Below are positions 1 to 64,000 of a stretch of DNA of 64,000 nt, piece after piece. The notes under the pieces were generated by a model. It was not told the origin of the DNA. It saw only the letters and a program-made list of their open reading frames with translations, and made no database searches. Made by a program: the position numbers and the translations under genes. The stretch comes from Stenomitos frigidus ULC18. Its GTDB lineage: Bacteria; Cyanobacteriota; Cyanobacteriia; Leptolyngbyales; Leptolyngbyaceae. The stretch lies in assembly GCF_003003795.1 (NCBI RefSeq), contig NZ_PVWK01000004.1, forward strand, positions 1-64,000, read 5' to 3'. Every line of letters begins with the position of its first letter. Position 1 is the first letter of the stretch.

Positions 1-318
1 AAAAGGCTGAAAACTACCTCGCCATGCTGACTCTAGCCTCTATCATGATGTGGCTATAGTTTTAAAACAGACCCTAGCATTTGCTTGGATTGGTTTGTTT
101 GCTTTGCTTGAGTCGGTTGCTCTACCTGATAAAATTGAAGACTGCCTACGCTGACCCGATCGCGACCAGCTATACGTCCGACGAGAGTATCGGCAGAACT
201 TCGATGCTCATCGTAAGTGGCGTTTTCAAAATGCCCATACTGATCGAGCTGAGTCCATACTGATCGAACTGAGTTGCTTTCCCTGTCTCTGCACTTTTCA
301 AGTGAGACTGTTTTGGTT
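1..318. other. Window edge and leader of the protease gene
   Basis: No convincing gene is seen here. Short open frames lack a ribosome binding site and recognisable protein character. The stretch ends in a tandem duplication (positions 235-274) just ahead of the protease start. Confidence 0.5.
235..274. repeat. 20-bp direct tandem repeat, two copies
   Basis: Two adjacent 20-bp units beginning CCATACTGATCGA differ at one position (G/A). They lie 45 bp before the ATG of the protease gene, in its 5' leader or promoter. A doubled operator or a simple slippage duplication are both possible; nothing in the sequence decides. Confidence 0.7.
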
Positions 319-2055
319 ATGTTGTCTGATGACTTCGAGACGATACGCTCTTTAGCCAGTGGTTTAGCATTTGATCCGATCGCCACTACAGGCATCATGC
401 CAACCAATGCTTTTGACGACCCGCTTCGCAATCAAGCGACTGCTTTTAGCCGTTCAGGTCAGGGGTACCGAGCTCCTACTAACGACGCTGAGCCCTTTGT
501 TGCCTATGCGTTGACAGCAGCACAGCATGGCTTAGGCGAGAGCCCCGATCGACCACTAGCAGCAACTGATAGCCATTCGCGCGGCTCTGATGAGAGCAAT
601 ACAGGCTCTGGATGGATGCCTTTGGTACACGCAGCGCTTGAGCGCCGATCGTTGGCTGTAGGCACATATGATGTGCAGGTTGAGGACAACGAAAGCGGTA
701 TCAGCTCTACATTGAGCGTTTTACCCACTGCTGTGTCTACGATCGCAACGGGACATACACCCACAGACGCTTTTTCTCTGGGCGTAGTGAGTAGCCCTCA
801 AACGACCAGTGGTTTTGTGGGCAGCATTACGGCTGACAACTATTACCGCTTGACGCTGAGCGCCACCAGCAGTCTTAACGTGGCGTTAAGTAACTTGACT
901 GCGGATGCTGATCTACAGCTCATTCAAGATACCAATCAAAGTGGCATCGTCGATCCTGGCGAAGTGGTTGGCAGTTCATCGAACCCTGGTAGCCAGTCGG
1001 AGTCGATCGTAATCGGGCTGGCAGCAGGAACGTACTTTATCAACGTCCACCAGTACAGCGGCGACACCAACTACACCCTGCAAACCCAGGCAACACCCAT
1101 ACCCATACCCGTAGGCTATGACACCTCTTATGGCTATGGGTTAGTGGATGTTGGTCAAGCCATCACAATTCTTACTGGGCAGAACATACCGTCCCCGTCG
1201 CTCCCCAGCACCAATGCCTGGGATCTGGACTTAGTGGATGCACCTGCCGTGTGGGCAAAAGGCTATACCGGGCAGGGAATCGTTGTGGCAGTGGTAGATA
1301 CGGGCGTCGATACGAACCACTCCGACCTCATCGATAATCTTTGGACGAATGCTGGCGAAATTCCTGGCAATGGCATTGATGACGACAAAAATGGCTTTGT
1401 AGATGACGTGCACGGCTGGGATTTTGTCGATCGCGACAATATGCCAACCGATAGCAATGGGCACGGTACACATGTTGCCGGAACGATCGCCGCCGAGCAG
1501 AATAGCTTCGGTATCACTGGTGTTGCTTACAACGCTAAGATCATGCCTGTTCGTGTGCTAAGAGACAGCGGTGGCAGTGACAAAGATGTGGCGGCTGGCA
1601 TTCGCTATGCTGTAGACAATCAAGCCAGAATCATTAATCTAAGTCTGGGTGGTAGTGCCTCAAGCGTGATCGCCAGTGCGGTGCAATACGCGAATCAAAA
1701 AGGTGCTTTAGTAGTGATGGCAGCCGGAAACGATGGCGGTAACCAACCAACGGCCCCAGCAAACCTGGCGAACCAATGGGGGATTGCGGTGGGTGCGATC
1801 GATCGCAATCAAAAGCTCGCAGCCTTCTCCGATCGCGCGGGTGCTGTACCGCTCAACTATGTCGTTGCGCCAGGAGTCAATATTCTTTCCACAGCGCCTA
1901 ACAACACTTACCAGAGCTTAAGCGGTACATCCATGGCAACGCCCCATGTTTCTGGTGTCGCCGCCTTAGTACTCAGTGCCAATCCCACCCTGAACCCAGC
2001 TCAACTCACGAACTTACTCATCGCCAATGCGAGCGTACAAGGTTTGACTGTTTGA
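319..2055 (+). CDS. Subtilisin-like serine protease (S8) with PPC domain
   Basis: A predicted subtilase of 578 residues from the ATG at 319; a TTG 45 bp upstream in frame is less likely. The first 145 residues have no recognised domain. A bacterial pre-peptidase C-terminal type beta-sandwich lies at about 150-255 and ends in the typical GTYFINVH strand. The peptidase S8 domain fills about 300-578. The triad is complete: Asp327 in VVDTGVD, His382 in GHGTHVAG and Ser538 in SGTSMATPH. The chain stops 40 residues after the serine, slightly short of many relatives. No classical signal peptide is visible, although PPC-containing subtilases are usually exported. The gene converges on the SDR gene with only 7 bp between the stops. 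The family call is firm; the substrate is unknown. Confidence 0.93.
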   Translation: MLSDDFETIRSLASGLAFDPIATTGIMPTNAFDDPLRNQATAFSRSGQGYRAPTNDAEPFVAYALTAAQHGLGESPDRPLAATDSHSRGSDESNTGSGWMPLVHAALERRSLAVGTYDVQVEDNESGISSTLSVLPTAVSTIATGHTPTDAFSLGVVSSPQTTSGFVGSITADNYYRLTLSATSSLNVALSNLTADADLQLIQDTNQSGIVDPGEVVGSSSNPGSQSESIVIGLAAGTYFINVHQYSGDTNYTLQTQATPIPIPVGYDTSYGYGLVDVGQAITILTGQNIPSPSLPSTNAWDLDLVDAPAVWAKGYTGQGIVVAVVDTGVDTNHSDLIDNLWTNAGEIPGNGIDDDKNGFVDDVHGWDFVDRDNMPTDSNGHGTHVAGTIAAEQNSFGITGVAYNAKIMPVRVLRDSGGSDKDVAAGIRYAVDNQARIINLSLGGSASSVIASAVQYANQKGALVVMAAGNDGGNQPTAPANLANQWGIAVGAIDRNQKLAAFSDRAGAVPLNYVVAPGVNILSTAPNNTYQSLSGTSMATPHVSGVAALVLSANPTLNPAQLTNLLIANASVQGLTV

Positions 2056-2062
2056 CCCCTGT

Positions 2063-2950
2063 CTAGATGCCTAAATAGCGACGTAAGAATGCTTCTAGCG
2101 TTTCTAGTTTGAAGTTAAACGTAGACTCTAAACGCTCGGTTTCGGTTGGGGTAGTGAAAAACTCGTTGGCTAGCAGCGTCCTTAGCGTACCTAAACTTGA
2201 GCGAAGCTTGGGGTTGAACAGCCCGATCGCGCTGCGTAGCCCATCCACCGCCAACAAAGGAGGGTTGAGCAGAAACGGTTCACGATTAAAGATACGGCTG
2301 AAAAGACGAGGAATATCTTCACGCTTGAGAATGTCTGGGCCACCGACCGCGAAAATTTGGTTGCGTGCACCGTCTGTAGAGACAGACTCGATCGCGATAC
2401 GTGCTAAATCATCGGTACTGACGATCGAGGTACGGCTCAGCGGATCGCCAATCAGCACATACAAACCTGTTTTCCTGAATTGTTCTGCCAGCGGTAAAAG
2501 GTTTGAGGCAAAGCCAGAGGGACGCAGAATGGTGTAGTTCAAACCACTCGCCTGCAGATATTTCTCCACTTCTCGTTTTGCTTTAAAGACAGGCGCATCT
2601 TCATAGCCACGATCGGTTCCCAGCACCGAAATAAAAACAAAATGCTGTACGCCATTGGCTTTTGACTGATCAATGAGTTCGATATTTGCCTTGTAGTCAA
2701 TTGTTTCAGCGTCGCCATCCGACGATTCGCCAGAACCGTGTGCGCTGATCACATATTGGACTCCCTGGCAGGCTTTAGAAAGATCGCGCTCTCGGCGCAA
2801 ATCGCCAATAAAGATTTCGGCACCACGATTTTCTAGTTCAGCATAGCGGGATGTTAAGCGCACCAGCGATCGGACAGGTGTTTCGCGCTCCCGCAACAGT
2901 CGCACCACCCGACGACCGAGATCTCCAGTGGCTCCAGTGACTAAGAACAT
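2063..2950 (-). CDS. NAD(P)-binding SDR protein, NmrA/Ycf39-like
   Basis: A 295-residue atypical short-chain dehydrogenase. The N-terminal nucleotide-binding motif TGATGDLG lies at residues 5-12, followed by Rossmann strands and the segment RPSGFASNLLPLA typical of NmrA-type proteins. The usual SDR Tyr-x-x-x-Lys pair is not obvious, as in many NmrA-like members that sense or bind NAD(P) rather than reduce sugars. In cyanobacteria and plastids related proteins (Ycf39, HCF173) help photosystem II assembly, but the similarity seen here is only general. It sits alone between convergent and codirectional neighbours, so context gives no further hint. Confidence 0.85.
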   Translation of the reverse strand: MFLVTGATGDLGRRVVRLLRERETPVRSLVRLTSRYAELENRGAEIFIGDLRRERDLSKACQGVQYVISAHGSGESSDGDAETIDYKANIELIDQSKANGVQHFVFISVLGTDRGYEDAPVFKAKREVEKYLQASGLNYTILRPSGFASNLLPLAEQFRKTGLYVLIGDPLSRTSIVSTDDLARIAIESVSTDGARNQIFAVGGPDILKREDIPRLFSRIFNREPFLLNPPLLAVDGLRSAIGLFNPKLRSSLGTLRTLLANEFFTTPTETERLESTFNFKLETLEAFLRRYLGI

Positions 2951-3138
2951 GATCGGTTTTTGGTTGTTAGTGGTTGGTTGTTAGTTGGAATGATTGATGG
3001 GATCGCTTTCATGCTGCCTTTATGGATGGTAGCGATGCTGACGTGAATCAGCCTACGACCATACCAGCGGTAGAAAGCCTCTACCCTCCAAACGCTAACC
3101 ACTCATGTTTAACAACTAAGCTCTTCTTTTGCAACTAG

Positions 3139-3969
3139 CTACAGTTCGACCCATACAGGAGCATGGTCACTGGGTTGTTCAAGCTTGCGGGGTGCGGCAT
3201 CGATCGCACAGGCGATCGCTCTTGTATACAAATCGGGTGTGAGATAAATGTGGTCAATGCGCCAGCCCAAATTGCGCCGAAAGGCAGCCGCACGATAGTC
3301 CCACCAGCTAAAGTGCTCCCCTGCGGGCGTAAACTTCCGAAACGCATCTGCAAGCCCAAACTCCAGAACTGACCGCAGTGCCTGTCGCTCTAGCTCGGTT
3401 GCCATGACCATCTTTTCGCGGCCCGTTGGGTCGTGGATGTCGATGTCTTCGAGTGCGATGTTGAAGTCGCCACAGACCAGAAGGGAGTGGGGAGTGGGGA
3501 GTGGGGAGTGGGAAGTGGAATCGGCTGCTGGCTCCTGACTGCTGGCTCCTAATGCCTGCAAGTAGTTTCGTAAAGCTTCGAGCCAGCGCAGTTTGTACAG
3601 ATATTTTTCACTACCGACAGAGGAACCGTTGGGTACATAAAGGTTAAGAATGCGAACACCATCCAGCACGCCAGTAATCACACGCTTCTGTTCATCTAGA
3701 TCGATCGCCTGGTCTCCTAACAATGGTGCAAAACCTGTGCTGACTTCGCTTAAAGGTTCGCGACTGAGGAGCGCCACCCCGTTGTAGCTCTTTTGTCCAG
3801 AAATGTAGGCGTGGTAGCCCAGCTCGGTAAACGGTTGCTGCGGAAAGCTCTCATCCATCACTTTCGTTTCTTGCAAGCACAGTACGTCTACTGGATTTTC
3901 TTGCAGCCAGTTAACCACGTGGTTAAGGCGTGTGCGGACTGAGTTAACGTTCCAGGTAGCAACTTTCAT
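3139..3969 (-). CDS. xth: Exodeoxyribonuclease III (AP endonuclease)
   Basis: A 276-residue endonuclease/exonuclease/phosphatase-fold enzyme for base-excision repair, cutting DNA at abasic sites. Conserved residues are visible: Asn7 in WNVNSVR, Glu34 in LCLQETK, the GDFNIA metal/phosphate motif, and the C-terminal SDHAPVW with His269. The length is near the family norm (about 260-270) because of a short extra loop just before GDFNIA. That loop is encoded by five GGGAGTG heptamers plus a doubled 14-mer (about 3483-3560), giving a low-complexity Ser/Pro/His stretch. The frame is kept and all catalytic motifs survive, so the enzyme is probably active. The upstream histidine kinase gene is on the same strand but ends 65 bp away. 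Confidence 0.95.
   Translation of the reverse strand: MKVATWNVNSVRTRLNHVVNWLQENPVDVLCLQETKVMDESFPQQPFTELGYHAYISGQKSYNGVALLSREPLSEVSTGFAPLLGDQAIDLDEQKRVITGVLDGVRILNLYVPNGSSVGSEKYLYKLRWLEALRNYLQALGASSQEPAADSTSHSPLPTPHSLLVCGDFNIALEDIDIHDPTGREKMVMATELERQALRSVLEFGLADAFRKFTPAGEHFSWWDYRAAAFRRNLGWRIDHIYLTPDLYTRAIACAIDAAPRKLEQPSDHAPVWVEL
3483..3517. repeat. Heptamer array GGGAGTG x5 inside xth
   Basis: Four perfect GGGAGTG units are followed by GGAAGTG, all within the xth coding sequence. A second direct repeat (14 bp, beginning GCTGGCTCCT) follows directly. Together they encode the extra loop of exonuclease III. Arrays of 7-bp units are usual in cyanobacterial spacers; within a housekeeping gene they are unusual. 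Confidence 0.9.
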
Positions 3970-4034
3970 GGATGGGTCAAGGCCAGTAATGAGTCAACGC
4001 GATCGCGATCGGCTTCATGAGAATACAGCAATCT

Positions 4035-6935
4035 TTAACGCAATACACTCGGAAAATGCAGCACAAAGCTGGTGCAACCATTGCCACTTTCAACCCAGAC
4101 CTCACCGTCTAAGCGTTCCACCAGTTTTTTCACCAGCGCTAACCCCAGACCCGTACCCCCATGCTTCCAGGGATCGTGATGGGGGACGCGGTAGAACTTG
4201 TCAAAAATGTGATCGCACTCGGTCGCAGAAATTTCAATGCCAGAGTTGATTACTGAAAGCTTGATCAGGGCGACACGATCGCCAGTGACTTGATCATCTG
4301 TTACTAAAGGCTGTCTGGGTAATTCTGATTCAGCCGACGCCACCGTGCAGGCAAGCACTGTAATTGTTTCGCCGCCAGGAGTATATTTGCAGGCGTTCTG
4401 TAAAAGCTCGCTGAGAATGCGCTCCAGGTAGGAAAAGTCAGTTGTAACAGGGGGTACATCGGAAGAGACCGCGATCGACAACCGTTGTTGCTGGGTTTGT
4501 GTCCTTTGCAGGAATGGTTCCGCTAAGTGAGGCAGCCAGATTTGCAGCGGTAGGGTGGACAGAAAGAGCGGATCTCTGCCCGAATCGAGCCGAGACAGAT
4601 CGAGCAAGTCATTGATCAACTTAATTTCGCGTTCGCCTTCGTCCTTCAGGATTTGAAAGTAGCGGCTAACCTTTTGAGCAGAGTCGCTAGAAAGATACGT
4701 GGCTGCATCAGGCTCTTCGCCCGCTTCGCGATCGAGATCTGTAAACAGGGTGACTTCGAGCATCTGGGTGGCCATTTTGATGCTCGACATCGGCGTTCGC
4801 AGCTCATGCGAAACCGTACTAAGAAAATCATCTTTAAGCTGATTGAGCCGCTCTAGCTCAATGACTTGTGCTTGGGCGGCCTGATACAGACGCGCCTGCC
4901 GAAGGGCGATCGCACACTGATTGGCCACTTGCTGCACCAGACGAATTTCCATTTCACTGAAGATGGCCTCTCGGCCGCGAAAAAGCCACAAATCGCCGAT
5001 CATTTCTGGCTGACCATCGCCCTGTTCAGCGTCAGCAGCGACAAAGATCGGGCAAGCCAGGATGGTGTATTTCGTTTGAATCGTCCGGACTTCGCTGGTG
5101 AAGGTAGACAGTGGGCAAAATTGGAGATGCTTCCCCTGAAACATTTGATTGTAGATGCCTGTTTCGCTTGTGATCGACAGCTTGCGTCCTAGCTCAGAGG
5201 GCAAGTCATGGCAAAGATGCTCATGGGTAAGAGTAAGGATTTGCTGATCGCGGTCATAGAGCCCACCCCTACAACCATTTAGCTTGAGCCCGATCGCAAG
5301 TTCGCGTACGGCTGTTTGGAAAATTTGGTTTTCATCTAAACTATCGCGCACACTGTCAGTAATGCGTTTGAGCAGCGCTTCATACGCTAGGGCTTGCTGT
5401 AGTTGACCAATAGTTTCCTGAACTTGACCTTCTAAAACCCCATTGAGCTGTTGCACTTGATGGAACAGCTCTGATTGCTGGATGGCGATCGCCAGGTGGG
5501 TTGTCAGTTGTGTGAGGAGGTTCACTTCCCACGACTGCCACGCTCGTAGTGCCTCACAGTGATGCACAATGAGTAAACCCCAGGTGGCGTCACCGACGAT
5601 AATGGGTAGCCTCAAAAAGGCTTTGACCTGATGCTGCTCTAGCAGATTGATGTAATAGTCTGGCAATGCCACACCGTAAATATCATCGACTGCTGTCCAT
5701 TCGTTGGGGTCAAACTGCCTGAACGCATCGCTCAAAAAACGCGAATCGCGGATCACTTCACCCTGAAGCGCTCGCCATGGGTCGCCGACCGATTCAACCG
5801 TAATGAGACCCGTTTGGTCAGGCCGAAACCGATAGATTAAGGCACGATCGGCTTCCAATAAGAGCCGCACTTCCTGCACGGTTGTGTTGAGAATGTCATC
5901 TAGGCGCAGTGATTGACGAATGCGTTGCGCGATCGCGCTGACTAAGCGATCGCGTTCTGCCTGTTGTTTGAGAGCGTCTTCTGCCCGTTTGCGTTCACGT
6001 AGTGCCGCCTGCTGGGCACTGGTGTCGATGATAAGGGCGTAGTAGCCTTGAATCTGCTGGTGAGCATCAATGTCTGGTACAAGCACGCCGCTAATGTAGC
6101 GACGCCCACCTAACCGATAGGGCAATTCCATCTCGTAGGTAGCGGTTTCGCCAGCAAGCGCACGCTCAACATGCTCTCGAACTAACTGGTAAGCCGCTTC
6201 ACCAATAATCTCGGACAGATGTTTGCCATACATCTCTGCTGCTGGCATCCCAAACCAGGTTTCGTAGGTCTTGTTAGCAAACTGAAAGCACTGGTCGCGA
6301 TTGATGTAGCCAATGCAGACAGGCAACGCATCTGTAATGAGTTTCAGGCGGGCTTCACTCCGTCGCAGCGCGGCTTCAGTCTGCTTCAGTTCAGTGATAT
6401 CCAGTACAACGCCGTCTAGACAGAGCCCGTCGCCGTTTTCATTGTAGACACCGTGACCCTGTTCACAGACCCAAATGACCTGACCGTCGGCTCGAATGTT
6501 GCGATACTCCACCACAAAGGGCTGTTTCGCCCGGATGGCAGTGCGGATGACACGGTCGACCCGCTGCAGATCGTCGGGATGACAAATTTTGTTGAAGCTT
6601 TGTGCTTTGTTATTGATGAAGTCGGCCGCAGGATACCCTGTGAGTTTGGCGATCGCATCGCTGATGAACGCGATCGTCCAATCATCGTCAAAGGCAGCGC
6701 GGTAAACGGCACCCGGAACGTTGTTGATGAGTGCTTTAAACTGCTCTTCGCGCTGGCGTAGTGTTGCTTCCGTCTCTCGATGCGCCTGAAGCTCTGCTCG
6801 AAGCCGTTCATTCTCTTGCTGTAGCTCAGCTAGACTCGGCGTCGGCTCTGCCAGTGCTTCATCAAATGACTGCAATGGTGCCGTAGTCGTCTTAGCTTCT
6901 AATTTTCGCAGTTGTCGGGCATGCCGTTTTGTCAT
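4035..6935 (-). CDS. Multi-sensor histidine kinase (PAS-PAS-GAF-GAF-HisKA-HATPase)
   Basis: A soluble hybrid-sensor-type kinase of 966 residues from the ATG at 6935, chosen because GGAG lies 8 nt upstream; a TTG 36 bp earlier is also open. Order: short coiled coil (to about 60), two PAS domains (about 60-185 and 190-310), two GAF domains (about 335-485 and 515-675), HisKA with phospho-acceptor His710 in FLSTVSHELRTP, and HATPase_c with the N box (LLQNACKYTPGG) and a final GTGLGLALV box. The first GAF resembles phytochrome/cyanobacteriochrome GAFs, but the usual Cys-His bilin site is Tyr-Tyr (in GVALPDYYINLL), so bilin binding is unlikely. There is no transmembrane segment and no response regulator nearby, so the partner and signal are unknown. 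Confidence 0.93.
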   Translation of the reverse strand: MTKRHARQLRKLEAKTTTAPLQSFDEALAEPTPSLAELQQENERLRAELQAHRETEATLRQREEQFKALINNVPGAVYRAAFDDDWTIAFISDAIAKLTGYPAADFINNKAQSFNKICHPDDLQRVDRVIRTAIRAKQPFVVEYRNIRADGQVIWVCEQGHGVYNENGDGLCLDGVVLDITELKQTEAALRRSEARLKLITDALPVCIGYINRDQCFQFANKTYETWFGMPAAEMYGKHLSEIIGEAAYQLVREHVERALAGETATYEMELPYRLGGRRYISGVLVPDIDAHQQIQGYYALIIDTSAQQAALRERKRAEDALKQQAERDRLVSAIAQRIRQSLRLDDILNTTVQEVRLLLEADRALIYRFRPDQTGLITVESVGDPWRALQGEVIRDSRFLSDAFRQFDPNEWTAVDDIYGVALPDYYINLLEQHQVKAFLRLPIIVGDATWGLLIVHHCEALRAWQSWEVNLLTQLTTHLAIAIQQSELFHQVQQLNGVLEGQVQETIGQLQQALAYEALLKRITDSVRDSLDENQIFQTAVRELAIGLKLNGCRGGLYDRDQQILTLTHEHLCHDLPSELGRKLSITSETGIYNQMFQGKHLQFCPLSTFTSEVRTIQTKYTILACPIFVAADAEQGDGQPEMIGDLWLFRGREAIFSEMEIRLVQQVANQCAIALRQARLYQAAQAQVIELERLNQLKDDFLSTVSHELRTPMSSIKMATQMLEVTLFTDLDREAGEEPDAATYLSSDSAQKVSRYFQILKDEGEREIKLINDLLDLSRLDSGRDPLFLSTLPLQIWLPHLAEPFLQRTQTQQQRLSIAVSSDVPPVTTDFSYLERILSELLQNACKYTPGGETITVLACTVASAESELPRQPLVTDDQVTGDRVALIKLSVINSGIEISATECDHIFDKFYRVPHHDPWKHGGTGLGLALVKKLVERLDGEVWVESGNGCTSFVLHFPSVLR

Positions 6936-7150
6936 TCGATGGCTCTCCGATTGAGCAGAAATTTCCCGCAATTAATTTGCTCTTGTTGAGACGGGCTCTT
7001 GCTTAATTGTTTAAGCGTGAAGCAAGCCGAACAAATGGAAGGAACAGTCACGCCTTGACGCTAAAAAGCAAGCGCACCATCAATTCATACTGTAGAGGGA
7101 TCACCACACAGTGTAGCGAATGTAGCCGACTACAGCGAATCGCGCTAGCG

Positions 7151-10100
7151 TCACCACGGGCTACCGATGAGCGTAAACGCAGCCCAGTAGTAGGGATGGG
7201 ACAACCGATGATTGCCGGTACGCTCTGCGAGGACGATCGGTAGCTGAATGCCGCCACCGCGAGAGCCACGCAGTTGCCCATCTGTGATTTGAACGTCTCC
7301 TTTCAGCATGGCGATTTGGGCTTGCCGGAGTGCCTCAGCTTTAATGGGTGCCGTCCGCAGCTGGCGGTAAAACTCGGTCATCAGTCCCAATGTACCTTCA
7401 TCGCTGACATACCACAGGCTTGCCAAAGCAGACTTAACCCCTGCCTGAACGGCAAAGCCAGCAAAGCCTAGTTCGGCTTCATCACTGCCCAACGCGGTGC
7501 GGCAAGCACTTAACACTAAAAGCTCGACAGGCGGACTGTTCCAGCCCAATTGACGGAGCTGACTGAGCTGGAGCTTGGTCTGCCAGAGCTGGATGTAAGA
7601 GTTGCTTAAGGCTCCAGGCTGAAACTCGCTGTGGGTAGCCAGATGGATAATTTGAAAGGGTTCCTGCTGGCGCTCCGCTTTCATATTTTCTAGAGTAAAT
7701 GCTTGGTTAAGAAGCGCAGTGCCAGACCACAACTCTTTAGTAATCACCGACAGTTCTGTTGGGACGGCGGGTAATGGCGGCTGGTCAGTAAAGGTAGAGG
7801 CACCCATCGCCAAAACTTTCGCGTTTTTGAGGCTCACGTAGCGCGTATCGGTCAGGCTCAAGCTAGGCATCAACCCAGTGCTGTACTTTTCGACGAGAAA
7901 GCGCTGACCGTCGTGCAGTGCGCCCATTGGCAAAAAGCGCAGCCCAGTGTCGGCAATATAAGCCAGGTTGCCAATGCCTTTTGTCTGTAGCTCTTGTTCG
8001 ATCGGGGCAACAAGCCAGCGATAAAGCTGTTGGGACGGAGCTAAATAACTGGTAGTGCGGTTCTTGCGCGGATCGGTGATTTCATTCAGAAATTGGTGGA
8101 CGACTTGCAGCACTCGTCCGCGCGTGGCACCGGGAACCAGGCGACGAATCGGCTTGCCATCCGCAGTGACTACAACCAGTTCGAGTTGGTCGTTGCCATT
8201 TGCCAACGGTTCTTTTTGCAGTTGGGCGCTGCGTAGAATAGCGCTGTCACGTCGTGCTGCTGCCGTCTCTGCAACCTCGATCGACCCTGGCAAGGCTGAC
8301 GTAAGGCTTTTAGCGGCTGCCACAGTCTGGTCTGGCTGTTTTGAGCGCGCAACACGAGAGCGTGCCCGATTCGCAGGCAACCCAGTTGCCACATTCGGCG
8401 GCACAAAGAAGGCATAGACTAAGGCTGGCTTGACGCCAGAGACATCCCCAATCTGGCTCAGAACGCTCACGGCATCTTGAGCCGTCTTGGGCGTTTCGTC
8501 TGGCAGATCGAGATAGGCTTCAAACGCCCCGATCGCCTCTTGTTCCAACGCCGCTTCAGTGGTGGCAGGATCATCAAAGCCAGCCGCTATTGCTTCGGGT
8601 ACTTCGGGTGGTGGCGGCGTTTCTGGTGCGTCGATCAGGATGTTAGTCGGATCATCCGTGGGCAGTTTTGGGCGATCGGGCTCTTTAGGCGGTAGCGTGG
8701 TCACAATTTGAATGGTGCCCTGACTGGCGCTTTGGGAGAATGATTGCGTTGGTGCAAGGCTGTTGGGTGACGCAGCCGAGCCTGCCACGATCGCGCCAGC
8801 CGTACCATTCCTTCTCGCATCACCAACGACGAAGGGCACATTCAAGGCTCCACCACCATGCCGGATAGTCACTGAGCCACCGGCGGCGGCGGTAATGGTC
8901 GCGGAGGGATTGGTGAGCGTGAAGCCAAGACCCCGCACAAAGCGTCCCGCTGTTATATCAACTGACCCACCGACGCCGCCCGCTTGAGAGGCGCTGCTAT
9001 CGATCGACGTAAACGTGATGTCTGCGTTATTACTTGACGCCTGCAGCGTTACATCACCACCGTCGGCCAGAGCGTTTGTCACCAGATTGCCTGCGGTAAT
9101 TGAGCCTGCAGTACTGCTGAGGGCGATCGTACCGCCACTGCCACCTTGCCGACCGAGGGCCGTACCAGCATTCGCGGTGATGTCACCCACTGTTAAATTG
9201 CCTTGTGCCGACAGCGTTACGTTACCAGCATTCTGTGCGCCCACTGTAGTAATGCTGTTCACAGTTAGATTGCCACCAGCTGCAACGTTTACAGCGCCGC
9301 CAGCGTAGCCAAATCCCATCCCGCCATCAAAACTTGTTGTGTCGATCGTGGCTACCGACAGGTTAGCGGATGCCGCTAGCGTGACTGTCCCAGCGTTAGC
9401 AGAGGGAGTCGCGGTTCTGAGGGTTCCCAGGCTGAGGTTTGCCCCAGAAAACGACAGATTTGTGGTACTGCCGCCCGTTAGGCTGGTGGTGATGGTATCA
9501 CCTGGATTCATCGAGATGGAACCCACCCCGCTGCGATCGGCATCTGCCCGCAACGTCAGTGATGTCGACCGTGGATTAAGAGTAAGTGTGCCGGTAGCCA
9601 GCGATTGAATCACAATGTCGTTAGTCGCCTCTAACAGAATGGCACCCACCGTATTTTGGAGGGCATTCTGCGAAATTGTCAGCGTCGTTGCTGCAAAATC
9701 AGTGCTAAAAATGGTCGGCAGCAGTGCATCACCTGAGCCGTAGCCATTGCCTGCCACGATCGTGATGTTTTCTGGATCGAACAATACGGTGCCCAAAGTG
9801 CCTGCTGCTGCCGTAGTATCAACCAACCCTTGATACGCCAGCTGACCTTTACTAGAAATTTCTACAAAGCCGCCATTGCCTGCTTCCGTACCCCCGCGAG
9901 CGTGAATGAGGCCGAAGAATTGAGTGGCAATGTCTGACCAGACGGTAACCCGTCCACCATTGCCATTCAAAAGTCCATCGGCAGTAATTGTAGAACTGAA
10001 GTCAACCAGCGTACTAGAGGCATTGGGTACGGTACCTTGTCCCCGATCGCCGCCACCGAGTAAGACCTTGCCGCCACCTGTGTTGCCAGAGGCGCTAATG

Positions 10101-12010
10101 CTTGCTCCAATAGCAGCCACCTGACTGCCCAACACCTGCACAGTGCCACCCGTTTGAGAGGCTCCTGTCGTCTCGCCTGACGCATTGACACGGCCACTAG
10201 CGATCGCAGTGCCTGACGAGACCAGAATGCTTTGTTGAGGCACAGCCAATAGACGAATGCTGCCATCAGCGTTAACCGCAATGCGCGTTGCATTCTGCAA
10301 GTCACCACCCGTAAGCAATGCGGGGAGCGAGGCGATCGGTAACGCCCAAGCATTTGGCAGCGATGACTGAGGGGTGCTGGTTGTAGCAGTCTGAGGACTC
10401 AGTGGGGCAATCTCAAAGCTCAGCAGGCTGCCCGGTTCGGTGAGTCGTACAAGTGCTTGCCCTGGAATCGCCGCGATCGTGATTTGTCCTCCTGGTGCTG
10501 TCAGTGTGCCTGTATTGACCACAGTGCCACCCACCAGTGAAAGTCGCTGTCCTGCAAGCATCGCCAGCGATCCTGCATTCACGATCGACCCTGGCTGGGT
10601 GACGGTGAAGGCAAACGCATCCGGATCACCGCTCAGCAGCGCATAGTCATTAGCACCGATCGCGCTAAACCAGCGGTTGTTAAAGCCAATCCCGGTGGCT
10701 GTTGTGGCGGTAAAGGCTCCTGGCACATTCAGTCTGGCATTTGCGCCAAACACAATCCCAGCCGGATTGACCAGATACAGGTTAGATGTGCCACCCGTCA
10801 CTTGAATCAGCCCATTGATAACAGAGGCATCTCCGCCAACCACGCGCCCCAAAATGTTGCGAATTTGAGGTGTAGAAAGGAAGTTAGCAACTTGATTGGT
10901 CGTCAAGCCGAACTGCTGAAAGCTATGAAAAAGATTGGCACCATCTTGCGATCGCGTGCCACCACTAATATCCAGACGATTGCTGTTGGGCGTCACGATG
11001 GTATTCGTCCCAGCAGCAGGCACGATCGACTGAGCCTGAGCCACTTTTGTAAACAACACGTTCACAGAGGGCAGGCAAGCAAGCGAACCGATTGCTGCCA
11101 CTCGCGGCAGCAACGCTGAGAGTGGCCGCAGGGTATCAATGGGGCGAGACTTACGGCGTAACCGAAAGCGTCCGGCGGGCATCTGCACCTGTAGCTCAAA
11201 CTGTCGATCCAGTCCTCGCCGCTGAAGTGCCCGTTGAATAACAGTTTGCGATCGTAAAACCTGTTCTAGCCGCCACTCCTGCGAGGCATTGCGGTCATGA
11301 TGACGGTAGTAGTAAAGCGGCTGCTGAAGATGGTGCACCGCTGTCACTTCCGAAAGGCGCAAGCAGAGATCGTAGTCCTCAACATAGTCGAGTGAACCAT
11401 CAATCCCGCCGACGGCATCAAACACCGATCGCCGCAGCAAACGGAAGTGAAAGGTCATGAAATCTAGCAGCCGCCGCTCTTTGCTGTAGGGAATCCGACA
11501 CCGCTGCCCGTAACTCAACACGCGATCGGCGGCATCCATATCCCAATAGTCGGTGTAGACCATGCCGACGGTTGGCTGTTCGCTCAGTACTGCGATGGTT
11601 GCCTCTAACGCATTGGCAGCCAGGCGATCGTCACTATCAACCCAGCCTAAGTAGGCTCCTTGCGCCTGTTTGATGGCTCCTTGTAGCGATCGCACTCGCC
11701 CTTGATGCGGTGCTGCAATCACTCGCACTCGCGCATCAAGGCTGGCATAAGCATGGGCAATGTCGAGAGTGCGATCGGTCGAACCATCGTCCCACACCAC
11801 CAGTTCAAGGTGCGGGTAGGTTTGTGCCAAGACACTTTCAATGGCAGCCCCCAGAAATTGCTCCCGGTTGTAGGCTGTAATGACCAGAGAGACTAATTCC
11901 GCAGAGCGATCGTTGCAGCGCTTCATATCAGTTTTGCCATCTTTCTGTGAGCGGGGTTTCTTGATGAGGGTGACCACTGGCTTGCCAGTTCTTAGTTTGG
12001 TTCCCTTCAT
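7151..12010 (-). CDS. GT2 glycosyltransferase fused to TPS-secreted CHAT protease-like protein
   Basis: One uninterrupted frame of 1619 residues with parts that normally belong in different compartments. Residues 40-265 are a family 2 glycosyltransferase (VVWDDGSTD, then the DxD-type WVDSDD at 123-128). Residues 281-327 look like a Sec signal peptide: an Arg-rich start, a hydrophobic core and a VAQAQ end. From about 330 a filamentous-haemagglutinin/TPS secretion domain begins (FHSFQQFGL, YLVNPAGIVFGANA), followed by beta-helix-like repeats to about 1090. From about 1275 there is a CHAT caspase-like domain with the dyad His1460 (LATHSEF) and Cys1503 (LSACRTA). An internal ATG (codon 277, position 11182) with a weak AGGTG could start the secreted half alone. 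Start alternatives are M1 and M29. It may be read as the last gene of the sugar operon upstream, 302 bp away. No TpsB transporter gene is in view. Confidence 0.88.
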   Translation of the reverse strand: MKGTKLRTGKPVVTLIKKPRSQKDGKTDMKRCNDRSAELVSLVITAYNREQFLGAAIESVLAQTYPHLELVVWDDGSTDRTLDIAHAYASLDARVRVIAAPHQGRVRSLQGAIKQAQGAYLGWVDSDDRLAANALEATIAVLSEQPTVGMVYTDYWDMDAADRVLSYGQRCRIPYSKERRLLDFMTFHFRLLRRSVFDAVGGIDGSLDYVEDYDLCLRLSEVTAVHHLQQPLYYYRHHDRNASQEWRLEQVLRSQTVIQRALQRRGLDRQFELQVQMPAGRFRLRRKSRPIDTLRPLSALLPRVAAIGSLACLPSVNVLFTKVAQAQSIVPAAGTNTIVTPNSNRLDISGGTRSQDGANLFHSFQQFGLTTNQVANFLSTPQIRNILGRVVGGDASVINGLIQVTGGTSNLYLVNPAGIVFGANARLNVPGAFTATTATGIGFNNRWFSAIGANDYALLSGDPDAFAFTVTQPGSIVNAGSLAMLAGQRLSLVGGTVVNTGTLTAPGGQITIAAIPGQALVRLTEPGSLLSFEIAPLSPQTATTSTPQSSLPNAWALPIASLPALLTGGDLQNATRIAVNADGSIRLLAVPQQSILVSSGTAIASGRVNASGETTGASQTGGTVQVLGSQVAAIGASISASGNTGGGKVLLGGGDRGQGTVPNASSTLVDFSSTITADGLLNGNGGRVTVWSDIATQFFGLIHARGGTEAGNGGFVEISSKGQLAYQGLVDTTAAAGTLGTVLFDPENITIVAGNGYGSGDALLPTIFSTDFAATTLTISQNALQNTVGAILLEATNDIVIQSLATGTLTLNPRSTSLTLRADADRSGVGSISMNPGDTITTSLTGGSTTNLSFSGANLSLGTLRTATPSANAGTVTLAASANLSVATIDTTSFDGGMGFGYAGGAVNVAAGGNLTVNSITTVGAQNAGNVTLSAQGNLTVGDITANAGTALGRQGGSGGTIALSSTAGSITAGNLVTNALADGGDVTLQASSNNADITFTSIDSSASQAGGVGGSVDITAGRFVRGLGFTLTNPSATITAAAGGSVTIRHGGGALNVPFVVGDARRNGTAGAIVAGSAASPNSLAPTQSFSQSASQGTIQIVTTLPPKEPDRPKLPTDDPTNILIDAPETPPPPEVPEAIAAGFDDPATTEAALEQEAIGAFEAYLDLPDETPKTAQDAVSVLSQIGDVSGVKPALVYAFFVPPNVATGLPANRARSRVARSKQPDQTVAAAKSLTSALPGSIEVAETAAARRDSAILRSAQLQKEPLANGNDQLELVVVTADGKPIRRLVPGATRGRVLQVVHQFLNEITDPRKNRTTSYLAPSQQLYRWLVAPIEQELQTKGIGNLAYIADTGLRFLPMGALHDGQRFLVEKYSTGLMPSLSLTDTRYVSLKNAKVLAMGASTFTDQPPLPAVPTELSVITKELWSGTALLNQAFTLENMKAERQQEPFQIIHLATHSEFQPGALSNSYIQLWQTKLQLSQLRQLGWNSPPVELLVLSACRTALGSDEAELGFAGFAVQAGVKSALASLWYVSDEGTLGLMTEFYRQLRTAPIKAEALRQAQIAMLKGDVQITDGQLRGSRGGGIQLPIVLAERTGNHRLSHPYYWAAFTLIGSPW

Positions 12011-12312
12011 TGCTGCCCAAGTGTTCCCATTCTGCTCACCCCAAAATCTCTCGCTACATCATACTCATTTCAATCGCAAAGACTATAGAGATTTAATGGA
12101 TCTGCTGCCGATTGATTTAAATCACCTCAACATTCAAGCGGCAGAGAATTTTCTCATTGAAAACTCTCTCCCGCTCGGCGAAACTTAAGAAGATTTCCAA
12201 GCAAAAATTTACCGTTGGGTACGGGCAAGTTTTGCCCTCTAGCCGTTCACCTTGTGATCGAACCTGCTCCTACGGGTCTTTTGTTTGCTAGAACGCTCCT
12301 AAAGGTTGATGG
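12011..12312. other. Spacer in the surface-carbohydrate block
   Basis: About 300 bp between two minus-strand genes. A short plus-strand open frame of about 30 codons with Leu-rich character ends near 12188, but it has no ribosome binding site and I recognise nothing in it. No clear hairpin terminator is seen. Confidence 0.5.
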
Positions 12313-13623
12313 TTAGACAGCGGCAAGAACGGCTGCTGGAGCGAAATAAGCGTTCTGTTCCGCCCGCAGCTTATCGGAGAGGCGATTGGGTGGCAGTTCG
12401 ACATCGTCGTAGGTGAGCGCCTGATCTTTGGAAAGATCGCGCTTCAAACGGCAACCTTCTGCCAGGCCCATCGGCAAGAGATTTTCTGCCTGCACAACGG
12501 TTGAGTTTTCGCACTGTCCATAGGTCATGTAGTAGCCAATGCCGTCCAGCGTTTCGCCCGCTTTCAAGTCAATTTTGGCAACCGTAATGACATCCACAAC
12601 GGGACCCGCGATCGGAGCCATCACGGCATCACGGAACAACACGACCCGCGCGACCGATAACGGCACTTCAAAATGGCACAGGTGATACGGCGTGTAGAAG
12701 CTATACAGCGGCCCTTCACCGAGTTTGTAGAGATTGAGGTAGTGCTGCTGTTTCGGATCGTCGTGAGTCGCGAAGACGAAGACACCGGGACCCGGCTTGG
12801 AACCCACCACGTAATCCACAATGCCGCCCAGCTCTTTGAGTTGATCCACATCGTACAAGCCAGTCATTTCATCCACATGTCCCTTGAAGTCGTAACCCAA
12901 CATGCCCCGTTTGGCGACTTTCATGCCAGTCGCATTGGCTACGATCGCCTGCTCAAAGGAGATTTTGCTACCATCGGCAAAGCTTGTAACCATGTGCGCT
13001 TGCTGTCCCCACTTCTTCGCAAAGCCCTCTTGGGTGGTGGGATTGCGGTAGGGGTCTTGCAAACCTTTGATATTGCCGCACAGCAATGGAGTCAATCCAA
13101 TGCTCTTGACGAAGCGATAGAGGTTCATCTCTACACCCGGCTGATCACCATCGCAGGCAGAAAGAATCACGCCAGCCCGATCGGCATAAACCTTAAGAAT
13201 GGGTCCAATGGTGCCGTCTAGCTCCGCGTTCATCAAGACGATATGCTTCTTGTGCGCGATCGCTTCCAGAACCACTTCGGCACCAAATTCGATCGTGCCT
13301 GTCACCTCAATGAGCGCATCAATGCCTTCTGCCCGACACAGCAACATGGCATCATCGGTGACCGCATAGTTGCCTTGAGCGACAGACGCTTCTAGCTCAG
13401 CAACCGTTTTGACCACCTGAAAGGTTTCGATGCCCGCTTCTGTATAGGCGCGCTTTGCTCCATCCAAGTTGCGATTGAAAATCGCAACCAACTCCATCCC
13501 TGGAACCGAGTTTGCAATTTGGTTTGCAATGCCACGACCCATAAAGCCAGCACCAATCATGCCAACCTTGACGGGTTTTCCCGCTTCTGCACGAGCTTTT
13601 AAGGCGGTATCAACGATAAACAT
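12313..13623 (-). CDS. NAD(P)-dependent dehydrogenase with SAF domain, homoserine-dehydrogenase-like
   Basis: A predicted oxidoreductase of 436 residues with an N-terminal Rossmann domain (VGMIGAGFMGRGIANQ, about 18-33), a middle homoserine-dehydrogenase-like catalytic region, and a C-terminal SAF-like domain (about 345-420, with DLKAGETLDGIGYY). Proteins of this architecture are often found in polysaccharide loci, where their substrate is not known. The start has a strong AGGAG 5 nt upstream. It is the sixth gene of the minus-strand run that begins with rfbF, separated from the preceding GT2 by 50 bp, so a role in making or modifying an unusual sugar is inferred. It is not the biosynthetic homoserine dehydrogenase: no ACT domain is present and context argues against it. 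Confidence 0.8.
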   Translation of the reverse strand: MFIVDTALKARAEAGKPVKVGMIGAGFMGRGIANQIANSVPGMELVAIFNRNLDGAKRAYTEAGIETFQVVKTVAELEASVAQGNYAVTDDAMLLCRAEGIDALIEVTGTIEFGAEVVLEAIAHKKHIVLMNAELDGTIGPILKVYADRAGVILSACDGDQPGVEMNLYRFVKSIGLTPLLCGNIKGLQDPYRNPTTQEGFAKKWGQQAHMVTSFADGSKISFEQAIVANATGMKVAKRGMLGYDFKGHVDEMTGLYDVDQLKELGGIVDYVVGSKPGPGVFVFATHDDPKQQHYLNLYKLGEGPLYSFYTPYHLCHFEVPLSVARVVLFRDAVMAPIAGPVVDVITVAKIDLKAGETLDGIGYYMTYGQCENSTVVQAENLLPMGLAEGCRLKRDLSKDQALTYDDVELPPNRLSDKLRAEQNAYFAPAAVLAAV

Positions 13624-13673
13624 GAGAACTCCTAGTAAAAATCTTGTTCAAACCAAATGGTTTTTGTTGGTAA

Positions 13674-14633
13674 TCAATTCACCCTCGCCTTAACCCGGCT
13701 TAATGAGGGATCTGGTTCCTGATCTGGATAGCCCTGAAGCGCGTACTTGCTCAAACCTTGAATTTCCCCAATGCAATACCCCAGGCCCCACGACCACCAG
13801 GCAAAACCGCCACGACCACGGCGAATATTGAATACCGACATGATGAATAGTCTGGGTCCATGAATTAAATTCGAGCTCAGCCCTTTCAGGCGATTCAAGA
13901 TGACAAATTTGCCTAGGGGCATTTCATAGCGCTTGCAAAGCAAGGGTAAATCTTTGCCGCACTTCAACCCTTGCTTGTAAAGATCGCCTGGTGTCTGACG
14001 CAGACGATAATGAATCAGGGCATCCGGCACAAAATGGAGCTTAAAGCCTGTAAGCTGAGCTCTCCAGCAATAATCTTTGTCGTAACAGTAGGGAAAGGAT
14101 GTATCTAATGGCCCCACTGCTTCGTAAAGCCTGCGTGTCATGCCGAGATTGCAACCACTAGCATCAGAGAGATAAGGAGGACTGTCTACACAACTCTCGA
14201 TTAACCCTGTCTGCTGAGGCTGGTGACCACCAGCAACAGTCAACCAATCGGGGTTCAGCTTACGGTACTCCAGTCGACCGGCAACAAAATCAAACTGCGA
14301 GAGCGCCTCACCCATCGCTGCAACCCAGCCAGGGGCAATCTCATCATCGGATTCACAAAAGGCAAAGGCGTCGCCGCTTGCCACCTGCATACCGACGTTG
14401 TAAGAGTGAGCAACGGGTTGTCGGGGTTTCGGTGGTTCATACGCATTGACAATGCGAAGGTTAGGGAGACGATCGCGATAACGCTCCACAATTGCCATCG
14501 AATCATCTGTAGAACCATTGTTAGAAACAATGACTTCCCAGGTGCCTGACCACTGTTGTGCTGCCAGTGCCTCAAGTTGGATTGCGATCGTTGCAGCACT
14601 GTTGAAACAAGGCAAAATCACACTTAGTTTCAT
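13674..14633 (-). CDS. Glycosyltransferase family 2
   Basis: A 319-residue GT-A glycosyltransferase from the ATG at 14633 (AGGTG upstream); a GTG 9 bp earlier is in frame. The fold begins with KLSVILPCFNSAATI, followed by VSNNGSTDDS and the acidic metal site FCESDDE. A later segment (DKDYCWRAQL) is typical of rhamnosyl/galactosyl-type GT2 enzymes, and basic, hydrophobic C-terminal segments suggest peripheral membrane contact. Its place between the RfbC-like epimerase and the SAF-domain dehydrogenase suggests that it transfers the sugar made by this operon. Donor and acceptor cannot be read from the sequence. Confidence 0.9.
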   Translation of the reverse strand: MKLSVILPCFNSAATIAIQLEALAAQQWSGTWEVIVSNNGSTDDSMAIVERYRDRLPNLRIVNAYEPPKPRQPVAHSYNVGMQVASGDAFAFCESDDEIAPGWVAAMGEALSQFDFVAGRLEYRKLNPDWLTVAGGHQPQQTGLIESCVDSPPYLSDASGCNLGMTRRLYEAVGPLDTSFPYCYDKDYCWRAQLTGFKLHFVPDALIHYRLRQTPGDLYKQGLKCGKDLPLLCKRYEMPLGKFVILNRLKGLSSNLIHGPRLFIMSVFNIRRGRGGFAWWSWGLGYCIGEIQGLSKYALQGYPDQEPDPSLSRVKARVN

Positions 14634-14719
14634 AAAGCACACCTAATTTCGGTAGGACACCCCATCATTTACTTTAAATGCAGATGGCAATTGCTTCCAC
14701 TGACCTCATCGTCACTGTG

Positions 14720-15268
14720 CTAACCGACCGCCAGGGGAACCGCTTCAAAGGGTGCCCAGCTTGCATCTTTTTCAGAGATAACCGTCACGGGAACTGGCCA
14801 GACGATCGCAAAGGCAGGATCGTCATAGCGCAACCCACGCTCGTAGCCTGGGGTATAAAATTCACCGACCTGATACGTCACTTCAGCGTCATCGGTGAGT
14901 GCTTGATAACCGTGGGCAAACAGTTCTGGCACATAGAGCGCCCGTCGATTGTCTGCCGTTAATTCCACACCAATATGCTGCTTGTAGGTGGGAGAGTCTG
15001 GTCGCATATCGATGATGACATCATAGATAGCGCCCTTTGTGCAGCGCACCAGCTTGGTTTCGCAGGCGGGTGCAACCTGATAATGCATGCCTCTTAATGT
15101 ACCTGCCTTGTAGTTAAAGGACAGATTGCATTGTGCAACGGTTGGCTTCAACCCATGCTCTTCAAACTCTTTGGCACAAAAGGTGCGGGCAAAGCCACCA
15201 CGATCGTCATGGCGCAATTCCAGATCAATGATAAACGCGCCTTTTAGCTTAGTTTCGGTGAATTTCAT
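14720..15268 (-). CDS. rfbC: dTDP-4-dehydrorhamnose 3,5-epimerase family (RfbC-like)
   Basis: A 182-residue cupin-type epimerase. The start is placed at the ATG at 15268, which overlaps the stop of the upstream SDR gene (TAATG) and has GGAG 6 nt before it; an in-frame ATG 12 bp upstream lies inside the neighbour. Diagnostic stretches are visible: DDRGGFARTF, a catalytic-His region in GTLRGMHYQ, KLVRCTKGAIYDV and PELFAHGYQAL. The family epimerises C3/C5 of 4-keto-6-deoxy nucleotide sugars. In this operon the nucleotide activator is a cytidylyltransferase (RfbF), so the real substrate may be CDP-linked rather than dTDP-linked. RmlA, RmlB and RmlD are absent from the window. Confidence 0.9.
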   Translation of the reverse strand: MKFTETKLKGAFIIDLELRHDDRGGFARTFCAKEFEEHGLKPTVAQCNLSFNYKAGTLRGMHYQVAPACETKLVRCTKGAIYDVIIDMRPDSPTYKQHIGVELTADNRRALYVPELFAHGYQALTDDAEVTYQVGEFYTPGYERGLRYDDPAFAIVWPVPVTVISEKDASWAPFEAVPLAVG

Positions 15269-16296
15269 TACTTGCTCCAAAAGAAATCTTTGTCAATTTG
15301 CTGGGTGCGAATCAGGTACTCCAACTGCTTCAAGCGAGTAAACCCACGTGACTCAAACACCTCTTTTGTCATGTCGATACGGTTGAACAGGTCAAAAAGC
15401 TGCTGTGCGCCACGCTGGGCGTTCCAGTCACACTTAAAGCCCGGTAACTGAGTATTGATCTTCTCAAACGAAACGCGATAACTACGGTTATCGGAGCCAC
15501 TCTCACCAAAGCTCAGTTGGCAACCCTCAAACACGCTGGCAATGATTTCGGCAATCTCTTTGACTCGGTAGTTATTTGCCGTATCGCCAACGTTATACAC
15601 CTGGTTGTGCACGATATCGCGGGGTGCTTCTAAGGCACAAGCGATCGACTTGGCAATGTCCAGCGCGTGAACCAGTGGACGCCAGGGCGTACCGTCGCTG
15701 ATCATTTTGATCTCTTTCGTTGTCCAGGCGAGCCCTGACAAGTTGTTCAGCACAATGTCAAAGCGCATGCGAGGCGATGCCCCAAAAGCCGTGGCGTTCC
15801 GCATGAACGTTGGTGAGAAGTTGTCATCGGCGAGAGGGCTCACATCCCGCTCTACCAGCGTTTTGCATTCAGCATACGCAGTCTGAGGATTGACGGGCGT
15901 TTCCTCGGTGGTAAAACCGTCGCCGCTGGCAACACCATAGACGCTGCACGAAGACATATAAACAAAGCGACGGACGCCAGCGGCTTTTGCCAGTTCAGCC
16001 AACCGCACCGAACCTTTGTGGTTGATGTCGTAGGTAATGGTCGGTGACAGTTGCCCCGTAGGGTCGTTGGACAATTCGGCCATGTGGACGATCGCTTCAA
16101 TGCCCTTCAAGTCTTCCGCCGTAATGTGGCGAATATCTTTGTTAAGGGTCTTAGCCGTCAGATCTGTGCCGTTGTAAAGCCAGCCGACCTTGTAGTAGCC
16201 CGTATCAACAGCGGTGATTTCGTGCCCACGCTCCATCAAGAGGGGAGCCACTAAGGAACCCAGATAACCTTCTGTTCCGGTAACCAGTACTTTCAT
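15268..16296 (-). CDS. NAD-dependent nucleotide-sugar epimerase/dehydratase (extended SDR)
   Basis: A 342-residue extended SDR. It shows VTGTEGYLGS for NAD binding, the catalytic SSCSVYG serine region and the YxxxK pair in TAYAECK, followed by RNATAFGASPRMRFD, which is common in sugar SDRs. GGAAG precedes the ATG. It lies 21 bp downstream of the LhgO-like gene and overlaps the RfbC-like start, so translation is coupled. As the only SDR in an RfbF-led operon, it could be the 4,6-dehydratase or a C4 epimerase/reductase. It is not a clear RfbG (CDP-glucose 4,6-dehydratase) by eye, so the step is left open. Confidence 0.87.
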   Translation of the reverse strand: MKVLVTGTEGYLGSLVAPLLMERGHEITAVDTGYYKVGWLYNGTDLTAKTLNKDIRHITAEDLKGIEAIVHMAELSNDPTGQLSPTITYDINHKGSVRLAELAKAAGVRRFVYMSSCSVYGVASGDGFTTEETPVNPQTAYAECKTLVERDVSPLADDNFSPTFMRNATAFGASPRMRFDIVLNNLSGLAWTTKEIKMISDGTPWRPLVHALDIAKSIACALEAPRDIVHNQVYNVGDTANNYRVKEIAEIIASVFEGCQLSFGESGSDNRSYRVSFEKINTQLPGFKCDWNAQRGAQQLFDLFNRIDMTKEVFESRGFTRLKQLEYLIRTQQIDKDFFWSK

Positions 16297-16317
16297 TGTT
16301 TCTTCCTAATAAGCGTG

Positions 16318-17532
16318 CTAAACGTTGACGGCTGTACGCAAGTGTTGTGGTGCAGGGATTTGGGCGACGACGGCTTTACCAATTTCAATGGACGAGGTCG
16401 CCGCAGGCGAAGGCGCATTGCAAACGTGAACGGAATTCTGACCCTTGATAATCAGAAAATCGTCAACTAACTTGCCATCGTTCATCAGTGCCTGTGCCCG
16501 CACACCCGCATGAGTGGGCACGACATCCGCCGCCTGTACTTCTGGAATCAGACGCTGCAAGCTGTGGACAAACGCCGCTTTACTGAAGGAACGGACAATC
16601 TCTTTGATCCCTTCGTCGGCATGCTTGGCAGCCAACTTCCAGAAGGCAGGATAGGTCATGACCTCAGCAAAGTCCCGCAGGTCAAAGTCGGTCTTTTTGT
16701 ACCCTTCACGCTTGAGGCTGAGTACTGCATTGGGGCCAGCATGGACGGTGCCGTCAATCATGCGGGTAAAGTGGACACCCAAGAAGGGGAAGTCAGGATT
16801 GGGGACGGGATAGATTAACCCTTTGACCAGATAACGCTTTTCGGGAGTGAGTTCGTAGTATTCCCCTCGAAAGGGCACAATTTTTGCCTGAGGATCGACG
16901 TTGCCCAGTTTGGCAACACGATCGCTGTGTAAGCCTGCACAGTTAATCACAAACCGCGTTTCAAAGGTGCCTTGATTCGTCTCAAGTACTTGTCCTGTCG
17001 TTGTTTCAACAATCTTGAGGACTTTAGTGTTGAGGCGCAGATCGCCGCCACTTAGCTGGACGAGTTCAGCGTACTTCTGGCAAACCTTCTTATAGTCGGC
17101 GATGCCTGTGGAAAAAACCTGCACTCCCGCAATGCAGTTGACGTGCGGTTCGATCTCCCGGACTGCTTCTGCGGTGAGCCGTTTGACTTTGATATCGTTC
17201 TGCAAGCCCCGCTGATAGAGATTCTCCAGGAGTGGCAGTTCTTTCTCCTCAGTGGCAACAATCACTTTGCCACAGACTTCGTGGGGGATGTCATGTTCCT
17301 GACAGAAGGCAACCATTGATTGGGCACCCGCACGGCAAAAGGTTGCCTTGAAGCTGCCCGGTTTGTAATAAAGCCCAGAGTGGATGACGCCGCTGTTGTT
17401 GCCAGTTTGGTGAAAGGCCCAGCGGCTTTCTTTCTCAAGTACCAGAATCTTTGCGTCAGGATAACGCTGGCTCAGGGCAACGCCCGTAGAAAGACCGACG
17501 ATGCCACCACCGACGATCGCAAAATCGTACAT
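16318..17532 (-). CDS. lhgO: L-2-hydroxyglutarate oxidase-type FAD enzyme (LhgO-like)
   Basis: A 404-residue DAO-family flavoprotein. The FAD motif is at the extreme N-terminus (IVGGGIVGLSTGVAL), followed by the LhgO-typical TGNNSGVIHSGLYY, the substrate-domain segment PFRGEYYEL and the C-terminal HVCNAPSPAATSS. Known LhgO oxidises L-2-hydroxyglutarate to 2-oxoglutarate and passes electrons to quinone. Its position between rfbF and sugar-SDR genes in a tight operon is odd for a housekeeping repair enzyme. It may oxidise a 2-hydroxy acid or a sugar acid in the same pathway. The family is certain; the substrate in this setting is inference. Confidence 0.88.
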   Translation of the reverse strand: MYDFAIVGGGIVGLSTGVALSQRYPDAKILVLEKESRWAFHQTGNNSGVIHSGLYYKPGSFKATFCRAGAQSMVAFCQEHDIPHEVCGKVIVATEEKELPLLENLYQRGLQNDIKVKRLTAEAVREIEPHVNCIAGVQVFSTGIADYKKVCQKYAELVQLSGGDLRLNTKVLKIVETTTGQVLETNQGTFETRFVINCAGLHSDRVAKLGNVDPQAKIVPFRGEYYELTPEKRYLVKGLIYPVPNPDFPFLGVHFTRMIDGTVHAGPNAVLSLKREGYKKTDFDLRDFAEVMTYPAFWKLAAKHADEGIKEIVRSFSKAAFVHSLQRLIPEVQAADVVPTHAGVRAQALMNDGKLVDDFLIIKGQNSVHVCNAPSPAATSSIEIGKAVVAQIPAPQHLRTAVNV

Positions 17533-17595
17533 AGTTTTTGCCCTTGATAATGAACTGAAATCTAATGGGATCGCCTGGGGTCAAAGGGGTTGGAT

Positions 17596-18369
17596 CTACC
17601 AAACTTTCCAGGGTGCTTTCCCTTTCTGCCACAAATCTTCCAGATAGTTTTTGTCCTTGAGCGTATCCATTGGTTGCCAGAAACCATCATGCTTGAAGGC
17701 AGTCAGTTTCTCATCGTGAGCTAGCTTTTTCAACGGTTCGTGTTCCCACATCACTGTGTCGTCAGCAATGTAGTCAATGACTTCAGGTTCTAGAACAAAG
17801 TAGCCACCGTTAATCCAGGCCCCATCACCTTCTGGCTTTTCATGGAATTGCGTGATTTTGGTCTGTTCTTTAGTGAGGGAGATTGCGCCAAAACGTCCAG
17901 GCGGTTGTACTGCAGTCAGCGTGGCGGATACCCCTTCAGCCTTGTGGAAGTCGATGAGTTTGGCAATGTTAATATTGCTCACACCATCACCGTAGGTGAA
18001 GCAAAAAGTTTCATTGCCGATATGCTCCCGCACACGCTTGAGGCGTCCACCCGTCATCGTTTCTTCACCAGTATCAACCAGTGTGACCCGCCAGGGTTCA
18101 GCCTTCCCGGCGTGAATGTTCATCTGATTGAAGCGCATGTCAAAGGTGACATCTGACATGCGTAGGAAGTAATTGGCAAAGAACTCTTTGATGACATAAC
18201 CTTTGTAGCCACAACAGATAATGAAATCATTCACTCCATGGGCTGAGTAGGTCTTCATAATGTGCCAGAGAATCGGCTGACCACCCACCTCAACCATTGG
18301 TTTGGGCTTGATTGCCGTCTCCTCACTCAGTCGCGTACCTAATCCGCCAGCCAATATCACTGCCTTCAT
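17596..18369 (-). CDS. rfbF: Glucose-1-phosphate cytidylyltransferase
   Basis: A 257-residue nucleotidyltransferase making CDP-glucose from CTP and glucose-1-phosphate, the entry to CDP-deoxy sugars. The start is set at the ATG at 18369 because AGAGG lies 6 nt upstream; an ORF extension of 9 codons is unlikely. The family signature is clear: [12 protein letters not shown] at the N-terminus, [20 protein letters not shown] for metal/CTP and [10 protein letters not shown]. The length matches RfbF (about 256-257) rather than RmlA. It is the first gene of a minus-strand operon (rfbF, lhgO-like, SDR, rfbC-like, GT2, SAF dehydrogenase). A clear CDP-glucose 4,6-dehydratase does not follow it. Confidence 0.95.
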
Positions 18370-18817
18370 GCAACACCTCTTAGGAATCTGCGGCAAACAA
18401 AAGTTACGCTCACTATACTAAGCGCCTCACGTAGGTATGTCAGTAAAGGTATGGTGAGCCAGCCAACTGGTTTGTGAAAAGACAAAGAAGATCTGCTGGA
18501 ATATACTGAATGCTCATAGGCGCATACCTGTATCGCTACTTTAAAAACTTTTTATACAGGCCATTCCTTGGGTATGAGCGGTGGTCGGTAACTCTTTGCA
18601 CCCATCATCCCTAGATGCAGCGCCGCCGCTTTAAACTAGCTGACAACGGCTGTGGAAGAAGTACGATAGGAAGCGGTAAGATGGCGTACAGTTCAAAAGG
18701 AACGTTGAGACTGCCTCTTGCTCAGAATCCCTTGCTCAGAAGGCTGTATGCCTGCTGCATACCAAGCAGGTTTGGCTTTTCTATGTGAATTCATCATCGT
18801 CTAACCACCTATCTTAA
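18370..18817. other. Divergent promoter region rfbF / ktrB
   Basis: About 450 bp without a gene between the minus-strand rfbF and the plus-strand ktrB. It must carry both promoters. Near ktrB it holds two mutually exclusive hairpins and a T-rich run (18746-18780), listed separately. I looked for a c-di-AMP (ydaO-type) riboswitch and could not match the conserved segments. Confidence 0.5.
18746..18780 (+). promoter_or_regulatory. Possible attenuator upstream of ktrB
   Basis: GTATGC-N5-GCATAC (18746-18762) overlaps CCTGCT-N8-AGCAGG (18751-18770), and the latter is followed by TTTGGCTTTT. The two stems cannot form together, which is the arrangement expected of an anti-terminator/terminator switch, 38 bp before the ktrB ATG. 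The stems are only 6 bp each, so this is tentative. Confidence 0.3.
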
Positions 18818-20158
18818 ATGACCGTCTCTCGAACGATTTGCCTGGGCTTTCTCACTGTGATTGTGATCGGAACCCTGCTGCTGACGCTACCGTTTTCAAT
18901 CAGTGAGGGCGGTTGGAGTTGGGATCATCTACTGGTAGCCTTGTTCACAGCAACATCCGCTGTTTGTGTCACGGGACACGTGGTCGTTGACACGGGGGCC
19001 TATTTCTCCCCCATCGGGCAATTTTTTATTGTGGCGCTGATCCAGATTGGGGGGCTGGGATACATGACAGCCACAACGTTTCTGCTACTGCTTATCGGGC
19101 GCAGATTTGGGCTGCGAGACAAAATTGCCGTACAGCAAGCCCTCGATCGCAGCGAGATGCAAGGGACAGCACAGGTGATCCGCTCCATCATTGCCACAAC
19201 CCTGATCTTTGAGATCACGGGTATTTTTTTGCTGCTAGTGGTCTTTACACCCGCTCATGGGCCGGGGCGTGCGCTGTGGCTGGCAACGTTTCATAGTGTG
19301 AGCGCCTGGAACAATGCTGGCTTCAGCTTGTTTCCAGATAACCTGGTGGGCTATCAAGCGTCGCCCTTGTTGAACCTGGTCATCTCCGGGTTGATTATTT
19401 TTGGCGGCATTGGGTACGAGGCTATTTTTGAAATGTATTTGTGGTTGCGCGATCGTCTCCTGAAGCGATCGGGGCGGCTTGTGCTTTCTCTCAACTTCAA
19501 GGTTGCCGTCAGTACCACCGTAATTTTACTGGTGGCTGGTGCGATCGCCTTTTTCTTTGTTGAGGTGCGAAACCCCAAGACACTGGGCTCTATGCCCTTG
19601 AGTACTCAGATCATTACCGCCTGGTTTCAATCGGTAACGCCCAGAACTGCTGGCTTTAACACGATCGATATCAGCCAAATGACCACCGCTGGTCTGTTTA
19701 TGACGATCGCCTTAATGTTGATTGGCGGCAGTCCCGGCGGTACAGCGGGTGGGATTAAAACCACAACGCTACGGGTGCTCACAAGCTGTACAAAAGCCAT
19801 CTTACAGGGGAAAGAAGAGGTTGCCCTGTATGAACGTCAGATTCCGCTGTCACTGATTCTCAAAGCGGTTGGCGTGGCAGTCGGGTCACTTGCAACCGTG
19901 CTGGTCATGACCACGCTGGTTTCCCTTTCCGATCCAGAGCTCGACTTTATTCGCATCTTATTTGAGGTCGTCTCTGCCTTTGCTACAGTGGGGCTTTCGA
20001 CCGGCATTACAGCCGGACTTTCGACCTTTGCCAAGCTGGTGTTGATCGCCACGATGTACATTGGGCGAGTCGGAGTTTTACTGCTGATGGGTGCGCTGCT
20101 CGGCGATCCAAGCCCCAGTGCAGTGCGTTACCCAGAAGAAAATTTGCTAGTAGGCTAA
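18818..20158 (+). CDS. ktrB: K+ (Na+-coupled) uptake channel subunit KtrB
   Basis: A 446-residue membrane protein of the TrkH/KtrB/HKT superfamily with about eight main membrane segments and four pore-loop repeats. The filter-glycine regions are visible: SAVCVTGHVVV, SAWNNAGFSLF, VTPRTAGFNTI and SAFATVGLSTG. It conducts K+ into the cell, in cyanobacteria with Na+ dependence, and is important for osmotic adaptation. The gate-loop segment with small residues (GGSPGGTAGGIKTTT) lies before the last repeat. The downstream ktrA (80 bp away) supplies the cytosolic regulatory ring, so the pair forms a complete Ktr system; the third cyanobacterial subunit, KtrE, is not in the window. Confidence 0.95.
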   Translation: MTVSRTICLGFLTVIVIGTLLLTLPFSISEGGWSWDHLLVALFTATSAVCVTGHVVVDTGAYFSPIGQFFIVALIQIGGLGYMTATTFLLLLIGRRFGLRDKIAVQQALDRSEMQGTAQVIRSIIATTLIFEITGIFLLLVVFTPAHGPGRALWLATFHSVSAWNNAGFSLFPDNLVGYQASPLLNLVISGLIIFGGIGYEAIFEMYLWLRDRLLKRSGRLVLSLNFKVAVSTTVILLVAGAIAFFFVEVRNPKTLGSMPLSTQIITAWFQSVTPRTAGFNTIDISQMTTAGLFMTIALMLIGGSPGGTAGGIKTTTLRVLTSCTKAILQGKEEVALYERQIPLSLILKAVGVAVGSLATVLVMTTLVSLSDPELDFIRILFEVVSAFATVGLSTGITAGLSTFAKLVLIATMYIGRVGVLLLMGALLGDPSPSAVRYPEENLLVG

Positions 20159-20238
20159 GTTGTTGTTAGGACAGAGTCGTTGCTTTACGAGTCTCTCTGG
20201 TCATCGCTTTTTTGCATCGCCTTTTGTGGAGTTAACCG

Positions 20239-20937
20239 GTGAATCTGACCTTCTTGAATTTTTTTCGTGGCTTACAGCCTGATCACAACAAGCATTATGC
20301 CGTCATCGGCCTGGGACGCTTTGGACGGGCCGTCTGCAATACCCTGCATCAGTTAGGCTACGAGGTGATGGGCGTCGATTTTGATGAAAAGCGAGTGGCC
20401 CAGGCACTCGCTGATCGCATTGCGGTGCGAGCCGTGCAGATCGATTCTACCGATCCGGCGGCCCTTCAGGAGGCTGGCATCTGTGAAATTGATACAGTGA
20501 TTGTGGCGATCGGCAACTATGTCGAAGAAAGCGTGATCACTACGCTGAATCTCAAAGAAGCCGGAGTGGCTCATGTGGTTGCGAAAGCCTCCTCTCAAAT
20601 CCACGAAAAGCTACTCAAAAAAGTCGGGGCAGACCATGTGGTTTTTCCAGAACATGAGATGGGCTGTGCTTTAGCACGTGCGCTCACTCGACCCAGCATT
20701 TTAGAACGCTTTGAACTTGACCCAGATAATAGTATCGTCGAGATTTTGGTGCCCGAAGAGTTTGATGGTAAGACGATCGCAGAACTCAAGCTCCGTTCTC
20801 ACTATGGCTTGAATTTGCTGGCAGTGAGCGAGGGCGGCAAATTTGAGATTAATCCCAACCCCAATACAACGCTACGCAAAGGAGCAGCAATGGTTGTCAT
20901 TGGCTGCAACAAGAATATCGATCGCCTGCCCATTTAA
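20239..20937 (+). CDS. ktrA: Ktr/Trk regulatory RCK (TrkA-N) subunit KtrA
   Basis: A 232-residue cytosolic regulatory subunit. It starts at a GTG with GGAG 7 nt upstream; no ATG fits the conserved N-terminus. RCK-N Rossmann domain: VIGLGRFGRAV (about 23-33), acidic D at the end of strand 2 (MGVDFDEKRV), and KASSQIHEKLLKKVGADHVVFPE. RCK-C (TrkA_C) fills about 145-232. KtrA octameric rings bind ATP/ADP and open or close KtrB; some RCK-C domains bind c-di-AMP. The spacing after ktrB supports one operon. A palindromic hairpin follows the stop and faces the convergent ligase gene. Confidence 0.95.
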   Translation: MNLTFLNFFRGLQPDHNKHYAVIGLGRFGRAVCNTLHQLGYEVMGVDFDEKRVAQALADRIAVRAVQIDSTDPAALQEAGICEIDTVIVAIGNYVEESVITTLNLKEAGVAHVVAKASSQIHEKLLKKVGADHVVFPEHEMGCALARALTRPSILERFELDPDNSIVEILVPEEFDGKTIAELKLRSHYGLNLLAVSEGGKFEINPNPNTTLRKGAAMVVIGCNKNIDRLPI

Positions 20938-20948
20938 TTGGGTGTTGT

Positions 20949-20977
20949 GTAAGGGCGCAAAGCCTTACGCCCCCTAC
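20949..20977. terminator. Palindrome between convergent ktrA and ligase genes
   Basis: Arms GGGCGCAAAG and CCTTACGCCC (20953-20972) pair at 8 of 10 positions, and flanking GTAA/CTAC partly extends the stem. No strong T-run follows. It lies between two convergent stops and may act as a bidirectional terminator or be a dispersed cyanobacterial palindrome. Confidence 0.45.
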
Positions 20978-21027
20978 AGAGGCAGGTTCTAGGTGGCGAT
21001 CGCAGCGGGTCGAAGGTCGATTGAACG

Positions 21028-22527
21028 TTACGGTAAACAATCCATATAGGTTTCCATATCCCAACTGCTGGTGGTGGCGAGGAAGCGTTCCCATTCGTCG
21101 CGCTTATACCAGTGATAGAGCGGATACATCTCTCCTGGCATCGCTGATTTGATGACCTCATCATCGGCGAGGCGATCGAGGGCTTCCCCTAGTGACATTG
21201 GCAGCTTCTTCACCTGCTTGCCTGCTTCCATTGCCTCATACAGGTTGCGCTGCTCTGGCTCACCCGGATCAAGGTTACGCTTTAAGCCATCATCAAAGGC
21301 TTTGAGCAAGGCACCTGCCATGAGATAGGGGTTCACCATCGAATCCACGGCGCGGTATTCAAAGCGACCGGGTGCCGACACGCGCAAACCACAGGTACGA
21401 TTCTGATAGCCCCAGTCGGAGTAGACGGGTGCCCACAGTCCCGTATCCCACAGGCGACGGTAGGAATTGACGGTCGAACAGCCGATCGCGGTCAAGGCAC
21501 CCAGATGTTCAATCACACCACCAATACAGTTAAGACCAATGGGTCCAGGCTTCCGGCGGGAGGCTTCGGGTACAGGCATGAAGGTGTTTTCACCCCCTTT
21601 GGTGTAGGCAAAGTTTTCGTTCAGTCCCGGCAACTGTTCGAGCCCAAACGTGCTCATCGTTTCTTCACCGCCACGCCACAGCGAAAGGTTATGGTGACAG
21701 CCCGACGCTGAAACGCCCATAAACGGCTTGGTCATGAAGCAGGCAATCAGGTTAAATTCGCGGGCAACCTGGGCACAAATCTGGCGGTAGGTGGTGAGGC
21801 GATCGCACGTCCGCAGCGCATCGTCATACATAAAATTCAGCTCTAGCTGTCCGGGAGCATCTTCATGATCACCCTGGATCATGTCCAATCCCATCGCTTT
21901 GCTGTATTCAATCACGCGCAAGAAAACGGGACGCAATTCTTCAAATTGATCAATCTGGTAGCAGTTGGGTTTGGTGACACCGCCATTGGGCTGCCCATCC
22001 GCCCCTTTCTTCAGCCACATCATTTCGGGTTCGCAACCGTGACGTAGTTGCAAGCCGTGCTCTTCCCGAAACTGAGCGTGAATCCGTTTCAAATTACCCC
22101 GGCAGTCAGACGTGAGAAACGCGCCCGGGTTTTCTTCTTCTTCGCGGTTGCGGAAGCAGGTGCAATAGACGCGCGCCACACGCTTATCCCATGGCAACTG
22201 ACAGAAGGTCTCTGGATCAGGAATGGCAACCAGTTCTGCCGCTTCAGGCCCGTAGCCGATGTAATTGCGGTAGCGATCGAGAAACAAATTTGCCGTTGCA
22301 CCATACACCAGTTGAATGCCGCGATCGGCGATCGTTTCCCAATGGTCAGCGGGTACCCCTTTACCCACAATCCGCCCCGTAATTGAGATGAACTGGTAAT
22401 AGATGTATTGAATGCCCAGCTCGTTAATTTTAGCGCGTACCTGCTTGACTAATTCAGCCCGACCGTCTGCTGCTACGTAGGCTTCCACATCGGTCATGGC
22501 TCCGGCTTTGACGAGAACTCCAGTCAC
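21028..22527 (-). CDS. Glutamine-synthetase-family ligase (gamma-glutamyl-amine type candidate)
   Basis: A 499-residue GS-fold ligase starting at a GTG with GGAGG 7 nt upstream. The catalytic landmarks of the family are all present: GCEPEMMW (metal Glu pair), DHEDAPGQLELNF, SGCHHNLSLW (the GxGxH-like loop), YQNRTCGLRVS (Arg) and FEYRAVDSMVNPYL (Glu/Arg). It is clearly divergent from the main GlnA (no adenylylation loop seen) and from the two GlnT-like proteins at 31-34 kb. Such divergent GS proteins often ligate glutamate to amines other than ammonia. It lies downstream of a signal-less solute-binding protein and a palindromic operator candidate (22599-22610). The true amine substrate is unknown. 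Confidence 0.85.
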   Translation of the reverse strand: MTGVLVKAGAMTDVEAYVAADGRAELVKQVRAKINELGIQYIYYQFISITGRIVGKGVPADHWETIADRGIQLVYGATANLFLDRYRNYIGYGPEAAELVAIPDPETFCQLPWDKRVARVYCTCFRNREEEENPGAFLTSDCRGNLKRIHAQFREEHGLQLRHGCEPEMMWLKKGADGQPNGGVTKPNCYQIDQFEELRPVFLRVIEYSKAMGLDMIQGDHEDAPGQLELNFMYDDALRTCDRLTTYRQICAQVAREFNLIACFMTKPFMGVSASGCHHNLSLWRGGEETMSTFGLEQLPGLNENFAYTKGGENTFMPVPEASRRKPGPIGLNCIGGVIEHLGALTAIGCSTVNSYRRLWDTGLWAPVYSDWGYQNRTCGLRVSAPGRFEYRAVDSMVNPYLMAGALLKAFDDGLKRNLDPGEPEQRNLYEAMEAGKQVKKLPMSLGEALDRLADDEVIKSAMPGEMYPLYHWYKRDEWERFLATTSSWDMETYMDCLP

Positions 22528-22598
22528 TGTTAGTCCTCCAGTTTGATGGCGATTCTAGATGGCGTTGCTAAAAACTCGTTTCGTTAAGTAAATCCAAC

Positions 22599-22610
22599 TT
22601 GTTATAACAG
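22599..22610. promoter_or_regulatory. Operator candidate TTGTTATAACAG (copy 1)
   Basis: A 12-bp near-palindrome, one base from the perfect TTGTTATAACAA, 72 bp upstream of the GS-like start. The same motif recurs at 26776 and, with two changes, at 23644. Such GT-N4-AC palindromes are in the style of GntR-family sites, but no regulator gene is nearby. Confidence 0.35.
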
Positions 22611-22652
22611 CTTTGTATCATTGACTACGAATCGGGCTTTTTCAGGGCACTT

Positions 22653-23375
22653 TCAAGACACTTTCAATGGAAATGGTTTCCAGGGAATCCATTCTGACCA
22701 CAGTTTTGCCACCGTGCCATCCGCAATCAAGTCATCCAGCGTTTGGTTTAAGGCGTTCAAGCAGTCTGGGTGTGCTTTCGGGACACCAATGCTAAAGGGC
22801 ACCTGTGTTAGTACGCTAAACGCGAGGCGAAGGTCAGGATCGTCTTCAGCGGCAACCACCAAGACGAATTCGTCATCAATCAGGGCGTCGATTTGGCCCG
22901 ATCGCAACGCTTCTAGCATCTCTGGCAGTACTTTGTCGCTACCGGGATACGGCACTGTTTCAACACCTGGAAAGGTCGCAGCCAGCACAATATTCGTGCT
23001 GTCGGCGAGACCACCGACGCGCAAGCCAGCCAGGTCTTCGGGGGAATGGATGGGGCGATCGGCTCTCACCAACACGGCTTCATCAAAGAGCCCATAGGGT
23101 TGGGTAAAGTCCACCCATTGCTGCCGTTCTGGCGTAATGGCTTGATTGAACCAGATGACATCGTATTGTCCCGTTTGTAGGCTCGTGTAGAAGTCAGCCA
23201 TCGGCACATTATGCCAAATCGGTTCTAAGTTCAAGCGCTGACAAACGGCTCTCGCCAGCTCTGGTTCGTAGCCAGTGCGCACGTCTTTGACCACGCTCAT
23301 CGGACGCGCATCAAAATCGCTGGCAATAATGTGTAAATAGCCGGGTTGAATGGTGGATAACACGTTGGACTCCAT
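22653..23375 (-). CDS. Solute-binding-protein family 3 domain without signal peptide
   Basis: A 240-residue type II periplasmic-binding fold of the polar amino-acid family. The typical landmarks are visible: FDARPMSVVKDVRTGYEPELARAV split over the start of lobe 1, QYDVIWFNQAITPERQQWVDF, the hinge segment LAGLRVGGLADSTN, and a final IADGTVAKLWSEW. No hydrophobic leader or lipobox precedes the mature fold, and no ABC permease or ATPase is adjacent, so it is probably cytoplasmic or uses another route. It precedes the GS-like gene by 125 bp on the same strand. Possible roles are an intracellular ligand buffer or sensor; as for some orphan SBPs this remains inference. Confidence 0.85.
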   Translation of the reverse strand: MESNVLSTIQPGYLHIIASDFDARPMSVVKDVRTGYEPELARAVCQRLNLEPIWHNVPMADFYTSLQTGQYDVIWFNQAITPERQQWVDFTQPYGLFDEAVLVRADRPIHSPEDLAGLRVGGLADSTNIVLAATFPGVETVPYPGSDKVLPEMLEALRSGQIDALIDDEFVLVVAAEDDPDLRLAFSVLTQVPFSIGVPKAHPDCLNALNQTLDDLIADGTVAKLWSEWIPWKPFPLKVS

Positions 23376-23395
23376 AAAAAATGAGAAAAATTCTT

Positions 23396-23451
23396 TTAGC
23401 TATTAGCTATTAGCTATTAGCGGTCAGCGGTCAGCGGTCAGCTATCAACTC
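23396..23451. repeat. Heptamer array TTAGCTA/TCAGCGG, eight units
   Basis: Eight consecutive 7-bp units: TTAGCTA x3, TTAGCGG, TCAGCGG x2, TCAGCTA and TCAACTC. It is the left partner of an inverted pair with 23516-23557. Confidence 0.9.
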
Positions 23452-23515
23452 TGTATTGATGTTCGATCGCCCACTTAGAGGCAATTCGATCAATCGACCT
23501 GTGATCACGTTTTGC

Positions 23516-23557
23516 TGACCGCTGACTGGTAACTGCTGACCGCTGACTGCTAACCAC
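23516..23557. repeat. Heptamer array TGACCGC/TGACTGC, six units
   Basis: Six 7-bp units whose reverse complement (GCGGTCA) matches the array at 23396-23451. The two arrays face each other across 64 bp. Confidence 0.9.
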
Positions 23558-23643
23558 TCACGCCAATTTCAACATTTCAAGCAAGAACTGCTGAAAAACC
23601 TTGTGGAGCGTAGCTGAAACTACACTTTTTCGGTGCGATGAAC

Positions 23644-23655
23644 TTATTATGACAA
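23644..23655. promoter_or_regulatory. Operator candidate TTATTATGACAA (copy 2, degenerate)
   Basis: It differs from TTGTTATAACAA at two symmetric-arm positions and is 44 bp before the PhyH ATG. Supported mainly by the two better copies in neighbouring promoters. Confidence 0.25.
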
Positions 23656-23698
23656 GTTAATAGTTACTATACATTTCGCGACTTAGCAAGGGTGGACG

Positions 23699-24604
23699 AT
23701 GGGATACCAACCAATTCAACTCACCGATGTACAAAGACAACGGTTTCAGGATGATGGGTTTTTAATTCTGGAAAACTTTTTGCCGATCGACTTAACGCAA
23801 CGCCTGGTGGAACGGATGGAACCGCTGTTTCACGGGAAGTTTGAGACGGGCATTTATCCCGATGAATGGCATTGGCGACCGGGATTGAGCTTGCCTGATG
23901 TCACGCGCGAAATGTGTAACGGCTGGAAAAGTGATTTGACGATCGCCAGTGTGGTGCTGTCGGCTGAAATTGGCCGCCTGTCTGCCACCTTGGCAGGATG
24001 GGATGGTGCGCGGATTGGACAAGATAGCCTTTGGGTGAAGCCGCCCCATGCCAGCGCGATCGCGCTGCATCAAGATGGTGCCTACATCGACTACCTCGAA
24101 CCGGCAGCAATGATGACTTGCTGGATTGCGCTGAATGATGCCAGCGCTGCCGATGGCACCTTGGTCTACGCGAAAGGCTCTCACAAGTGGGATTTAATTG
24201 ACGTTGAAGGGGAGTTTCACGCACCGTCAAAAGATTACCGTTGGGCTATGCTACAAGCGGCTGAGCAAGCAGGCGTAACCGAACCAGAATTGGTGGTGGT
24301 GGAAGTGCCTGCGGGTGGCTGTGCATTCCATCATGGGCGCACCTGGCATGGCTTGTGCAAAACGACTCGCACTGAAGGAGTGTTTAACAGTATGGGATTG
24401 CATACCATTCCATCAAAGGCTCAGTTCCATCCGACCAACCCACAAGGCTATATTTATGGACGCTACAAGCGTGTGGGTGATACCACAATGGATGAAAGTT
24501 TCTTTCCGATTCTTTGGACAAAGGATGGCTATCGCTCACCGCATCTAGCCACCTTCTGCGAGGATGCGTTGCTGTCTCGCAAGGCTACTTATTCCACTGT
24601 TTAG
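23699..24604 (+). CDS. Phytanoyl-CoA dioxygenase (PhyH)-family Fe(II)/2-oxoglutarate oxygenase
   Basis: A 301-residue non-haem iron oxygenase. The facial triad is intact: His124 and Asp126 in ALHQDGAY, and the distal His217 in FHHGRTWHGL, with a conserved Arg a little further on (TTRTEGVFNS) placed to bind 2-oxoglutarate. This family hydroxylates small molecules, including N-methyl compounds and amino acids such as ectoine, with succinate and CO2 as by-products. It stands alone on the plus strand in the amine island, preceded by an operator-like site and followed by a palindromic terminator. A role in oxidising the island's substrate is inferred. Confidence 0.92.
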   Translation: MGYQPIQLTDVQRQRFQDDGFLILENFLPIDLTQRLVERMEPLFHGKFETGIYPDEWHWRPGLSLPDVTREMCNGWKSDLTIASVVLSAEIGRLSATLAGWDGARIGQDSLWVKPPHASAIALHQDGAYIDYLEPAAMMTCWIALNDASAADGTLVYAKGSHKWDLIDVEGEFHAPSKDYRWAMLQAAEQAGVTEPELVVVEVPAGGCAFHHGRTWHGLCKTTRTEGVFNSMGLHTIPSKAQFHPTNPQGYIYGRYKRVGDTTMDESFFPILWTKDGYRSPHLATFCEDALLSRKATYSTV

Positions 24605-24616
24605 CCTTTAAAGCCT

Positions 24617-24644
24617 GTAGGGACGTTATCTGTAACGTCCCTAC
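24617..24644. terminator. Dispersed palindrome GTAGGGACGTTA..TAACGTCCCTAC
   Basis: Perfect 12-bp arms with a 4-nt loop, between the convergent PhyH and small-membrane-protein genes. Near-identical copies occur at 30118 and 44341, and a split copy at 47437, always at 3' ends. It probably works as a two-way terminator as well as being a repeat family. Confidence 0.7.
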
Positions 24645-24657
24645 ACAAAAAGCAGAT

Positions 24658-25077
24658 CTAACGATCGATCACCCGACGAGCCCGTTTTCTGCGCGACGAT
24701 CGCCGCTTACCCTTCAAACCCAACAGAGAACTGCCAAAGCCTGTTAAACCCAGCATTGCCAGTGGCTGCCAGTGCTTTAGCTCCTGCTGCTGGGTGGATT
24801 GGGAACGTTGGCTAGCTTCGGGCTGTCGAGTTGGTTGGGCGTGAAACACCGACCCTAATAGCGATGCCGCACCCGCTACCAGCAGAAGGCTCAACGCGAT
24901 CGGGCTTTTGGACTGCTCATCCCCCTGCTTTAAGTCAAAGGACGCATAGATAAAGTAGACTGTCATACCCAAACAGATGAGCAGCAGCAGTGCGATGATC
25001 GTTGGGTTGTTGGCAAACGTATAAATGGGACCTTTAGCCTCTGAAAAGTCCTTGAAAGTAGCAAAGGGGCTAGTCAT
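24658..25077 (-). CDS. Small membrane protein downstream of amt
   Basis: A 139-residue protein not assigned to a family. Two hydrophobic helices are seen (about 29-47 and 60-78) and a weaker third one (about 105-120), then a strongly basic C-terminal tail (KGKRRSSRRKRARR). GGAG stands 9 nt before the ATG. The gene follows amt by only 12 bp, so it is almost certainly cotranscribed. A small membrane partner of the ammonium transporter is a reasonable guess from context only; it is not a PII (GlnK) protein, the usual amt partner. Confidence 0.75.
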   Translation of the reverse strand: MTSPFATFKDFSEAKGPIYTFANNPTIIALLLLICLGMTVYFIYASFDLKQGDEQSKSPIALSLLLVAGAASLLGSVFHAQPTRQPEASQRSQSTQQQELKHWQPLAMLGLTGFGSSLLGLKGKRRSSRRKRARRVIDR

Positions 25078-25089
25078 GGTTATTTTCTC

Positions 25090-26499
25090 CTATTCCGCTG
25101 CTAATTTTGATGCGCCGACTGCCGTTGGTGCTGTACCGCCGTTTGTTGTGACGTGGGTGACAAACGCTGGCGTCGCGTATTCCGGGTAGCCCTCAACGCC
25201 CAGATCGGATAGATCTAAGCCAGCAATCTCTTCTTCCCGCGAAACACGCAACAGGTTGAACTTCTTCAGCAACCAGCTTGTGACATAGCCTGGAATGAAA
25301 CCCAGGAGTACTGTGCAGATCAGCGTTCCCACAATTTGCCCGATCGGGTTGATCGATGGAATGCCGTCACCTTGGGGATATCCCATCGCTGCAAAGCCAA
25401 CGATCGCTGAACCCAGGAAGCCACAAAACCCATGTACACCAACGGCACCAACCGCATCATCAATGCCAGCTTTTTCAACCGCCATAATGACTTTGGGCAT
25501 TAAGAAGGCACCAATAAACGCCAGGATGATCACCAATGCCGGATGATACAGATCCATGCCACCACCAACAGTAATAATACCCGCCAAGCCACCGGAAATC
25601 GTAAAGAACGGGTCACCCTTGGAAGACAGGTAAGCCCCCACCAAGCCAGCTGCAAGCGCCAGCGTGGTGCTGACCCCGACCGACGCTAGAGTCATTGGTG
25701 TGGCATAAATGGTGGTTTCTTTGGCGGCACCGGGCAAGAAGATCAGGCAGGCTGCCAGAAAGGCATAGAAACCCACAAAAATGAGCATGAGCCCCACCAT
25801 AGTTAACGGTAGGTTGTGAGGCAGAATGGGTCTGGGTTTGCCATTCTGATCATATTTGCCAATCCGAGGTCCCAGATTGAGCAACACGCCCAGAGTGAAA
25901 AAGCCAGAAACACCGTGCACCACCCCTGCACAGCCAAAATCATGGTAGCCCAGTTTGGTGAACATCCAGCCAAACGCATTCCACCCCCAAGCAGCCGCAA
26001 CCACCCAGGTAAAAGAGCCGAGGACGATCGACATCACCAGATACGCACCAATCTTCACGCGCTCAATCAACGCTCCTGAAAGAATCGATGCAGTCGTCAT
26101 GGCAAAAAGCGCAAAGGCAAAGAAAAAGACCCCGGTGATGTGGTCGCTCGTATTCGGCCCCAGTGCAGGTGACCAGGGATAAGACGCATCGACATAGACC
26201 ATCGCGGTTTTAATCATCTCGCTTTCAGCTGGATTCGTCCATGGCCCCAGAATGCCACCCGTCAGTGGAAAGAAGGGGAACGCATTGTAAACCCACCAGC
26301 CAAAAAAGAAGAACGCTAGACCGACACTTGCCAGGGTTAAAAGGTTTTTAACCATTGTGGCAAGCACATTCTTGGTGCGAGAGGCTCCGCCTTCGTAGGC
26401 AAGAAACCCCGCATGGATCAGCAACATAAACACGGACGCCCAATAGTAAAAGGACTCCGAGACAAACGTGCCAAGGAATTGTTGTGCTTCAGGTGACAT
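25090..26499 (-). CDS. amt: Ammonium transporter
   Basis: A 469-residue Amt/Mep/Rh channel with about 11 membrane helices. The pore twin histidines are present (His195 in GVVHGVSG and His356 in GVHGFCGFLG), as is the DFGCAGVVHG signature. There is no clear cleavable signal peptide, and the soluble C-terminus after about 425 keeps the regulatory EEEIAGLDLSDLG helix seen in trimer-gating Amts. It imports ammonium or recaptures ammonia leaking from metabolism. It is divergent from the ACAD-fold gene across 600 bp that hold a perfect TTGTTATAACAA site. Its placement among amine-metabolism genes suggests recapture of ammonium released by the pathway. Confidence 0.95.
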   Translation of the reverse strand: MSPEAQQFLGTFVSESFYYWASVFMLLIHAGFLAYEGGASRTKNVLATMVKNLLTLASVGLAFFFFGWWVYNAFPFFPLTGGILGPWTNPAESEMIKTAMVYVDASYPWSPALGPNTSDHITGVFFFAFALFAMTTASILSGALIERVKIGAYLVMSIVLGSFTWVVAAAWGWNAFGWMFTKLGYHDFGCAGVVHGVSGFFTLGVLLNLGPRIGKYDQNGKPRPILPHNLPLTMVGLMLIFVGFYAFLAACLIFLPGAAKETTIYATPMTLASVGVSTTLALAAGLVGAYLSSKGDPFFTISGGLAGIITVGGGMDLYHPALVIILAFIGAFLMPKVIMAVEKAGIDDAVGAVGVHGFCGFLGSAIVGFAAMGYPQGDGIPSINPIGQIVGTLICTVLLGFIPGYVTSWLLKKFNLLRVSREEEIAGLDLSDLGVEGYPEYATPAFVTHVTTNGGTAPTAVGASKLAAE

Positions 26500-27099
26500 A
26501 GCTTATCGCAGGTGAATGAACATTCGAGCAAACACAGGGTGAATCGTGACATCAACCATTGGTTAAGCCGCATTGACATCAGCTAGAGCTTGCAAGCCAG
26601 ATCGTTGAGTACTCGAATTGAGAGACATTGCAACGGTATCCTTGGCTGCTTGAATCTAGGACTCAAGCCAAGATCGGCAAAGATTGAAGTCCTTGCCGCG
26701 ATCGTCGCCAACGTGCTCGATCGCGATCGAACATGAAAAGCTCATAACTAGTCTCAAGGAGATTTTAAGGATGACTTGTTATAACAAATGTAGTCAAATT
26801 GACCGTATCGAATGGTTGGTCGGTTTAACGTGGTCTTTCAAGCGGTTGCTTTAGAACGCTTCACCTGTAATGCCTTATCTGTGGTATCTCAATCCTAAAG
26901 TTGACTTGAGAGGTTTAGTTCAGCCAGTGCCTTTGATTAATCAATGTAATTAATAAGGTTGTTTAATGTCCGTTTTCGTCGTTCACACTGATTCCGAACG
27001 TTGAGATTGAAGTGAGTTTTTTGAGTGGAAGAGACATTGCGTGATGGCTTGTTGCTTGAAAATACGAAAACTGATTAGTAGCACCGTACAACGAACGTT
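26500..27099. other. Divergent 600-bp control region amt / ACAD-fold gene
   Basis: No gene seen. It carries the perfect palindrome TTGTTATAACAA at 26776-26787, 277 bp before amt and 313 bp before the flavoprotein gene. I searched for GTA-N8-TAC (NtcA) spacing and found no convincing site. Confidence 0.6.
26776..26787. promoter_or_regulatory. Operator candidate TTGTTATAACAA (perfect copy)
   Basis: A perfect 12-bp palindrome in the divergent amt/flavoprotein control region. It is shared with 22599 (one change) and 23644 (two changes), so three promoter regions of the island carry it. Confidence 0.4.
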
Positions 27100-28533
27100 A
27101 TGACTGCCACAAAAACTTGGAATCGAGAAGAATTCTGGGGCTTGGGCTATGACTTTGATCCCCAATGGTTGCTCACACCTGCACAACAGAAGCTACAGGC
27201 CGCTTTAATTAATGTTTGTGCGTCTGTACTGCGTCCCAATGCGGTTGAATCCGATCGCGAGTTAATCTATCCGCGCAAAAACTTTGAAGCGTTGGCCTCT
27301 CTAGGGTTGCTGAGCTTATTTGTGCCCAAAGAATGGGGTGGGTTGGGCGAAAATCATACTTTTGCCGCGATGGTGGTGGAGACGATCGCGCGCTACGGAT
27401 GTCCCAGTACGGCGATGTGCTACACGATGCATTTGGGTGCAGTGGCAGCCGCGTTGTTTCGCTGTCATGACAATCCAGAACTACAGCAACTCTTGAAGCG
27501 ACTCGATCAGGATGTTTTGATCGGTACGCTATCCTACTCCGATCCAGAAACCGGATCACATTTCTGGTATCCCGTTTCATCCAAAGCTGAACGGGTGGCT
27601 AGCGGTTGGCAAGTTTCCAAAAAAGCCTCCTGGACGACCTCAGCAGGCTTTGCCGATTGGTATATTGTGCAAACCACTAGTCCTGAATTTGACGGCAATT
27701 ATGCTGATTTATCTTGCTTTCTCATTTACAGCGATGAGATTAAAGCCGAACCTCACAAATGGGATGCGTTAGGGCTGCGCGGCAATCAATCGGGCACCCT
27801 GCATGTAGATGGTGTCACGGTACCCTTTGAGCGCATGGTCGGACCGAAAGGTGATGGCACTGCCTCAAACGACGAAATTGTTGATCCGTTTTTCTTGCTC
27901 TGTTCCTCTGCCTGCTGGAACGGCATTGCGATGGGCGCGATCGATATTGCCAAACGCCATGTGACCCGCAAGAAGCATGTGGATGTGGGAATGCGGGTGG
28001 CCGATTATCCCACCATTCAAGACTATTTTGGTGAAGCGATTATTGATACCAACGCCTGTCGATCGTTCACGTTCTCAATGGGTAAACTGATGGATGAATT
28101 AACCGATCACTGCGATTGGTCAATTCACAAAGACCTGGCAGCGTTGCCCCGTTCTGCTTACTTGCCCTGGTACTGGCAGATTAAGTTTGCGGCGGCAAAA
28201 AACGTGGCGCATGTGTGCGACAAGATGCTCCATGCCTGCGGTGGCTCTGGCTTTAAAAAGGATATGGAAATTGAACGCTATTTGCGGGATGGCAAGGCGG
28301 GTTGGGTAATGGGTCCGACCAACGAAGTGTTGCGGCAGTTTGTGGGTAAATATGCGCTGTTGGGCATGGAGTCGTTGGATTATTGGAATCAGAGTGTGAA
28401 TGAGCGCGTACTGCATAACGAAGTGAAGAAATTGGATGCGGATGGTAAGCGCAAGCTGGCAGAAAGTTTGCTGGCGCAAGCGGCTGAAGAGGAGGCAAAA
28501 CCTGCCAAAACGTTAGTTAGTAGTTCGGTATAG
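27100..28533 (+). CDS. Acyl-CoA-dehydrogenase-fold flavoprotein, catalytic Glu not conserved
   Basis: A 477-residue ACAD-superfamily protein with N-terminal helices, a middle beta domain (LIGTLSYSDPETGSHFWYPV, FAD-contact region) and a C-terminal helical domain. The segment that in most ACADs reads YEGTNE is here MGPTNE (in WVMGPTNEVLRQ), so the usual catalytic Glu is Gly. Family members lacking this Glu include flavin monooxygenases and nitroalkane oxidase, so a CoA thioester substrate should not be assumed; some true ACADs place the base elsewhere. The chain is longer than typical ACADs (about 380) because of extra C-terminal residues. It heads a plus-strand run with the permease 48 bp downstream. 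Confidence 0.85.
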   Translation: MTATKTWNREEFWGLGYDFDPQWLLTPAQQKLQAALINVCASVLRPNAVESDRELIYPRKNFEALASLGLLSLFVPKEWGGLGENHTFAAMVVETIARYGCPSTAMCYTMHLGAVAAALFRCHDNPELQQLLKRLDQDVLIGTLSYSDPETGSHFWYPVSSKAERVASGWQVSKKASWTTSAGFADWYIVQTTSPEFDGNYADLSCFLIYSDEIKAEPHKWDALGLRGNQSGTLHVDGVTVPFERMVGPKGDGTASNDEIVDPFFLLCSSACWNGIAMGAIDIAKRHVTRKKHVDVGMRVADYPTIQDYFGEAIIDTNACRSFTFSMGKLMDELTDHCDWSIHKDLAALPRSAYLPWYWQIKFAAAKNVAHVCDKMLHACGGSGFKKDMEIERYLRDGKAGWVMGPTNEVLRQFVGKYALLGMESLDYWNQSVNERVLHNEVKKLDADGKRKLAESLLAQAAEEEAKPAKTLVSSSV

Positions 28534-28581
28534 AGTCATGAGTAACCCTTACACGTATCTTATGAGGCTTGGTGTAGAACA

Positions 28582-30084
28582 ATGACGATCAATGAAGTAG
28601 TGACTCCGATCGCCGAAGTGAGTCAGCCTGGGCTACGACGCACGATCGGATGGAAAGATGCCTTTTGGATTTCGAGTGGTGCGTCGACGATCGTCCTACT
28701 GTCGATCGGGTCGATGGCAGCCACACTGGGAACACCCTCCTGGCTGGTGTGGACAATTTCATCCATCATCGGCTTTGTCCAGCTTTTTATCTATGCTGAA
28801 ATCGCTGGGCTGTTTCCCAACAAGTCGGGCGGCGCATCGGTGTATGGTTCAGTCGCGTGGATTCGCTACAACAAGCTGTTTGCACCCATTAACGTCTGGG
28901 CATACTGGTTAGCCTGGTCGCCTGTGCTAGCGCTCTCCTCCGCGCTGGCTGGCAGCTACATCGTGACCGCCTTTTTTGCGGATACCGCCTTCGGCAGTTT
29001 TTCCATGACGCTGTTGGATTTATCCGCGATCTTGCCGGGAATTAAACTATCGCTCAGTACACCCATTTTGATCGGCATTGTCATTTTGCTTGCCAGTTTC
29101 TACATTCAGCATTCGGGCGTGATGCGAACTGCCAGAACGCAATTTGTGCTGGCACTGTTGTCGTTGATTCCCATCGCGCTGCTGGGCATTGTGCCACTGC
29201 TGTTAGGCAAGGTGAATTTTGCGAACTTCTCACCGTTTTTGCTTCAGGGTACAACGAGTTGGTTCAGCAAAGAGTCGTTTACGCTGATCATGGGTGGGAT
29301 GTTTATTGCTGCCTGGACGACCTATGCGGCTGAGACCGCTGTTTGCTACACCAGCGAATTCAAAGATCCATCCAAAGACAACGTGCGGGCGATCGGGTCG
29401 TCTGGTATTCTCGCTTTCCTTTGCTACACGATTTTGCCCTTTTCCTTCCTGGGCGTACTGGGTATGGCGAATCTCACCGATCCAGCGTTTGTGGCTGGTG
29501 ATCCACAGGCGGCGATCGTAAAATTAGCTGAAATTACTTTTGGAAGCGGATCAGGTAAACTCATCACGCTGATGCTGATTTTTGCCCTGGTCTTATCGAT
29601 TAGTACAGCTATGGCAGGTGGCTCTCGCACGTTGTATCAAGGCTCGGTAGATGGATTGCTGCCACGTTATCTAAGTAGTGTGAATAGCCACGGTGTACCG
29701 ACAAAAGCCATGTGGACAGATCTGGCATTCAACATTTTCTTGTTGACTCTGGGTAGTCCGATTTTTGTGCTGGCAGCCTCCAGCGTTGCTTACGTGCTTT
29801 GTATCGCGATGGATATGAATGCGGGTTGGATGCATCGACTCCAGCGTCCTAATGTCTATCGCCCCTACCGCGCGCCGGATTGGTTGATCTTTGTGGGTGG
29901 CCCTGTACTTTCCTTATTGAACCTGGCATTCATCTTCTTTGGTGCCAATGTGTTTGCACCGAATGCGCTGTGGTATGGTTTGGCCGCGATCGCGATCGTG
30001 CTTCCCATCTTTTACTACCGTCACTATGTGGTGGATAAAGGTATTTGGCCCGAAGCAGCTCGACGGGATCTGGGCATTGAGTAG
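28582..30084 (+). CDS. APC-superfamily amino acid/amine permease
   Basis: A 500-residue transporter with about 12 hydrophobic helices. The N-terminal helix begins after the WKDAFWISSGAST stretch, where the discontinuous first helix of APC carriers with its substrate-binding backbone lies. The segments GLFPNKSGGASVYGSV and AWTTYAAETAVCYTSEF are typical of the amino acid/polyamine/organocation superfamily. It sits directly behind the flavoprotein gene and before the creatininase-like gene, so it likely imports the pathway substrate. Which amino acid or amine is carried cannot be read from the sequence. Confidence 0.9.
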   Translation: MTINEVVTPIAEVSQPGLRRTIGWKDAFWISSGASTIVLLSIGSMAATLGTPSWLVWTISSIIGFVQLFIYAEIAGLFPNKSGGASVYGSVAWIRYNKLFAPINVWAYWLAWSPVLALSSALAGSYIVTAFFADTAFGSFSMTLLDLSAILPGIKLSLSTPILIGIVILLASFYIQHSGVMRTARTQFVLALLSLIPIALLGIVPLLLGKVNFANFSPFLLQGTTSWFSKESFTLIMGGMFIAAWTTYAAETAVCYTSEFKDPSKDNVRAIGSSGILAFLCYTILPFSFLGVLGMANLTDPAFVAGDPQAAIVKLAEITFGSGSGKLITLMLIFALVLSISTAMAGGSRTLYQGSVDGLLPRYLSSVNSHGVPTKAMWTDLAFNIFLLTLGSPIFVLAASSVAYVLCIAMDMNAGWMHRLQRPNVYRPYRAPDWLIFVGGPVLSLLNLAFIFFGANVFAPNALWYGLAAIAIVLPIFYYRHYVVDKGIWPEAARRDLGIE

Positions 30085-30117
30085 CGATCGCTGGATTCAA
30101 AGATGTTGTTTTCATGT

Positions 30118-30144
30118 GTAGGGATGTTAATGTAACGTCCCTAC
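30118..30144. repeat. Dispersed palindrome, copy 2
   Basis: A 27-bp copy of the GTAGGGAC..GTCCCTAC family with a 3-nt loop and one arm mismatch (GATGTTA). It lies between the APC permease and the creatininase-like gene, which are codirectional, so it could lower read-through into the latter. Confidence 0.85.
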
Positions 30145-30171
30145 AGTGAGGTTTTTGAGCAATGGTTCATA

Positions 30172-30936
30172 ATGTCTAAACCCGTCTTGTGGGAAGAGTT
30201 GACCTGGGAGCAAATTACTGAGTTGCGCGATCGCGGCATGAACACAGTGATTTTGCCGATTGGCGCAACGGAGCAACACGCCTTACATTTGCCTGTTGGT
30301 GTGGATACTCTCTCAGCGACAGCGGTTGCTTACGGAGTTTCAGCCGCAACGGGAATTCCAGTTTTGCCTGCGTTGCCCTACGGGTGTTCGCTCGGTCACT
30401 CTAAGAAATGGGCAGGCACGATTTCATTACGACCAGAGACACTGTCAGCGCTGATTCTCGAAATTGCGGAATGGGTGGTGAGTGCAGGCTTCACGCGGCT
30501 GGTATTGCTCAACGGTCATGTGACGAATTGGGCACCGTTGCGGTGTGGGTTGGAGAATGTGAGACATCAATATCCCGATCTCCGCATTGCGCTGCGATCT
30601 CTGTGGGAAATTTCGTCTACAATTCATGAGTTTTATCACCATGATGCAGCAAACTTTCATGCTAACTGTGCCGAAACATCAGTGATGCTGGCACTACGTC
30701 CCGATCTGGTGCAGATTGAGAAGGCAATGGATGAACCCGATCGGTCTGCCCATTGCTTTTTTGCCTACACGGTGGATCAGGAAAGTGTTCACGGTGGAGT
30801 GGGTACGCCCAGTAAAGCCGATGAGGGTTTTGGGCAAACCATTCTCGACGCCTGTATCACCGAATTAAGTGCCCAGTTGCAGCAGGCAATGGTGGAAAAA
30901 ACACCGCTGGAGACACTGCCGCCGTTGTTGCCGTAA
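30172..30936 (+). CDS. Creatininase-family metal-dependent amidohydrolase
   Basis: A 254-residue creatininase-fold hydrolase. The binuclear metal site is visible: Glu34 and His36 in GATEQHALHL, Asp45 in PVGVD, His in LNGHVTN and Glu in HANCAETSVM. The family cleaves amide bonds in cyclic or N-substituted substrates (creatinine, formamidopyrimidine intermediates, and the MftE peptide). Here it lies 235 bp before tandem GlnT-like ligases, and it may cleave an amide made or used by them. No creatinase or sarcosine oxidase is in the window, so true creatinine breakdown is not indicated. Confidence 0.88.
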   Translation: MSKPVLWEELTWEQITELRDRGMNTVILPIGATEQHALHLPVGVDTLSATAVAYGVSAATGIPVLPALPYGCSLGHSKKWAGTISLRPETLSALILEIAEWVVSAGFTRLVLLNGHVTNWAPLRCGLENVRHQYPDLRIALRSLWEISSTIHEFYHHDAANFHANCAETSVMLALRPDLVQIEKAMDEPDRSAHCFFAYTVDQESVHGGVGTPSKADEGFGQTILDACITELSAQLQQAMVEKTPLETLPPLLP

Positions 30937-30940
30937 GGGT

Positions 30941-30996
<56 letters not shown>

Positions 30997-31070
30997 CTAA
31001 AATCGATGTCAATGACCAACAGCAGGAACTAATACCAATTCTTTTTGAAGATGCATAGAATAACGAATTC

Positions 31071-31169
31071 TAGGTTGGGTTGAACAGCATGAAACCCCTA
31101 GCGCAGCCATACCAAAGGCTTTACGCCAGTATTAGTACTGTTGGGTTTCGTTAGACTCAACCTAACCTA
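31071..31169. mobile_element. MITE-like element, about 99 bp
   Basis: The left end begins TAGGTTGGGTTGA and the right end, read in reverse complement, begins TAGGTTAGGTTGA. The match continues through GAAACCC on both sides, giving imperfect terminal inverted repeats of about 27 bp. It has no coding capacity. A target duplication is not evident. Short repeats with AGGTTGGGTT...AAACCCAAC are widespread in cyanobacterial spacers. Confidence 0.6.
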
Positions 31170-31218
31170 CAGTTCTGATTCAAAACCAAGCGTTAGAAAT
31201 TAGTAGCCAATCCTGTGC

Positions 31219-31246
31219 TGAACGCTGAACGCTGATAGCTGACCGC
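31219..31246. repeat. Heptamer array TGAACGC/TGACCGC, four units
   Basis: TGAACGC x2, TGATAGC and TGACCGC: reverse-complement orientation to the array at 30941. It ends 30 bp before the first GlnT-like gene. Confidence 0.85.
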
Positions 31247-31276
31247 TGTTTAAATAAATGATGGGATACGAGTGAT

Positions 31277-32635
31277 ATGGATGAAGTATTAACTGACTTT
31301 CAGGCATTGAAGACAACGCTCAAAGAGAAAGGGGTGAAATACGCGATCGCCAGCTTTGTGGATTTGCATGGGATGTGCAAAGCCAAGATGGTGCCGCTGA
31401 CGCACTTTGAGCAGATGATGCAAGGGTCAGAACTGTTCACTGGAGCGGCGTTGAATGGCGTACCGCAGGAAATCAATGACGAAGAAGTGGCAACGATGCC
31501 CGATCCTGCGAGTGCGACTGTTTTACCCTGGAACTCAGAAATTGCCTGGTTTGCAAGCGATCTGTATGTGGGTGGCAAACCGTTTGAAGCGTGCTGTCGT
31601 AGTATCTTGAAAAACGCTCTGAAGCAAGCAGCAGATATGGGGTTTCAGTTCAATCTGGGCATTGAAACCGAGTTTTTTATCTTTAAAGACACCGCGGATG
31701 GTGGGTTTAGACCTGTGAGCGATCGCGACACGATCGCCAAAGCGGCATACGCGGTGCCAACGCTGCTGGACAATTACAACATTCTGGATACGATCGTCAG
31801 TGCGATGAACCAGTTGGGTTGGGGCGTATACTCCTTCGACCACGAAGATGCACAAGGGCAATTTGAAACGGATTTTGGGTATTGTGATGCGCTGACGATG
31901 AGCGATCGGCTCACTTTTTTCCGCTTGATGGTGAAAGAGCTTGCCCGACAGCACGGTTATTTTGCCAGCTTCATGCCCAAACCCTACTCCAATCAAACGG
32001 GCAGCGGCGCACACTACAACATGTCGCTGTCAGACATCAAGACGGGTGAAAATCTCTTTCTGAGCAACGACGATCCGCGCGGCTGTAAGCTATCCACACT
32101 GGGCTATCAATTTATTGCCGGTATTCTCAAACATGCGCCTGCGATCTGTGCGGTGATTGCGCCGACGGTCAACAGCTACAAACGGCTCGTGGCGCAGGGC
32201 AGTATGTCGGGCTTTACGTGGGCACCCGTTTACATTTGCTACGGCAACAATAATCGTACCAACATGCTGCGGATTCCGCTAGCGGGTGGACGTGTGGAAT
32301 GCCGTGCTGCGGATATTTCGACCAATCTTTACCTCGGTGCTGCCATGATTCTCACGGCTGGGTTGGAGGGTATCCGCGAGGGACTCGATCCCGGTGAGCC
32401 GCATACCGAGAATATGTACAAATACACAGCTCAAGAACGCATGGCAAAAGGTATTCAAAGCTTGCCGCGTACCTTGGGTGAGGCGATCGAGTCCTTTGCT
32501 GCCGATCCATTGGGTGAAACGGTGATGGGGGCACTCATGTATCAGACCTATATCGACTTCAAAACTCAGGAATGGCTGGAGTATCATAACCATATTTCCG
32601 ATTGGGAACGGCAGCGCTACCTGAAATTCTTTTAA
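31277..32635 (+). CDS. glnT: GlnT-type glutamine-synthetase-family ligase, paralogue 1
   Basis: A 452-residue type III (GlnT) GS-family ligase, the class that also contains gamma-glutamylmethylamide synthetases. Active-site motifs are complete: NLGIETEFF, DHEDAQGQFETDF, GSGAHYNMS, NNRTNMLRIP and GRVECRAADISTN. It probably ligates glutamate to ammonia or an amine with ATP. It is a close tandem copy of the gene at 32707. The two differ little except in residues about 132-180 (after FIFKD), where paralogue 1 reads AAYAVPTLLDNYNIL. Retention of two near-copies points to different substrates or regulation. The start has an ATG with a GA-rich but weak ribosome binding site. Confidence 0.9.
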   Translation: MDEVLTDFQALKTTLKEKGVKYAIASFVDLHGMCKAKMVPLTHFEQMMQGSELFTGAALNGVPQEINDEEVATMPDPASATVLPWNSEIAWFASDLYVGGKPFEACCRSILKNALKQAADMGFQFNLGIETEFFIFKDTADGGFRPVSDRDTIAKAAYAVPTLLDNYNILDTIVSAMNQLGWGVYSFDHEDAQGQFETDFGYCDALTMSDRLTFFRLMVKELARQHGYFASFMPKPYSNQTGSGAHYNMSLSDIKTGENLFLSNDDPRGCKLSTLGYQFIAGILKHAPAICAVIAPTVNSYKRLVAQGSMSGFTWAPVYICYGNNNRTNMLRIPLAGGRVECRAADISTNLYLGAAMILTAGLEGIREGLDPGEPHTENMYKYTAQERMAKGIQSLPRTLGEAIESFAADPLGETVMGALMYQTYIDFKTQEWLEYHNHISDWERQRYLKFF

Positions 32636-32706
32636 AGATTCAAACTTCAAGGCTGCTCATCCTCTATGCTTGCTTCTAGCCGTATCTTTAGCCATTGGGA
32701 GACTCT

Positions 32707-34068
32707 ATGGGTGGACTGTTCTCGTCTGATTTACAAGAACTGAAGCTAGCGCTCAAAGAGAAAGGGGTGAAATACGCGATCGCCAGCTTTGTAGACATTC
32801 ATGGCATGTGCAAAGCCAAAATGGTGCCGCTGACGCACTTTGAGCAGATGATGCAAGGGTCAGAACTGTTCACTGGAGCGGCGTTGGATGGCGTACCGCA
32901 GGAAATCAACGATGAAGAAGTGGCCACGATGCCCGATCCTGCTAGTGCCACTGTTCTGCCCTGGAACTCAGAAATGGCTTGGTTTGCCAGCGATCTGTAT
33001 GTAGGTGGTAAGCCCTTTGAAGCATGCTGTCGCAGCATTTTGAAAAATGCCCTCAAGCAGGCAGCAGATATGGGCTTTCAGTTCAACCTGGGGATTGAAA
33101 CAGAGTTTTTCATCCTTAAAGAAGGTGAGGACGGCAAAGCTGCCCCAGTGAGCGATCGCGATATCCTGGCTAAACCCTGCTACGACCTGCAAGGGCTACT
33201 CGACAACTACGCCTGGGTGGATGAAATTGTGCAGGCGATGAACCATCTAGGTTGGGATGTTTATTCCTTTGATCATGAAGATGGGAACGGTCAGTTTGAA
33301 ACCGATTTCACCTACTGCGATGCGCTGACGATGGCCGATCGTCTCACCTTCTTTCGGTTGATGGTCAAAGAAATCGCCCGTAAACATGGCTACTTTGCCA
33401 GCTTTATGCCCAAGCCCTTTGCTGATCGCACAGGCAGTGGCGCTCATTACAATATGTCGCTGGCAGACCTCAAGACGGGTCAGAATGTCTTTGTCAATGA
33501 GTCTGATCCGCGTGGCTGCAAGCTGTCCACACTGGGTTATCAGTTCATTGCAGGCATTCTCAAACATGCGCCAGCCATTTGTGCGGTGATTGCACCCACA
33601 GTCAACAGCTACAAGCGGCTGGTCGCGCAGGGCAGTATGTCGGGCTTTACGTGGGCACCCGTTTACATCTGTTACGGCAACAATAATCGCACCAACATGC
33701 TACGGATTCCCCTGGCAGGTGGACGTGTGGAATGCCGTGCTGCAGACATTTCTAGCAATCTCTATCTGGGTGCGGCGATGATTCTCACCGCTGGACTAGA
33801 AGGTATCCGAGAGGGACTTGATCCAGGTGAACCTCACGCTGAGAACATGTACAAGTACTCGAAAGCAGAGCTGAAAACAATGGGCATTCAAACCTTGCCC
33901 CGCACGTTGGGAGACGCGATCGAGTCTTTTGCTGCCGATCCATTGGGCGAGCAGGTGATGGGTTCATTGATGTATCAGACGTATATTGATTTCAAGTCGC
34001 AAGAATGGCAGGAGTATCACACGCATGTTTCGGACTGGGAAATCCAACGCTATCTGAAGTTTTTCTAA
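32707..34068 (+). CDS. glnT: GlnT-type glutamine-synthetase-family ligase, paralogue 2
   Basis: A 453-residue tandem copy of the preceding gene, 71 bp downstream. The start is taken at the ATG at 32707 with GGGAG about 6 nt before it; a TTG 12 bp upstream is also open. All catalytic motifs of the family are present (NLGIETEFF, DHEDGNGQFETDF, GSGAHYNMS, NNRTNMLRIP, GRVECRAADISSN). Divergence from paralogue 1 is concentrated in residues about 133-185 (EGEDGKAAPVSDRD, CYDLQGLLDNYAWV), near the start of the region that shapes the glutamate/amine side, while long flanks are identical. It is followed by two nested palindromes and the MOSC gene. Confidence 0.9.
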   Translation: MGGLFSSDLQELKLALKEKGVKYAIASFVDIHGMCKAKMVPLTHFEQMMQGSELFTGAALDGVPQEINDEEVATMPDPASATVLPWNSEMAWFASDLYVGGKPFEACCRSILKNALKQAADMGFQFNLGIETEFFILKEGEDGKAAPVSDRDILAKPCYDLQGLLDNYAWVDEIVQAMNHLGWDVYSFDHEDGNGQFETDFTYCDALTMADRLTFFRLMVKEIARKHGYFASFMPKPFADRTGSGAHYNMSLADLKTGQNVFVNESDPRGCKLSTLGYQFIAGILKHAPAICAVIAPTVNSYKRLVAQGSMSGFTWAPVYICYGNNNRTNMLRIPLAGGRVECRAADISSNLYLGAAMILTAGLEGIREGLDPGEPHAENMYKYSKAELKTMGIQTLPRTLGDAIESFAADPLGEQVMGSLMYQTYIDFKSQEWQEYHTHVSDWEIQRYLKFF

Positions 34069-34085
34069 AACCAAGAAACGCAAGC

Positions 34086-34104
34086 TAAGAAACCCGGTTT
34101 CTTA
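34086..34104. repeat. Palindrome TAAGAAACC-C-GGTTTCTTA
   Basis: A perfect 19-bp palindrome, enclosed by CAAGCT (34081) and AGCTTG (34111) as an outer stem. A partial copy (GAAACCCGGCTTCT) follows near 34132, and two more perfect copies lie at 37569-37601. It is found only in spacers here and could end transcription of the ligase pair. Confidence 0.75.
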
Positions 34105-34165
34105 ACGCAAAGCTTGTAACCAACCTGACCATCAGAAACCCGGCTTCTATTGAAAAGGAGTTTTT

Positions 34166-34969
34166 ATGCCAAGTGCATCTGCTACCGTTGGGACGATCGC
34201 CACTCTATGGCGCTATCCAGTGAAATCCATGATGGGTGAGGAGTTGAATGCCACGCAGATATTGGAGCGAGGCTTGCTGGGCGATCGCGCCTATGCCCTC
34301 ATTGATGTCGCCACAGGGAAAACCATCAGCGCCAAATCACCCCGTCGATGGGGCAAACTGTTTGACTGTCGGGCAGCAATGCAGACGCTATCGCAGGTAA
34401 AAATGACGCTGCCGGATGGGACAATCGTGTTTAGCGATGCGGCAACTGTAGAGCAAACGCTGTCGAATGCCTTTGGGCGTGCGGTGAAGCTGGAAACAAC
34501 CGCACCAACCGCTCCCAGCATTGAGATGTATACCCCCGACATCGATGAACTCCCGGATCACGACCAGATGTCGGATGCTGACATTCGCCCCGGCACTTTT
34601 TTCGATGCAGCCACGATCCATTTGCTGACGACCGCGACGATGAATCAATTGCAGTCGATCGCGCCCACATCACGCTTTGAAACCCGTCGTTTTCGTCCCA
34701 ATTTGGTGATTCAGCCTGCCAATGGTGCAACAGGTTTTGTGGAGAATGAATGGGTCGGCAGGACTCTGGCGATCGGTGATGAAGTCAAGCTCACTATCGA
34801 TATGCCCTGTCCCCGTTGTGTGATGACCACCATGCCGCAAGGGGAACTGCCCAACGATTTGGAAATTTTACGAACGGCTGTGAAACACAATGAGGGCAAT
34901 ATTGGAGTATATGCCAGCGTGCTTCACAGTGGCACTGTGAGACGAGGTGATGTGGTTCGTTTAGAGTAG
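34166..34969 (+). CDS. MOSC domain protein (mARC/YcbX-like)
   Basis: A 267-residue protein with an N-terminal MOSC_N beta-barrel (about 8-115, starting ATLWRYPVKSMMGEEL) and a MOSC domain (about 125-265). The Moco-binding cysteine region of mARC/YcbX proteins is recognisable as MPCPRCVMTT. mARC-type enzymes reduce N-hydroxylated substrates with an electron donor, often a fused or separate ferredoxin; no ferredoxin domain is present here. AAGGAG 7 nt before the ATG is the strongest ribosome binding site in the island. Its place beside oxidative and amine-ligating enzymes suggests handling of an N-oxygenated intermediate, which is inference. Confidence 0.9.
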   Translation: MPSASATVGTIATLWRYPVKSMMGEELNATQILERGLLGDRAYALIDVATGKTISAKSPRRWGKLFDCRAAMQTLSQVKMTLPDGTIVFSDAATVEQTLSNAFGRAVKLETTAPTAPSIEMYTPDIDELPDHDQMSDADIRPGTFFDAATIHLLTTATMNQLQSIAPTSRFETRRFRPNLVIQPANGATGFVENEWVGRTLAIGDEVKLTIDMPCPRCVMTTMPQGELPNDLEILRTAVKHNEGNIGVYASVLHSGTVRRGDVVRLE

Positions 34970-35035
34970 TCAGCGTTTAGCTTTGCGTGGATTGTTTGCG
35001 TTTTGAGTTGCTGCTGACCGCTGATCGCTGACTCC
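34970..35035. repeat. Inverted pair of short heptamer arrays
   Basis: TCAGCGT and TTAGCTT (34970-34983) stand opposite TGACCGC, TGATCGC and TGACTCC (35015-35035) in reverse orientation, in the 97-bp spacer between the MOSC and DUF1989-GcvT genes. Confidence 0.7.
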
Positions 35036-35066
35036 AATCAGTTCCATCAAGTAAACAGGCTGCACT

Positions 35067-36920
35067 ATGCGTCTTGATACTAAACCACCTGAAATATACT
35101 TAGGTCTGCCACAACCGTTAGGAACGATCGTGGCAGAGTATCGCATTGAACCATCAACCGCGATCGCCTATTCCGTGCGGGCAGGTCAATATATTCAAAT
35201 TATCGATGTGGAGGGTTCGCAATGTTCGGACTTTCTGTCGTTTGCTGGGGCTGGGTATCGTGAGGAATTGGATGGTACGGTCACGCGGACGCTCAATGGG
35301 TTAGCAGTGCCGCAAGCAGGGCTATTGGGCAAATACTTCTCACAAATGATGCAGCCGCTATTTGAAGTCATTCAAGACACCTGCGGACGACACGATAGTT
35401 TTCTCCTTGCCTGTACCGATCGCTATTACGAAGATGCAGGCTATCCAGGGCATCCAAGCTGTAGCGAGAATTTCAATCAGGTGTTGGAGCCACATGGCAT
35501 GGCACGGCGATCGGGCTGGGCAGCGATCAATTTCTTTTTCAATACTGAGGTGGATCATACCGGGACGATCGCAGCGGGTGAATCCTGGTCGCGTCCGGGT
35601 GACTATGTGCTTTTGCAGGCAAAGCGGGATTTGCTCTGCGCCAGCTCTGCGTGTCCAGATGATATTGATCCGGCAAATGGGTGGCAGCCCACTTCGATCC
35701 ATCTACGCATTTATGATGCCAGTGAAACCTTTGCGAAGGCGATCGGGCGACGGGCGATCGCGACTGCACCTATCCGTTTGACGCAGCCGAGTGGCTTTAC
35801 CAGTCGCATTCAAGCGCTAACGGATGACCTTACCGAATATAACGGCTTTTGGGTGCCCAATCGTTTTGCCAATTACGGTATTCAGGCGGAATATTGGGCA
35901 CTCCGAGAGAGCGCCGTTGTGATGGATTTATCGGCGCTACGAAAATTTGAAATTACGGGGACTGATGCCTTTTCACTTTTGCAACAGGCGTTTTCGCGGG
36001 ATGTCAGCAAGCTGGCGATCGGGCAGTCGGCGTATGGCTGCTTGCTGAACCAGCATGGCGGCATTGTGGATGATGGCATTGTGTTTCGGCTGACGGACAC
36101 TGCGTATCGTTACGTTGGCAACTGCGATAGTGACGAGCAGTGGTTGCAACGTGTGGCGCAACAGGCTGGCTTTCAAGTGACCATTCAGCCCTCCAGTCAT
36201 CAGTGCCATAACCTTGCCCTTCAAGGCCCCCTTGCTCGTGAGCTTCTGCGTCCTTTGGTCACGTTTGATCCCTTTTATCATGTGGAAACGCTGGATGAGC
36301 TTGCCTACTTCCGTTTTGCCACAGGCACTGTGGCTGGCATCCCTGCTCTCGTTTCGCGCACGGGCTACACCGGTGAACTGGGTTATGAACTGTTTGTCCA
36401 ACCCGATCGCGGTGCAGCACTGTGGGATGCGCTCATGCAGGCAGGTGCGCCGATGGGATTAACGCCAATGGGTATGCTGGCGCTCGATCGCGCCCGCATT
36501 GAAGCGGGATTGCTCGCAGCCGGACGCGAATTTGATGACCTCATCTCGCCCTATCAGGCAGGTATCGGCTGGGCGGTGGCGTTGAAGAAGCCTAACTTCA
36601 TTGGCAAAGCCGCGTTGGAGCAGATCAAACCCCATCCGCCACGCCTTGCCGTTGGGCTGATTCTGGAGGGGAATGAGGTCGCGGCCTATGGACAGTGTCT
36701 TCATCCTCCTGGCGATCGGGGACGGGTTGGGATGATTACCAGCGCGACGTTTTCGCCCTTGTTGAATCAAAGCATTGCAATGGCGCAGGTGGTACCGGAA
36801 TACGCGACTCCGGGCACGGAGCTAGAGGTTGGCTTGATGGATGGCATGAAGCGCCGTGTCAGGGCGATCGTCGGTACACTAGCCGCTTATGACCCTACCA
36901 AGAGCCGAGTGAAAGTATGA
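35067..36920 (+). CDS. DUF1989 - GcvT (folate-dependent aminomethyltransferase-fold) fusion
   Basis: A 617-residue two-domain protein. Residues about 15-215 form a DUF1989 (urea-carboxylase-associated) domain with the conserved HPSCSENFNQVL and CPDDIDPANGW stretches; the Cys residues there may bind metal. Residues about 235-605 are a GcvT/sarcosine-oxidase-alpha C-terminal-type folate domain, including RTGYTGELGYELFV and the distal GCLLNQHGGIVDDG. GcvT-fold proteins move one-carbon units from amines or sulfonium groups to tetrahydrofolate (glycine cleavage T protein, dimethylglycine and sarcosine enzymes, DMSP demethylase). No FAD domain is attached, so oxidation must come from another protein. 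The stop overlaps the next start by ATGA. Confidence 0.9.
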   Translation: MRLDTKPPEIYLGLPQPLGTIVAEYRIEPSTAIAYSVRAGQYIQIIDVEGSQCSDFLSFAGAGYREELDGTVTRTLNGLAVPQAGLLGKYFSQMMQPLFEVIQDTCGRHDSFLLACTDRYYEDAGYPGHPSCSENFNQVLEPHGMARRSGWAAINFFFNTEVDHTGTIAAGESWSRPGDYVLLQAKRDLLCASSACPDDIDPANGWQPTSIHLRIYDASETFAKAIGRRAIATAPIRLTQPSGFTSRIQALTDDLTEYNGFWVPNRFANYGIQAEYWALRESAVVMDLSALRKFEITGTDAFSLLQQAFSRDVSKLAIGQSAYGCLLNQHGGIVDDGIVFRLTDTAYRYVGNCDSDEQWLQRVAQQAGFQVTIQPSSHQCHNLALQGPLARELLRPLVTFDPFYHVETLDELAYFRFATGTVAGIPALVSRTGYTGELGYELFVQPDRGAALWDALMQAGAPMGLTPMGMLALDRARIEAGLLAAGREFDDLISPYQAGIGWAVALKKPNFIGKAALEQIKPHPPRLAVGLILEGNEVAAYGQCLHPPGDRGRVGMITSATFSPLLNQSIAMAQVVPEYATPGTELEVGLMDGMKRRVRAIVGTLAAYDPTKSRVKV

Positions 36921-37486
36921 TGCAACTGCCCGCACCCATCAGCGCAACAGCGTTCATCAGCCTCGCCGACTCTCAACTATGGGATTTTGCTGGCGTTGAT
37001 GGCTTGCCACTGGCAAAGGCATTGGTTGGTGCTCGTGCCGATCGCCTCGCGCCGTTTCAATCGCTGGAAACCACGATCGACGGTCAGCCTTGCTCGCTGC
37101 TGCGTCTCTGTGAAGGCAACTTTCGTGTGCGCGTCTGGGGAGAGGAGGAGGCGTTTGCAGCAACGCTTCAGTCGCTTCAATTCGGGCTGCGCGTTTGGGT
37201 AAAGCAGTGTGAGTGGATGGAAGCGATCGCGCTACCGGAATCTGTTGGCCTGATGCATCTATCCAATGTTGCCATCCCCAAACCACCCCATCGGTTAGAA
37301 GGTATGGTGGGCGATCGGGCGTTGCCTGCGCGTATCGATGGTTTTTCGGTGTTGCTGTGGCGACATGTGGTTGGTGGACAACCCGCGTTTGAGTTGCAGA
37401 CAGCGACGAAACATTTGGCAACCATCCAGGCAACTTTCACTTCTTGCTGTAGCGATTCAAACAGTTTATTTAGCGCTTCTAAATAA
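36917..37486 (+). CDS. Sarcosine oxidase gamma-subunit (SoxG)-like protein
   Basis: A 189-residue protein whose fold resembles SoxG, the small subunit of heterotetrameric sarcosine oxidase, itself related to the GcvT fold. It overlaps the DUF1989-GcvT gene by 4 bp (ATGA), so the two are translationally coupled and probably form a complex. In the known enzyme SoxG accompanies SoxA (whose C-terminus is GcvT-like), SoxB and SoxD. Here only the GcvT-like and gamma-like parts exist in the window, with neither the FAD- nor NAD-binding subunits. The assignment rests on size, context and general similarity (for example GDRALPARIDGFSVLLWRHV), so confidence is moderate. Confidence 0.7.
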   Translation: MMQLPAPISATAFISLADSQLWDFAGVDGLPLAKALVGARADRLAPFQSLETTIDGQPCSLLRLCEGNFRVRVWGEEEAFAATLQSLQFGLRVWVKQCEWMEAIALPESVGLMHLSNVAIPKPPHRLEGMVGDRALPARIDGFSVLLWRHVVGGQPAFELQTATKHLATIQATFTSCCSDSNSLFSASK

Positions 37487-37568
37487 GTCTGGTTGGATCA
37501 TGGCTTCTTATCCAACTGATTTTTCAGTTTGAGTCCGCACGCACGCACGCGATCACGTAAGTCTCCCC

Positions 37569-37601
37569 AGAAACCGGGTTTCTTCAAGAAACCTGGTTTC
37601 T
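37569..37601. repeat. Two adjacent AGAAACC-N-GGTTTCT palindromes
   Basis: AGAAACC-G-GGTTTCT (37569-37583) and AGAAACC-T-GGTTTCT (37587-37601) in the spacer after the SoxG-like gene. Same family as 34086-34104. Together they may end the island's plus-strand transcription. Confidence 0.8.
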
Positions 37602-37699
37602 CTCAGGGTGCAACGGTTAAAGTGTTGATTGACGTGGATGGCTGCATTGCGATCGCCCCTCACGCCAGTGCGCGATCACTCAACCCGTGAGGTTTGCCC

Positions 37700-40492
37700 A
37701 TGACAGACGAAGAACTGCTGCAAATCATCAAACAAGCGGCTAGAGAAGGAAGGACGAGACTTGATCTTTCTGACAAGAACCTGAAAGCGCTACCACCAGA
37801 GATCGGTCAGCTTACCAATATCAACACGCTTCTTCTCGGCGATAATCTACTAACATTGCTGCCGCCTGAGATCGGTCAACTCACTAGTCTCAGCACACTT
37901 GAACTTCAACACAATCGACTGGAAACGCTGCCACCTGAAATTGGGCAACTCACCAGTATCAGTCAGCTTTTTCTCATCGGTAATCAACTAACAACGTTAC
38001 CACCTGAAATTGGGCAACTTACTACTATCAGTCAGCTTTTTCTCGGCGGTAATCAGCTAACAACGTTGCCGCTCGAGATCGGTCAACTCACCAATCTCCG
38101 CACACTTGACCTGAGCATCAATAAATTTACGACCTTGCCACCAGAGATTGGACGACTCACAAAACTAACTGAGCTTGAACTCAGCAAAAATCAGCTAACG
38201 ACATTACTACCAGAGATTGCTCAACTCGCCAACCTTAGTGGGCTTTATCTCTACATTAATCGACTGACGACACTGCCATCAGAGATCGGTCAACTCACCA
38301 ATCTCCAAACACTTGACCTCGGCGGCAATCAATTGACGACGCTGCCACTAGAAGTTGGGCAACTCACACAGCTCAGTACGCTTGACCTCAGTTACAACCA
38401 GTTGACTATGCTGCCGCAACAACTGTTACAGCTTAAGCAACTACAAACGATAGATTTGCGGGGGAATGCACTGCCCATTCCACCAGAGGTGTTAGGTGTC
38501 GAATGGGGTTCGTTGGGTGCTCCTGCTACTATCCTCCACTATTACTTTCAGCTTCAGCAGGAGCAAAAGCGATCGCTCAACGAGGCAAAATTGTTAGTGG
38601 TTGGGCAAAGCAACGTCGGCAAAACGTCTTTAGTAAAGCGTTTAATCGAGGGAGTCTTTAACCAACACGAATGTAAAACTGAGGGCATCCAGATTCAGCG
38701 GTGGCAGCTTCCGGTCAAAGAGCAGACTATTCGCCTCAACGTGTGGGATTTCGGTGGGCAGGAGATCATGCACGCCACCCATCAGTTTTTTCTCACCAAG
38801 CGCAGTCTCTACCTGCTGGTGCTCAATGCTCGTCAGGATGAAGACGAGAACCGACTGGAATACTGGCTCAAGATCATTCAAAGCTTTGGTGGCACGTCGC
38901 CCATCATCATTGTGGGCAATCAGGTCGATCAACAGCCGCTGGATATTGACAGACGTGGCTTGCAGACCAAGTACCCGCAGATACAGGCAATTGTCGAAAC
39001 CTCCTGCGAGACGGGTCAGGGCATCGACAAGCTGCGATCGCTCATTACGCAAAAAGTGGATGCCCTGGAACACATCTACGACCCGCTGCCCCTCTCCTGG
39101 TTTATGCTCAAGCAACAGCTCGAAGCGATCGAGCACGATTACATCCCCTACACCGAGTACCAGCAGCTCTGCAACACGCAGGGCATCACAGACGACCTGA
39201 GCCAGACCACCCTCGTCGGCTTCCTCCACGACCTTGGCATCGTGCTCAACTTTTACGGTGACGATCGTTTAGAAGATACTAACGTCCTCAATCCGCAGTG
39301 GGTCACCAACGGCGTGTATCGCATCCTCAACGACAATCAATTAATTACCGAATACCGGGGCATTCTGGAACGCAGCCACCTCACTCGCATCCTCGATGCC
39401 AGCCGCTATCCTCGCAGCAAGCATCTGTTCATCATCGACATGATGCGGAAGTTTGAACTCTGCTTCGACCTCGAAGGCTTCCACGACCAGAAGTTTTTGC
39501 TGCCCGACCTGTTGACCAAAGAAGAACCGTTTACCGGAGACTGGCACGACGCATTGCCCTTTCAGTATCACTACAAGGTATTGCCCACCAGCATCCTGTC
39601 TCGTTTCATCGTCCGCATGAACGACAAGATCCATCAGCACACCTACTGGCGCAACGGCGTCGTGCTGGCATACGAAGGCAACATCGCGTTGATTAAAGCC
39701 GATCGCGAAGACAAGAAAATCTTCATCCGCGTCACAGGCACTGAACACGGTCGTCGTCGCTTTCTCACTGTCATTCGCGCCCAGTTCGCCGCCATCCATC
39801 AAACCATCCCCGGTCTGGACGTTGACGAAAAAATTCCTCTCCCCAATCATTCAGAGATTGAACCGATCGATTATCTGCATTTGCTCACTCTGGAAGAACT
39901 GGGCGAAACCAGCTTCATTCCCACTGGACTCAAAGAACGGGTGAGCGTCCAATCATTGCTTGATGGGATTGAGTCTGTACAAGAACGGAGAGGTAAACGC
40001 GATCGCCCTGATGGAACGGTTAATGTGCGACCGCGCCCATCCATCTCAGAACCACGCGACCAAATCTTCGTCAGTTACAGCCATCAAGACAAAGAATGGC
40101 TCGGCAAACTTCAGATCCATCTCAAACCGCTGATCCGCAAGCATCAGCTTGCAGTCTGGGATGATACTAAAATTGCTGCAGGCGCAGAATGGTACAAAGA
40201 AATTGAAACTGCTCTGGCCACAGCCAAAGTCGCTGTTTTACTGGTCAGCCCAAACTTTCTTGCCTCAGATTTTATCCATGACGAAGAACTGCCTTCGTTA
40301 CTGGATGCCGCCGCAACCGATGGACTCACCGTTATTTGGATTCACTTAAGTCATAGTGCATACAGAGATACTGACATCAGTAAGTATCAAGCTGCTCATG
40401 AACCCTCACAGCCATTAAACAGTCTCACCTCGGCAGAGCAAGATCGAGTCTTAGTCAGCATTTGTCAGACAATCAAGGCTGCAATGACTTAG
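37700..40492 (+). CDS. LRR - Roc GTPase - COR - TIR protein (ROCO family)
   Basis: A 930-residue multi-domain protein from the ATG at 37700 with GAGG 7 nt upstream; a TTG two codons earlier is also open. Ten leucine-rich repeats of 23 residues (about 29-258) are followed by a Roc GTPase with P-loop GQSNVGKTS (302-310), G3 DFGGQE and an unusual G4 GNQVD in place of NKxD. A COR dimerisation region follows, then a C-terminal TIR domain (about 788-925). In the TIR, Glu862/Glu863 in DFIHDEEL sit where TIR NADases have their catalytic Glu. Roco proteins switch on GTP and dimerise through COR; a C-terminal TIR suggests NAD cleavage or signalling, possibly in defence. It has no operon partner apart from the small gene downstream. 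Confidence 0.92.
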   Translation: MTDEELLQIIKQAAREGRTRLDLSDKNLKALPPEIGQLTNINTLLLGDNLLTLLPPEIGQLTSLSTLELQHNRLETLPPEIGQLTSISQLFLIGNQLTTLPPEIGQLTTISQLFLGGNQLTTLPLEIGQLTNLRTLDLSINKFTTLPPEIGRLTKLTELELSKNQLTTLLPEIAQLANLSGLYLYINRLTTLPSEIGQLTNLQTLDLGGNQLTTLPLEVGQLTQLSTLDLSYNQLTMLPQQLLQLKQLQTIDLRGNALPIPPEVLGVEWGSLGAPATILHYYFQLQQEQKRSLNEAKLLVVGQSNVGKTSLVKRLIEGVFNQHECKTEGIQIQRWQLPVKEQTIRLNVWDFGGQEIMHATHQFFLTKRSLYLLVLNARQDEDENRLEYWLKIIQSFGGTSPIIIVGNQVDQQPLDIDRRGLQTKYPQIQAIVETSCETGQGIDKLRSLITQKVDALEHIYDPLPLSWFMLKQQLEAIEHDYIPYTEYQQLCNTQGITDDLSQTTLVGFLHDLGIVLNFYGDDRLEDTNVLNPQWVTNGVYRILNDNQLITEYRGILERSHLTRILDASRYPRSKHLFIIDMMRKFELCFDLEGFHDQKFLLPDLLTKEEPFTGDWHDALPFQYHYKVLPTSILSRFIVRMNDKIHQHTYWRNGVVLAYEGNIALIKADREDKKIFIRVTGTEHGRRRFLTVIRAQFAAIHQTIPGLDVDEKIPLPNHSEIEPIDYLHLLTLEELGETSFIPTGLKERVSVQSLLDGIESVQERRGKRDRPDGTVNVRPRPSISEPRDQIFVSYSHQDKEWLGKLQIHLKPLIRKHQLAVWDDTKIAAGAEWYKEIETALATAKVAVLLVSPNFLASDFIHDEELPSLLDAAATDGLTVIWIHLSHSAYRDTDISKYQAAHEPSQPLNSLTSAEQDRVLVSICQTIKAAMT

Positions 40493-40542
40493 GAAAACAA
40501 ACCACGATCGTTACTGGTAAACGCTCTAAAAGGCAAGACCCT

Positions 40543-40737
40543 ATGACTCATCAGCCTGACAATCACTCCCTTGAATTTAAGGACGAGATGCTACCAGAGT
40601 ATGACCTGATTAAATTTCGCGGTACTCATGGTAAACACACCGAGGCAATGCGTCAAGGATATTCCGTCACCATTCATCACGAGGATGGGGCGTCTACAAC
40701 GAGCGATATATCGCCTAGCAATCCTGTAGTTATCTAA
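40543..40737 (+). CDS. Small antitoxin-like protein
   Basis: A 64-residue acidic protein starting at the ATG at 40543. The core EMLPEYDLIKFRGTHGKHTEAMRQGYSVTIHHEDG matches in style the small cyanobacterial proteins that carry a PEYDF...RGKH/Y motif followed by a short beta hairpin. These are often found beside PIN-type toxins and are thought to be antitoxins. No toxin gene lies next to it: the preceding gene is the Roco protein and the following one is the MFS exporter on the other strand. It is thus either an orphan or uses a distant partner. A longer frame upstream overlaps the Roco gene and is not preferred. Confidence 0.6.
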   Translation: MTHQPDNHSLEFKDEMLPEYDLIKFRGTHGKHTEAMRQGYSVTIHHEDGASTTSDISPSNPVVI

Positions 40738-40816
40738 GACAGCAGCCAAAATCGGGTTTAAGCTGACCAAGAGCTTAAAGCACTGCTTAAAGGGTTCCTG
40801 GACGCAAAATAAGCAT

Positions 40817-42136
40817 TCAAATCACGTCTTGCAGTACGCGGCGAGTGCTGCGCCATGCCCAGAGCCCAACCAGACTGACGATCGTGCCCATACTCAACAT
40901 CACCACTCTCAGCCCTACTGCATCGGTAAGGGGGCCTGCGATCGCCAGCGGGACGCTCAGGGCAATATTCACCACATTGTTTTGAAAGCCAAATACCTTA
41001 CCGCGCATCGACTCTGGCGTTTGGCGTTGAATTAACGTTTGCATGGGAATGCCCACCATCGATGCCCCGACCCCCAACAGCGCACTCAGGCTCAAGCCCA
41101 GCCACAGATTGTTGGTGAAGGTAAACACCGTTAAGCCGCCTGCCATGATGAGGAACCCGATCAGCGGGAGCGGCTTGTGATGAAAGCGATCGCCCCAGTG
41201 CCCCAGTGCCGCCCCACCAAAGACCATGCCAATCCCTGCTGCTGCTAGCAAGAAACCAAACTGGGTCGATTTCAGACCAATCTCTTCCACCAGATCGATC
41301 GCCAGCACCGTCAGGGCAGCAAAGACCGAATACAGAATCATCAACTGCACCATCGCGCTACTCACCAGACGATCTTTTTTCAGGTAAGTCAGCCCAGCCT
41401 TAAAATCATGCCAGGGGTGAGCCTGCACAATTTGAGGGTCAGCGCCACTTTTGCGAAGCGGCAAGCAGTATAAAATGGCAGCGCCGACAAGGTAGAGCCC
41501 ACCCACTAAAAGCGCCTGCCCAAACAGTTCTCCCGTTTTGACCAGGTTTAGCAACGGTTCACCGATCGCAAAACCCACCGTGAGCGACCCGATTAACGCC
41601 GTGGTGATCGTTTTTGCCAGAGTCAGCAGCGGTTCGCCGATCGCAAAACCGACGATCAACGACCCCATCAGCGTCGTCGTAAACAACGCATTGGCGCTCA
41701 TCAAGCCCTGCGGCGGCACCAACAGCGGAATCGCAGCCTGTTCTGCTGGCGCAAAAAACTGGGTTAAAACAGACTCCGAGAAGCCAACGATGAGCAGTAT
41801 CGCAAATTCTCTGGGCAGCAGCGGCATAGCGAGAATGAGCAGCCCGCGCAAGAGATTACAGCCCACCAGAATTTGCCGTTTGTCGAAGCGATCGACAAAA
41901 ATTCCGGCTGCCGAACCAAAAAGAATAGCAGGCAGCGTGATCGCAAACATCAGCGCTGAACGAGCCGAATTTTCCAGACCTGGCGGGGGCTGATAGTTGA
42001 CCAGTAGCGCAATGAGAAACACAAAAAAGATTTTATCGGCTACCTGCGACAAAACCTGCGCCGTCCACAGCGCTAGAAAGGGTCGATTTTTGAGCAGTGT
42101 ACCGAACCCACCATCAGAAGAGCTGGTTGGAAGCAT
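40817..42136 (-). CDS. MFS exporter with duplicated membrane segment
   Basis: A 439-residue major facilitator of the enterobactin/macrolide-exporter style (MFS_3). It starts at LPTSSSDGGFGTLLKNRPFLALW and has the usual D-R-F-D-K-R loop between helices 2 and 3 (FVDRFDKRQ). A 25-residue segment is repeated almost exactly: GSLIVGFAIGEPLLTLAK and GSLTVGFAIGEPLLNLVK (DNA about 41540-41690). This adds a helix or loop in the first half of the carrier, so the topology may differ from a standard 12-helix MFS. The substrate is unknown. The upstream hydrolase-like gene is codirectional, 188 bp away. Confidence 0.88.
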   Translation of the reverse strand: MLPTSSSDGGFGTLLKNRPFLALWTAQVLSQVADKIFFVFLIALLVNYQPPPGLENSARSALMFAITLPAILFGSAAGIFVDRFDKRQILVGCNLLRGLLILAMPLLPREFAILLIVGFSESVLTQFFAPAEQAAIPLLVPPQGLMSANALFTTTLMGSLIVGFAIGEPLLTLAKTITTALIGSLTVGFAIGEPLLNLVKTGELFGQALLVGGLYLVGAAILYCLPLRKSGADPQIVQAHPWHDFKAGLTYLKKDRLVSSAMVQLMILYSVFAALTVLAIDLVEEIGLKSTQFGFLLAAAGIGMVFGGAALGHWGDRFHHKPLPLIGFLIMAGGLTVFTFTNNLWLGLSLSALLGVGASMVGIPMQTLIQRQTPESMRGKVFGFQNNVVNIALSVPLAIAGPLTDAVGLRVVMLSMGTIVSLVGLWAWRSTRRVLQDVI

Positions 42137-42278
42137 AGCGTTTTGTCTGGAAAAGCGTTTGGGAACCAGTTAGATATCCTCCGCTAGTTTGCGCAGGTGT
42201 GGTGATGTGTGATCAACCACTTGCCGCTTCAAGTTAGCGTGGCATAAATCTCAACGCTGTAAGCTGAGCCATTCTAGT

Positions 42279-42294
42279 GTTCCCAGTTGGGAAC
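42279..42294. promoter_or_regulatory. Perfect palindrome GTTCCCA-GT-TGGGAAC
   Basis: Sixteen bases with perfect 7-bp arms in the 188-bp spacer between the hydrolase-like and MFS genes. On the plus strand a GTTTTTT run follows 10 bp later; on the coding strand it is upstream of the MFS gene, where an operator or a weak terminator is possible. Confidence 0.35.
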
Positions 42295-42324
42295 AAAGAA
42301 AGTTTTTTCTTAGTCTAAATTCGC

Positions 42325-42903
42325 TCATCGCAGTTCCCCGTAGCGGCGCAACAGAGCAGTTACAAAACTGGCTGCTGATATCGCTACAGGCGGCTGTGAC
42401 CGATCGGGTGCAAGCCACCAACCATCGGCAGCTTGCGGCGATCGCCAAAATTCAAGGTGTTCGACTCCAGGGTCAGCGTAGAAACTGTCCTTTCCTGCAC
42501 CCAACAACGCCGCACTCCAGTGTGTGAATGGGTCGTGACTGAGGCGATGCATGGGGAAGTTGCCCACTAGCGGCACTCCCCAACCATCGATCGCCAACAG
42601 TGCTTTGACGGTTCCACCCAGTGTCTGCCACGCGGAGGCTGCACTTACGGCACCAACGACTCCGGCACTGAACCCAATGAATACTATCGGTGTGCTGCGC
42701 GCCAAATCCGGATTAGAGCGGCAGCACTGCTGATGGAGAAAGCGCAGAATGTGCAGCCCTGAATAGGCTGGATACTGTTCGGCAGGAAAGACCAGCAGCG
42801 CTTCTGGACGCAAATCTGTTTGATCGGCAGCTTCCAGCAGCCCCTGTACAAATTGCTGAGTCAGTGCCGGATCGTGAATGCCGGGACAGATCACAATCGT
42901 CAT
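42325..42903 (-). CDS. Alpha/beta-hydrolase-like protein, conserved unknown
   Basis: A 192-residue protein from the ATG at 42903, preceded by AAGGAAA about 8 nt upstream. An open extension of 9 codons is not needed. It begins TIVICPGIHDPALTQ, has a nucleophile-elbow-like IGFSAGVVGAVSA (Ser in GxSxG) and a late His in VEHLEF, so a serine-hydrolase fold is plausible. I do not recognise a named family with certainty; similar short hydrolase-like proteins are typical of cyanobacteria. It is codirectional with the MFS gene; a shared function is not shown. Confidence 0.7.
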   Translation of the reverse strand: MTIVICPGIHDPALTQQFVQGLLEAADQTDLRPEALLVFPAEQYPAYSGLHILRFLHQQCCRSNPDLARSTPIVFIGFSAGVVGAVSAASAWQTLGGTVKALLAIDGWGVPLVGNFPMHRLSHDPFTHWSAALLGAGKDSFYADPGVEHLEFWRSPQAADGWWLAPDRSQPPVAISAASFVTALLRRYGELR

Positions 42904-43112
42904 CTTGCGTTTCCTTTCTCCTCGCCCCAAATCCGTACTGATCGTTGGTCAATCCTTATAGTCTCTCGTTTGTGCTAGGCCTTAGGAAAGAACTTAATGC
43001 CAGTTTTAGCTTATCCCCCTGGAGAGGATGTTAGGCTAGTTCCAGTCAGTTAGGCTTCTCGGTGATGTCTTGCTGCCAAAACAGCACAGTCGCATTTGCC
43101 GTTTGAGCGATC

Positions 43113-44318
43113 GTGACTACAAATTTGTACAACAACGTTGAGGCAGTATCAGTGGTCGCTACTCCTGAAAAACTCCAGCCATTAGCTGATGTTTCTGCGC
43201 CCCAAGAGCGGGTTGCAGTTTTGTTAATGGGCTATGGCGAGGTCGAAAGCTATGAAGACTTTGCCAACTATAATGAGCAGGCGCTAAATCTACTGACAGC
43301 AAAGTTTGCTCCCGTCCCGACGTGGGTTTACCCGCCGCTAGCCAAGCTGCTAGCCGCCTTTGACTTGCATGAGTGGAGTCATCAACACGACCACTTCATT
43401 TCACCCCATAACGCCATTTTTGAGCGCCAGCGTGCGGGTGTTGAGCAGCATCTCCAAGAGCGTTGGGGCGATCGCATCAAGGTCTTCAAAGCCTTTAACT
43501 TCTGTGCTCCGTTTCTTCCAGAGCAGGTGCTGGCTGACGTCAAGGCACAAGGGTTTGACAAGCTGCTAATCTATCCTCTTCTGGTCGTCGACTCCATTTT
43601 TACAAGCGGTATTGCGGTTGAGCAGGTCAACAAAGCGCTAACGCTGTTGGCAGACGGCAATGAGCATTGGGTGAAAGGCACTCGCTATATCCCGTCTTTT
43701 TACAATGAGCCTGAGTACATCGATCTAATGGCCGGACTCGTTGAAGACAAAATCAAAACAGATCTGGTAGTAGCGCACCTTCCATCTCAGATTGGGATTG
43801 TGCTGATGAACCACGGCTGCCCTCACAAAGCGAAAGGCTTTACGTCAGGCATTGATGAGAGTCAAGCACTGTACGATCGCGTCCGCGAAAAGCTGATCTA
43901 CCGCTATCCCCTCACATCGGTGGGCTGGCTCAACCACCAGACGCCATTGATCGAATGGACGCAGCCCAATGCCGACCTTGCCGCCAAGAACTTGATCGAT
44001 CTGGGTGCTACGGCGCTGGTCTTCATGCCGATCGGCTTTGCGACCGAGAACCATGAAACGCTACTAGATGTAGACCACATCATCCATGGACTGCGCCGCA
44101 AGCATCCTGAAGTGACCTATGTACAGATGGAGTGCGTGAACGATCACCCCGAATTCCTCAAGATGGTGGCCGACTGGGCAGATCCCCAAATTGAGGCATT
44201 ATTAGCAGAACAAGCACTTGCGGTAAAGCCAAGCCTCGCTCATAGCCATGATTATCCTGATCACGGGCATCACGATCATGGGCACCAACATGGCAACGGA
44301 CATCATCACCATCATTAA
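43113..44318 (+). CDS. Ferrochelatase-family protein with His-rich tail
   Basis: A 401-residue protein starting at a GTG. It has the two-lobed chelatase fold: ERVAVLLMGYGEVESYEDF at the start, the metal/porphyrin-site His234 in LMNHGCPHKAKGF, and Glu315 with Glu312 in GFATENHETLLDVDH. It differs from the usual cyanobacterial HemH (opening with a GVLLLNLGGP-type motif and ending in a chlorophyll-binding-like helix). It instead ends in a tail of mixed His/Asp/Gly with more than ten His (residues about 378-401), a pattern seen in CbiX-type and metallochaperone-like proteins. The metal and tetrapyrrole are therefore uncertain. It may be a second ferrochelatase-like enzyme or a chelatase for another metal. 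Confidence 0.8.
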   Translation: MTTNLYNNVEAVSVVATPEKLQPLADVSAPQERVAVLLMGYGEVESYEDFANYNEQALNLLTAKFAPVPTWVYPPLAKLLAAFDLHEWSHQHDHFISPHNAIFERQRAGVEQHLQERWGDRIKVFKAFNFCAPFLPEQVLADVKAQGFDKLLIYPLLVVDSIFTSGIAVEQVNKALTLLADGNEHWVKGTRYIPSFYNEPEYIDLMAGLVEDKIKTDLVVAHLPSQIGIVLMNHGCPHKAKGFTSGIDESQALYDRVREKLIYRYPLTSVGWLNHQTPLIEWTQPNADLAAKNLIDLGATALVFMPIGFATENHETLLDVDHIIHGLRRKHPEVTYVQMECVNDHPEFLKMVADWADPQIEALLAEQALAVKPSLAHSHDYPDHGHHDHGHQHGNGHHHHH

Positions 44319-44340
44319 AGACCACCCTAACGGTCTAGGG

Positions 44341-44374
44341 TCAGTAGGGACGTTACTTGTAACGTCCCTACTGA
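44341..44374. terminator. 34-bp perfect palindrome between convergent genes
   Basis: Arms TCAGTAGGGACGTTAC and GTAACGTCCCTACTGA with a 2-nt loop TT. It is the longest copy of the dispersed GTAGGGAC family, 22 bp after the ferrochelatase-family stop and 5 bp before the end of the FMN-reductase gene. A two-way terminator is likely. Confidence 0.75.
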
Positions 44375-44379
44375 CCTAT

Positions 44380-44925
44380 TTAGGTGACATTTCGTAGTTT
44401 TTGCGTATTCTCGATCAGGCTCTGAGCAAACTCATCAAAGCGTTCTGACAATTTTGCGTCCTGCAGTTTACCATCGGCACCAAAGGCTTTCCACGCTTGG
44501 GCGATCGCAATTTGCTCAGGAATGACCCAGGCGTGCACCCAGCGTAAAATAACGCGCAGATCGTTCAGTGCGTTGCTATTCGGCTGTCCACCCAAAACGC
44601 TAATGAGCCCGCCTACCTTACCCGATAGCTGGTCAAAGCTCATTAAATCCAGCGCGTTTTTAATCACACCGCTGACACTCCCGTGATACTCCGGGGTCAC
44701 CAGAATCATGCCATCGGCTTGATGAAAGGCCTGACGCAGCCGATCGACATCGGGATAGTCTGGATAGTCCTTGCCACCATCACAAAACGGTAGATTGAGT
44801 GTCCGGAGGTCAAGTCTTTCGACTTCGGCACCCAGAGCCTCCAACCGTTGCGTGGCAATCACTAACGCCTGCTGGCTGTAAGAATCAGCTCGCAGACTGC
44901 CCGCAATCCCTACGAATCTAACCAT
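44380..44925 (-). CDS. NAD(P)H-dependent FMN reductase (flavodoxin-like)
   Basis: A 181-residue flavodoxin-fold oxidoreductase. It shows the FMN phosphate loop FVGIAGSLRADSYSQQAL, then VTPEYHGSVSGVIKNALDL and the flavin-contact VLGGQPNSNALNDLR typical of NADPH-dependent FMN/azo/chromate reductases. It reduces free or bound FMN or quinone-like acceptors in the cytosol. It is transcribed away from ftsH across 385 bp that hold overlapping inverted repeats (45046-45072) about 120 bp before its start. This is suggestive of a redox or drug-responsive repressor site. Confidence 0.92.
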   Translation of the reverse strand: MVRFVGIAGSLRADSYSQQALVIATQRLEALGAEVERLDLRTLNLPFCDGGKDYPDYPDVDRLRQAFHQADGMILVTPEYHGSVSGVIKNALDLMSFDQLSGKVGGLISVLGGQPNSNALNDLRVILRWVHAWVIPEQIAIAQAWKAFGADGKLQDAKLSERFDEFAQSLIENTQKLRNVT

Positions 44926-45310
44926 GGTCAGAAGTCCTTTTGCATGAAGTTGGATAACGTAAATCGAATGTGTGCCAAAGCTGTTATTGCTTGCGTCTGT
45001 TCCTTCCCGAACCGTTGCCTGGAACAGTTTGAGTATTAAAATGAACTCATAACGACTATGAGTAAATCATAGCGATTTATTTTTAAGGCTGTCAATTTTT
45101 TGGTGTGTTGGCATGGTTCAGTTTCTCCTCTGGCAAGGACGTCTCTGGCTAGAAACACTTCATTCGCTAGGATGAAGATGGTTGAGTTAAACTTGGGTGA
45201 AGTGCTGTTGGTTTTGTGCGTGCGCTGAAATCGGCGATCGTGCATCATCGCCAAGCGGGCACATCATCGGCAAGGTCAATCGGCAACGTAACAGGTAGAA
45301 GGCGCTACGT
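44926..45310. other. Divergent spacer FMN reductase / ftsH
   Basis: About 385 bp, no gene. It is AT-rich in the middle and contains overlapping inverted repeats at 45046-45072; otherwise nothing distinctive. Confidence 0.5.
45046..45072. promoter_or_regulatory. Overlapping inverted repeats upstream of FMN reductase
   Basis: ACTCATA-N5-TATGAGT (45046-45064) overlaps TATGA-N5-TCATA (45058-45072), so three half-sites TCATA/TATGA/TCATA occur in regular spacing. This is a usual look for cooperative repressor binding. Confidence 0.35.
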
Positions 45311-47218
45311 ATGAAAGGTTCCTGGACAAATGCTCTGGTAAAACGACTGCCAAGACGAGGCTCTACTGCAATGGGCGTTGCCACCGCTTTTTGGGTCATT
45401 GCCCACGGGATGACGCTAAGCCTACCAGCCGCAGCGCAAAGTACTCGTGACCCTCTGAGCTATAGTGCGTTGCTGACCAAGATCGACTCTGGCGAGGTCA
45501 ATCGAATTGAAATTGATCCGACGCAGCGGGTGGCACGGGTGACGCTGGAAGGGCAGAAGAAGGGTGATCCACCGCGCGAAGTGCCCTTGTTTGACAATTA
45601 TGGTGAAATCACGAAGAAGGCTCTGGCGAACAAAGTTGATATCACCGTACAGCCAACCCAAGACAACGGTGCTGTCATGGGCATTCTGGCAAATCTGCTG
45701 CTATTTTTCTTGCTGATTGGCGGTTTGTTGATGATTTTGCGTCGCTCCAGCAATGCCCCCGGCGGCCCTGGACAGGCCATGAGCTTTGGCAAGTCGCGCG
45801 CCCGCTTTCAGATGGAAGCTAAGACGGGCGTGATGTTTGATGACGTCGCTGGCATTGAGGAAGCGAAAGAAGAACTGCAAGAAGTCGTCACCTTCCTGAA
45901 AAAGCCCGAACGCTTTACGGCCGTTGGCGCACGCATTCCCAAAGGGGTGTTGCTGATTGGGCCTCCTGGCACCGGGAAAACCCTGCTGGCAAAGGCGATC
46001 GCGGGTGAGGCAGGCGTACCGTTCTTCAGCATCTCCGGTTCCGAATTCGTGGAAATGTTTGTGGGCGTGGGTGCCTCGCGCGTCCGTGACCTCTTTAAGA
46101 AGGCGAAAGAGAACGCCCCATGCATCATCTTTATTGATGAAATTGACGCGGTTGGGCGGCAACGGGGTGCTGGCATTGGTGGTGGCAACGACGAGCGGGA
46201 GCAGACCCTCAATCAGTTGCTGACCGAGATGGATGGCTTTGAGGGCAATACAGGTATTATCATCATCGCGGCCACCAACCGTCCCGATGTGTTGGATTCG
46301 GCGCTGCTGCGTCCCGGTCGCTTCGATCGTCAGGTGATGGTAGATTTGCCCAGCTACAAGGGGCGACTCGGCATCCTGGAAGTCCATGCTCGTAACAAAA
46401 AGCTCGCTCCAGACATTTCTTTGGAGACGATCGCTCGTCGGACACCTGGTTTTTCGGGTGCAGAACTGGCGAACTTGCTCAATGAAGCGGCCATCCTGAC
46501 TGCTCGTCGCCGCAAAGATGCCGTCACAATGCTGGAAATTGACGATGCGATCGATCGCGTCACCATTGGTCTGACTCTGACACCCCTGCTGGACAGCAAG
46601 AAAAAGCGGCTCATTGCGTACCACGAGATTGGTCATGCGCTGCTGATGACCTTGCTGAAAAACTCTGATCCACTTAACAAAGTGACCATCATTCCGCGAT
46701 CGGGCGGCATTGGGGGCTTTGCGCAGCAGGCGTTCAACGAGGAAATGATTGACAGCGGTCTTTATACCCGTGCCTGGTTGACTGACCGCATTACGATCGC
46801 CTTGGGTGGTCGGGCTGCTGAAGTAGAGGTGTTTGGTGATGCTGAAGTGACGGCAGGTGCCAGCAGCGATATTAAAGCAGTTGCCGACCTGGCGCGAGAA
46901 ATGGTCACGCGTTACGGCATGTCTGATCTGGGGCTGGTCGCGCTTGAAAGTGCAGGCAGCGAGGTTTTTCTGGGTCGTGGTTTGTCGCCCCGCACTGAAT
47001 ACTCAGAAGACGTGTCGACCCAGATCGACCAGCAAGTACGCGGCATTGCCGTCAAATGCTACGAGGAAGCGCGTAAGGTCATTCGGGAAAATCGAACTCT
47101 TGTGGATCGCCTGGTCGATCAACTGCTGGAGGAAGAAACGATCGAAGGCGAAGATTTTCGTCGCATCGTGACTGAGGTAACTGGTCAGCAAGTAGCCGTG
47201 AGCGCACCAGTTTTGTAG
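45311..47218 (+). CDS. ftsH: ATP-dependent zinc metalloprotease FtsH
   Basis: A 635-residue membrane AAA+ protease. The N-terminal segment has a hydrophobic stretch ending in LPAAAQS, then a lumenal/periplasmic domain and a second helix (about 123-140). [11 protein letters not shown] (217-224), second-region-of-homology [18 protein letters not shown]. Peptidase: HEIGH (438-442) and a third zinc ligand region in the ASSDIKAV stretch. Cyanobacteria have four FtsH proteins; the peptidase-domain segment [14 protein letters not shown] departs from the FtsH2/FtsH3 thylakoid type, so the exact paralogue is left open. It degrades damaged membrane proteins. AAGG stands 8 nt before the ATG. A strong hairpin follows the stop. 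Confidence 0.97.
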
Positions 47219-47252
47219 TGACCTGACCAATTTTTGTCCACCTTTAGAAAAG

Positions 47253-47289
47253 AGAACGCCTCAGAACCTCATTGGCTCTGGGGCGTTCT
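47253..47289 (+). terminator. Rho-independent-like terminator of ftsH
   Basis: A 13-bp stem (AGAACGCCTCAGA with TCTGGGGCGTTCT, one G-T pair) with an 11-nt loop, 35 bp after the ftsH stop, followed by a weak T-rich run (TTAATTGGCTTT). Confidence 0.7.
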
Positions 47290-47615
47290 TAATTGGCTTT
47301 CATAGAAATTCCCAAGCCGTTCGTGACCCGGTGCAGTACAGAACAGGTAACCCTCGGACTCGATGTTAGGCTAATGATTGAAACAAACGTGTTAGTCGAT
47401 CGATGTTTCAAATGTGTGAGCGGTATTTCGCAGGGACTCGTAGGGACGTTATATGTATAGCTATAGCCATGCTGGTTAGGACGGGGTGCAGGGGTGGAAC
47501 CCCTGGCTGGGGGCACACCCCCACTCCCCCTTTGATCCCAATGTCCTAAGCTTTGTGACAACAGCTATAACGTTCCTACGAGACGAAAATTCATTCACCC
47601 AAAAGAGGTCGATCA
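47290..47615. other. Spacer with split palindrome and nested insert
   Basis: About 325 bp without a gene between ftsH and the small membrane protein gene. Its core is a dispersed palindrome opened by a G-rich insert of about 112 bp (47437-47582). Confidence 0.7.
47437..47582. mobile_element. Dispersed palindrome split by a nested repeat insert
   Basis: Outer arms CTCGTAGGGACGTTATA (47437-47453) and TATAACGTTCCTACGAG (47566-47582) pair with one mismatch and are the GTAGGGAC family found whole at 24617, 30118 and 44341. The loop of 112 bp has its own ends TATAGCT...TTAGGAC and GTCCTAAG...AGCTATA, enclosing GGGG/CCCC-rich stems. No coding capacity. Confidence 0.65.
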
Positions 47616-48239
47616 ATGGAAAACCGATTAACGCAGGCACAGTTAACGAAGCTGGTTGGCGAAGTCGAACGACTCTCTCAACGACAGCAAGACGAACTCG
47701 ATCGCGGGCAGGTGCAAGACATTCTGCGGGAACTCAACCTGTCGCCCGATCTGCTGGATGAAGCCATGATCCAGCTTCAGCGCAAAGAGGCGCTGGTGGT
47801 GCAGCAACGACGTCAACGTTGGATTCTTGGTGGCGCGATCGCCAGCGTGGTGGTAGTGATCGCGGGGATCACTGTTTTCATGCAGCAGCAAAATCAGAGC
47901 CTTGCTCGCGTTTCAACACAGCAAAGTTGTGTGGCTTTAGCGCAGGATGGTTGCGATGAACGCGCCTCATTGTCTCGTCAAACTAGCCCAGACGTATTCT
48001 ACAACGTGACGTTGAGGGATGCGCCTGTCCGTAAAAAGCTCTCCCTCACCTGCGACTGGGTTGCTCCTGGTGGACAGGTTGTCAAGCAAAACCGCTATGA
48101 GACGCGTCCGATCGAGACAGCCGTTTGGGCAACGCACTGCCGTTATAAACTTGACGCCGCTGCAGCAATGGGCACCTGGCAAGTGCGCATGAAGTTGGAC
48201 GATCGTCCACTCAGCGAGACCAAATTTGATGTGAAGTAG
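47616..48239 (+). CDS. Single-pass membrane protein with C-terminal beta domain
   Basis: A 207-residue protein. N-terminus about 1-68 is charged and helical (RLTQAQLTKLVGEVERLSQR), followed by one hydrophobic helix (about 70-90, WILGGAIASVVVVIAGI) and an exported domain of about 115 residues. That domain looks beta-rich, with paired Cys (QQSCVALAQDGC; LTCDWVAPGG, THCRYKL) and a final WQVRMKLDDRPLSETKFDV, similar in style to DUF3859-type Ig-like domains. GAGG lies 7 nt before the ATG. It is 21 bp before the AsnB-like gene and so may be the first gene of that unit. Function unknown. Confidence 0.75.
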   Translation: MENRLTQAQLTKLVGEVERLSQRQQDELDRGQVQDILRELNLSPDLLDEAMIQLQRKEALVVQQRRQRWILGGAIASVVVVIAGITVFMQQQNQSLARVSTQQSCVALAQDGCDERASLSRQTSPDVFYNVTLRDAPVRKKLSLTCDWVAPGGQVVKQNRYETRPIETAVWATHCRYKLDAAAAMGTWQVRMKLDDRPLSETKFDVK

Positions 48240-48260
48240 TTTGGACGAACGTCGCCGGCT

Positions 48261-50078
48261 ATGGGTAAGGCAATTCTGACTGCAATCAAGCCTCATCATG
48301 CGGTTGGCTATTGGGGTTATGGCAGTCAAGCCGACCTGGAACAAAGGCTAACGCGGGTGGTTGGCACCATTCATAACGATCAATTCACGCGTCAGTTGGG
48401 TCAATCGTCCTGTAAGGCTATGCAGGCATGTGTTTGGGGCGTTGCTTACCTGGGTTTACACCCATCTGACTGTTTACAGTTGCCTGCGGGGACGATCGCA
48501 GCTTTAACGGCCTCTGGTCAATGTCAGATCATTGATGGGACTGCTTCGCCTGACGCGTGGGCAACCGTGGAGGGCGATCGCTTCACCTTAGGACGGGAAC
48601 CTTTTGGTCGGATGCCATTGTACTGGACTCAAGTGGGACAAGTGCTCTGGTTCGCCTCACGCCTGAGTCTATTGCTGCCTGTGATCGAAACACCAGATAT
48701 CAGCATTCCGGCGCTCTATGGCTACAGCTACTTCTCCTACGTGCCAACGCCGCTGACGCCGGTGGCACAGATTCAATCTGTGTCAGCTGGAACAGAGCAA
48801 ACCTGGGTTGCGGATCAGGGTTCGTTGTCACGATTAAAGGAGACTCGATCGTTCGAATGGCAGGAAGCATCAGACCCAATTGAGGATGAAGCGATCGCGG
48901 TTGAAGCGCTGCGATCGTTGCTCAAGGAGGCAGTGGCGCGTCAAGTTGCTGACCTGCACGATGAACCAGTGGGTGTTTTGCTATCGGGTGGGCTGGATTC
49001 GTCGATCGTGGCGGCACTGTTGGTCGAAGCCGGTATCAAAGTTCGTGCGTATACTCTCGATTTTGGTGCAGACAGCCTTTCAGAATCTCCCTATGCTGAG
49101 CAGGTAGCCGCATTTTTAAATATCCCACTGATCAAAGTGGATGCCAGTCCTAGACGTGTGCGAGATGCCCTCATACCAACTGTGCAAGCGCTGGATGTAC
49201 CCTTTGGTGATGGCGTGACGGTGCCGCTCTTTCTCTTGATGCAGGCTGCCAGCCAGGATGTGCGGATCATCTTCAACGGTGAAGGGGGCGACCAACTATT
49301 TGCGGGTTGGACAAATAAACCCTTGATTGCAGCCGGACTTTATCAATCGGTGCAGACTGCCGACGAGCAGTTTGAGCAGCAATACCTCCGCACGTTTCAT
49401 CGCTTATGGGGCTACGAAGCGCAAATTTTTCAGCCAGCGGTTCTGGCTCAACTCTCATCGCTAACACCGCAAGCGTGGCTGCACGAGGCGTTGAACCCAA
49501 GCTTTTCGCGCACGTTACTGCATCGTCTCCGTCGCGCTACCTTGATGCTAAAAGGCGCGCAGAATATTCATCCCCGTGCAACCAATCTGGGCTTGGCTCA
49601 TGGGTTGCAGGTGCGATCGCCCTTCTGCGATTTGGCCCTGGCGCAATGGTCTTTTCAGCTTTCAGGCGCACTCCATCTACAGGCTGCCTGCGAAAAGTAT
49701 ATTCTGAAGCGAGCCGTCGAACCCTGGCTACCACCGGAAATTGTCTGGCGGCAAAAGCGTGGCATGGGTGTTCCCTTAACCGCCTGGTGCTTGAATGGTC
49801 TATGGCATGAACTGGGGCTCTGGCTAAATCCTGGTTGTTTGCGCCACGAAGGTATCTGGCAGGCTCATGTGGCGACTCAGATTGCGGCTGGCAAGCTTGG
49901 CACAATTCAAGGTCGTCGTATCGGTGAGAGCCTTTGGTTGCTTATGATGTGGCAAGTGTGGCAACACGCCGTTCTCGGCACGACGCGCTCATCTGCCTCG
50001 TTAGATCATCCCTTCTGGTTACCGGCTGTGCTAGGCCAACATTATCTTCGACTGCAACGAGAGACTCGATCATGGTAG
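48261..50078 (+). CDS. Asparagine-synthetase-like amide-bond-forming protein without glutaminase Cys
   Basis: A 605-residue AsnB homologue. The C-terminal ATP-pyrophosphatase half is convincing: PP-loop LLSGGLDSS (Ser242-Ser248), then IIFNGEGGDQLFAGW. The N-terminal glutaminase-like half keeps LGREPFGRMPLYW, but there is no Cys2 nucleophile: residue 2 is Gly, so glutamine cannot be the nitrogen donor in the usual way. AsnB-like proteins that lost this Cys include beta-lactam synthetase and lasso-peptide cyclase, which adenylate a carboxylate and close an amide with another amine. Its stop overlaps the next start by 7 nt, so the next protein is made in a coupled way. The product is unknown. 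Confidence 0.88.
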   Translation: MGKAILTAIKPHHAVGYWGYGSQADLEQRLTRVVGTIHNDQFTRQLGQSSCKAMQACVWGVAYLGLHPSDCLQLPAGTIAALTASGQCQIIDGTASPDAWATVEGDRFTLGREPFGRMPLYWTQVGQVLWFASRLSLLLPVIETPDISIPALYGYSYFSYVPTPLTPVAQIQSVSAGTEQTWVADQGSLSRLKETRSFEWQEASDPIEDEAIAVEALRSLLKEAVARQVADLHDEPVGVLLSGGLDSSIVAALLVEAGIKVRAYTLDFGADSLSESPYAEQVAAFLNIPLIKVDASPRRVRDALIPTVQALDVPFGDGVTVPLFLLMQAASQDVRIIFNGEGGDQLFAGWTNKPLIAAGLYQSVQTADEQFEQQYLRTFHRLWGYEAQIFQPAVLAQLSSLTPQAWLHEALNPSFSRTLLHRLRRATLMLKGAQNIHPRATNLGLAHGLQVRSPFCDLALAQWSFQLSGALHLQAACEKYILKRAVEPWLPPEIVWRQKRGMGVPLTAWCLNGLWHELGLWLNPGCLRHEGIWQAHVATQIAAGKLGTIQGRRIGESLWLLMMWQVWQHAVLGTTRSSASLDHPFWLPAVLGQHYLRLQRETRSW

Positions 50079-51460
50079 CAACCTCACCCCCCACCCCCCA
50101 CGCCACACACCCCTTCTCCCTTCACCAGGCAGAATCACTGCTCGACACCTACGGCTCACCACTATATGTCTATGATGGCGATCGCCTGCGTCAAACCATT
50201 CAACACATCACGCAATCCATCCCGTATCCTCGCACTCGCTTCCACTTCGCCAGTGTGACCAACGGCAACCTTGCCCTCCTGCAAATTTTCCGTAAGGCAA
50301 GTTGGGGACTCCACGCCAACACTCCCGGTGACATTTACCTCGGACTACAGGCAGGCTTTCATCCCAGCCAGATCATCTATAGCGGTAGCAACCTGAACCG
50401 CGCTGAAATGGAGCAGCTTTTCCGTTGGGACGTGACTACATTGAACCTAGACAGTCTCGCGCAGCTAGAGCTTTCCTGTGAAACCTGGCGCTTCCTACAG
50501 GATACGGAGACTGAAACAAGCCTCTCCGCCTCTACCCTCACACCCCACACCCCATACCCCACACCCCATCTCGGACTCCGCCTCAACCTCCCTGCACTCA
50601 CTGGAGACAGCCGTATTGGTATTCGCCTAGAGGAATTTCCCGCTGCGGTTAGCATGGCGCAACAAGCTGGACTCCAAATCAACGGACTCCATTTCTATCG
50701 TGGAACGGGTACGAACGCCACGACTGCTTTCACTGAGGCGATCGACACCGTGCTCACCACTGCCAAACAATTACCTGATTGGACTTACCTCGATTTTGGT
50801 GGCGGTTTTGGCTATCCCTATCATCACGATGGCGCGGCGTTTAACTGGAACCAATTTGGTGCTGCCTTGAGCGATCGCCTCGCGCAGCTCGATCGTCCCA
50901 TCGATCTCGTCATTGAACCGGGACGTGCGGCGATCGCGGGCTGTGCGACCTTGCTCACCCAGGTTGTCTCTGTCAAATGGCAAGACGACAAGCAAATTGT
51001 TGGCGTTGATACGACGGTTGCCAATCTTTCTGTACCATCTGTCCACGGTGGCTATCGAGAAATTGTGACTTGGGAAGGGGAGAAGGAGGCAGAGGGCAGA
51101 AGGCAGGGGGCAGAAGGGTGTGGGGTGTCGTGGGGTATAGGGTGTGGGGAAGATAACCAAACTCAAAGCTCAGAACTCAAAACTCAAAACTTTCCTACAG
51201 ACGTTTGTGGTAACACGACCTATTCTCGTGATTACCTGGGTAAAAACTGTCAACTTCCAGCCCTGAAAATGGGTGACATGCTCGCCATTTTGGATGTCGG
51301 TGCGTATGGTTATGCGATGTCGTCTCACTTCTTGCATCGTCTTCGACCTGCTGAAGTTCTACTCGAAAAAGGCACTCATCGCCTGATTCGGAAGCGAGAA
51401 ACCTACAGCATACTGATGGAAAATCAGCTCTTTGAAAGGCATTCACCGGAGGTTTTATGA
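50072..51460 (+). CDS. Fold-III PLP-decarboxylase-like protein lacking the PLP lysine
   Basis: A 462-residue relative of diaminopimelate/ornithine decarboxylases (alanine-racemase-like barrel). The ATG at 50072 overlaps the upstream stop. Phosphate-binding segments are kept (DFGGGFGYP, IEPGRAAIAG), and the distal Cys region VCGNTTYSRDYL and the GAYGYAMSSHFL helix are seen. But the first strand reads FHFASVTNGN where the family has AVKANSN, so Val62 stands at the Schiff-base Lys, and the usual HxHxGS reads LHFYRGTGT. Conventional PLP chemistry is therefore doubtful. Three heptamer-derived low-complexity tracts (50085-50112, 50534-50568, 51088-51188) interrupt the protein in frame. Coupled by ATGA to the next gene. 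Confidence 0.82.
   Translation: MVATSPPTPHATHPFSLHQAESLLDTYGSPLYVYDGDRLRQTIQHITQSIPYPRTRFHFASVTNGNLALLQIFRKASWGLHANTPGDIYLGLQAGFHPSQIIYSGSNLNRAEMEQLFRWDVTTLNLDSLAQLELSCETWRFLQDTETETSLSASTLTPHTPYPTPHLGLRLNLPALTGDSRIGIRLEEFPAAVSMAQQAGLQINGLHFYRGTGTNATTAFTEAIDTVLTTAKQLPDWTYLDFGGGFGYPYHHDGAAFNWNQFGAALSDRLAQLDRPIDLVIEPGRAAIAGCATLLTQVVSVKWQDDKQIVGVDTTVANLSVPSVHGGYREIVTWEGEKEAEGRRQGAEGCGVSWGIGCGEDNQTQSSELKTQNFPTDVCGNTTYSRDYLGKNCQLPALKMGDMLAILDVGAYGYAMSSHFLHRLRPAEVLLEKGTHRLIRKRETYSILMENQLFERHSPEVL
50085..50112. repeat. Heptamer tract CACCCCC inside the PLP-like gene
   Basis: CACCCCC x2, CACGCCA and CACACCC, codons 5-14, encoding Pro/His-rich PPTPHATH. Confidence 0.85.
50534..50568. repeat. Heptamer tract CACCCCA x5 inside the PLP-like gene
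   Basis: ACCCTCA, CACCCCA x2, TACCCCA and CACCCCA, encoding TLTPHTPYPTPH between conserved segments. Confidence 0.9.
51088..51188. repeat. Composite heptamer tract inside the PLP-like gene
   Basis: Three families in series: GGCAGAA-type (51088-51115), GGGTGTG-type (51116-51152) and ACTCAAA-type (51161-51188). About 33 residues of Glu/Gly/Gln-rich insert; the frame is kept. Confidence 0.9.
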
Positions 51461-52761
51461 AATGTTTTCGCTGTAGTACTGACAACACGCTTAAAGACCG
51501 AACGGACAATCAAGGTCGCTGTAAAAATTGCCAGCATCCCTTTGCTTTCGAGCCCACAGCAATGGGTAAAGTTAAGGTGACCGATCCGATGTTTGCGAAG
51601 GCGATCGCTGATCTTTCAGCCAACAACACGCTCTTTTTCACGTCCCGACAGTTCCTCTACTTCCTTGACAGACGCTTTAAAAAGAAGGGGATGCTATCAC
51701 CAGTTGGTTGTCTGGCTCTCTACCTGGTCGTGACAGCGATAGCAACGATTACGATTGGTGGCATTCTGTTGGAGGGAACAAAGAGTGTTTTAGCTCTATT
51801 TTTACCCGCGATCGCGATTAGTCTCCTGGTCGGAATCATCCTCTTTCAAATGAGTGGTTCTACTAAGTCCAACCCTAGAGTTCGTCAGAATAGTGCCAAA
51901 ACGTTACAGCTCATTGGTGGCATCATTCTGATCGTAGGGATCATCGCCAGTCTTGCAGGGAACTCGTTTGTGCTCTTTGTCATTAGTGTGTTTTTAGGCG
52001 TTGGAGCAATCTACTTGGGCGCTCGACAGCGCCGACAAATACTCAAGCATCAGGAATTTACGATTGACCTGGCCCAGTTTCAAGGGTGGCTCGATCGCTG
52101 GCAGCAAGTGAATGGTTCTGCCACTAATCTGCTGCCGCCTGCACGTGAAGACCGAACACCGACTACAGTGAATCCGGATGTGGCGGCCTATAGCTTCGAT
52201 CGTCTGGTGGTTTGTAGCAGTTCTACGATCGCGCAACTTTTGATTACCAACAACTTTCACTTCGAAAATAACTGCGCCATTCTGAGCATTACAGGCTATC
52301 CGCAGAGTATTTTTGATACCACAATGGCAATGCTACGCCGTAATCCTGAGTTGAAAGTTTATGCGTTTCATGATTGCAGCCCAAAAGGCATTAGCTTGAT
52401 TCATCAAATTAAAACTAGCCCTCAATGGTTCCAAAACAGCAACGTCGAAATCTTTGATGTTGGCTTGTTGCCACGACAAGTGTTTCCAAGTAAATCAATC
52501 TTTATTCAACATGCAGCCGATGCTGTTCAAGTAGCAAAACAGATGCCCATTGAGGTGCGATCGAGCCTCTCAAAAGAAGAGATTGAGTGGTTGGAAGCAG
52601 GCAATGTGGTTGAGTTAGAATCATTCACGCCTCAGCAACTGATCCAAATTCTTAATCGGGGTATTGCGGGCAGCCGAGAACCAGGCAGCGATGACAGCAG
52701 TCTGATTTTTGTTGATAGTGGCTATGGCAATTCTTACTACGTTGTTGAGAGCTTTGGTTAG
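51457..52761 (+). CDS. Zinc-ribbon membrane protein with possible Toprim-like C-terminal domain
   Basis: A 434-residue protein that overlaps the PLP-like gene by ATGA. N-terminal zinc ribbon: Cys3, Cys6, Cys22, Cys25. Hydrophobic helices are seen at about 88-110, 113-132, 146-168 and 170-185. The C-terminal cytosolic part (about 225-434) contains KVYAFHDCSPKGISLIHQI, which resembles in outline the DxDPxG-type metal motif of Toprim/topoisomerase-VI-like domains, with Cys where an Asp would be; this likeness is weak. It ends with SSLIFVDSGYGNSYYVV. I do not recognise the family. Coupling suggests that it works with the two preceding proteins, perhaps at the membrane. Confidence 0.8.
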   Translation: MKCFRCSTDNTLKDRTDNQGRCKNCQHPFAFEPTAMGKVKVTDPMFAKAIADLSANNTLFFTSRQFLYFLDRRFKKKGMLSPVGCLALYLVVTAIATITIGGILLEGTKSVLALFLPAIAISLLVGIILFQMSGSTKSNPRVRQNSAKTLQLIGGIILIVGIIASLAGNSFVLFVISVFLGVGAIYLGARQRRQILKHQEFTIDLAQFQGWLDRWQQVNGSATNLLPPAREDRTPTTVNPDVAAYSFDRLVVCSSSTIAQLLITNNFHFENNCAILSITGYPQSIFDTTMAMLRRNPELKVYAFHDCSPKGISLIHQIKTSPQWFQNSNVEIFDVGLLPRQVFPSKSIFIQHAADAVQVAKQMPIEVRSSLSKEEIEWLEAGNVVELESFTPQQLIQILNRGIAGSREPGSDDSSLIFVDSGYGNSYYVVESFG

Positions 52762-52823
52762 TAGCAAAAAATCCTGTTTCAATGCGTAAGATTGCGATTT
52801 CACTGCATACAGTTAACTATTAA

Positions 52824-53399
52824 TTACCAGATCGATTGGACATTTAGAACAAATCCTGGTAAGACATCTTCATCGGAAAGTGTTGCTGGAGATTTCAGGA
52901 CTTCTACTGGTTGATTGGGACGATAAATTTCAGCACTGTGATCTTTACGGTTAAGCAGCCAGCCAAGCTTTACATCATTTGCGATGTATTCTTGCATCTT
53001 TGCCTGTGCATCGCTAAGGTAATCACTGGGAGACATGAGTTCCAGCACAAAATCAGGCGCGATCGGTGGAAACTTTTGTTTTTGCTCTAGTGCTAGTTCA
53101 TTCCAGCGCTCGTTTTTAATCCAGGCAACATCAGGAGAGCGGAGTGCTTCATTAGGAAGTTTGAAACAGGTTGATGAATCAAAAACGATCCCCAGTTTCG
53201 TTTGGCGATTCCAAATTACAAAGTCTGCATTCAATTCGGAATTGTAGCTGCCTGTTTCGCCTCCCGTTGGTGCCACGATGACCAATTCTCCTTTTGTGGT
53301 GCGTTCAAATTTGACATCGGGATTGGCTCGACAAAGCTGTGCAAAATGCTCGTCGGTGATTTGAACGATCGCGTCAAAGTTGATGGTGAAGGCAGTCAT
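52824..53399 (-). CDS. Uma2-family (DUF820) endonuclease-like protein
   Basis: A 191-residue Uma2 protein, a PD-(D/E)xK-fold family very abundant in cyanobacteria. Core residues are visible: [27 protein letters not shown] (the D-E-L-x-S segment) and the final [10 protein letters not shown]. The role of these proteins is not established; nuclease activity is presumed from fold. Its start overlaps the stop of mnmG by 4 bp (ATGA), so it is cotranslated with a tRNA-modification gene, an arrangement that may be accidental. Confidence 0.92.
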
Positions 53400-55345
53400 A
53401 CAACCCCTACTTCTGTCTGCTGACGGGCTTGAATTTCCAGGTAAACCAATAGGGCATTCACATCGGCTGGGTTGACACCCCCAATCCGCGCGGCTTGCCC
53501 GATCGTCAATGGTTGAACTTTTGCCAGTTTCTCGCGGGATTCTTTAGAGAGTGTAGCGATCGCGCTGTAATCTAAATCGGGGGGTAAGGGGCGATGTTCT
53601 TGACGGACGATCGCGTCAATTTGATGCTGTTGCCGTTGAATATAACCGGCGTATTTAATATCAATTTCGGCACCTTCTTTTTCAGCGCGATCGCACTCCA
53701 CATTACCCAAACCAAACTGTTCTAAATTGGCGTAGTGGAACCCTGGCTTCCGCAGCAAATCGGCTAGTGTCACCGAACCTTTGATGGCTTGTTGGGTATG
53801 GGCAGCAATTTGCTTTCCTAAATCATCATGCTCTTTCACGCGGGTTTCGTGCAGGCGTTCTTTCTCAGCAACAATGCGTTCCTGTTTGTGCGTAAACAAC
53901 TGCCAGCGACGATCGTCAATCAGCCCAATGTCTCTTCCCAATGGCGTGAGGCGCTGATCGGCGTTGTCCGATCGCAGCAGCAGGCGATATTCAGAACGAG
54001 AGGTGAGCACGCGATACGGTTCGCGCAAATCTTTCGTGCAAAGGTCATCAATCAGCGTACCAATGTAGCTTTGCTCACGCGGAAAAATCACCATTTCTTG
54101 GTGCTGCACCAACCGAGCAGCGTTGATGCCTGCCACGATGCCCTGTGCTGCGGCTTCTTCGTAGCCTGTCGTGCCGTTAATTTGCCCCGCGCAGAAAAGC
54201 CCCTGCACCTTTTTCGTCATCAGCGTGGGATAACACTGGGTGGCAGGAAGGTAGTCATATTCCACCGCATAGGCAGGACGCAGCATCGCGCATTGTTCTA
54301 AACCCGGGAGCGATCGCAGCATTTGGAGTTGAATCGCCTCTGGCAAGCCTGTCGAAAAGCCCTGGATGTAGAGCTCTGGGGTATCGCGGCCTTCTGGCTC
54401 AATGAAGATCTGATGGCTTTCTTTATCGGCAAAGCGCACAATTTTGTCTTCAATGCTGGGGCAGTAACGGGGCCCTTTCGCATCGACCCAACCACCGTAA
54501 ACGGGTGACAGATGCAGATTCTCACGAATAATGCGATGGGTTTCAGCCGTGGTGCGCGTCAGATGGCAGGGCATTTGTTCGTGCTCGACCCATGCCTCTG
54601 GATCGAAGCTGAACCAGCGAACATCCGCATCACCGGGTTGGGGTTCCAGATGGGTGAAAGCTACAGAACGCCGATCGACTCTGGCAGGTGTACCCGTTTT
54701 CAGGCGTCCCGTTTCAAAGCCCAGTCGATTGAGCGTTTCGGTCATCCCAACCGCAGCAAATTCTCCTGCACGTCCGGCTGCCATTGACTTGTTACCGACC
54801 CAAATTTTGCCGCCCAGAAATGTTCCTGTGGTCAGCACCACCGCTTTGCACTGAAACGCAACGCCGAAGTAGGTCTCTACCCCAATGATTTCATCGTGAT
54901 CACCCAAGACCAGATCCGTTGCCATGCCTTCGCGGATCGTCAGGTTTGCCTGGTTCTCCACGATCGTTTTCATGACAGTCGCATATTCGCGCTTGTCTGT
55001 TTGTGCCCGTAATGCCCACACAGCAGGGCCTCTCGACGCATTGAGTACACGCTTTTGCAGGTAAGTGCGATCGGCCATTTTGCCAATCTCACCGCCTAAG
55101 GCATCCACTTCATGCACCAGCTGCGACTTGGCAGGGCCGCCGACAGCAGGATTACACGGCTGCCACGCAATTTTGTCTAATGTAAGGGTCAGCAAGAGCG
55201 TGCGACAACCTAAGCGTGCGGTTGCCAATGCCGCTTCACAGCCAGCGTGTCCGGCTCCGACGACAATGACATCAAAGGCATCCAAAAATTCAACAGACGA
55301 TCGCACGGTCATGGCGGACTTTACGGCTTGGGACTCTCGCTCCAT
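53396..55345 (-). CDS. mnmG: tRNA uridine-5-carboxymethylaminomethyl modification enzyme
   Basis: A 649-residue FAD protein acting with MnmE to modify U34 of several tRNAs using methylene-THF and an amine. FAD motif [19 protein letters not shown] at about 31-49; [18 protein letters not shown], the [10 protein letters not shown] segment and the C-terminal helical domain with [10 protein letters not shown] and [17 protein letters not shown] are family hallmarks. The length matches the family. Either M1 (55345) or M12 (55312) could start; neither has a strong ribosome binding site and the conserved fold begins later. No mnmE is in the window. Confidence 0.96.
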
Positions 55346-55686
55346 TTTAGCGGTTATGGTTGACGCGCTCTACTCCATAACCTTCTTTAGTCCTTCTGAA
55401 TAGGGAGTATTTAGAATAGCGGGACGTTTTTCGGGGCTCAATCGCCTATGCCAGTTTGTAGAGTAGAGGCGATCGACCCAGCATTTGAGTTGTCGATGTT
55501 ACTGCCAACTGTTTGAGGCGCTATTGCCAGAGGTACGAAGCGATGAGGCCTTTAAGCACCCATTAACGATTCCTGTCCACTCTTCATCACAAGTGCACTC
55601 AACATCTCTGCTGAAACAGCAAAGCGTTTGGAAGCATCTGCTCAACCTCCGCTTGATCATCCAATCGTTGATTGTTTTAGCAATTG
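55346..55686. other. Spacer between mnmG and the polysaccharide operon
   Basis: About 340 bp. A plus-strand frame of 73 codons (55485-55706) runs into the neighbouring gene and has no recognisable protein. No clear hairpin. I see nothing firm in it. Confidence 0.5.
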
Positions 55687-56793
55687 TTAAACCAATGAAT
55701 GAGTGACGTTAGAGGTGAGAGTGAGTTTTTTAAGGCAATTGATAAACCGGGTTTCAGCGTCTGCCGGACGTTCTAAAATCGATGGCGTATCCAAAGTTCT
55801 GCTCATTTGAGCGACTAACTCATCCCTACTGTCATAGCAATAGACACCTGGGTAGCTAAAAGCACTTCTACAGGCGTTGGCATTAGCAATTACAGGCACG
55901 CCAGCAATGAGCATTTCAGGTATCCGGGTTAACGCTCCCACACCTGCTTTTTGATGAGCCAGGACAGCTTTAGCATTAAGCAGTAGATGATTTAACTTGC
56001 CAGAATCAACTGTTCCATGCAATGTGAAGCGTGGATCACAACAGTAATCTTTAAGTGTTTCTGTCCCATAGCCAATAATATCAATAGTAAAATTTACACC
56101 CTGACTAATTTCGCTGAGCCACTGAATCTGCTCGATCATGCCGATTCTTGTTGGGGGGTTAATCGCTGTGCCTAAGATTAAAAAGCGATGGGGCGCTGTA
56201 TCTTGTCTCAGTTGTCTCAGTTCCAGCAAATTCGATAGAATTGGCTGCGGCGGATAATACGGTAGATAATCAGCGTCAATACCGTATAGCTTTAACAACC
56301 ATTGCTCTTCACGCGCAATGCAGAATACGGCATTTGCTTTAGCTAACTGCTTGGCTTCATTGGCAAAGCTGTCTGGTAACGGTTGGTAGGTAAATGGATC
56401 ACGCTGGTCAGGGACGAGCGATTCGAGGTTATGAGGTAGGGCAAGAATATTGAAGTCAAAGTCTTTCGCTACATAAGGAGCAATATAGTTTTCGGTATCT
56501 TCCCAGAGCAGCAGTTTTGAACCCTTGTGTTGGTTTAAATTATCGTAATAGATCTTAGATTGCTTACCGCACAAACTAATAACACGGTGAGATGGATAAG
56601 CATTGAATTTGTGTTTTGCTAAAAAAATTAGGCCACCAACATACCGATCAATTCGATTAGTTGAGTAGAGATTGATATCACACGCCTCTAGCCCCGCTTG
56701 AATGACTAGTTCCTGAATTTGAGCACTCCGACGCTGCCCACCATTTCCGTTTGGATCAGTTTTAAATTTAGAACTACGTAAAATTGCAGTCAT
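55687..56793 (-). CDS. Glycosyltransferase (GT-B, group 1-like)
   Basis: A 368-residue GT-B-fold protein. N-terminal domain opens NGNGGQRRSAQIQELVI; the C-terminal nucleotide-sugar domain has FLILGTAINPPTRIGMIEQIQWL and AHQKAGVGALTRIPEMLIAGVPVIANA, the helix-loop that holds the donor phosphate in GT4 enzymes. The usual EGFG/ExxxxxxxE motif is altered to GVGALTRIPEMLIAG. Last gene of the minus-strand polysaccharide operon, 21 bp from the GT2 gene. Donor unknown. Confidence 0.85.
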   Translation of the reverse strand: MTAILRSSKFKTDPNGNGGQRRSAQIQELVIQAGLEACDINLYSTNRIDRYVGGLIFLAKHKFNAYPSHRVISLCGKQSKIYYDNLNQHKGSKLLLWEDTENYIAPYVAKDFDFNILALPHNLESLVPDQRDPFTYQPLPDSFANEAKQLAKANAVFCIAREEQWLLKLYGIDADYLPYYPPQPILSNLLELRQLRQDTAPHRFLILGTAINPPTRIGMIEQIQWLSEISQGVNFTIDIIGYGTETLKDYCCDPRFTLHGTVDSGKLNHLLLNAKAVLAHQKAGVGALTRIPEMLIAGVPVIANANACRSAFSYPGVYCYDSRDELVAQMSRTLDTPSILERPADAETRFINCLKKLTLTSNVTHSLV

Positions 56794-56814
56794 GCTTTTA
56801 TCTTGAGACTAAGG

Positions 56815-57849
56815 TTAATTACTTGCTTTCAACTGTCTTAGAAACCATCTTGAAGTAGCCCATTGCAGAAGTTGGAGTGTTTTTATTTTGACCTTGAAGG
56901 ATGAACTACATTTCATAGCTGCTTGAATTTGCGAGAATGCTGTTTCCCAATCACTAATTGCAACCATTTGGCGTGCGGTATTCAGTGCATAAAGCGCATA
57001 ATGTTCTTTTGCATTATTGGATAACTTTTCGACCGTTGATTCAGGCAAATAGGTTTTAGAAATCTCTATTGCTAAATATGTGTGAGCAATATTATCACCA
57101 GATTTAATTAGACGAGAAGATTCCGATGCCGAATGTAAGCGGAAACAGGCTAAAGGTTTTGGTTCATACCAAATTGCATAATGTGCAGCAATGCGTTTCC
57201 ACATTTCCCAATCGGATGCAGAATAAGCTTGAGGACAAAATCCACCTAACTGTTCATAGGTACTACGCTTGACCACGATTGAAGGAAATTGAATACGTTG
57301 GATTACCGCAATAGTTTCTAACCAATTTTCTAAAACGCCAGCGGTCTTCTGCTCAATCGATGATAGCCCCTGCCAATGACCTTCTTCATCCATGTAGATA
57401 TGGCGGCAAAAGGCGGCTCCAATAGAAGCATCTGTTGTTGTAGCTGCTTGGAGTTGACGATAAAATCCAGGCAAAACAACATCATCTTGATGTAAAATCT
57501 GAATCCAATGGCCTTGAGCACGCTGAATGCAGGTGTTCCAGTTTTTAATTTGACCCATGTTGTGAGGCTGACGGAAGAAGGCGACCCTGCCCTGGCCGAT
57601 TTCTTTTACAAGTGCTTCTGGGTCATCATCTGTTGAACAATCATCAATGACCTCAATTTGCATTCGGTCAACTCCAGGATCTTGCTCAAGAATACTGCAA
57701 AGTGTCTGCTTGAGGTATTTTGTTCCGTTGTAAGTTGGAATCATTACAGACCAAAGTGGTCTATGAATACTATCAGAGAGAGAAGTAATAGATGGATAAT
57801 TAATAGATTCAGAGTTGATAGCTTCCGACGGATGATTTACTGCTTCCAT
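56815..57849 (-). CDS. Glycosyltransferase family 2
   Basis: A 344-residue GT-A enzyme. The catalytic half shows WSVMIPTYNGTKYLKQTL, EVIDDCSTDDDPEAL, WNTCIQRAQGHWIQILHQDDV (the DxD-equivalent) and SASDWEMWKRIAAHYAIWYEP. The C-terminal 100 residues are basic and hydrophobic. The leader of about 30 residues before the fold is Ser/Asn-rich, and the true start could be downstream. 64 bp separate it from gmd. It probably transfers one sugar of the cell-surface repeat. Confidence 0.88.
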   Translation of the reverse strand: MEAVNHPSEAINSESINYPSITSLSDSIHRPLWSVMIPTYNGTKYLKQTLCSILEQDPGVDRMQIEVIDDCSTDDDPEALVKEIGQGRVAFFRQPHNMGQIKNWNTCIQRAQGHWIQILHQDDVVLPGFYRQLQAATTTDASIGAAFCRHIYMDEEGHWQGLSSIEQKTAGVLENWLETIAVIQRIQFPSIVVKRSTYEQLGGFCPQAYSASDWEMWKRIAAHYAIWYEPKPLACFRLHSASESSRLIKSGDNIAHTYLAIEISKTYLPESTVEKLSNNAKEHYALYALNTARQMVAISDWETAFSQIQAAMKCSSSFKVKIKTLQLLQWATSRWFLRQLKASN

Positions 57850-57913
57850 GGTGGGTTATGGGAATGATTGCTTGCTGCTTAAAGACGCTTAACGCAGCAA
57901 GCAAAGTAACAAT

Positions 57914-58870
57914 TTACAAATTAAGCTTCGACTCAATCATCTTTTTCACAACATCTTTCATTTGAGATTCTGCTTGCCATCCCATTTTTTGCCTGGCTTT
58001 TTTAGGACAACTACGGCTTACTGCAATATCGGTCAGACGGAATAAACTTTTATCGATGACTACGTGCTCCTCCCAGTCCAGTCCGACTGTTGCAAAGGCA
58101 GTTGCAACAAAATCTTCCAACGTGTAAGAACACCCAGTAGCAATCACGTAATCATCAGGCTGATCTTGTTGCAGCATCAAATACATGGCTTCCACATACT
58201 CTGGTGCCCAACCCCAGTCTCGCTGAATAGAAGTGTTACCCAGGCATAGTTTTTCCTCGCTTCCCGCAGCAATTCGACAGGCAGTAGCAATGATTTTTTG
58301 GGTAACAAACCGCTGCGGTCTTAAGGGCGATTCATGGTTTGACAGGATGCCAGAGCAAGTAAATAAACCATAAGCTTCCCGGTAATTGGCAACCTGCCAA
58401 AAAGCTGCAGATTTCGCAGCACCATAGGGGCTTCTGGGTCGAAAGGGCGTGGTCTCATCAGCAGCGGTATCACCCGTATTGCCAAAGCATTCACTCGAAC
58501 TGGCGTTATAGAACTTGATAGGTTCTCCCAGAAAGCGAATTGCCTCTAGTAGATTTAGCGTACCTAGAGTAATGCTCTCAAAGGTTTCGATAGGCTGCTC
58601 AAAGGATAGCCCTACTGAGGTCTGCCCTGCTAGATTGTAAATTTCATCCGGTCGAATCTTCTTGATCGCTTGAAGTACACTACGGAAATCATTTAAAGCA
58701 ACGGATTCTAGTTTGATTTGATCGTGAATGCTTAGTCGAAGCAAATTACTGAAGGTTGATATCTGAGCATCACGAGATGTCCCGCATACGGTATAGCCTT
58801 TTCTAACCAACAATTGTGCCAAGTACGCTCCATCTTGACCGGAAATTCCGCAAATAATTGCTTTTTTCAT
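57914..58870 (-). CDS. gmd: GDP-mannose 4,6-dehydratase
   Basis: A 318-residue extended SDR, a little shorter than usual (340-370). NADP motif ICGISGQDGAYLAQLL, catalytic SSSECFG and SPYGAAKSAAFW with the YxxxK pair. Family-specific segments are NHESPLRPQRFVTQKI and IQRDWGWAPEYVEAMYLML. It makes GDP-4-keto-6-deoxy-mannose, the precursor of GDP-D-rhamnose or GDP-L-fucose. No GMER/fucose synthase or RMD is in the operon, so the next step is elsewhere or performed by a housekeeping enzyme. 20 bp upstream is the GT4 gene. Confidence 0.93.
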   Translation of the reverse strand: MKKAIICGISGQDGAYLAQLLVRKGYTVCGTSRDAQISTFSNLLRLSIHDQIKLESVALNDFRSVLQAIKKIRPDEIYNLAGQTSVGLSFEQPIETFESITLGTLNLLEAIRFLGEPIKFYNASSSECFGNTGDTAADETTPFRPRSPYGAAKSAAFWQVANYREAYGLFTCSGILSNHESPLRPQRFVTQKIIATACRIAAGSEEKLCLGNTSIQRDWGWAPEYVEAMYLMLQQDQPDDYVIATGCSYTLEDFVATAFATVGLDWEEHVVIDKSLFRLTDIAVSRSCPKKARQKMGWQAESQMKDVVKKMIESKLNL

Positions 58871-58889
58871 GGGTCATCCCAAGTGATAG

Positions 58890-60122
58890 TTATTTTTTTT
58901 GATAAAGCAGGTTAGCCAGTCTTTTCTCAAGCCGATCCAACGCAGATTCTATAGACCATTTTTCAGTGACAAAATGATGACCGTTTTGACCTAACTTCTT
59001 GGCATACTCTGGATTATCTGCAAGTTGTTGTATTGCATCAGCGATAGAGACTGTATCGTTTTCCGCGATCAAGCCGTTAAAACCATGAATGACTGTTTCT
59101 CTGATGCCACCCTCTGCGATCGCAATCACTGGCAGTCCACAGGCGTTCGCTTCTAAGGGACCATAGCCAAAGGGTTCTAAGCGTGGGGTATAGACCGTTG
59201 CTAGTGCTTGATTGAGAAGCTTAACTAGCTCTTGATCATCCACTCTTACTTTAGGTTGAAAGTCTACGTTCAGATTCGCTGCGAGCTGTTGAATTTCTTT
59301 CAGATAAGATGGATCTGCAAAGTTTCCTATCCAGACTAAAGCTGGTCTGGATTCTTTAACTTTAGCTAGTGCTTTTATCACAAAGCCTATATTTTTAGCG
59401 ACGGTAAACGATCCTACTCCAACAACAAAATTTTCTCTTGGTTGATGAAGGTGCTGAAAAAGAGCAGTATCGATGCCTAAGTAGCAAACCTGGGCGTCTA
59501 AACCATAGGCACGTAAGATGCTTTCGCGGCTGAAATATGAATTAACGAGTATATGATCGAATGCTTGAGCGTTGAGCAACTCTTCACGAGCCTGGATTCT
59601 TAGTTCCTGTACTTTGACAAGATCGGATAGAAATCGCCGGATGTATTTGGGCGACCACCAAGTGCTCTGTGTGGCTTCTAAAGCAACCCAGGGCAGTTTT
59701 GGCATTGCTTCATATAAGCGACGGTAGGGTTCTTGTAAATAAAGGTAACTAGCAGTTTTTGTGTAACGACCAATAAAAGGAGCACCGTAAAACCGACAGG
59801 AATGAGCAAACAGTAAATCAAACCCACCTTGATTGATGGCTTCTGCACATTGCTGAGAATGTTGCTTCATTGCCTCCAGCTTCTTGAAAGAATCAAGATA
59901 GGCGTTGAGGGAATAAAGAGGAAGGCGTGATTCTTGCTTTTCCCATTCAAAAGGTACGATGTGCTCTTTGACTAATTCACCCAAAGGCAAGTAGGTTTGA
60001 TCGGCAGTGGGAGGGCACCAAGATTCAACGACATGGCCTCGCTCAAGCAGGCCACGCACATAGCAGTAAAGTGCCCGTTTACCACCACCACTCGGTAAGT
60101 TATGCCAAACTGCAATTTTCAT
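58890..60122 (-). CDS. Glycosyltransferase family 4
   Basis: A 410-residue GT-B glycosyltransferase. N-terminal glycine-rich loop WHNLPSGGGKRALYCYV; C-terminal donor domain VVGVGSFTVAKNIGFVIKAL, YTPRLEPFGYGPLEANACGLPVIA (the E-x7-E region) and a final helix typical of the family. It is probably a mannosyl- or rhamnosyl-transferase of the operon; the donor is not readable. It lies between the second GT4 and gmd with spacers of 50 and 20 bp. Confidence 0.92.
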   Translation of the reverse strand: MKIAVWHNLPSGGGKRALYCYVRGLLERGHVVESWCPPTADQTYLPLGELVKEHIVPFEWEKQESRLPLYSLNAYLDSFKKLEAMKQHSQQCAEAINQGGFDLLFAHSCRFYGAPFIGRYTKTASYLYLQEPYRRLYEAMPKLPWVALEATQSTWWSPKYIRRFLSDLVKVQELRIQAREELLNAQAFDHILVNSYFSRESILRAYGLDAQVCYLGIDTALFQHLHQPRENFVVGVGSFTVAKNIGFVIKALAKVKESRPALVWIGNFADPSYLKEIQQLAANLNVDFQPKVRVDDQELVKLLNQALATVYTPRLEPFGYGPLEANACGLPVIAIAEGGIRETVIHGFNGLIAENDTVSIADAIQQLADNPEYAKKLGQNGHHFVTEKWSIESALDRLEKRLANLLYQKK

Positions 60123-60172
60123 AAGGCGTTGCGAGAGTTGAGCAGAAAAAGGACGTAAATTAAAAACCAGCT

Positions 60173-61447
60173 TTACAATGATTTCTTATAGGCATTAATA
60201 GTTCCCTGCGTAAATGTCTCCCAACTAAAATTCTTAGCTTGATTAATGGATTTTAGAGACATTTCTTCTCGAAGTTCAGGTCTTCTGTAAAGTTCAAAAA
60301 TACTTTGACAAAGCCCTTCTCTGTCAAAAGGGTCAAGCTGAATTCCTGCAGCACCCACAACTTCAGGTAAAGATGAGGTATTGGATGTAATCACTGGGGT
60401 GCCACATTGCATTGCCTCTAAAGGTGGAAGTCCAAAGCCTTCATAAAATGAAGGATAGACAAAAGCTAAGGCTCCGCTGTACAGAGCAGCTAAGTCCTCA
60501 TCATCCACATATCCAGTTACTATAATGCGATCTCTGAGTAAACCTGCAGAGTCTATGTCATCAAAAATACTGTCATACTGCCAACCTTTGCTGCCAGCTA
60601 GAACAAGATTTAAGTCACTAATCTTTTGCTCCTTTACTAGTTGACAAAAGGAGCGGATTACATGAGAAATATTTTTTCTTGGTTCTAATGTGCTTAGACT
60701 CAAAATATATCGTTCATTAGGAATTAAATATTTTTTCTTCGTTAGCCTAATTTTCTCCAAATCTTTGCAAAAATAAAAGAGATTAGATGCAGCCAGATGA
60801 GTAACAATGACTCTATCAGGATTAAGATGCTTTACATGATTGAGCAAATCATTTCGAGTTGCGCGGGAAATACAAAGAACCCAATCATCAGGAGTTAAAC
60901 TCCCGATGATGCTATTAAATATTTCAAGTTGAGCTTCAAGATCCTTGAAGAAGTCTGGATAGAGGACTGGTATTAGATCATATACTGTTATAAATCTTTG
61001 TAATCCCTTTATTGCTTTAGTCTCTTTAGGTAAGGCGTAGAATGGAGAATGAAAAATATCTTTTCCGTATAAGTCTCTTTCATACAGAGGAGTATAATTA
61101 GAATCTTGAAGGCTAATAAAATGAGACAACGCCTTTCTCCATACTTTTGTCAAAAACTTGTGTGCAGCAGAAGCGTCATCTTTTTTAACAAGATTCTTGA
61201 GATTTTTATAAATCAATTTTTCAAAATAACCGGAAAGGTATGGAATCCCAACTAGGTTATCTTCGTGAATTAAATATTCAATTGAGTGGATTAATGATTC
61301 TGGCGAAAAGGCTGTACAGAAAAATGGGTTGCACTCTTGAGAGCTATGCAATCCATAGGCGATCTGTTCAGCAACTCTAAATATGCCTGCACGAGAATTT
61401 CCATAGTACCCTGTGCCAAGAACAGAGATGTCATAAACAATTTTCAT
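60173..61447 (-). CDS. Glycosyltransferase family 4
   Basis: A 424-residue GT-B enzyme from the ATG at 61447 ([23 protein letters not shown], the usual GT4 opening); an in-frame ATG at 61468 is possible. Donor domain: [62 protein letters not shown] in pieces, with the EGFGLPPLE motif intact. The coding region is clearly richer in A/T than the genes beyond 55 kb downstream or 62.8 kb upstream, as is the methyltransferase next to it, which suggests that this end of the operon was acquired separately. Confidence 0.93.
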
Positions 61448-61476
61448 AATATACTGCTCACAAATCATGCTAGAGA

Positions 61477-62181
61477 CTACAGATTAATAACAGCTATCAG
61501 ACCCGTAGCCACTTTCCTGTATGACAGTAGATTAAGAATTAACCTACTAAGTTTTTTAAGAATCTTTTGTGAGATCCCGTTAGATATAAGCTCACTAGAA
61601 CTAAATTCGATCATTTCTCTAACTAAATATTTGGTAGGAATATCTAATTCTGTAAAAACGTGAAAGCTGGAATGGTTAGTACTTAAAAAAAGCTCTTCAA
61701 GAGATTTGCTAGTATAATTTCTTAAGTGAGTTTTATCTTGATAATGCGCAAAAGTAAGGCCAAATCTATGCATTGTTTCATCTTCTTTAGGTACAGCAAT
61801 AATTAGTCTTTTTTCTGTTACCCTAATCAATTCCTGAATAGCTAGATGATCGTCTACATGCTCTAAAACATCAAAGCAGTAAGTGCAGTCAAATGTTTTA
61901 TCTGCGAACGGTAAATCAGTAACATCTCCTTGCACATATGTTCCCGATTGTCCTCTTTCTCTAGCAACATCTAAAAACTGGTTATATTTATCTATTCCAG
62001 TGATCTCGAAATTCTTTTGAGACAAAAACTCAACATATGCGCCGCCGCCGCAACCAGCATCTAAAATCTTTTTGCCAAGCAAGTATCGATTCAAATGCGA
62101 TACTCGCTCAGGGTTTAAGTTGCCACTGATAGATGACCAGTTGAATTTTTTAGCGTTTTCAACAGAATAAAAATCTTGCAT
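61477..62181 (-). CDS. Class I SAM-dependent methyltransferase
   Basis: A 234-residue methyltransferase; start set to the ATG at 62181 because GAGG lies 6 nt upstream, while an extension of 21 codons has no signal. SAM motif I ILDAGCGGGAYVEFL, acidic loop ITGIDKYNQFL, motif II/III DVTDLPFADKTFDCTYCFDVLEHV. The C-terminal part is AT-rich and poorly conserved. As the first visible gene of the operon it likely methylates a sugar or a lipid-linked intermediate. A truncated exporter operon lies directly upstream. Confidence 0.9.
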   Translation of the reverse strand: MQDFYSVENAKKFNWSSISGNLNPERVSHLNRYLLGKKILDAGCGGGAYVEFLSQKNFEITGIDKYNQFLDVARERGQSGTYVQGDVTDLPFADKTFDCTYCFDVLEHVDDHLAIQELIRVTEKRLIIAVPKEDETMHRFGLTFAHYQDKTHLRNYTSKSLEELFLSTNHSSFHVFTELDIPTKYLVREMIEFSSSELISNGISQKILKKLSRLILNLLSYRKVATGLIAVINL

Positions 62182-62380
62182 TGTTACCTCATAACTAATT
62201 GTTTGACATTTCAATTTAGCTTCGGTCTTATTGCTCTCGACCACTTCTTATTCAATGATTTATGCTCCTCTGTATCCTCAATGGTGAAGCGCTAAAACAG
62301 TATCTCTGCTCCAAAGTGCACTGAGTCTTTGCCAGTATTCAGGCAATTACCAGAGAAGTTGTATTGGCTGCTTTCTTTAT

Positions 62381-62425
62381 CTATTTTTTGCTCAGATTCT
62401 CAACTCGAATCACTGTGCTATTCAT
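62381..62425 (-). pseudogene. Remnant of ABC polysaccharide-exporter ATPase N-terminus
   Basis: ATG at 62425 reads MNSTVIRVENLSKK and then a stop. This is the usual opening of Wzt-type ATPases of polysaccharide/O-antigen exporters (x-x-x-IRVENLSKxY). No continuation of the ATPase is found in any frame below. It starts within ATGA of the stop of the preceding stub. Confidence 0.5.
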
Positions 62426-62544
62426 GTAGAAAGCCTCATCAAACCAAAGTATTGGATACGATGTCCTGCTTCCTCTAGCTTGTACAAACAGTTCGTTACA
62501 GGATCAGGAAGAATGCCGGAAAATCTGCAGCCTTTTTCGGTGCT
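62422..62544 (-). pseudogene. C-terminal stub of an upstream gene
   Basis: Forty codons before the stop (GILPDPVTNCLYKLEEAGHR, then IQYFGLMRLST), opened by an in-frame stop at 62545-62547. It overlaps the Wzt-like ATG by ATGA, the normal coupling of exporter operon genes. I do not recognise the family. Together the two stubs look like a deletion scar. Confidence 0.4.
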
Positions 62545-62767
62545 CTAGATTGCTCAGAGAGGATTTTGCAGTTCATCAGAAGCCCGATTTCTTCACGAAA
62601 CTCTGGTTGAACATGCCTATAGCGGCCAGAAATCCGCGTTCTCTCAGCACCAAAATCATTGGTTGTTCAAGGCTTTTGTCGTGCGGTCTTCACAAGACTC
62701 ATGCATCAATTATTTGAATGCTCTTTCGCAAAGCGTGCATCCAGTACCACTCTCCTGGCTCCCCTTC

Positions 62768-62820
62768 AAAAAAGAGAACCGCTAAAATCTCCTTTGAAAA
62801 AGGGCTTTAGCGGTTCTCTT
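62768..62820 (-). terminator. Rho-independent terminator of the ABC exporter
   Basis: Perfect 15-bp arms AAGAGAACCGCTAAA and TTTAGCGGTTCTCTT around a 19-nt loop; on the minus strand the stem is followed by TTTTTT (complement of 62768-62773). It lies 38 bp past the exporter stop. Confidence 0.85.
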
Positions 62821-62857
62821 CGGCGTCAGTTCAATCAAGATCAGATATACAGTCGCA

Positions 62858-64000
62858 TCAACCCGCTTCATGCTGCATCTGGTGATAGTTCCACAGCTTA
62901 CCGCGCAAGGACAGCAGTTCTTGATACGTGCCTTGCTCAATAATACGGCCTTGTTCCATTACAACGACCTTATCAGCTCTCATAATTGTTGATAAGCGGT
63001 GAGCAATGGCGATGACGGTTCGTCCCACCGACAGATTTTCTAACGACTTTTGAATCAACCGTTCTGATACCGAATCCAATGCACTCGTTGCCTCATCCAG
63101 AATCAAAATCTCTGGATTCCGCAGTAGTGCCCGCGCAATCGCAATCCGCTGCCGTTGCCCACCCGACAAACGCACACCGCGATCGCCCAATCGCGTGTCT
63201 AGCCCCTCTGGTAGTTCTTGAATAAACTCCAAGGCATTGGCTAACTGAGCTGCTTCTATAACCGCTTTCTCATCAATGCTTTCCATCCCGTAGGCAATGT
63301 TGTCGCGCACACTGGCATTGAAAATAAACGTATCCTGACTCACGATCGCCATCTTGTTGTGAACAGACGTCAGATCATATTCGCGTAAGTCAGTAGCGTC
63401 GAACAAAATCTTGCCACGAGTAGGGTCATAAAAACGAGCAACTAAATCCGCCAACGTTGACTTTCCTGCACCTGACGCACCTACCAGCGCGATCGTCTTT
63501 CCTTTGGGGATCGTCAGCGTAATGTCGCTCAGAACAGGTTCATTGAGAGTATGTTCAAAATCAACTGCAACAATCTCAATGGCTTGCTTCAACCCATAAA
63601 AGGGTCGGTGGCCGTTCTGGAGGTAATGCTTATCATCCGTCCGCAAAAAGCGTTCCACATTTTGCACCGCTCCCTGCAGCGCACTCAGCTCTGCAAAACG
63701 TCCACTCACTTCCTGCACAGCCGGAGCTGTCCGCATGAGCACAAACACAAAGGTCAGTAGCGTCGCCACCTGCAAATCACCATTCGGCACATAAATCGTC
63801 ATGCCAATCACAATGATGCTAATTAAGATGACAATGGCGATCGATTCTGCGATGGGTCGCACAGCGGCAAATTGCCTGACTGCCTTCTTCGTTGATGCTG
63901 AAACTTCATCAGCCGCACGATAAAAGCGCCGACGCTCAAAATCTTGAGTTGAGAAGGCTTGCACCGTACGAATGCCATTGATAAATTCAGCCGCGATCGC
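62858..64000 (-). CDS. Type I ABC exporter (TMD-NBD), 5' part beyond window
   Basis: At least 380 residues; the frame is open through the window edge (AAEFINGIRTVQAF continues upstream), so the N-terminal membrane domain is cut. Visible: the last membrane helices, then the ATPase with Walker A LVGASGAGKST, Q loop VSQDTFIF, signature LSGGQRQR, Walker B ILILDEATSALD and switch His in AIAHRLSTI. This is the MsbA/HlyB-like half-transporter architecture, moving lipids, lipid-linked sugars or peptides. It borders the polysaccharide operon but has its own terminator, so a link is not certain. Confidence 0.93.
   Translation of the reverse strand, partial: AIAAEFINGIRTVQAFSTQDFERRRFYRAADEVSASTKKAVRQFAAVRPIAESIAIVILISIIVIGMTIYVPNGDLQVATLLTFVFVLMRTAPAVQEVSGRFAELSALQGAVQNVERFLRTDDKHYLQNGHRPFYGLKQAIEIVAVDFEHTLNEPVLSDITLTIPKGKTIALVGASGAGKSTLADLVARFYDPTRGKILFDATDLREYDLTSVHNKMAIVSQDTFIFNASVRDNIAYGMESIDEKAVIEAAQLANALEFIQELPEGLDTRLGDRGVRLSGGQRQRIAIARALLRNPEILILDEATSALDSVSERLIQKSLENLSVGRTVIAIAHRLSTIMRADKVVVMEQGRIIEQGTYQELLSLRGKLWNYHQMQHEAG

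What the first reader, a model, noticed from the sequence alone, without database searches (positions are those of the whole stretch)
21028..37486. Candidate undescribed amine / N-methyl-compound assimilation island
Seen: in about 16 kb there are three GS-family ligases with intact active sites, an APC permease, Amt, an Fe/2OG oxygenase, an ACAD-fold flavoprotein, a creatininase-fold hydrolase, a MOSC protein, a DUF1989-GcvT fusion and a SoxG-like subunit. Known: GlnT/GMAS-type ligases glutamylate amines, GcvT folds pass C1 units to folate, and SoxG belongs to sarcosine-type oxidases. Inference: import of a methylated or alkylated amine, gamma-glutamylation, oxidative cleavage by PhyH or the flavoprotein, C1 transfer to THF, amide hydrolysis, and ammonium recapture. 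The combination does not match the N-methylglutamate, polyamine Puu or creatinine pathways I know.
Basis: partly seen in the sequence, partly recalled or inferred. Interest (0 to 1): 0.78.

Follow-up and report, generated by a model that had tools for sequence, protein, structure and literature searches.

The report
Cyanobacterial trimethylamine-oxide nitrogen-scavenging gene island
This cyanobacterium carries a gene island that most likely strips methyl groups from trimethylamine N-oxide, so its nitrogen can be used; it is a patchily spread cyanobacterial variant of a pathway known from proteobacteria, and it matters because an unexpected flavoprotein seems to have replaced the usual first enzyme.

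Summary
The genes reported are real and at the stated coordinates. The DUF1989-GcvT protein is a short homologue of TMAO demethylase (Tdm; PDB 9q59, 607 bits); it keeps the proposed metal-site residues but lacks the N-terminal third domain. The APC permease is nearest to the TMAO permease model, below its cut-off. The paired GS-like enzymes resemble methylamine ligases. The same genome holds an N-methylglutamate (NMG) type cluster on another contig, and in one relative such a cluster sits directly beside the Tdm genes. So this looks like the upstream half of TMA/TMAO catabolism, not an unknown pathway.

What is new: (1) a cyanobacterial Tdm clade (45 of 388 genomes sampled) that is short and followed by a SoxG-fold gene (41 of 45). 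(2) An ACAD-fold flavoprotein without the acyl-CoA dehydrogenase catalytic Glu, in 33 of 45 Tdm+ genomes. Of the 12 without it, five carry a cut-off-passing trimethylamine monooxygenase near Tdm; none of the 33 does in the stretches fetched. This suggests displacement of Tmm, but only two changes on the tree support it. (3) No DmmA-type protein found in this genome; the Fe/2OG oxygenase is the candidate for the missing step. No activity was tested.

The parts
21028..22527 (-). GS3: probable glutamate-amine ligase of the glutamine synthetase fold
   Evidence: PF00120; GmaS catalytic D/E/R and flap Trp kept, ammonia Asp50' and flap Glu absent; TIGR03105 302 bits, below cut-off 469.6; on 10 of 45 Tdm stretches
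22653..23375 (-). SBP: family-3 solute-binding-type protein; no clear signal peptide, perhaps a cytoplasmic sensor or enzyme
   Evidence: PF00497; N-terminus not strongly hydrophobic; on 15 of 45 Tdm stretches
23699..24604 (+). PhyH: Fe(II)/2-oxoglutarate oxygenase; candidate dimethylamine demethylase
   Evidence: PF05721; HxD motif at residue 124; on 14 of 45 Tdm stretches, with Tmm as well as with ACAD
24658..25077 (-). Conserved 139-aa protein beside Amt, one hydrophobic stretch by eye
   Evidence: No Pfam or NCBIfam hit; on 25 of 45 Tdm stretches
25090..26499 (-). Amt family transporter (ammonium or methylammonium)
   Evidence: PF00909; on 27 of 45 Tdm stretches; also near proteobacterial tdm in 2 of 6 loci, L011 and L015
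27100..28533 (+). ACAD-fold flavoprotein; candidate amine N-oxygenase in place of Tmm
   Evidence: PF02771/00441/02770; catalytic Glu motif YEGT is MGPT; 33 of 37 genomes with it have Tdm
28582..30084 (+). APC permease, nearest to the TMAO permease model
   Evidence: NF053774 600 bits, cut-off 690; 48% identical APC gene near Tdm in Roseovarius L012
30172..30936 (+). Creatininase-fold amidohydrolase, accessory
   Evidence: PF02633; TIGR04448 142.6 bits, cut-off 235; 1 of 45 Tdm stretches
31277..32635 (+). GS1: GmaS-type glutamate-methylamine ligase
   Evidence: TIGR03105 560 bits over cut-off; GS1 type (60% identity or more) on 4 of 45 Tdm stretches
32695..34068 (+). GS2: tandem paralogue of GS1 (85% identical)
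   Evidence: TIGR03105 594 bits over cut-off; best PDB hit 9qur glutamate-methylamine ligase, 409 bits
34166..34969 (+). MOSC_N+MOSC protein, mARC-like; likely Moco N-oxide or N-hydroxyl reductase
   Evidence: PF03476+PF03473; only PDB hits are three mARC1 constructs, C-x-R-C motif aligned; on 7 of 45 stretches
35067..36920 (+). Short TMAO-demethylase homologue (DUF1989+GcvT)
   Evidence: NF053776 830 bits, cut-off 1100; PDB 9q59 607 bits; D55, C116, H129, C132, C196, D198 in 45 of 45 cyanobacterial homologues, D199 in 44 of 45
36917..37486 (+). SoxG-fold partner protein, overlaps Tdm by 4 bases
   Evidence: AlphaFold and fold search; hit on 41 of 45 Tdm stretches

Best explanation
The island is the upstream, N-demethylating half of a cyanobacterial pathway for taking nitrogen (and C1 units) from trimethylamine N-oxide and/or trimethylamine. 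Proposed steps: (a) TMAO enters through the APC permease, or TMA is N-oxygenated inside the cell, in most cyanobacteria with this locus by the ACAD-fold flavoprotein and in a minority by true Tmm. (b) The short Tdm, with its SoxG-fold partner, splits TMAO into dimethylamine and formaldehyde; its GcvT domain may hand the C1 unit to folate. (c) Dimethylamine is demethylated to methylamine by an enzyme other than DmmABC, most plausibly the Fe/2OG oxygenase. (d) GmaS-type ligases make gamma-glutamylmethylamide. (e) The NMG-type genes on contig C105 (MgsABC, MgdABCD, PurU) release the last C1 unit and return glutamate and nitrogen. (f) The mARC-like MOSC protein reduces stray N-oxygenated products, and Amt handles ammonium or methylammonium. 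Shown here: homology, residue conservation, neighbourhood and co-occurrence. Inferred: every reaction. Step (b) rests on the strongest evidence; (a) for ACAD and (c) for PhyH are guesses by elimination.
For: Tdm homology to the structurally solved enzyme over 603 residues, with the Zn cysteines, the His and the Asp residues discussed in the literature kept. Permease nearest to the TMAO permease model. GmaS residues in all three ligases. An NMG-type cluster in the same genome; its Mgs-type proteins are 45-65% identical to three genes near tdm in a Rhodobacteraceae locus, L015. L070 has ACAD-Tdm-SoxGl-GntR directly beside MgsC, MgsB, MgsA, GmaS, SoxG and SoxA types. Five cyanobacterial Tdm loci carry a cut-off-passing trimethylamine monooxygenase on the stretch fetched. 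Of 388 genomes, 33 have Tdm and ACAD, 12 Tdm only, 4 ACAD only, 339 neither.
Against: Tdm (830 of 1100 bits) and the permease (600 of 690) miss their curated cut-offs. Tdm lacks the N-terminal domain said to be ubiquitous. The two folate-contact places that the same paper finds changed in Tdm are changed here too (Phe and Met by my hand count on the alignment), so C1 transfer to folate is doubtful. Asp198 of the window (mutated in 9q5a) is not fixed in the six proteobacterial homologues: D in 3, C in 2, A in 1 in the alignment. Neither Tmm nor a DmmA-type protein was found in this genome, so two steps of the known pathway have no known enzyme. The NMG-type cluster is on another contig, and its Sox-type subunits are below their curated cut-offs. 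No activity or expression data.
Confidence: 0.72

Rival explanations
1. The DUF1989-GcvT protein has drifted from TMAO to another N-methylated or N-oxygenated substrate (for example an N-methylguanidine, creatinine-derived or N-hydroxy amine). The ACAD, MOSC and creatininase genes belong to that substrate, and the TMAO signature is ancestry only.
For: Scores under both TMAO cut-offs. Its DUF1989 part also hits the urea-amidolyase-associated models UAAP1/UAAP2, far below their cut-offs. Loss of the N-terminal domain and gain of a SoxG-fold partner. Creatininase gene present.
Against: Proposed metal-site residues fixed in 45 of 45 apart from one D to E. Five relatives couple the same short Tdm to trimethylamine monooxygenase. 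TMAO-permease-like gene in this island. Creatininase occurs on only 1 of 45 Tdm stretches.
Confidence: 0.18
2. The ACAD-fold protein does not N-oxygenate TMA; it is the dimethylamine oxidase/demethylase, or it oxidises gamma-glutamyl amides, and TMAO comes only from outside.
For: No DmmA-type protein found in the window genome, so a dimethylamine enzyme is needed. The window has its own TMAO-permease-like gene.
Against: Three ACAD+ cyanobacteria have a PF11927 protein as well, although those are only 26-29% identical to a proteobacterial PF11927 match and lie on other contigs than Tdm. Tmm+ cyanobacteria without ACAD would still lack the step: the one searched genome-wide (G050) has no PF11927. 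No genome seen has both ACAD and Tmm (17 searched whole; Tdm stretches of 45).
Confidence: 0.27
3. The island is two unrelated neighbours: a general amine-nitrogen block (GS3, SBP, PhyH, Amt) and a separate Tdm block.
For: In genus g92 (family f13) ACAD-PhyH-SBP lie over 100 kb from Tdm-SoxGl-Amt in G297, G348 and G234.
Against: They still occur in the same genomes and are contiguous in others (window, L007, L013, L240, L244, L257).
Confidence: 0.1

Closest known systems
Tmm-Tdm-DmmDABC-GmaS-MgsABC-MgdABCD trimethylamine catabolism of Ruegeria pomeroyi and other roseobacters (PMC5520151 and PMC13390433, passages seen)
   Same: Tdm homologue, GmaS-type ligases, MgsABC- and MgdABCD-type genes (other contig), Amt gene, and in some relatives Tmm and a GntR regulator
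   Different: Cyanobacterial host; Tmm apparently replaced by an ACAD-fold protein; no DmmA-type protein found in this genome; short Tdm with a SoxG-fold partner; added PhyH, MOSC, solute-binding-type protein and a third GS-like ligase
TMAO demethylase Tdm of Methylocella silvestris / Paracoccus (NF053776; PDB 9q59; that 9q59 is from Paracoccus is recalled)
   Same: DUF1989 domain plus GcvT domain, the proposed metal-site residues
   Different: About 165 N-terminal residues (third, DUF1989-like domain) missing; separate SoxG-fold protein follows
Gamma-glutamylmethylamide synthetase GmaS (PMC7948447, passages seen; PDB 7cql) and glutamate-methylamine ligase (PDB 9qur)
   Same: Catalytic D177, E186, R312; flap Trp; no ammonia Asp
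   Different: Two tandem copies 85% identical with Thr at the Ala48' place; a third ligase (GS3, Val there) is divergent and under the family cut-off
Group D (ACAD-fold) flavin monooxygenases such as isobutylamine N1-monooxygenase (PMC6165268, passages seen)
   Same: ACAD fold, no canonical catalytic Glu, linked to amine/N-oxide genes
   Different: Nearest solved relatives by sequence and fold are acyl-CoA dehydrogenases; no flavin reductase among the island's genes; activity unknown

Membership tests
TMAO demethylase (Tdm, NF053776) | DUF1989 followed by GcvT in one chain | tested here: met
   PF09347 26-190, PF01571 247-503, PF08669 529-609
TMAO demethylase (Tdm, NF053776) | Zn cysteines C263, C279, C343 and D198, H276, D346 (Methylocella numbering) | tested here: met
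   Window C116, C132, C196, D55, H129, D199; fixed in 45 of 45 cyanobacterial homologues except D199 (44 of 45); mapped by hand count on the alignment
TMAO demethylase (Tdm, NF053776) | N-terminal third (DUF1989-like) domain, reported as ubiquitous | tested here: not met
   Match starts at model residue 152-156; no room upstream in the window (4 open codons); largest open frame among 45 is 732 aa
TMAO demethylase (Tdm, NF053776) | Curated score cut-off 1100 bits | tested here: not met
   830 bits
TMAO demethylase (Tdm, NF053776) | Formaldehyde and dimethylamine released from TMAO | not testable with these tools
   Needs an assay
GmaS-type glutamate-methylamine ligase | Catalytic D177, E186, R312 | tested here: met
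   GS1, GS2, GS3
GmaS-type glutamate-methylamine ligase | No ammonia Asp50' and no Glu in the flap (Trp instead) | tested here: met
   T/T/V and W/W/W in GS1/GS2/GS3
GmaS-type glutamate-methylamine ligase | TIGR03105 cut-off | tested here: inconclusive
   Met by GS1 (560) and GS2 (594), not met by GS3 (302; cut-off 469.6), so GS3 is not filed there; the model itself is named a glutamate-ammonia ligase
Tmm-Tdm-Dmm-NMG trimethylamine pathway | Tmm in the genome | tested here: not met
   Only an E 7e-4 match in G000
Tmm-Tdm-Dmm-NMG trimethylamine pathway | DmmA (PF11927, family recalled) in the genome | tested here: not met
   0 matches in G000, control rang in 1 of 14; assembly is in 167 contigs
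Tmm-Tdm-Dmm-NMG trimethylamine pathway | GmaS + MgsABC + MgdABCD | tested here: met
   L102 (contig C105): SoxB/D/A/G types (478.6, 66.5, 849.6 and 21 bits, all under their subfamily cut-offs), GmaS type (644, over cut-off), three glutamate-synthase-like proteins, PurU (over cut-off); met by homology and gene order, not by cut-off
TMAO permease (NF053774) | Curated cut-off 690 bits | tested here: not met
   600 bits; next model 61 bits
SoxG (sarcosine oxidase gamma) | PF04268 / TIGR01375 sequence models | tested here: not met
   No match for 36917-37486 (without a ringing control)
SoxG (sarcosine oxidase gamma) | Fold | tested here: met
   1vrq_C TM 0.66/0.64 at Foldseek rank 15; GcvT T-protein 1wos ranks first, Z 16.7, rmsd 2.2, 168 aligned
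Acyl-CoA dehydrogenase | Catalytic Glu in the YEGT motif (position recalled) | tested here: not met
   MGPT in the window and in 6 of 6 aligned
Creatininase (TIGR04448) | Curated cut-off 235 bits | tested here: not met
   142.6 bits

The most novel reading that the evidence does not exclude
The ACAD-fold flavoprotein is a new kind of trimethylamine N-oxygenase that displaced the FMO-type Tmm in most cyanobacteria with this locus. It works beside a minimal Tdm whose missing N-terminal domain is made up by a separate SoxG-fold subunit, and a PhyH-type 2-oxoglutarate oxygenase replaces the DmmABC dimethylamine monooxygenase. TMAO catabolism would then have been rebuilt in cyanobacteria with three unrelated parts.
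Probability: 0.27. Interest if true: 0.78.

Novelty: new variant of a known kind. Interest (0 to 1): 0.62.

Why it matters
In the papers whose titles, abstract starts or passages I saw, TMA/TMAO catabolism is described in heterotrophic bacteria, mostly proteobacteria; none of what I saw describes it in cyanobacteria. Papers that hold both words but were not opened (for example PMC9999580, PMC12661815) may say more. If cyanobacteria use TMAO and methylamines, phototrophs compete with heterotrophs for methylated-amine nitrogen, and about 12% of the cyanobacterial genomes sampled here (45 of 388) would be candidates. Mechanistically, the locus points to replacements for Tmm and for DmmABC; the second matters because genomes with the other methylamine genes but no dmm are known (SAR11, PMC5520151, figure legend seen). 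It also supplies a naturally shortened Tdm for asking what the N-terminal domain does.

Tried and rejected
Creatinine or creatine route: rejected as the main function. The creatininase-fold gene misses its family cut-off and occurs on 1 of 45 Tdm stretches. It may be accessory.

Polyamine (Puu) route: rejected. GGputSyn scores are 219-266 bits against a cut-off of 650.

Ammonia-dependent glutamine synthetases: rejected for all three ligases (Asp50' and flap Glu absent).

Canonical acyl-CoA dehydrogenase: rejected on the catalytic Glu. Fold comparison did not discriminate: the ACAD model (pLDDT 75.3) is closest to acyl-CoA dehydrogenases (4kto_A Z 46.8, rmsd 2.1, 374 aligned). One chain titled flavin-containing monooxygenase (5z8t_A) is at Foldseek rank 19; it is not among the 50 VIA rows.

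SoxG by sequence: no match (one search had no ringing control, so that absence says little).

A phylogenetically independent test of ACAD/Tmm exclusion: inconclusive. The tree needs only 2 changes between the two states and gives 2-3 independent pairs. The Fisher values 2e-33 and 6.5e-4 treat genomes as independent, which they are not.

GC content as a sign of transfer: no signal (island 0.514, rest of the window 0.503).

Genome overlap between samples: most of the cyanobacteria appear again in the 388 (for example G042=G202, G050=G240, by contig number and length), so the two sets are not independent.

In one search the longest frames that I took from L109-L111 were wrong pieces; I disregarded those rows.

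Full report
OBSERVATION. ACAD, APC, creatininase, GS1, GS2, MOSC, Tdm and SoxGl run on the + strand with gaps of 48, 87, 340, 59, 97 and 97 bases and a 4-base overlap, consistent with one or two operons. GS3, a solute-binding-type gene, a 139-aa gene and Amt are on the other strand, with PhyH between them on the + strand.

WHAT THE CENTRAL PROTEIN IS. The best NCBIfam model for 35067-36920 is TMAO demethylase (830 bits; curated cut-off 1100), and the best PDB hit is TMAO demethylase 9q59 (607 bits, residues 13-615). Using the residues discussed in PMC12560246 (passages seen) and a hand count on the alignment, the three Zn cysteines, the His and the Asp residues all have counterparts in the window. 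They are fixed in 45 of 45 cyanobacterial homologues, except the last Asp (44 of 45). In the region aligned, structure 9q5a differs from 9q59 at two aspartates (both D to A); the window has Asp at both (D55, D198). Against over-reading, the second of these is D in only 3 of the 6 proteobacterial rows of the alignment (C in 2, A in 1). The paper states that a third, N-terminal DUF1989-like domain is ubiquitous in Tdm homologues; here it is absent. The window has four open codons upstream of the first match residue, and the largest open frame among the 45 is 732 aa. The six proteobacterial homologues have frames of 781-911 aa. So it is a short Tdm variant and not, by the curated cut-off, a plain member.

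THE PARTNER. The next gene overlaps Tdm by 4 bases; a homologue is hit on 41 of 45 Tdm stretches, 1.0-2.3 kb downstream of Tdm centre to centre. Two of the four misses are cut at the contig end (G258, G368), and two (G169, G228) are non-hits at E 1e-8. Sequence models do not recognise it. An AlphaFold model (pLDDT 86.9) has the GcvT/SoxG fold: 1wos Z 16.7, rmsd 2.2, 168 aligned; SoxG chain 1vrq_C TM 0.66/0.64.

THE LIGASES. GS1 and GS2 are 85% identical and exceed the TIGR03105 cut-off (560 and 594 against 469.6). GS2's best PDB hit is a glutamate-methylamine ligase (9qur, 409 bits), then GmaS (7cql, 321), then glutamine synthetases (271 and less). By the residues in PMC7948447 (passages seen), all three ligases keep D177, E186 and R312 and the flap Trp, and lack Asp50' (Thr, Thr, Val) and the flap Glu. 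GS3 is below the family cut-off (302) and its amine is unknown.

THE OTHER HALF OF THE PATHWAY. The same genome carries, on contig C105, a PuuR-like regulator, PurU, SoxB-, SoxD-, SoxA- and SoxG-type subunits, a GmaS type (644 bits) and three glutamate-synthase-like proteins. The four Sox-type proteins are below the cut-offs of the sarcosine-oxidase models (SoxG at E 2e-4 only), as N-methylglutamate dehydrogenase subunits might be. This is the gene set of the N-methylglutamate pathway (pathway named in PMC5520151, passages seen). The three Mgs-type proteins are 45, 53 and 65% identical to genes near tdm in a Rhodobacteraceae locus (L015). In L070, ACAD-Tdm-SoxGl-GntR lies directly beside (opposite strand) MgsC, MgsB, MgsA, GmaS, SoxG and a SoxA cut by the contig end, 53-86% identical to those on C105. 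That is the most direct link between this island and methylamine.

CONSERVATION. Of 78 loci found in named genomes, ten are cyanobacterial Tdm at 67-80% identity, six are proteobacterial Tdm at 43-50%, and the remaining 62 match at lower identity (36% or less, over the GcvT part). In the window's own GTDB family (42 genomes; the order search returned the same 42) only the window genome has Tdm at E 1e-100 or ACAD at E 1e-60; the six congeners have neither. In 388 genomes sampled from the class at the same thresholds, 45 have Tdm and 37 have ACAD; 33 have both. Of the four with ACAD only, two have Tdm cut at a contig end, one has broken Tdm pieces, and one has none on its 8.5-kb contig. On the stretches fetched (of very different lengths) the 45 Tdm genes are accompanied by Amt 27, the 139-aa gene 25, ACAD 19, the solute-binding-type gene 15, PhyH 14, GS3 10, a GntR/UTRA regulator 9, MOSC 7, Tmm 5, GS1 type 4, APC 1 and creatininase 1, the window included. 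The APC and creatininase genes therefore look like local additions.

ACAD AND TMM. In 17 Tdm+ genomes searched whole, a close ACAD homologue (78-90% identical, in pieces in G045) is in nine, all cyanobacterial; the next best match anywhere is 30% or less. A close Tmm homologue (54% or more) is in five, four proteobacterial and one cyanobacterial (G050); the other matches are weak. None has both; three have neither (G048, G054, G057). In the class sample, 12 Tdm+ genomes lack ACAD; five of these carry Tmm on the Tdm stretch, and all five proteins exceed the curated trimethylamine monooxygenase cut-off (768-795 against 675; the G240 protein was scored as its copy in L016). The other seven have no Tmm on the stretch fetched (4.4-19.9 kb); none of the 33 ACAD+ genomes has Tmm on its Tdm stretch (Fisher 6.5e-4). 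Against over-reading: on a Tdm tree the two states need only two changes, and independent pairs are too few for a test. The ACAD protein lacks the catalytic Glu of acyl-CoA dehydrogenases (YEGT is MGPT), as one expects of an enzyme with other chemistry. ACAD-fold (group D) flavin monooxygenases that N-hydroxylate amines exist (PMC6165268, passages seen). No flavin reductase is among the island's genes; I did not search the genome for one.

DIMETHYLAMINE STEP. PF11927 (HODM/DmmA type; that DmmA belongs to this family is recalled) has no match in the window genome. It is present in six of 17 Tdm+ genomes, three of them cyanobacterial, where the proteins are only 26-29% identical to a proteobacterial PF11927 match and lie on other contigs than Tdm. 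PhyH accompanies Tdm both with ACAD and with Tmm, so it is the best candidate by elimination; its nearest solved relatives are SnoK and other PhyH-type oxygenases at E 3.5e-10 or weaker, which does not settle the substrate.

MOSC. The only PDB relatives are mARC1 constructs (E 3e-8). The mARC family reduces N-oxygenated compounds; mARC1 reduces TMAO, but poorly (PMC10637980, passages seen). A role in clearing stray N-oxides or N-hydroxyl products is inference.

VERDICT. A cyanobacterial variant of the known TMA/TMAO route, patchily distributed, with two or three probable enzyme replacements. That cyanobacteria do this is not described in what I saw of the open papers found (listings, and passages of some); subscription papers are not in the library. 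GmaS homologues in cyanobacteria have been shown in an alignment before (PMC7948447, Fig. 10 legend).

Noticed in passing
window 37694-40492 +: LRR-Roc-COR-TIR protein (932 aa) directly downstream of the island; the TIR part matches ThsB-like and other defence TIR models (best E 4e-17). Not part of the island.
   Followed up: partly
L105 (own genome contig C114) 77-6563: A DUF1989 protein, a GS with both PF00120 and PF03951, an SLH-domain protein and a GntR/UTRA regulator 64% identical to the one beside Tdm in L004.
   Followed up: partly
L016 15647-21751: Near Tdm and Tmm: GS3, a DUF6885 protein, a second divergent GS-like ligase and two more PhyH genes, perhaps a related amine module.
   Followed up: no
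L157, L158, L159: PF11927 (HODM-like) proteins in three cyanobacteria, on other contigs than Tdm and only 26-29% identical to a proteobacterial PF11927 match.
   Followed up: no
L007 6365-7939 and L258 12713-13356: ACAD split over three frames in L007, and Tdm in broken pieces in L258: decay or assembly errors.
   Followed up: no
window 22653-23375 -: Family-3 solute-binding-type protein without a clear signal peptide, conserved near GS3 and PhyH; possibly a cytoplasmic sensor or enzyme.
   Followed up: no
window 56001-64000: GC content drops to about 0.42 from about 0.51.
   Followed up: no
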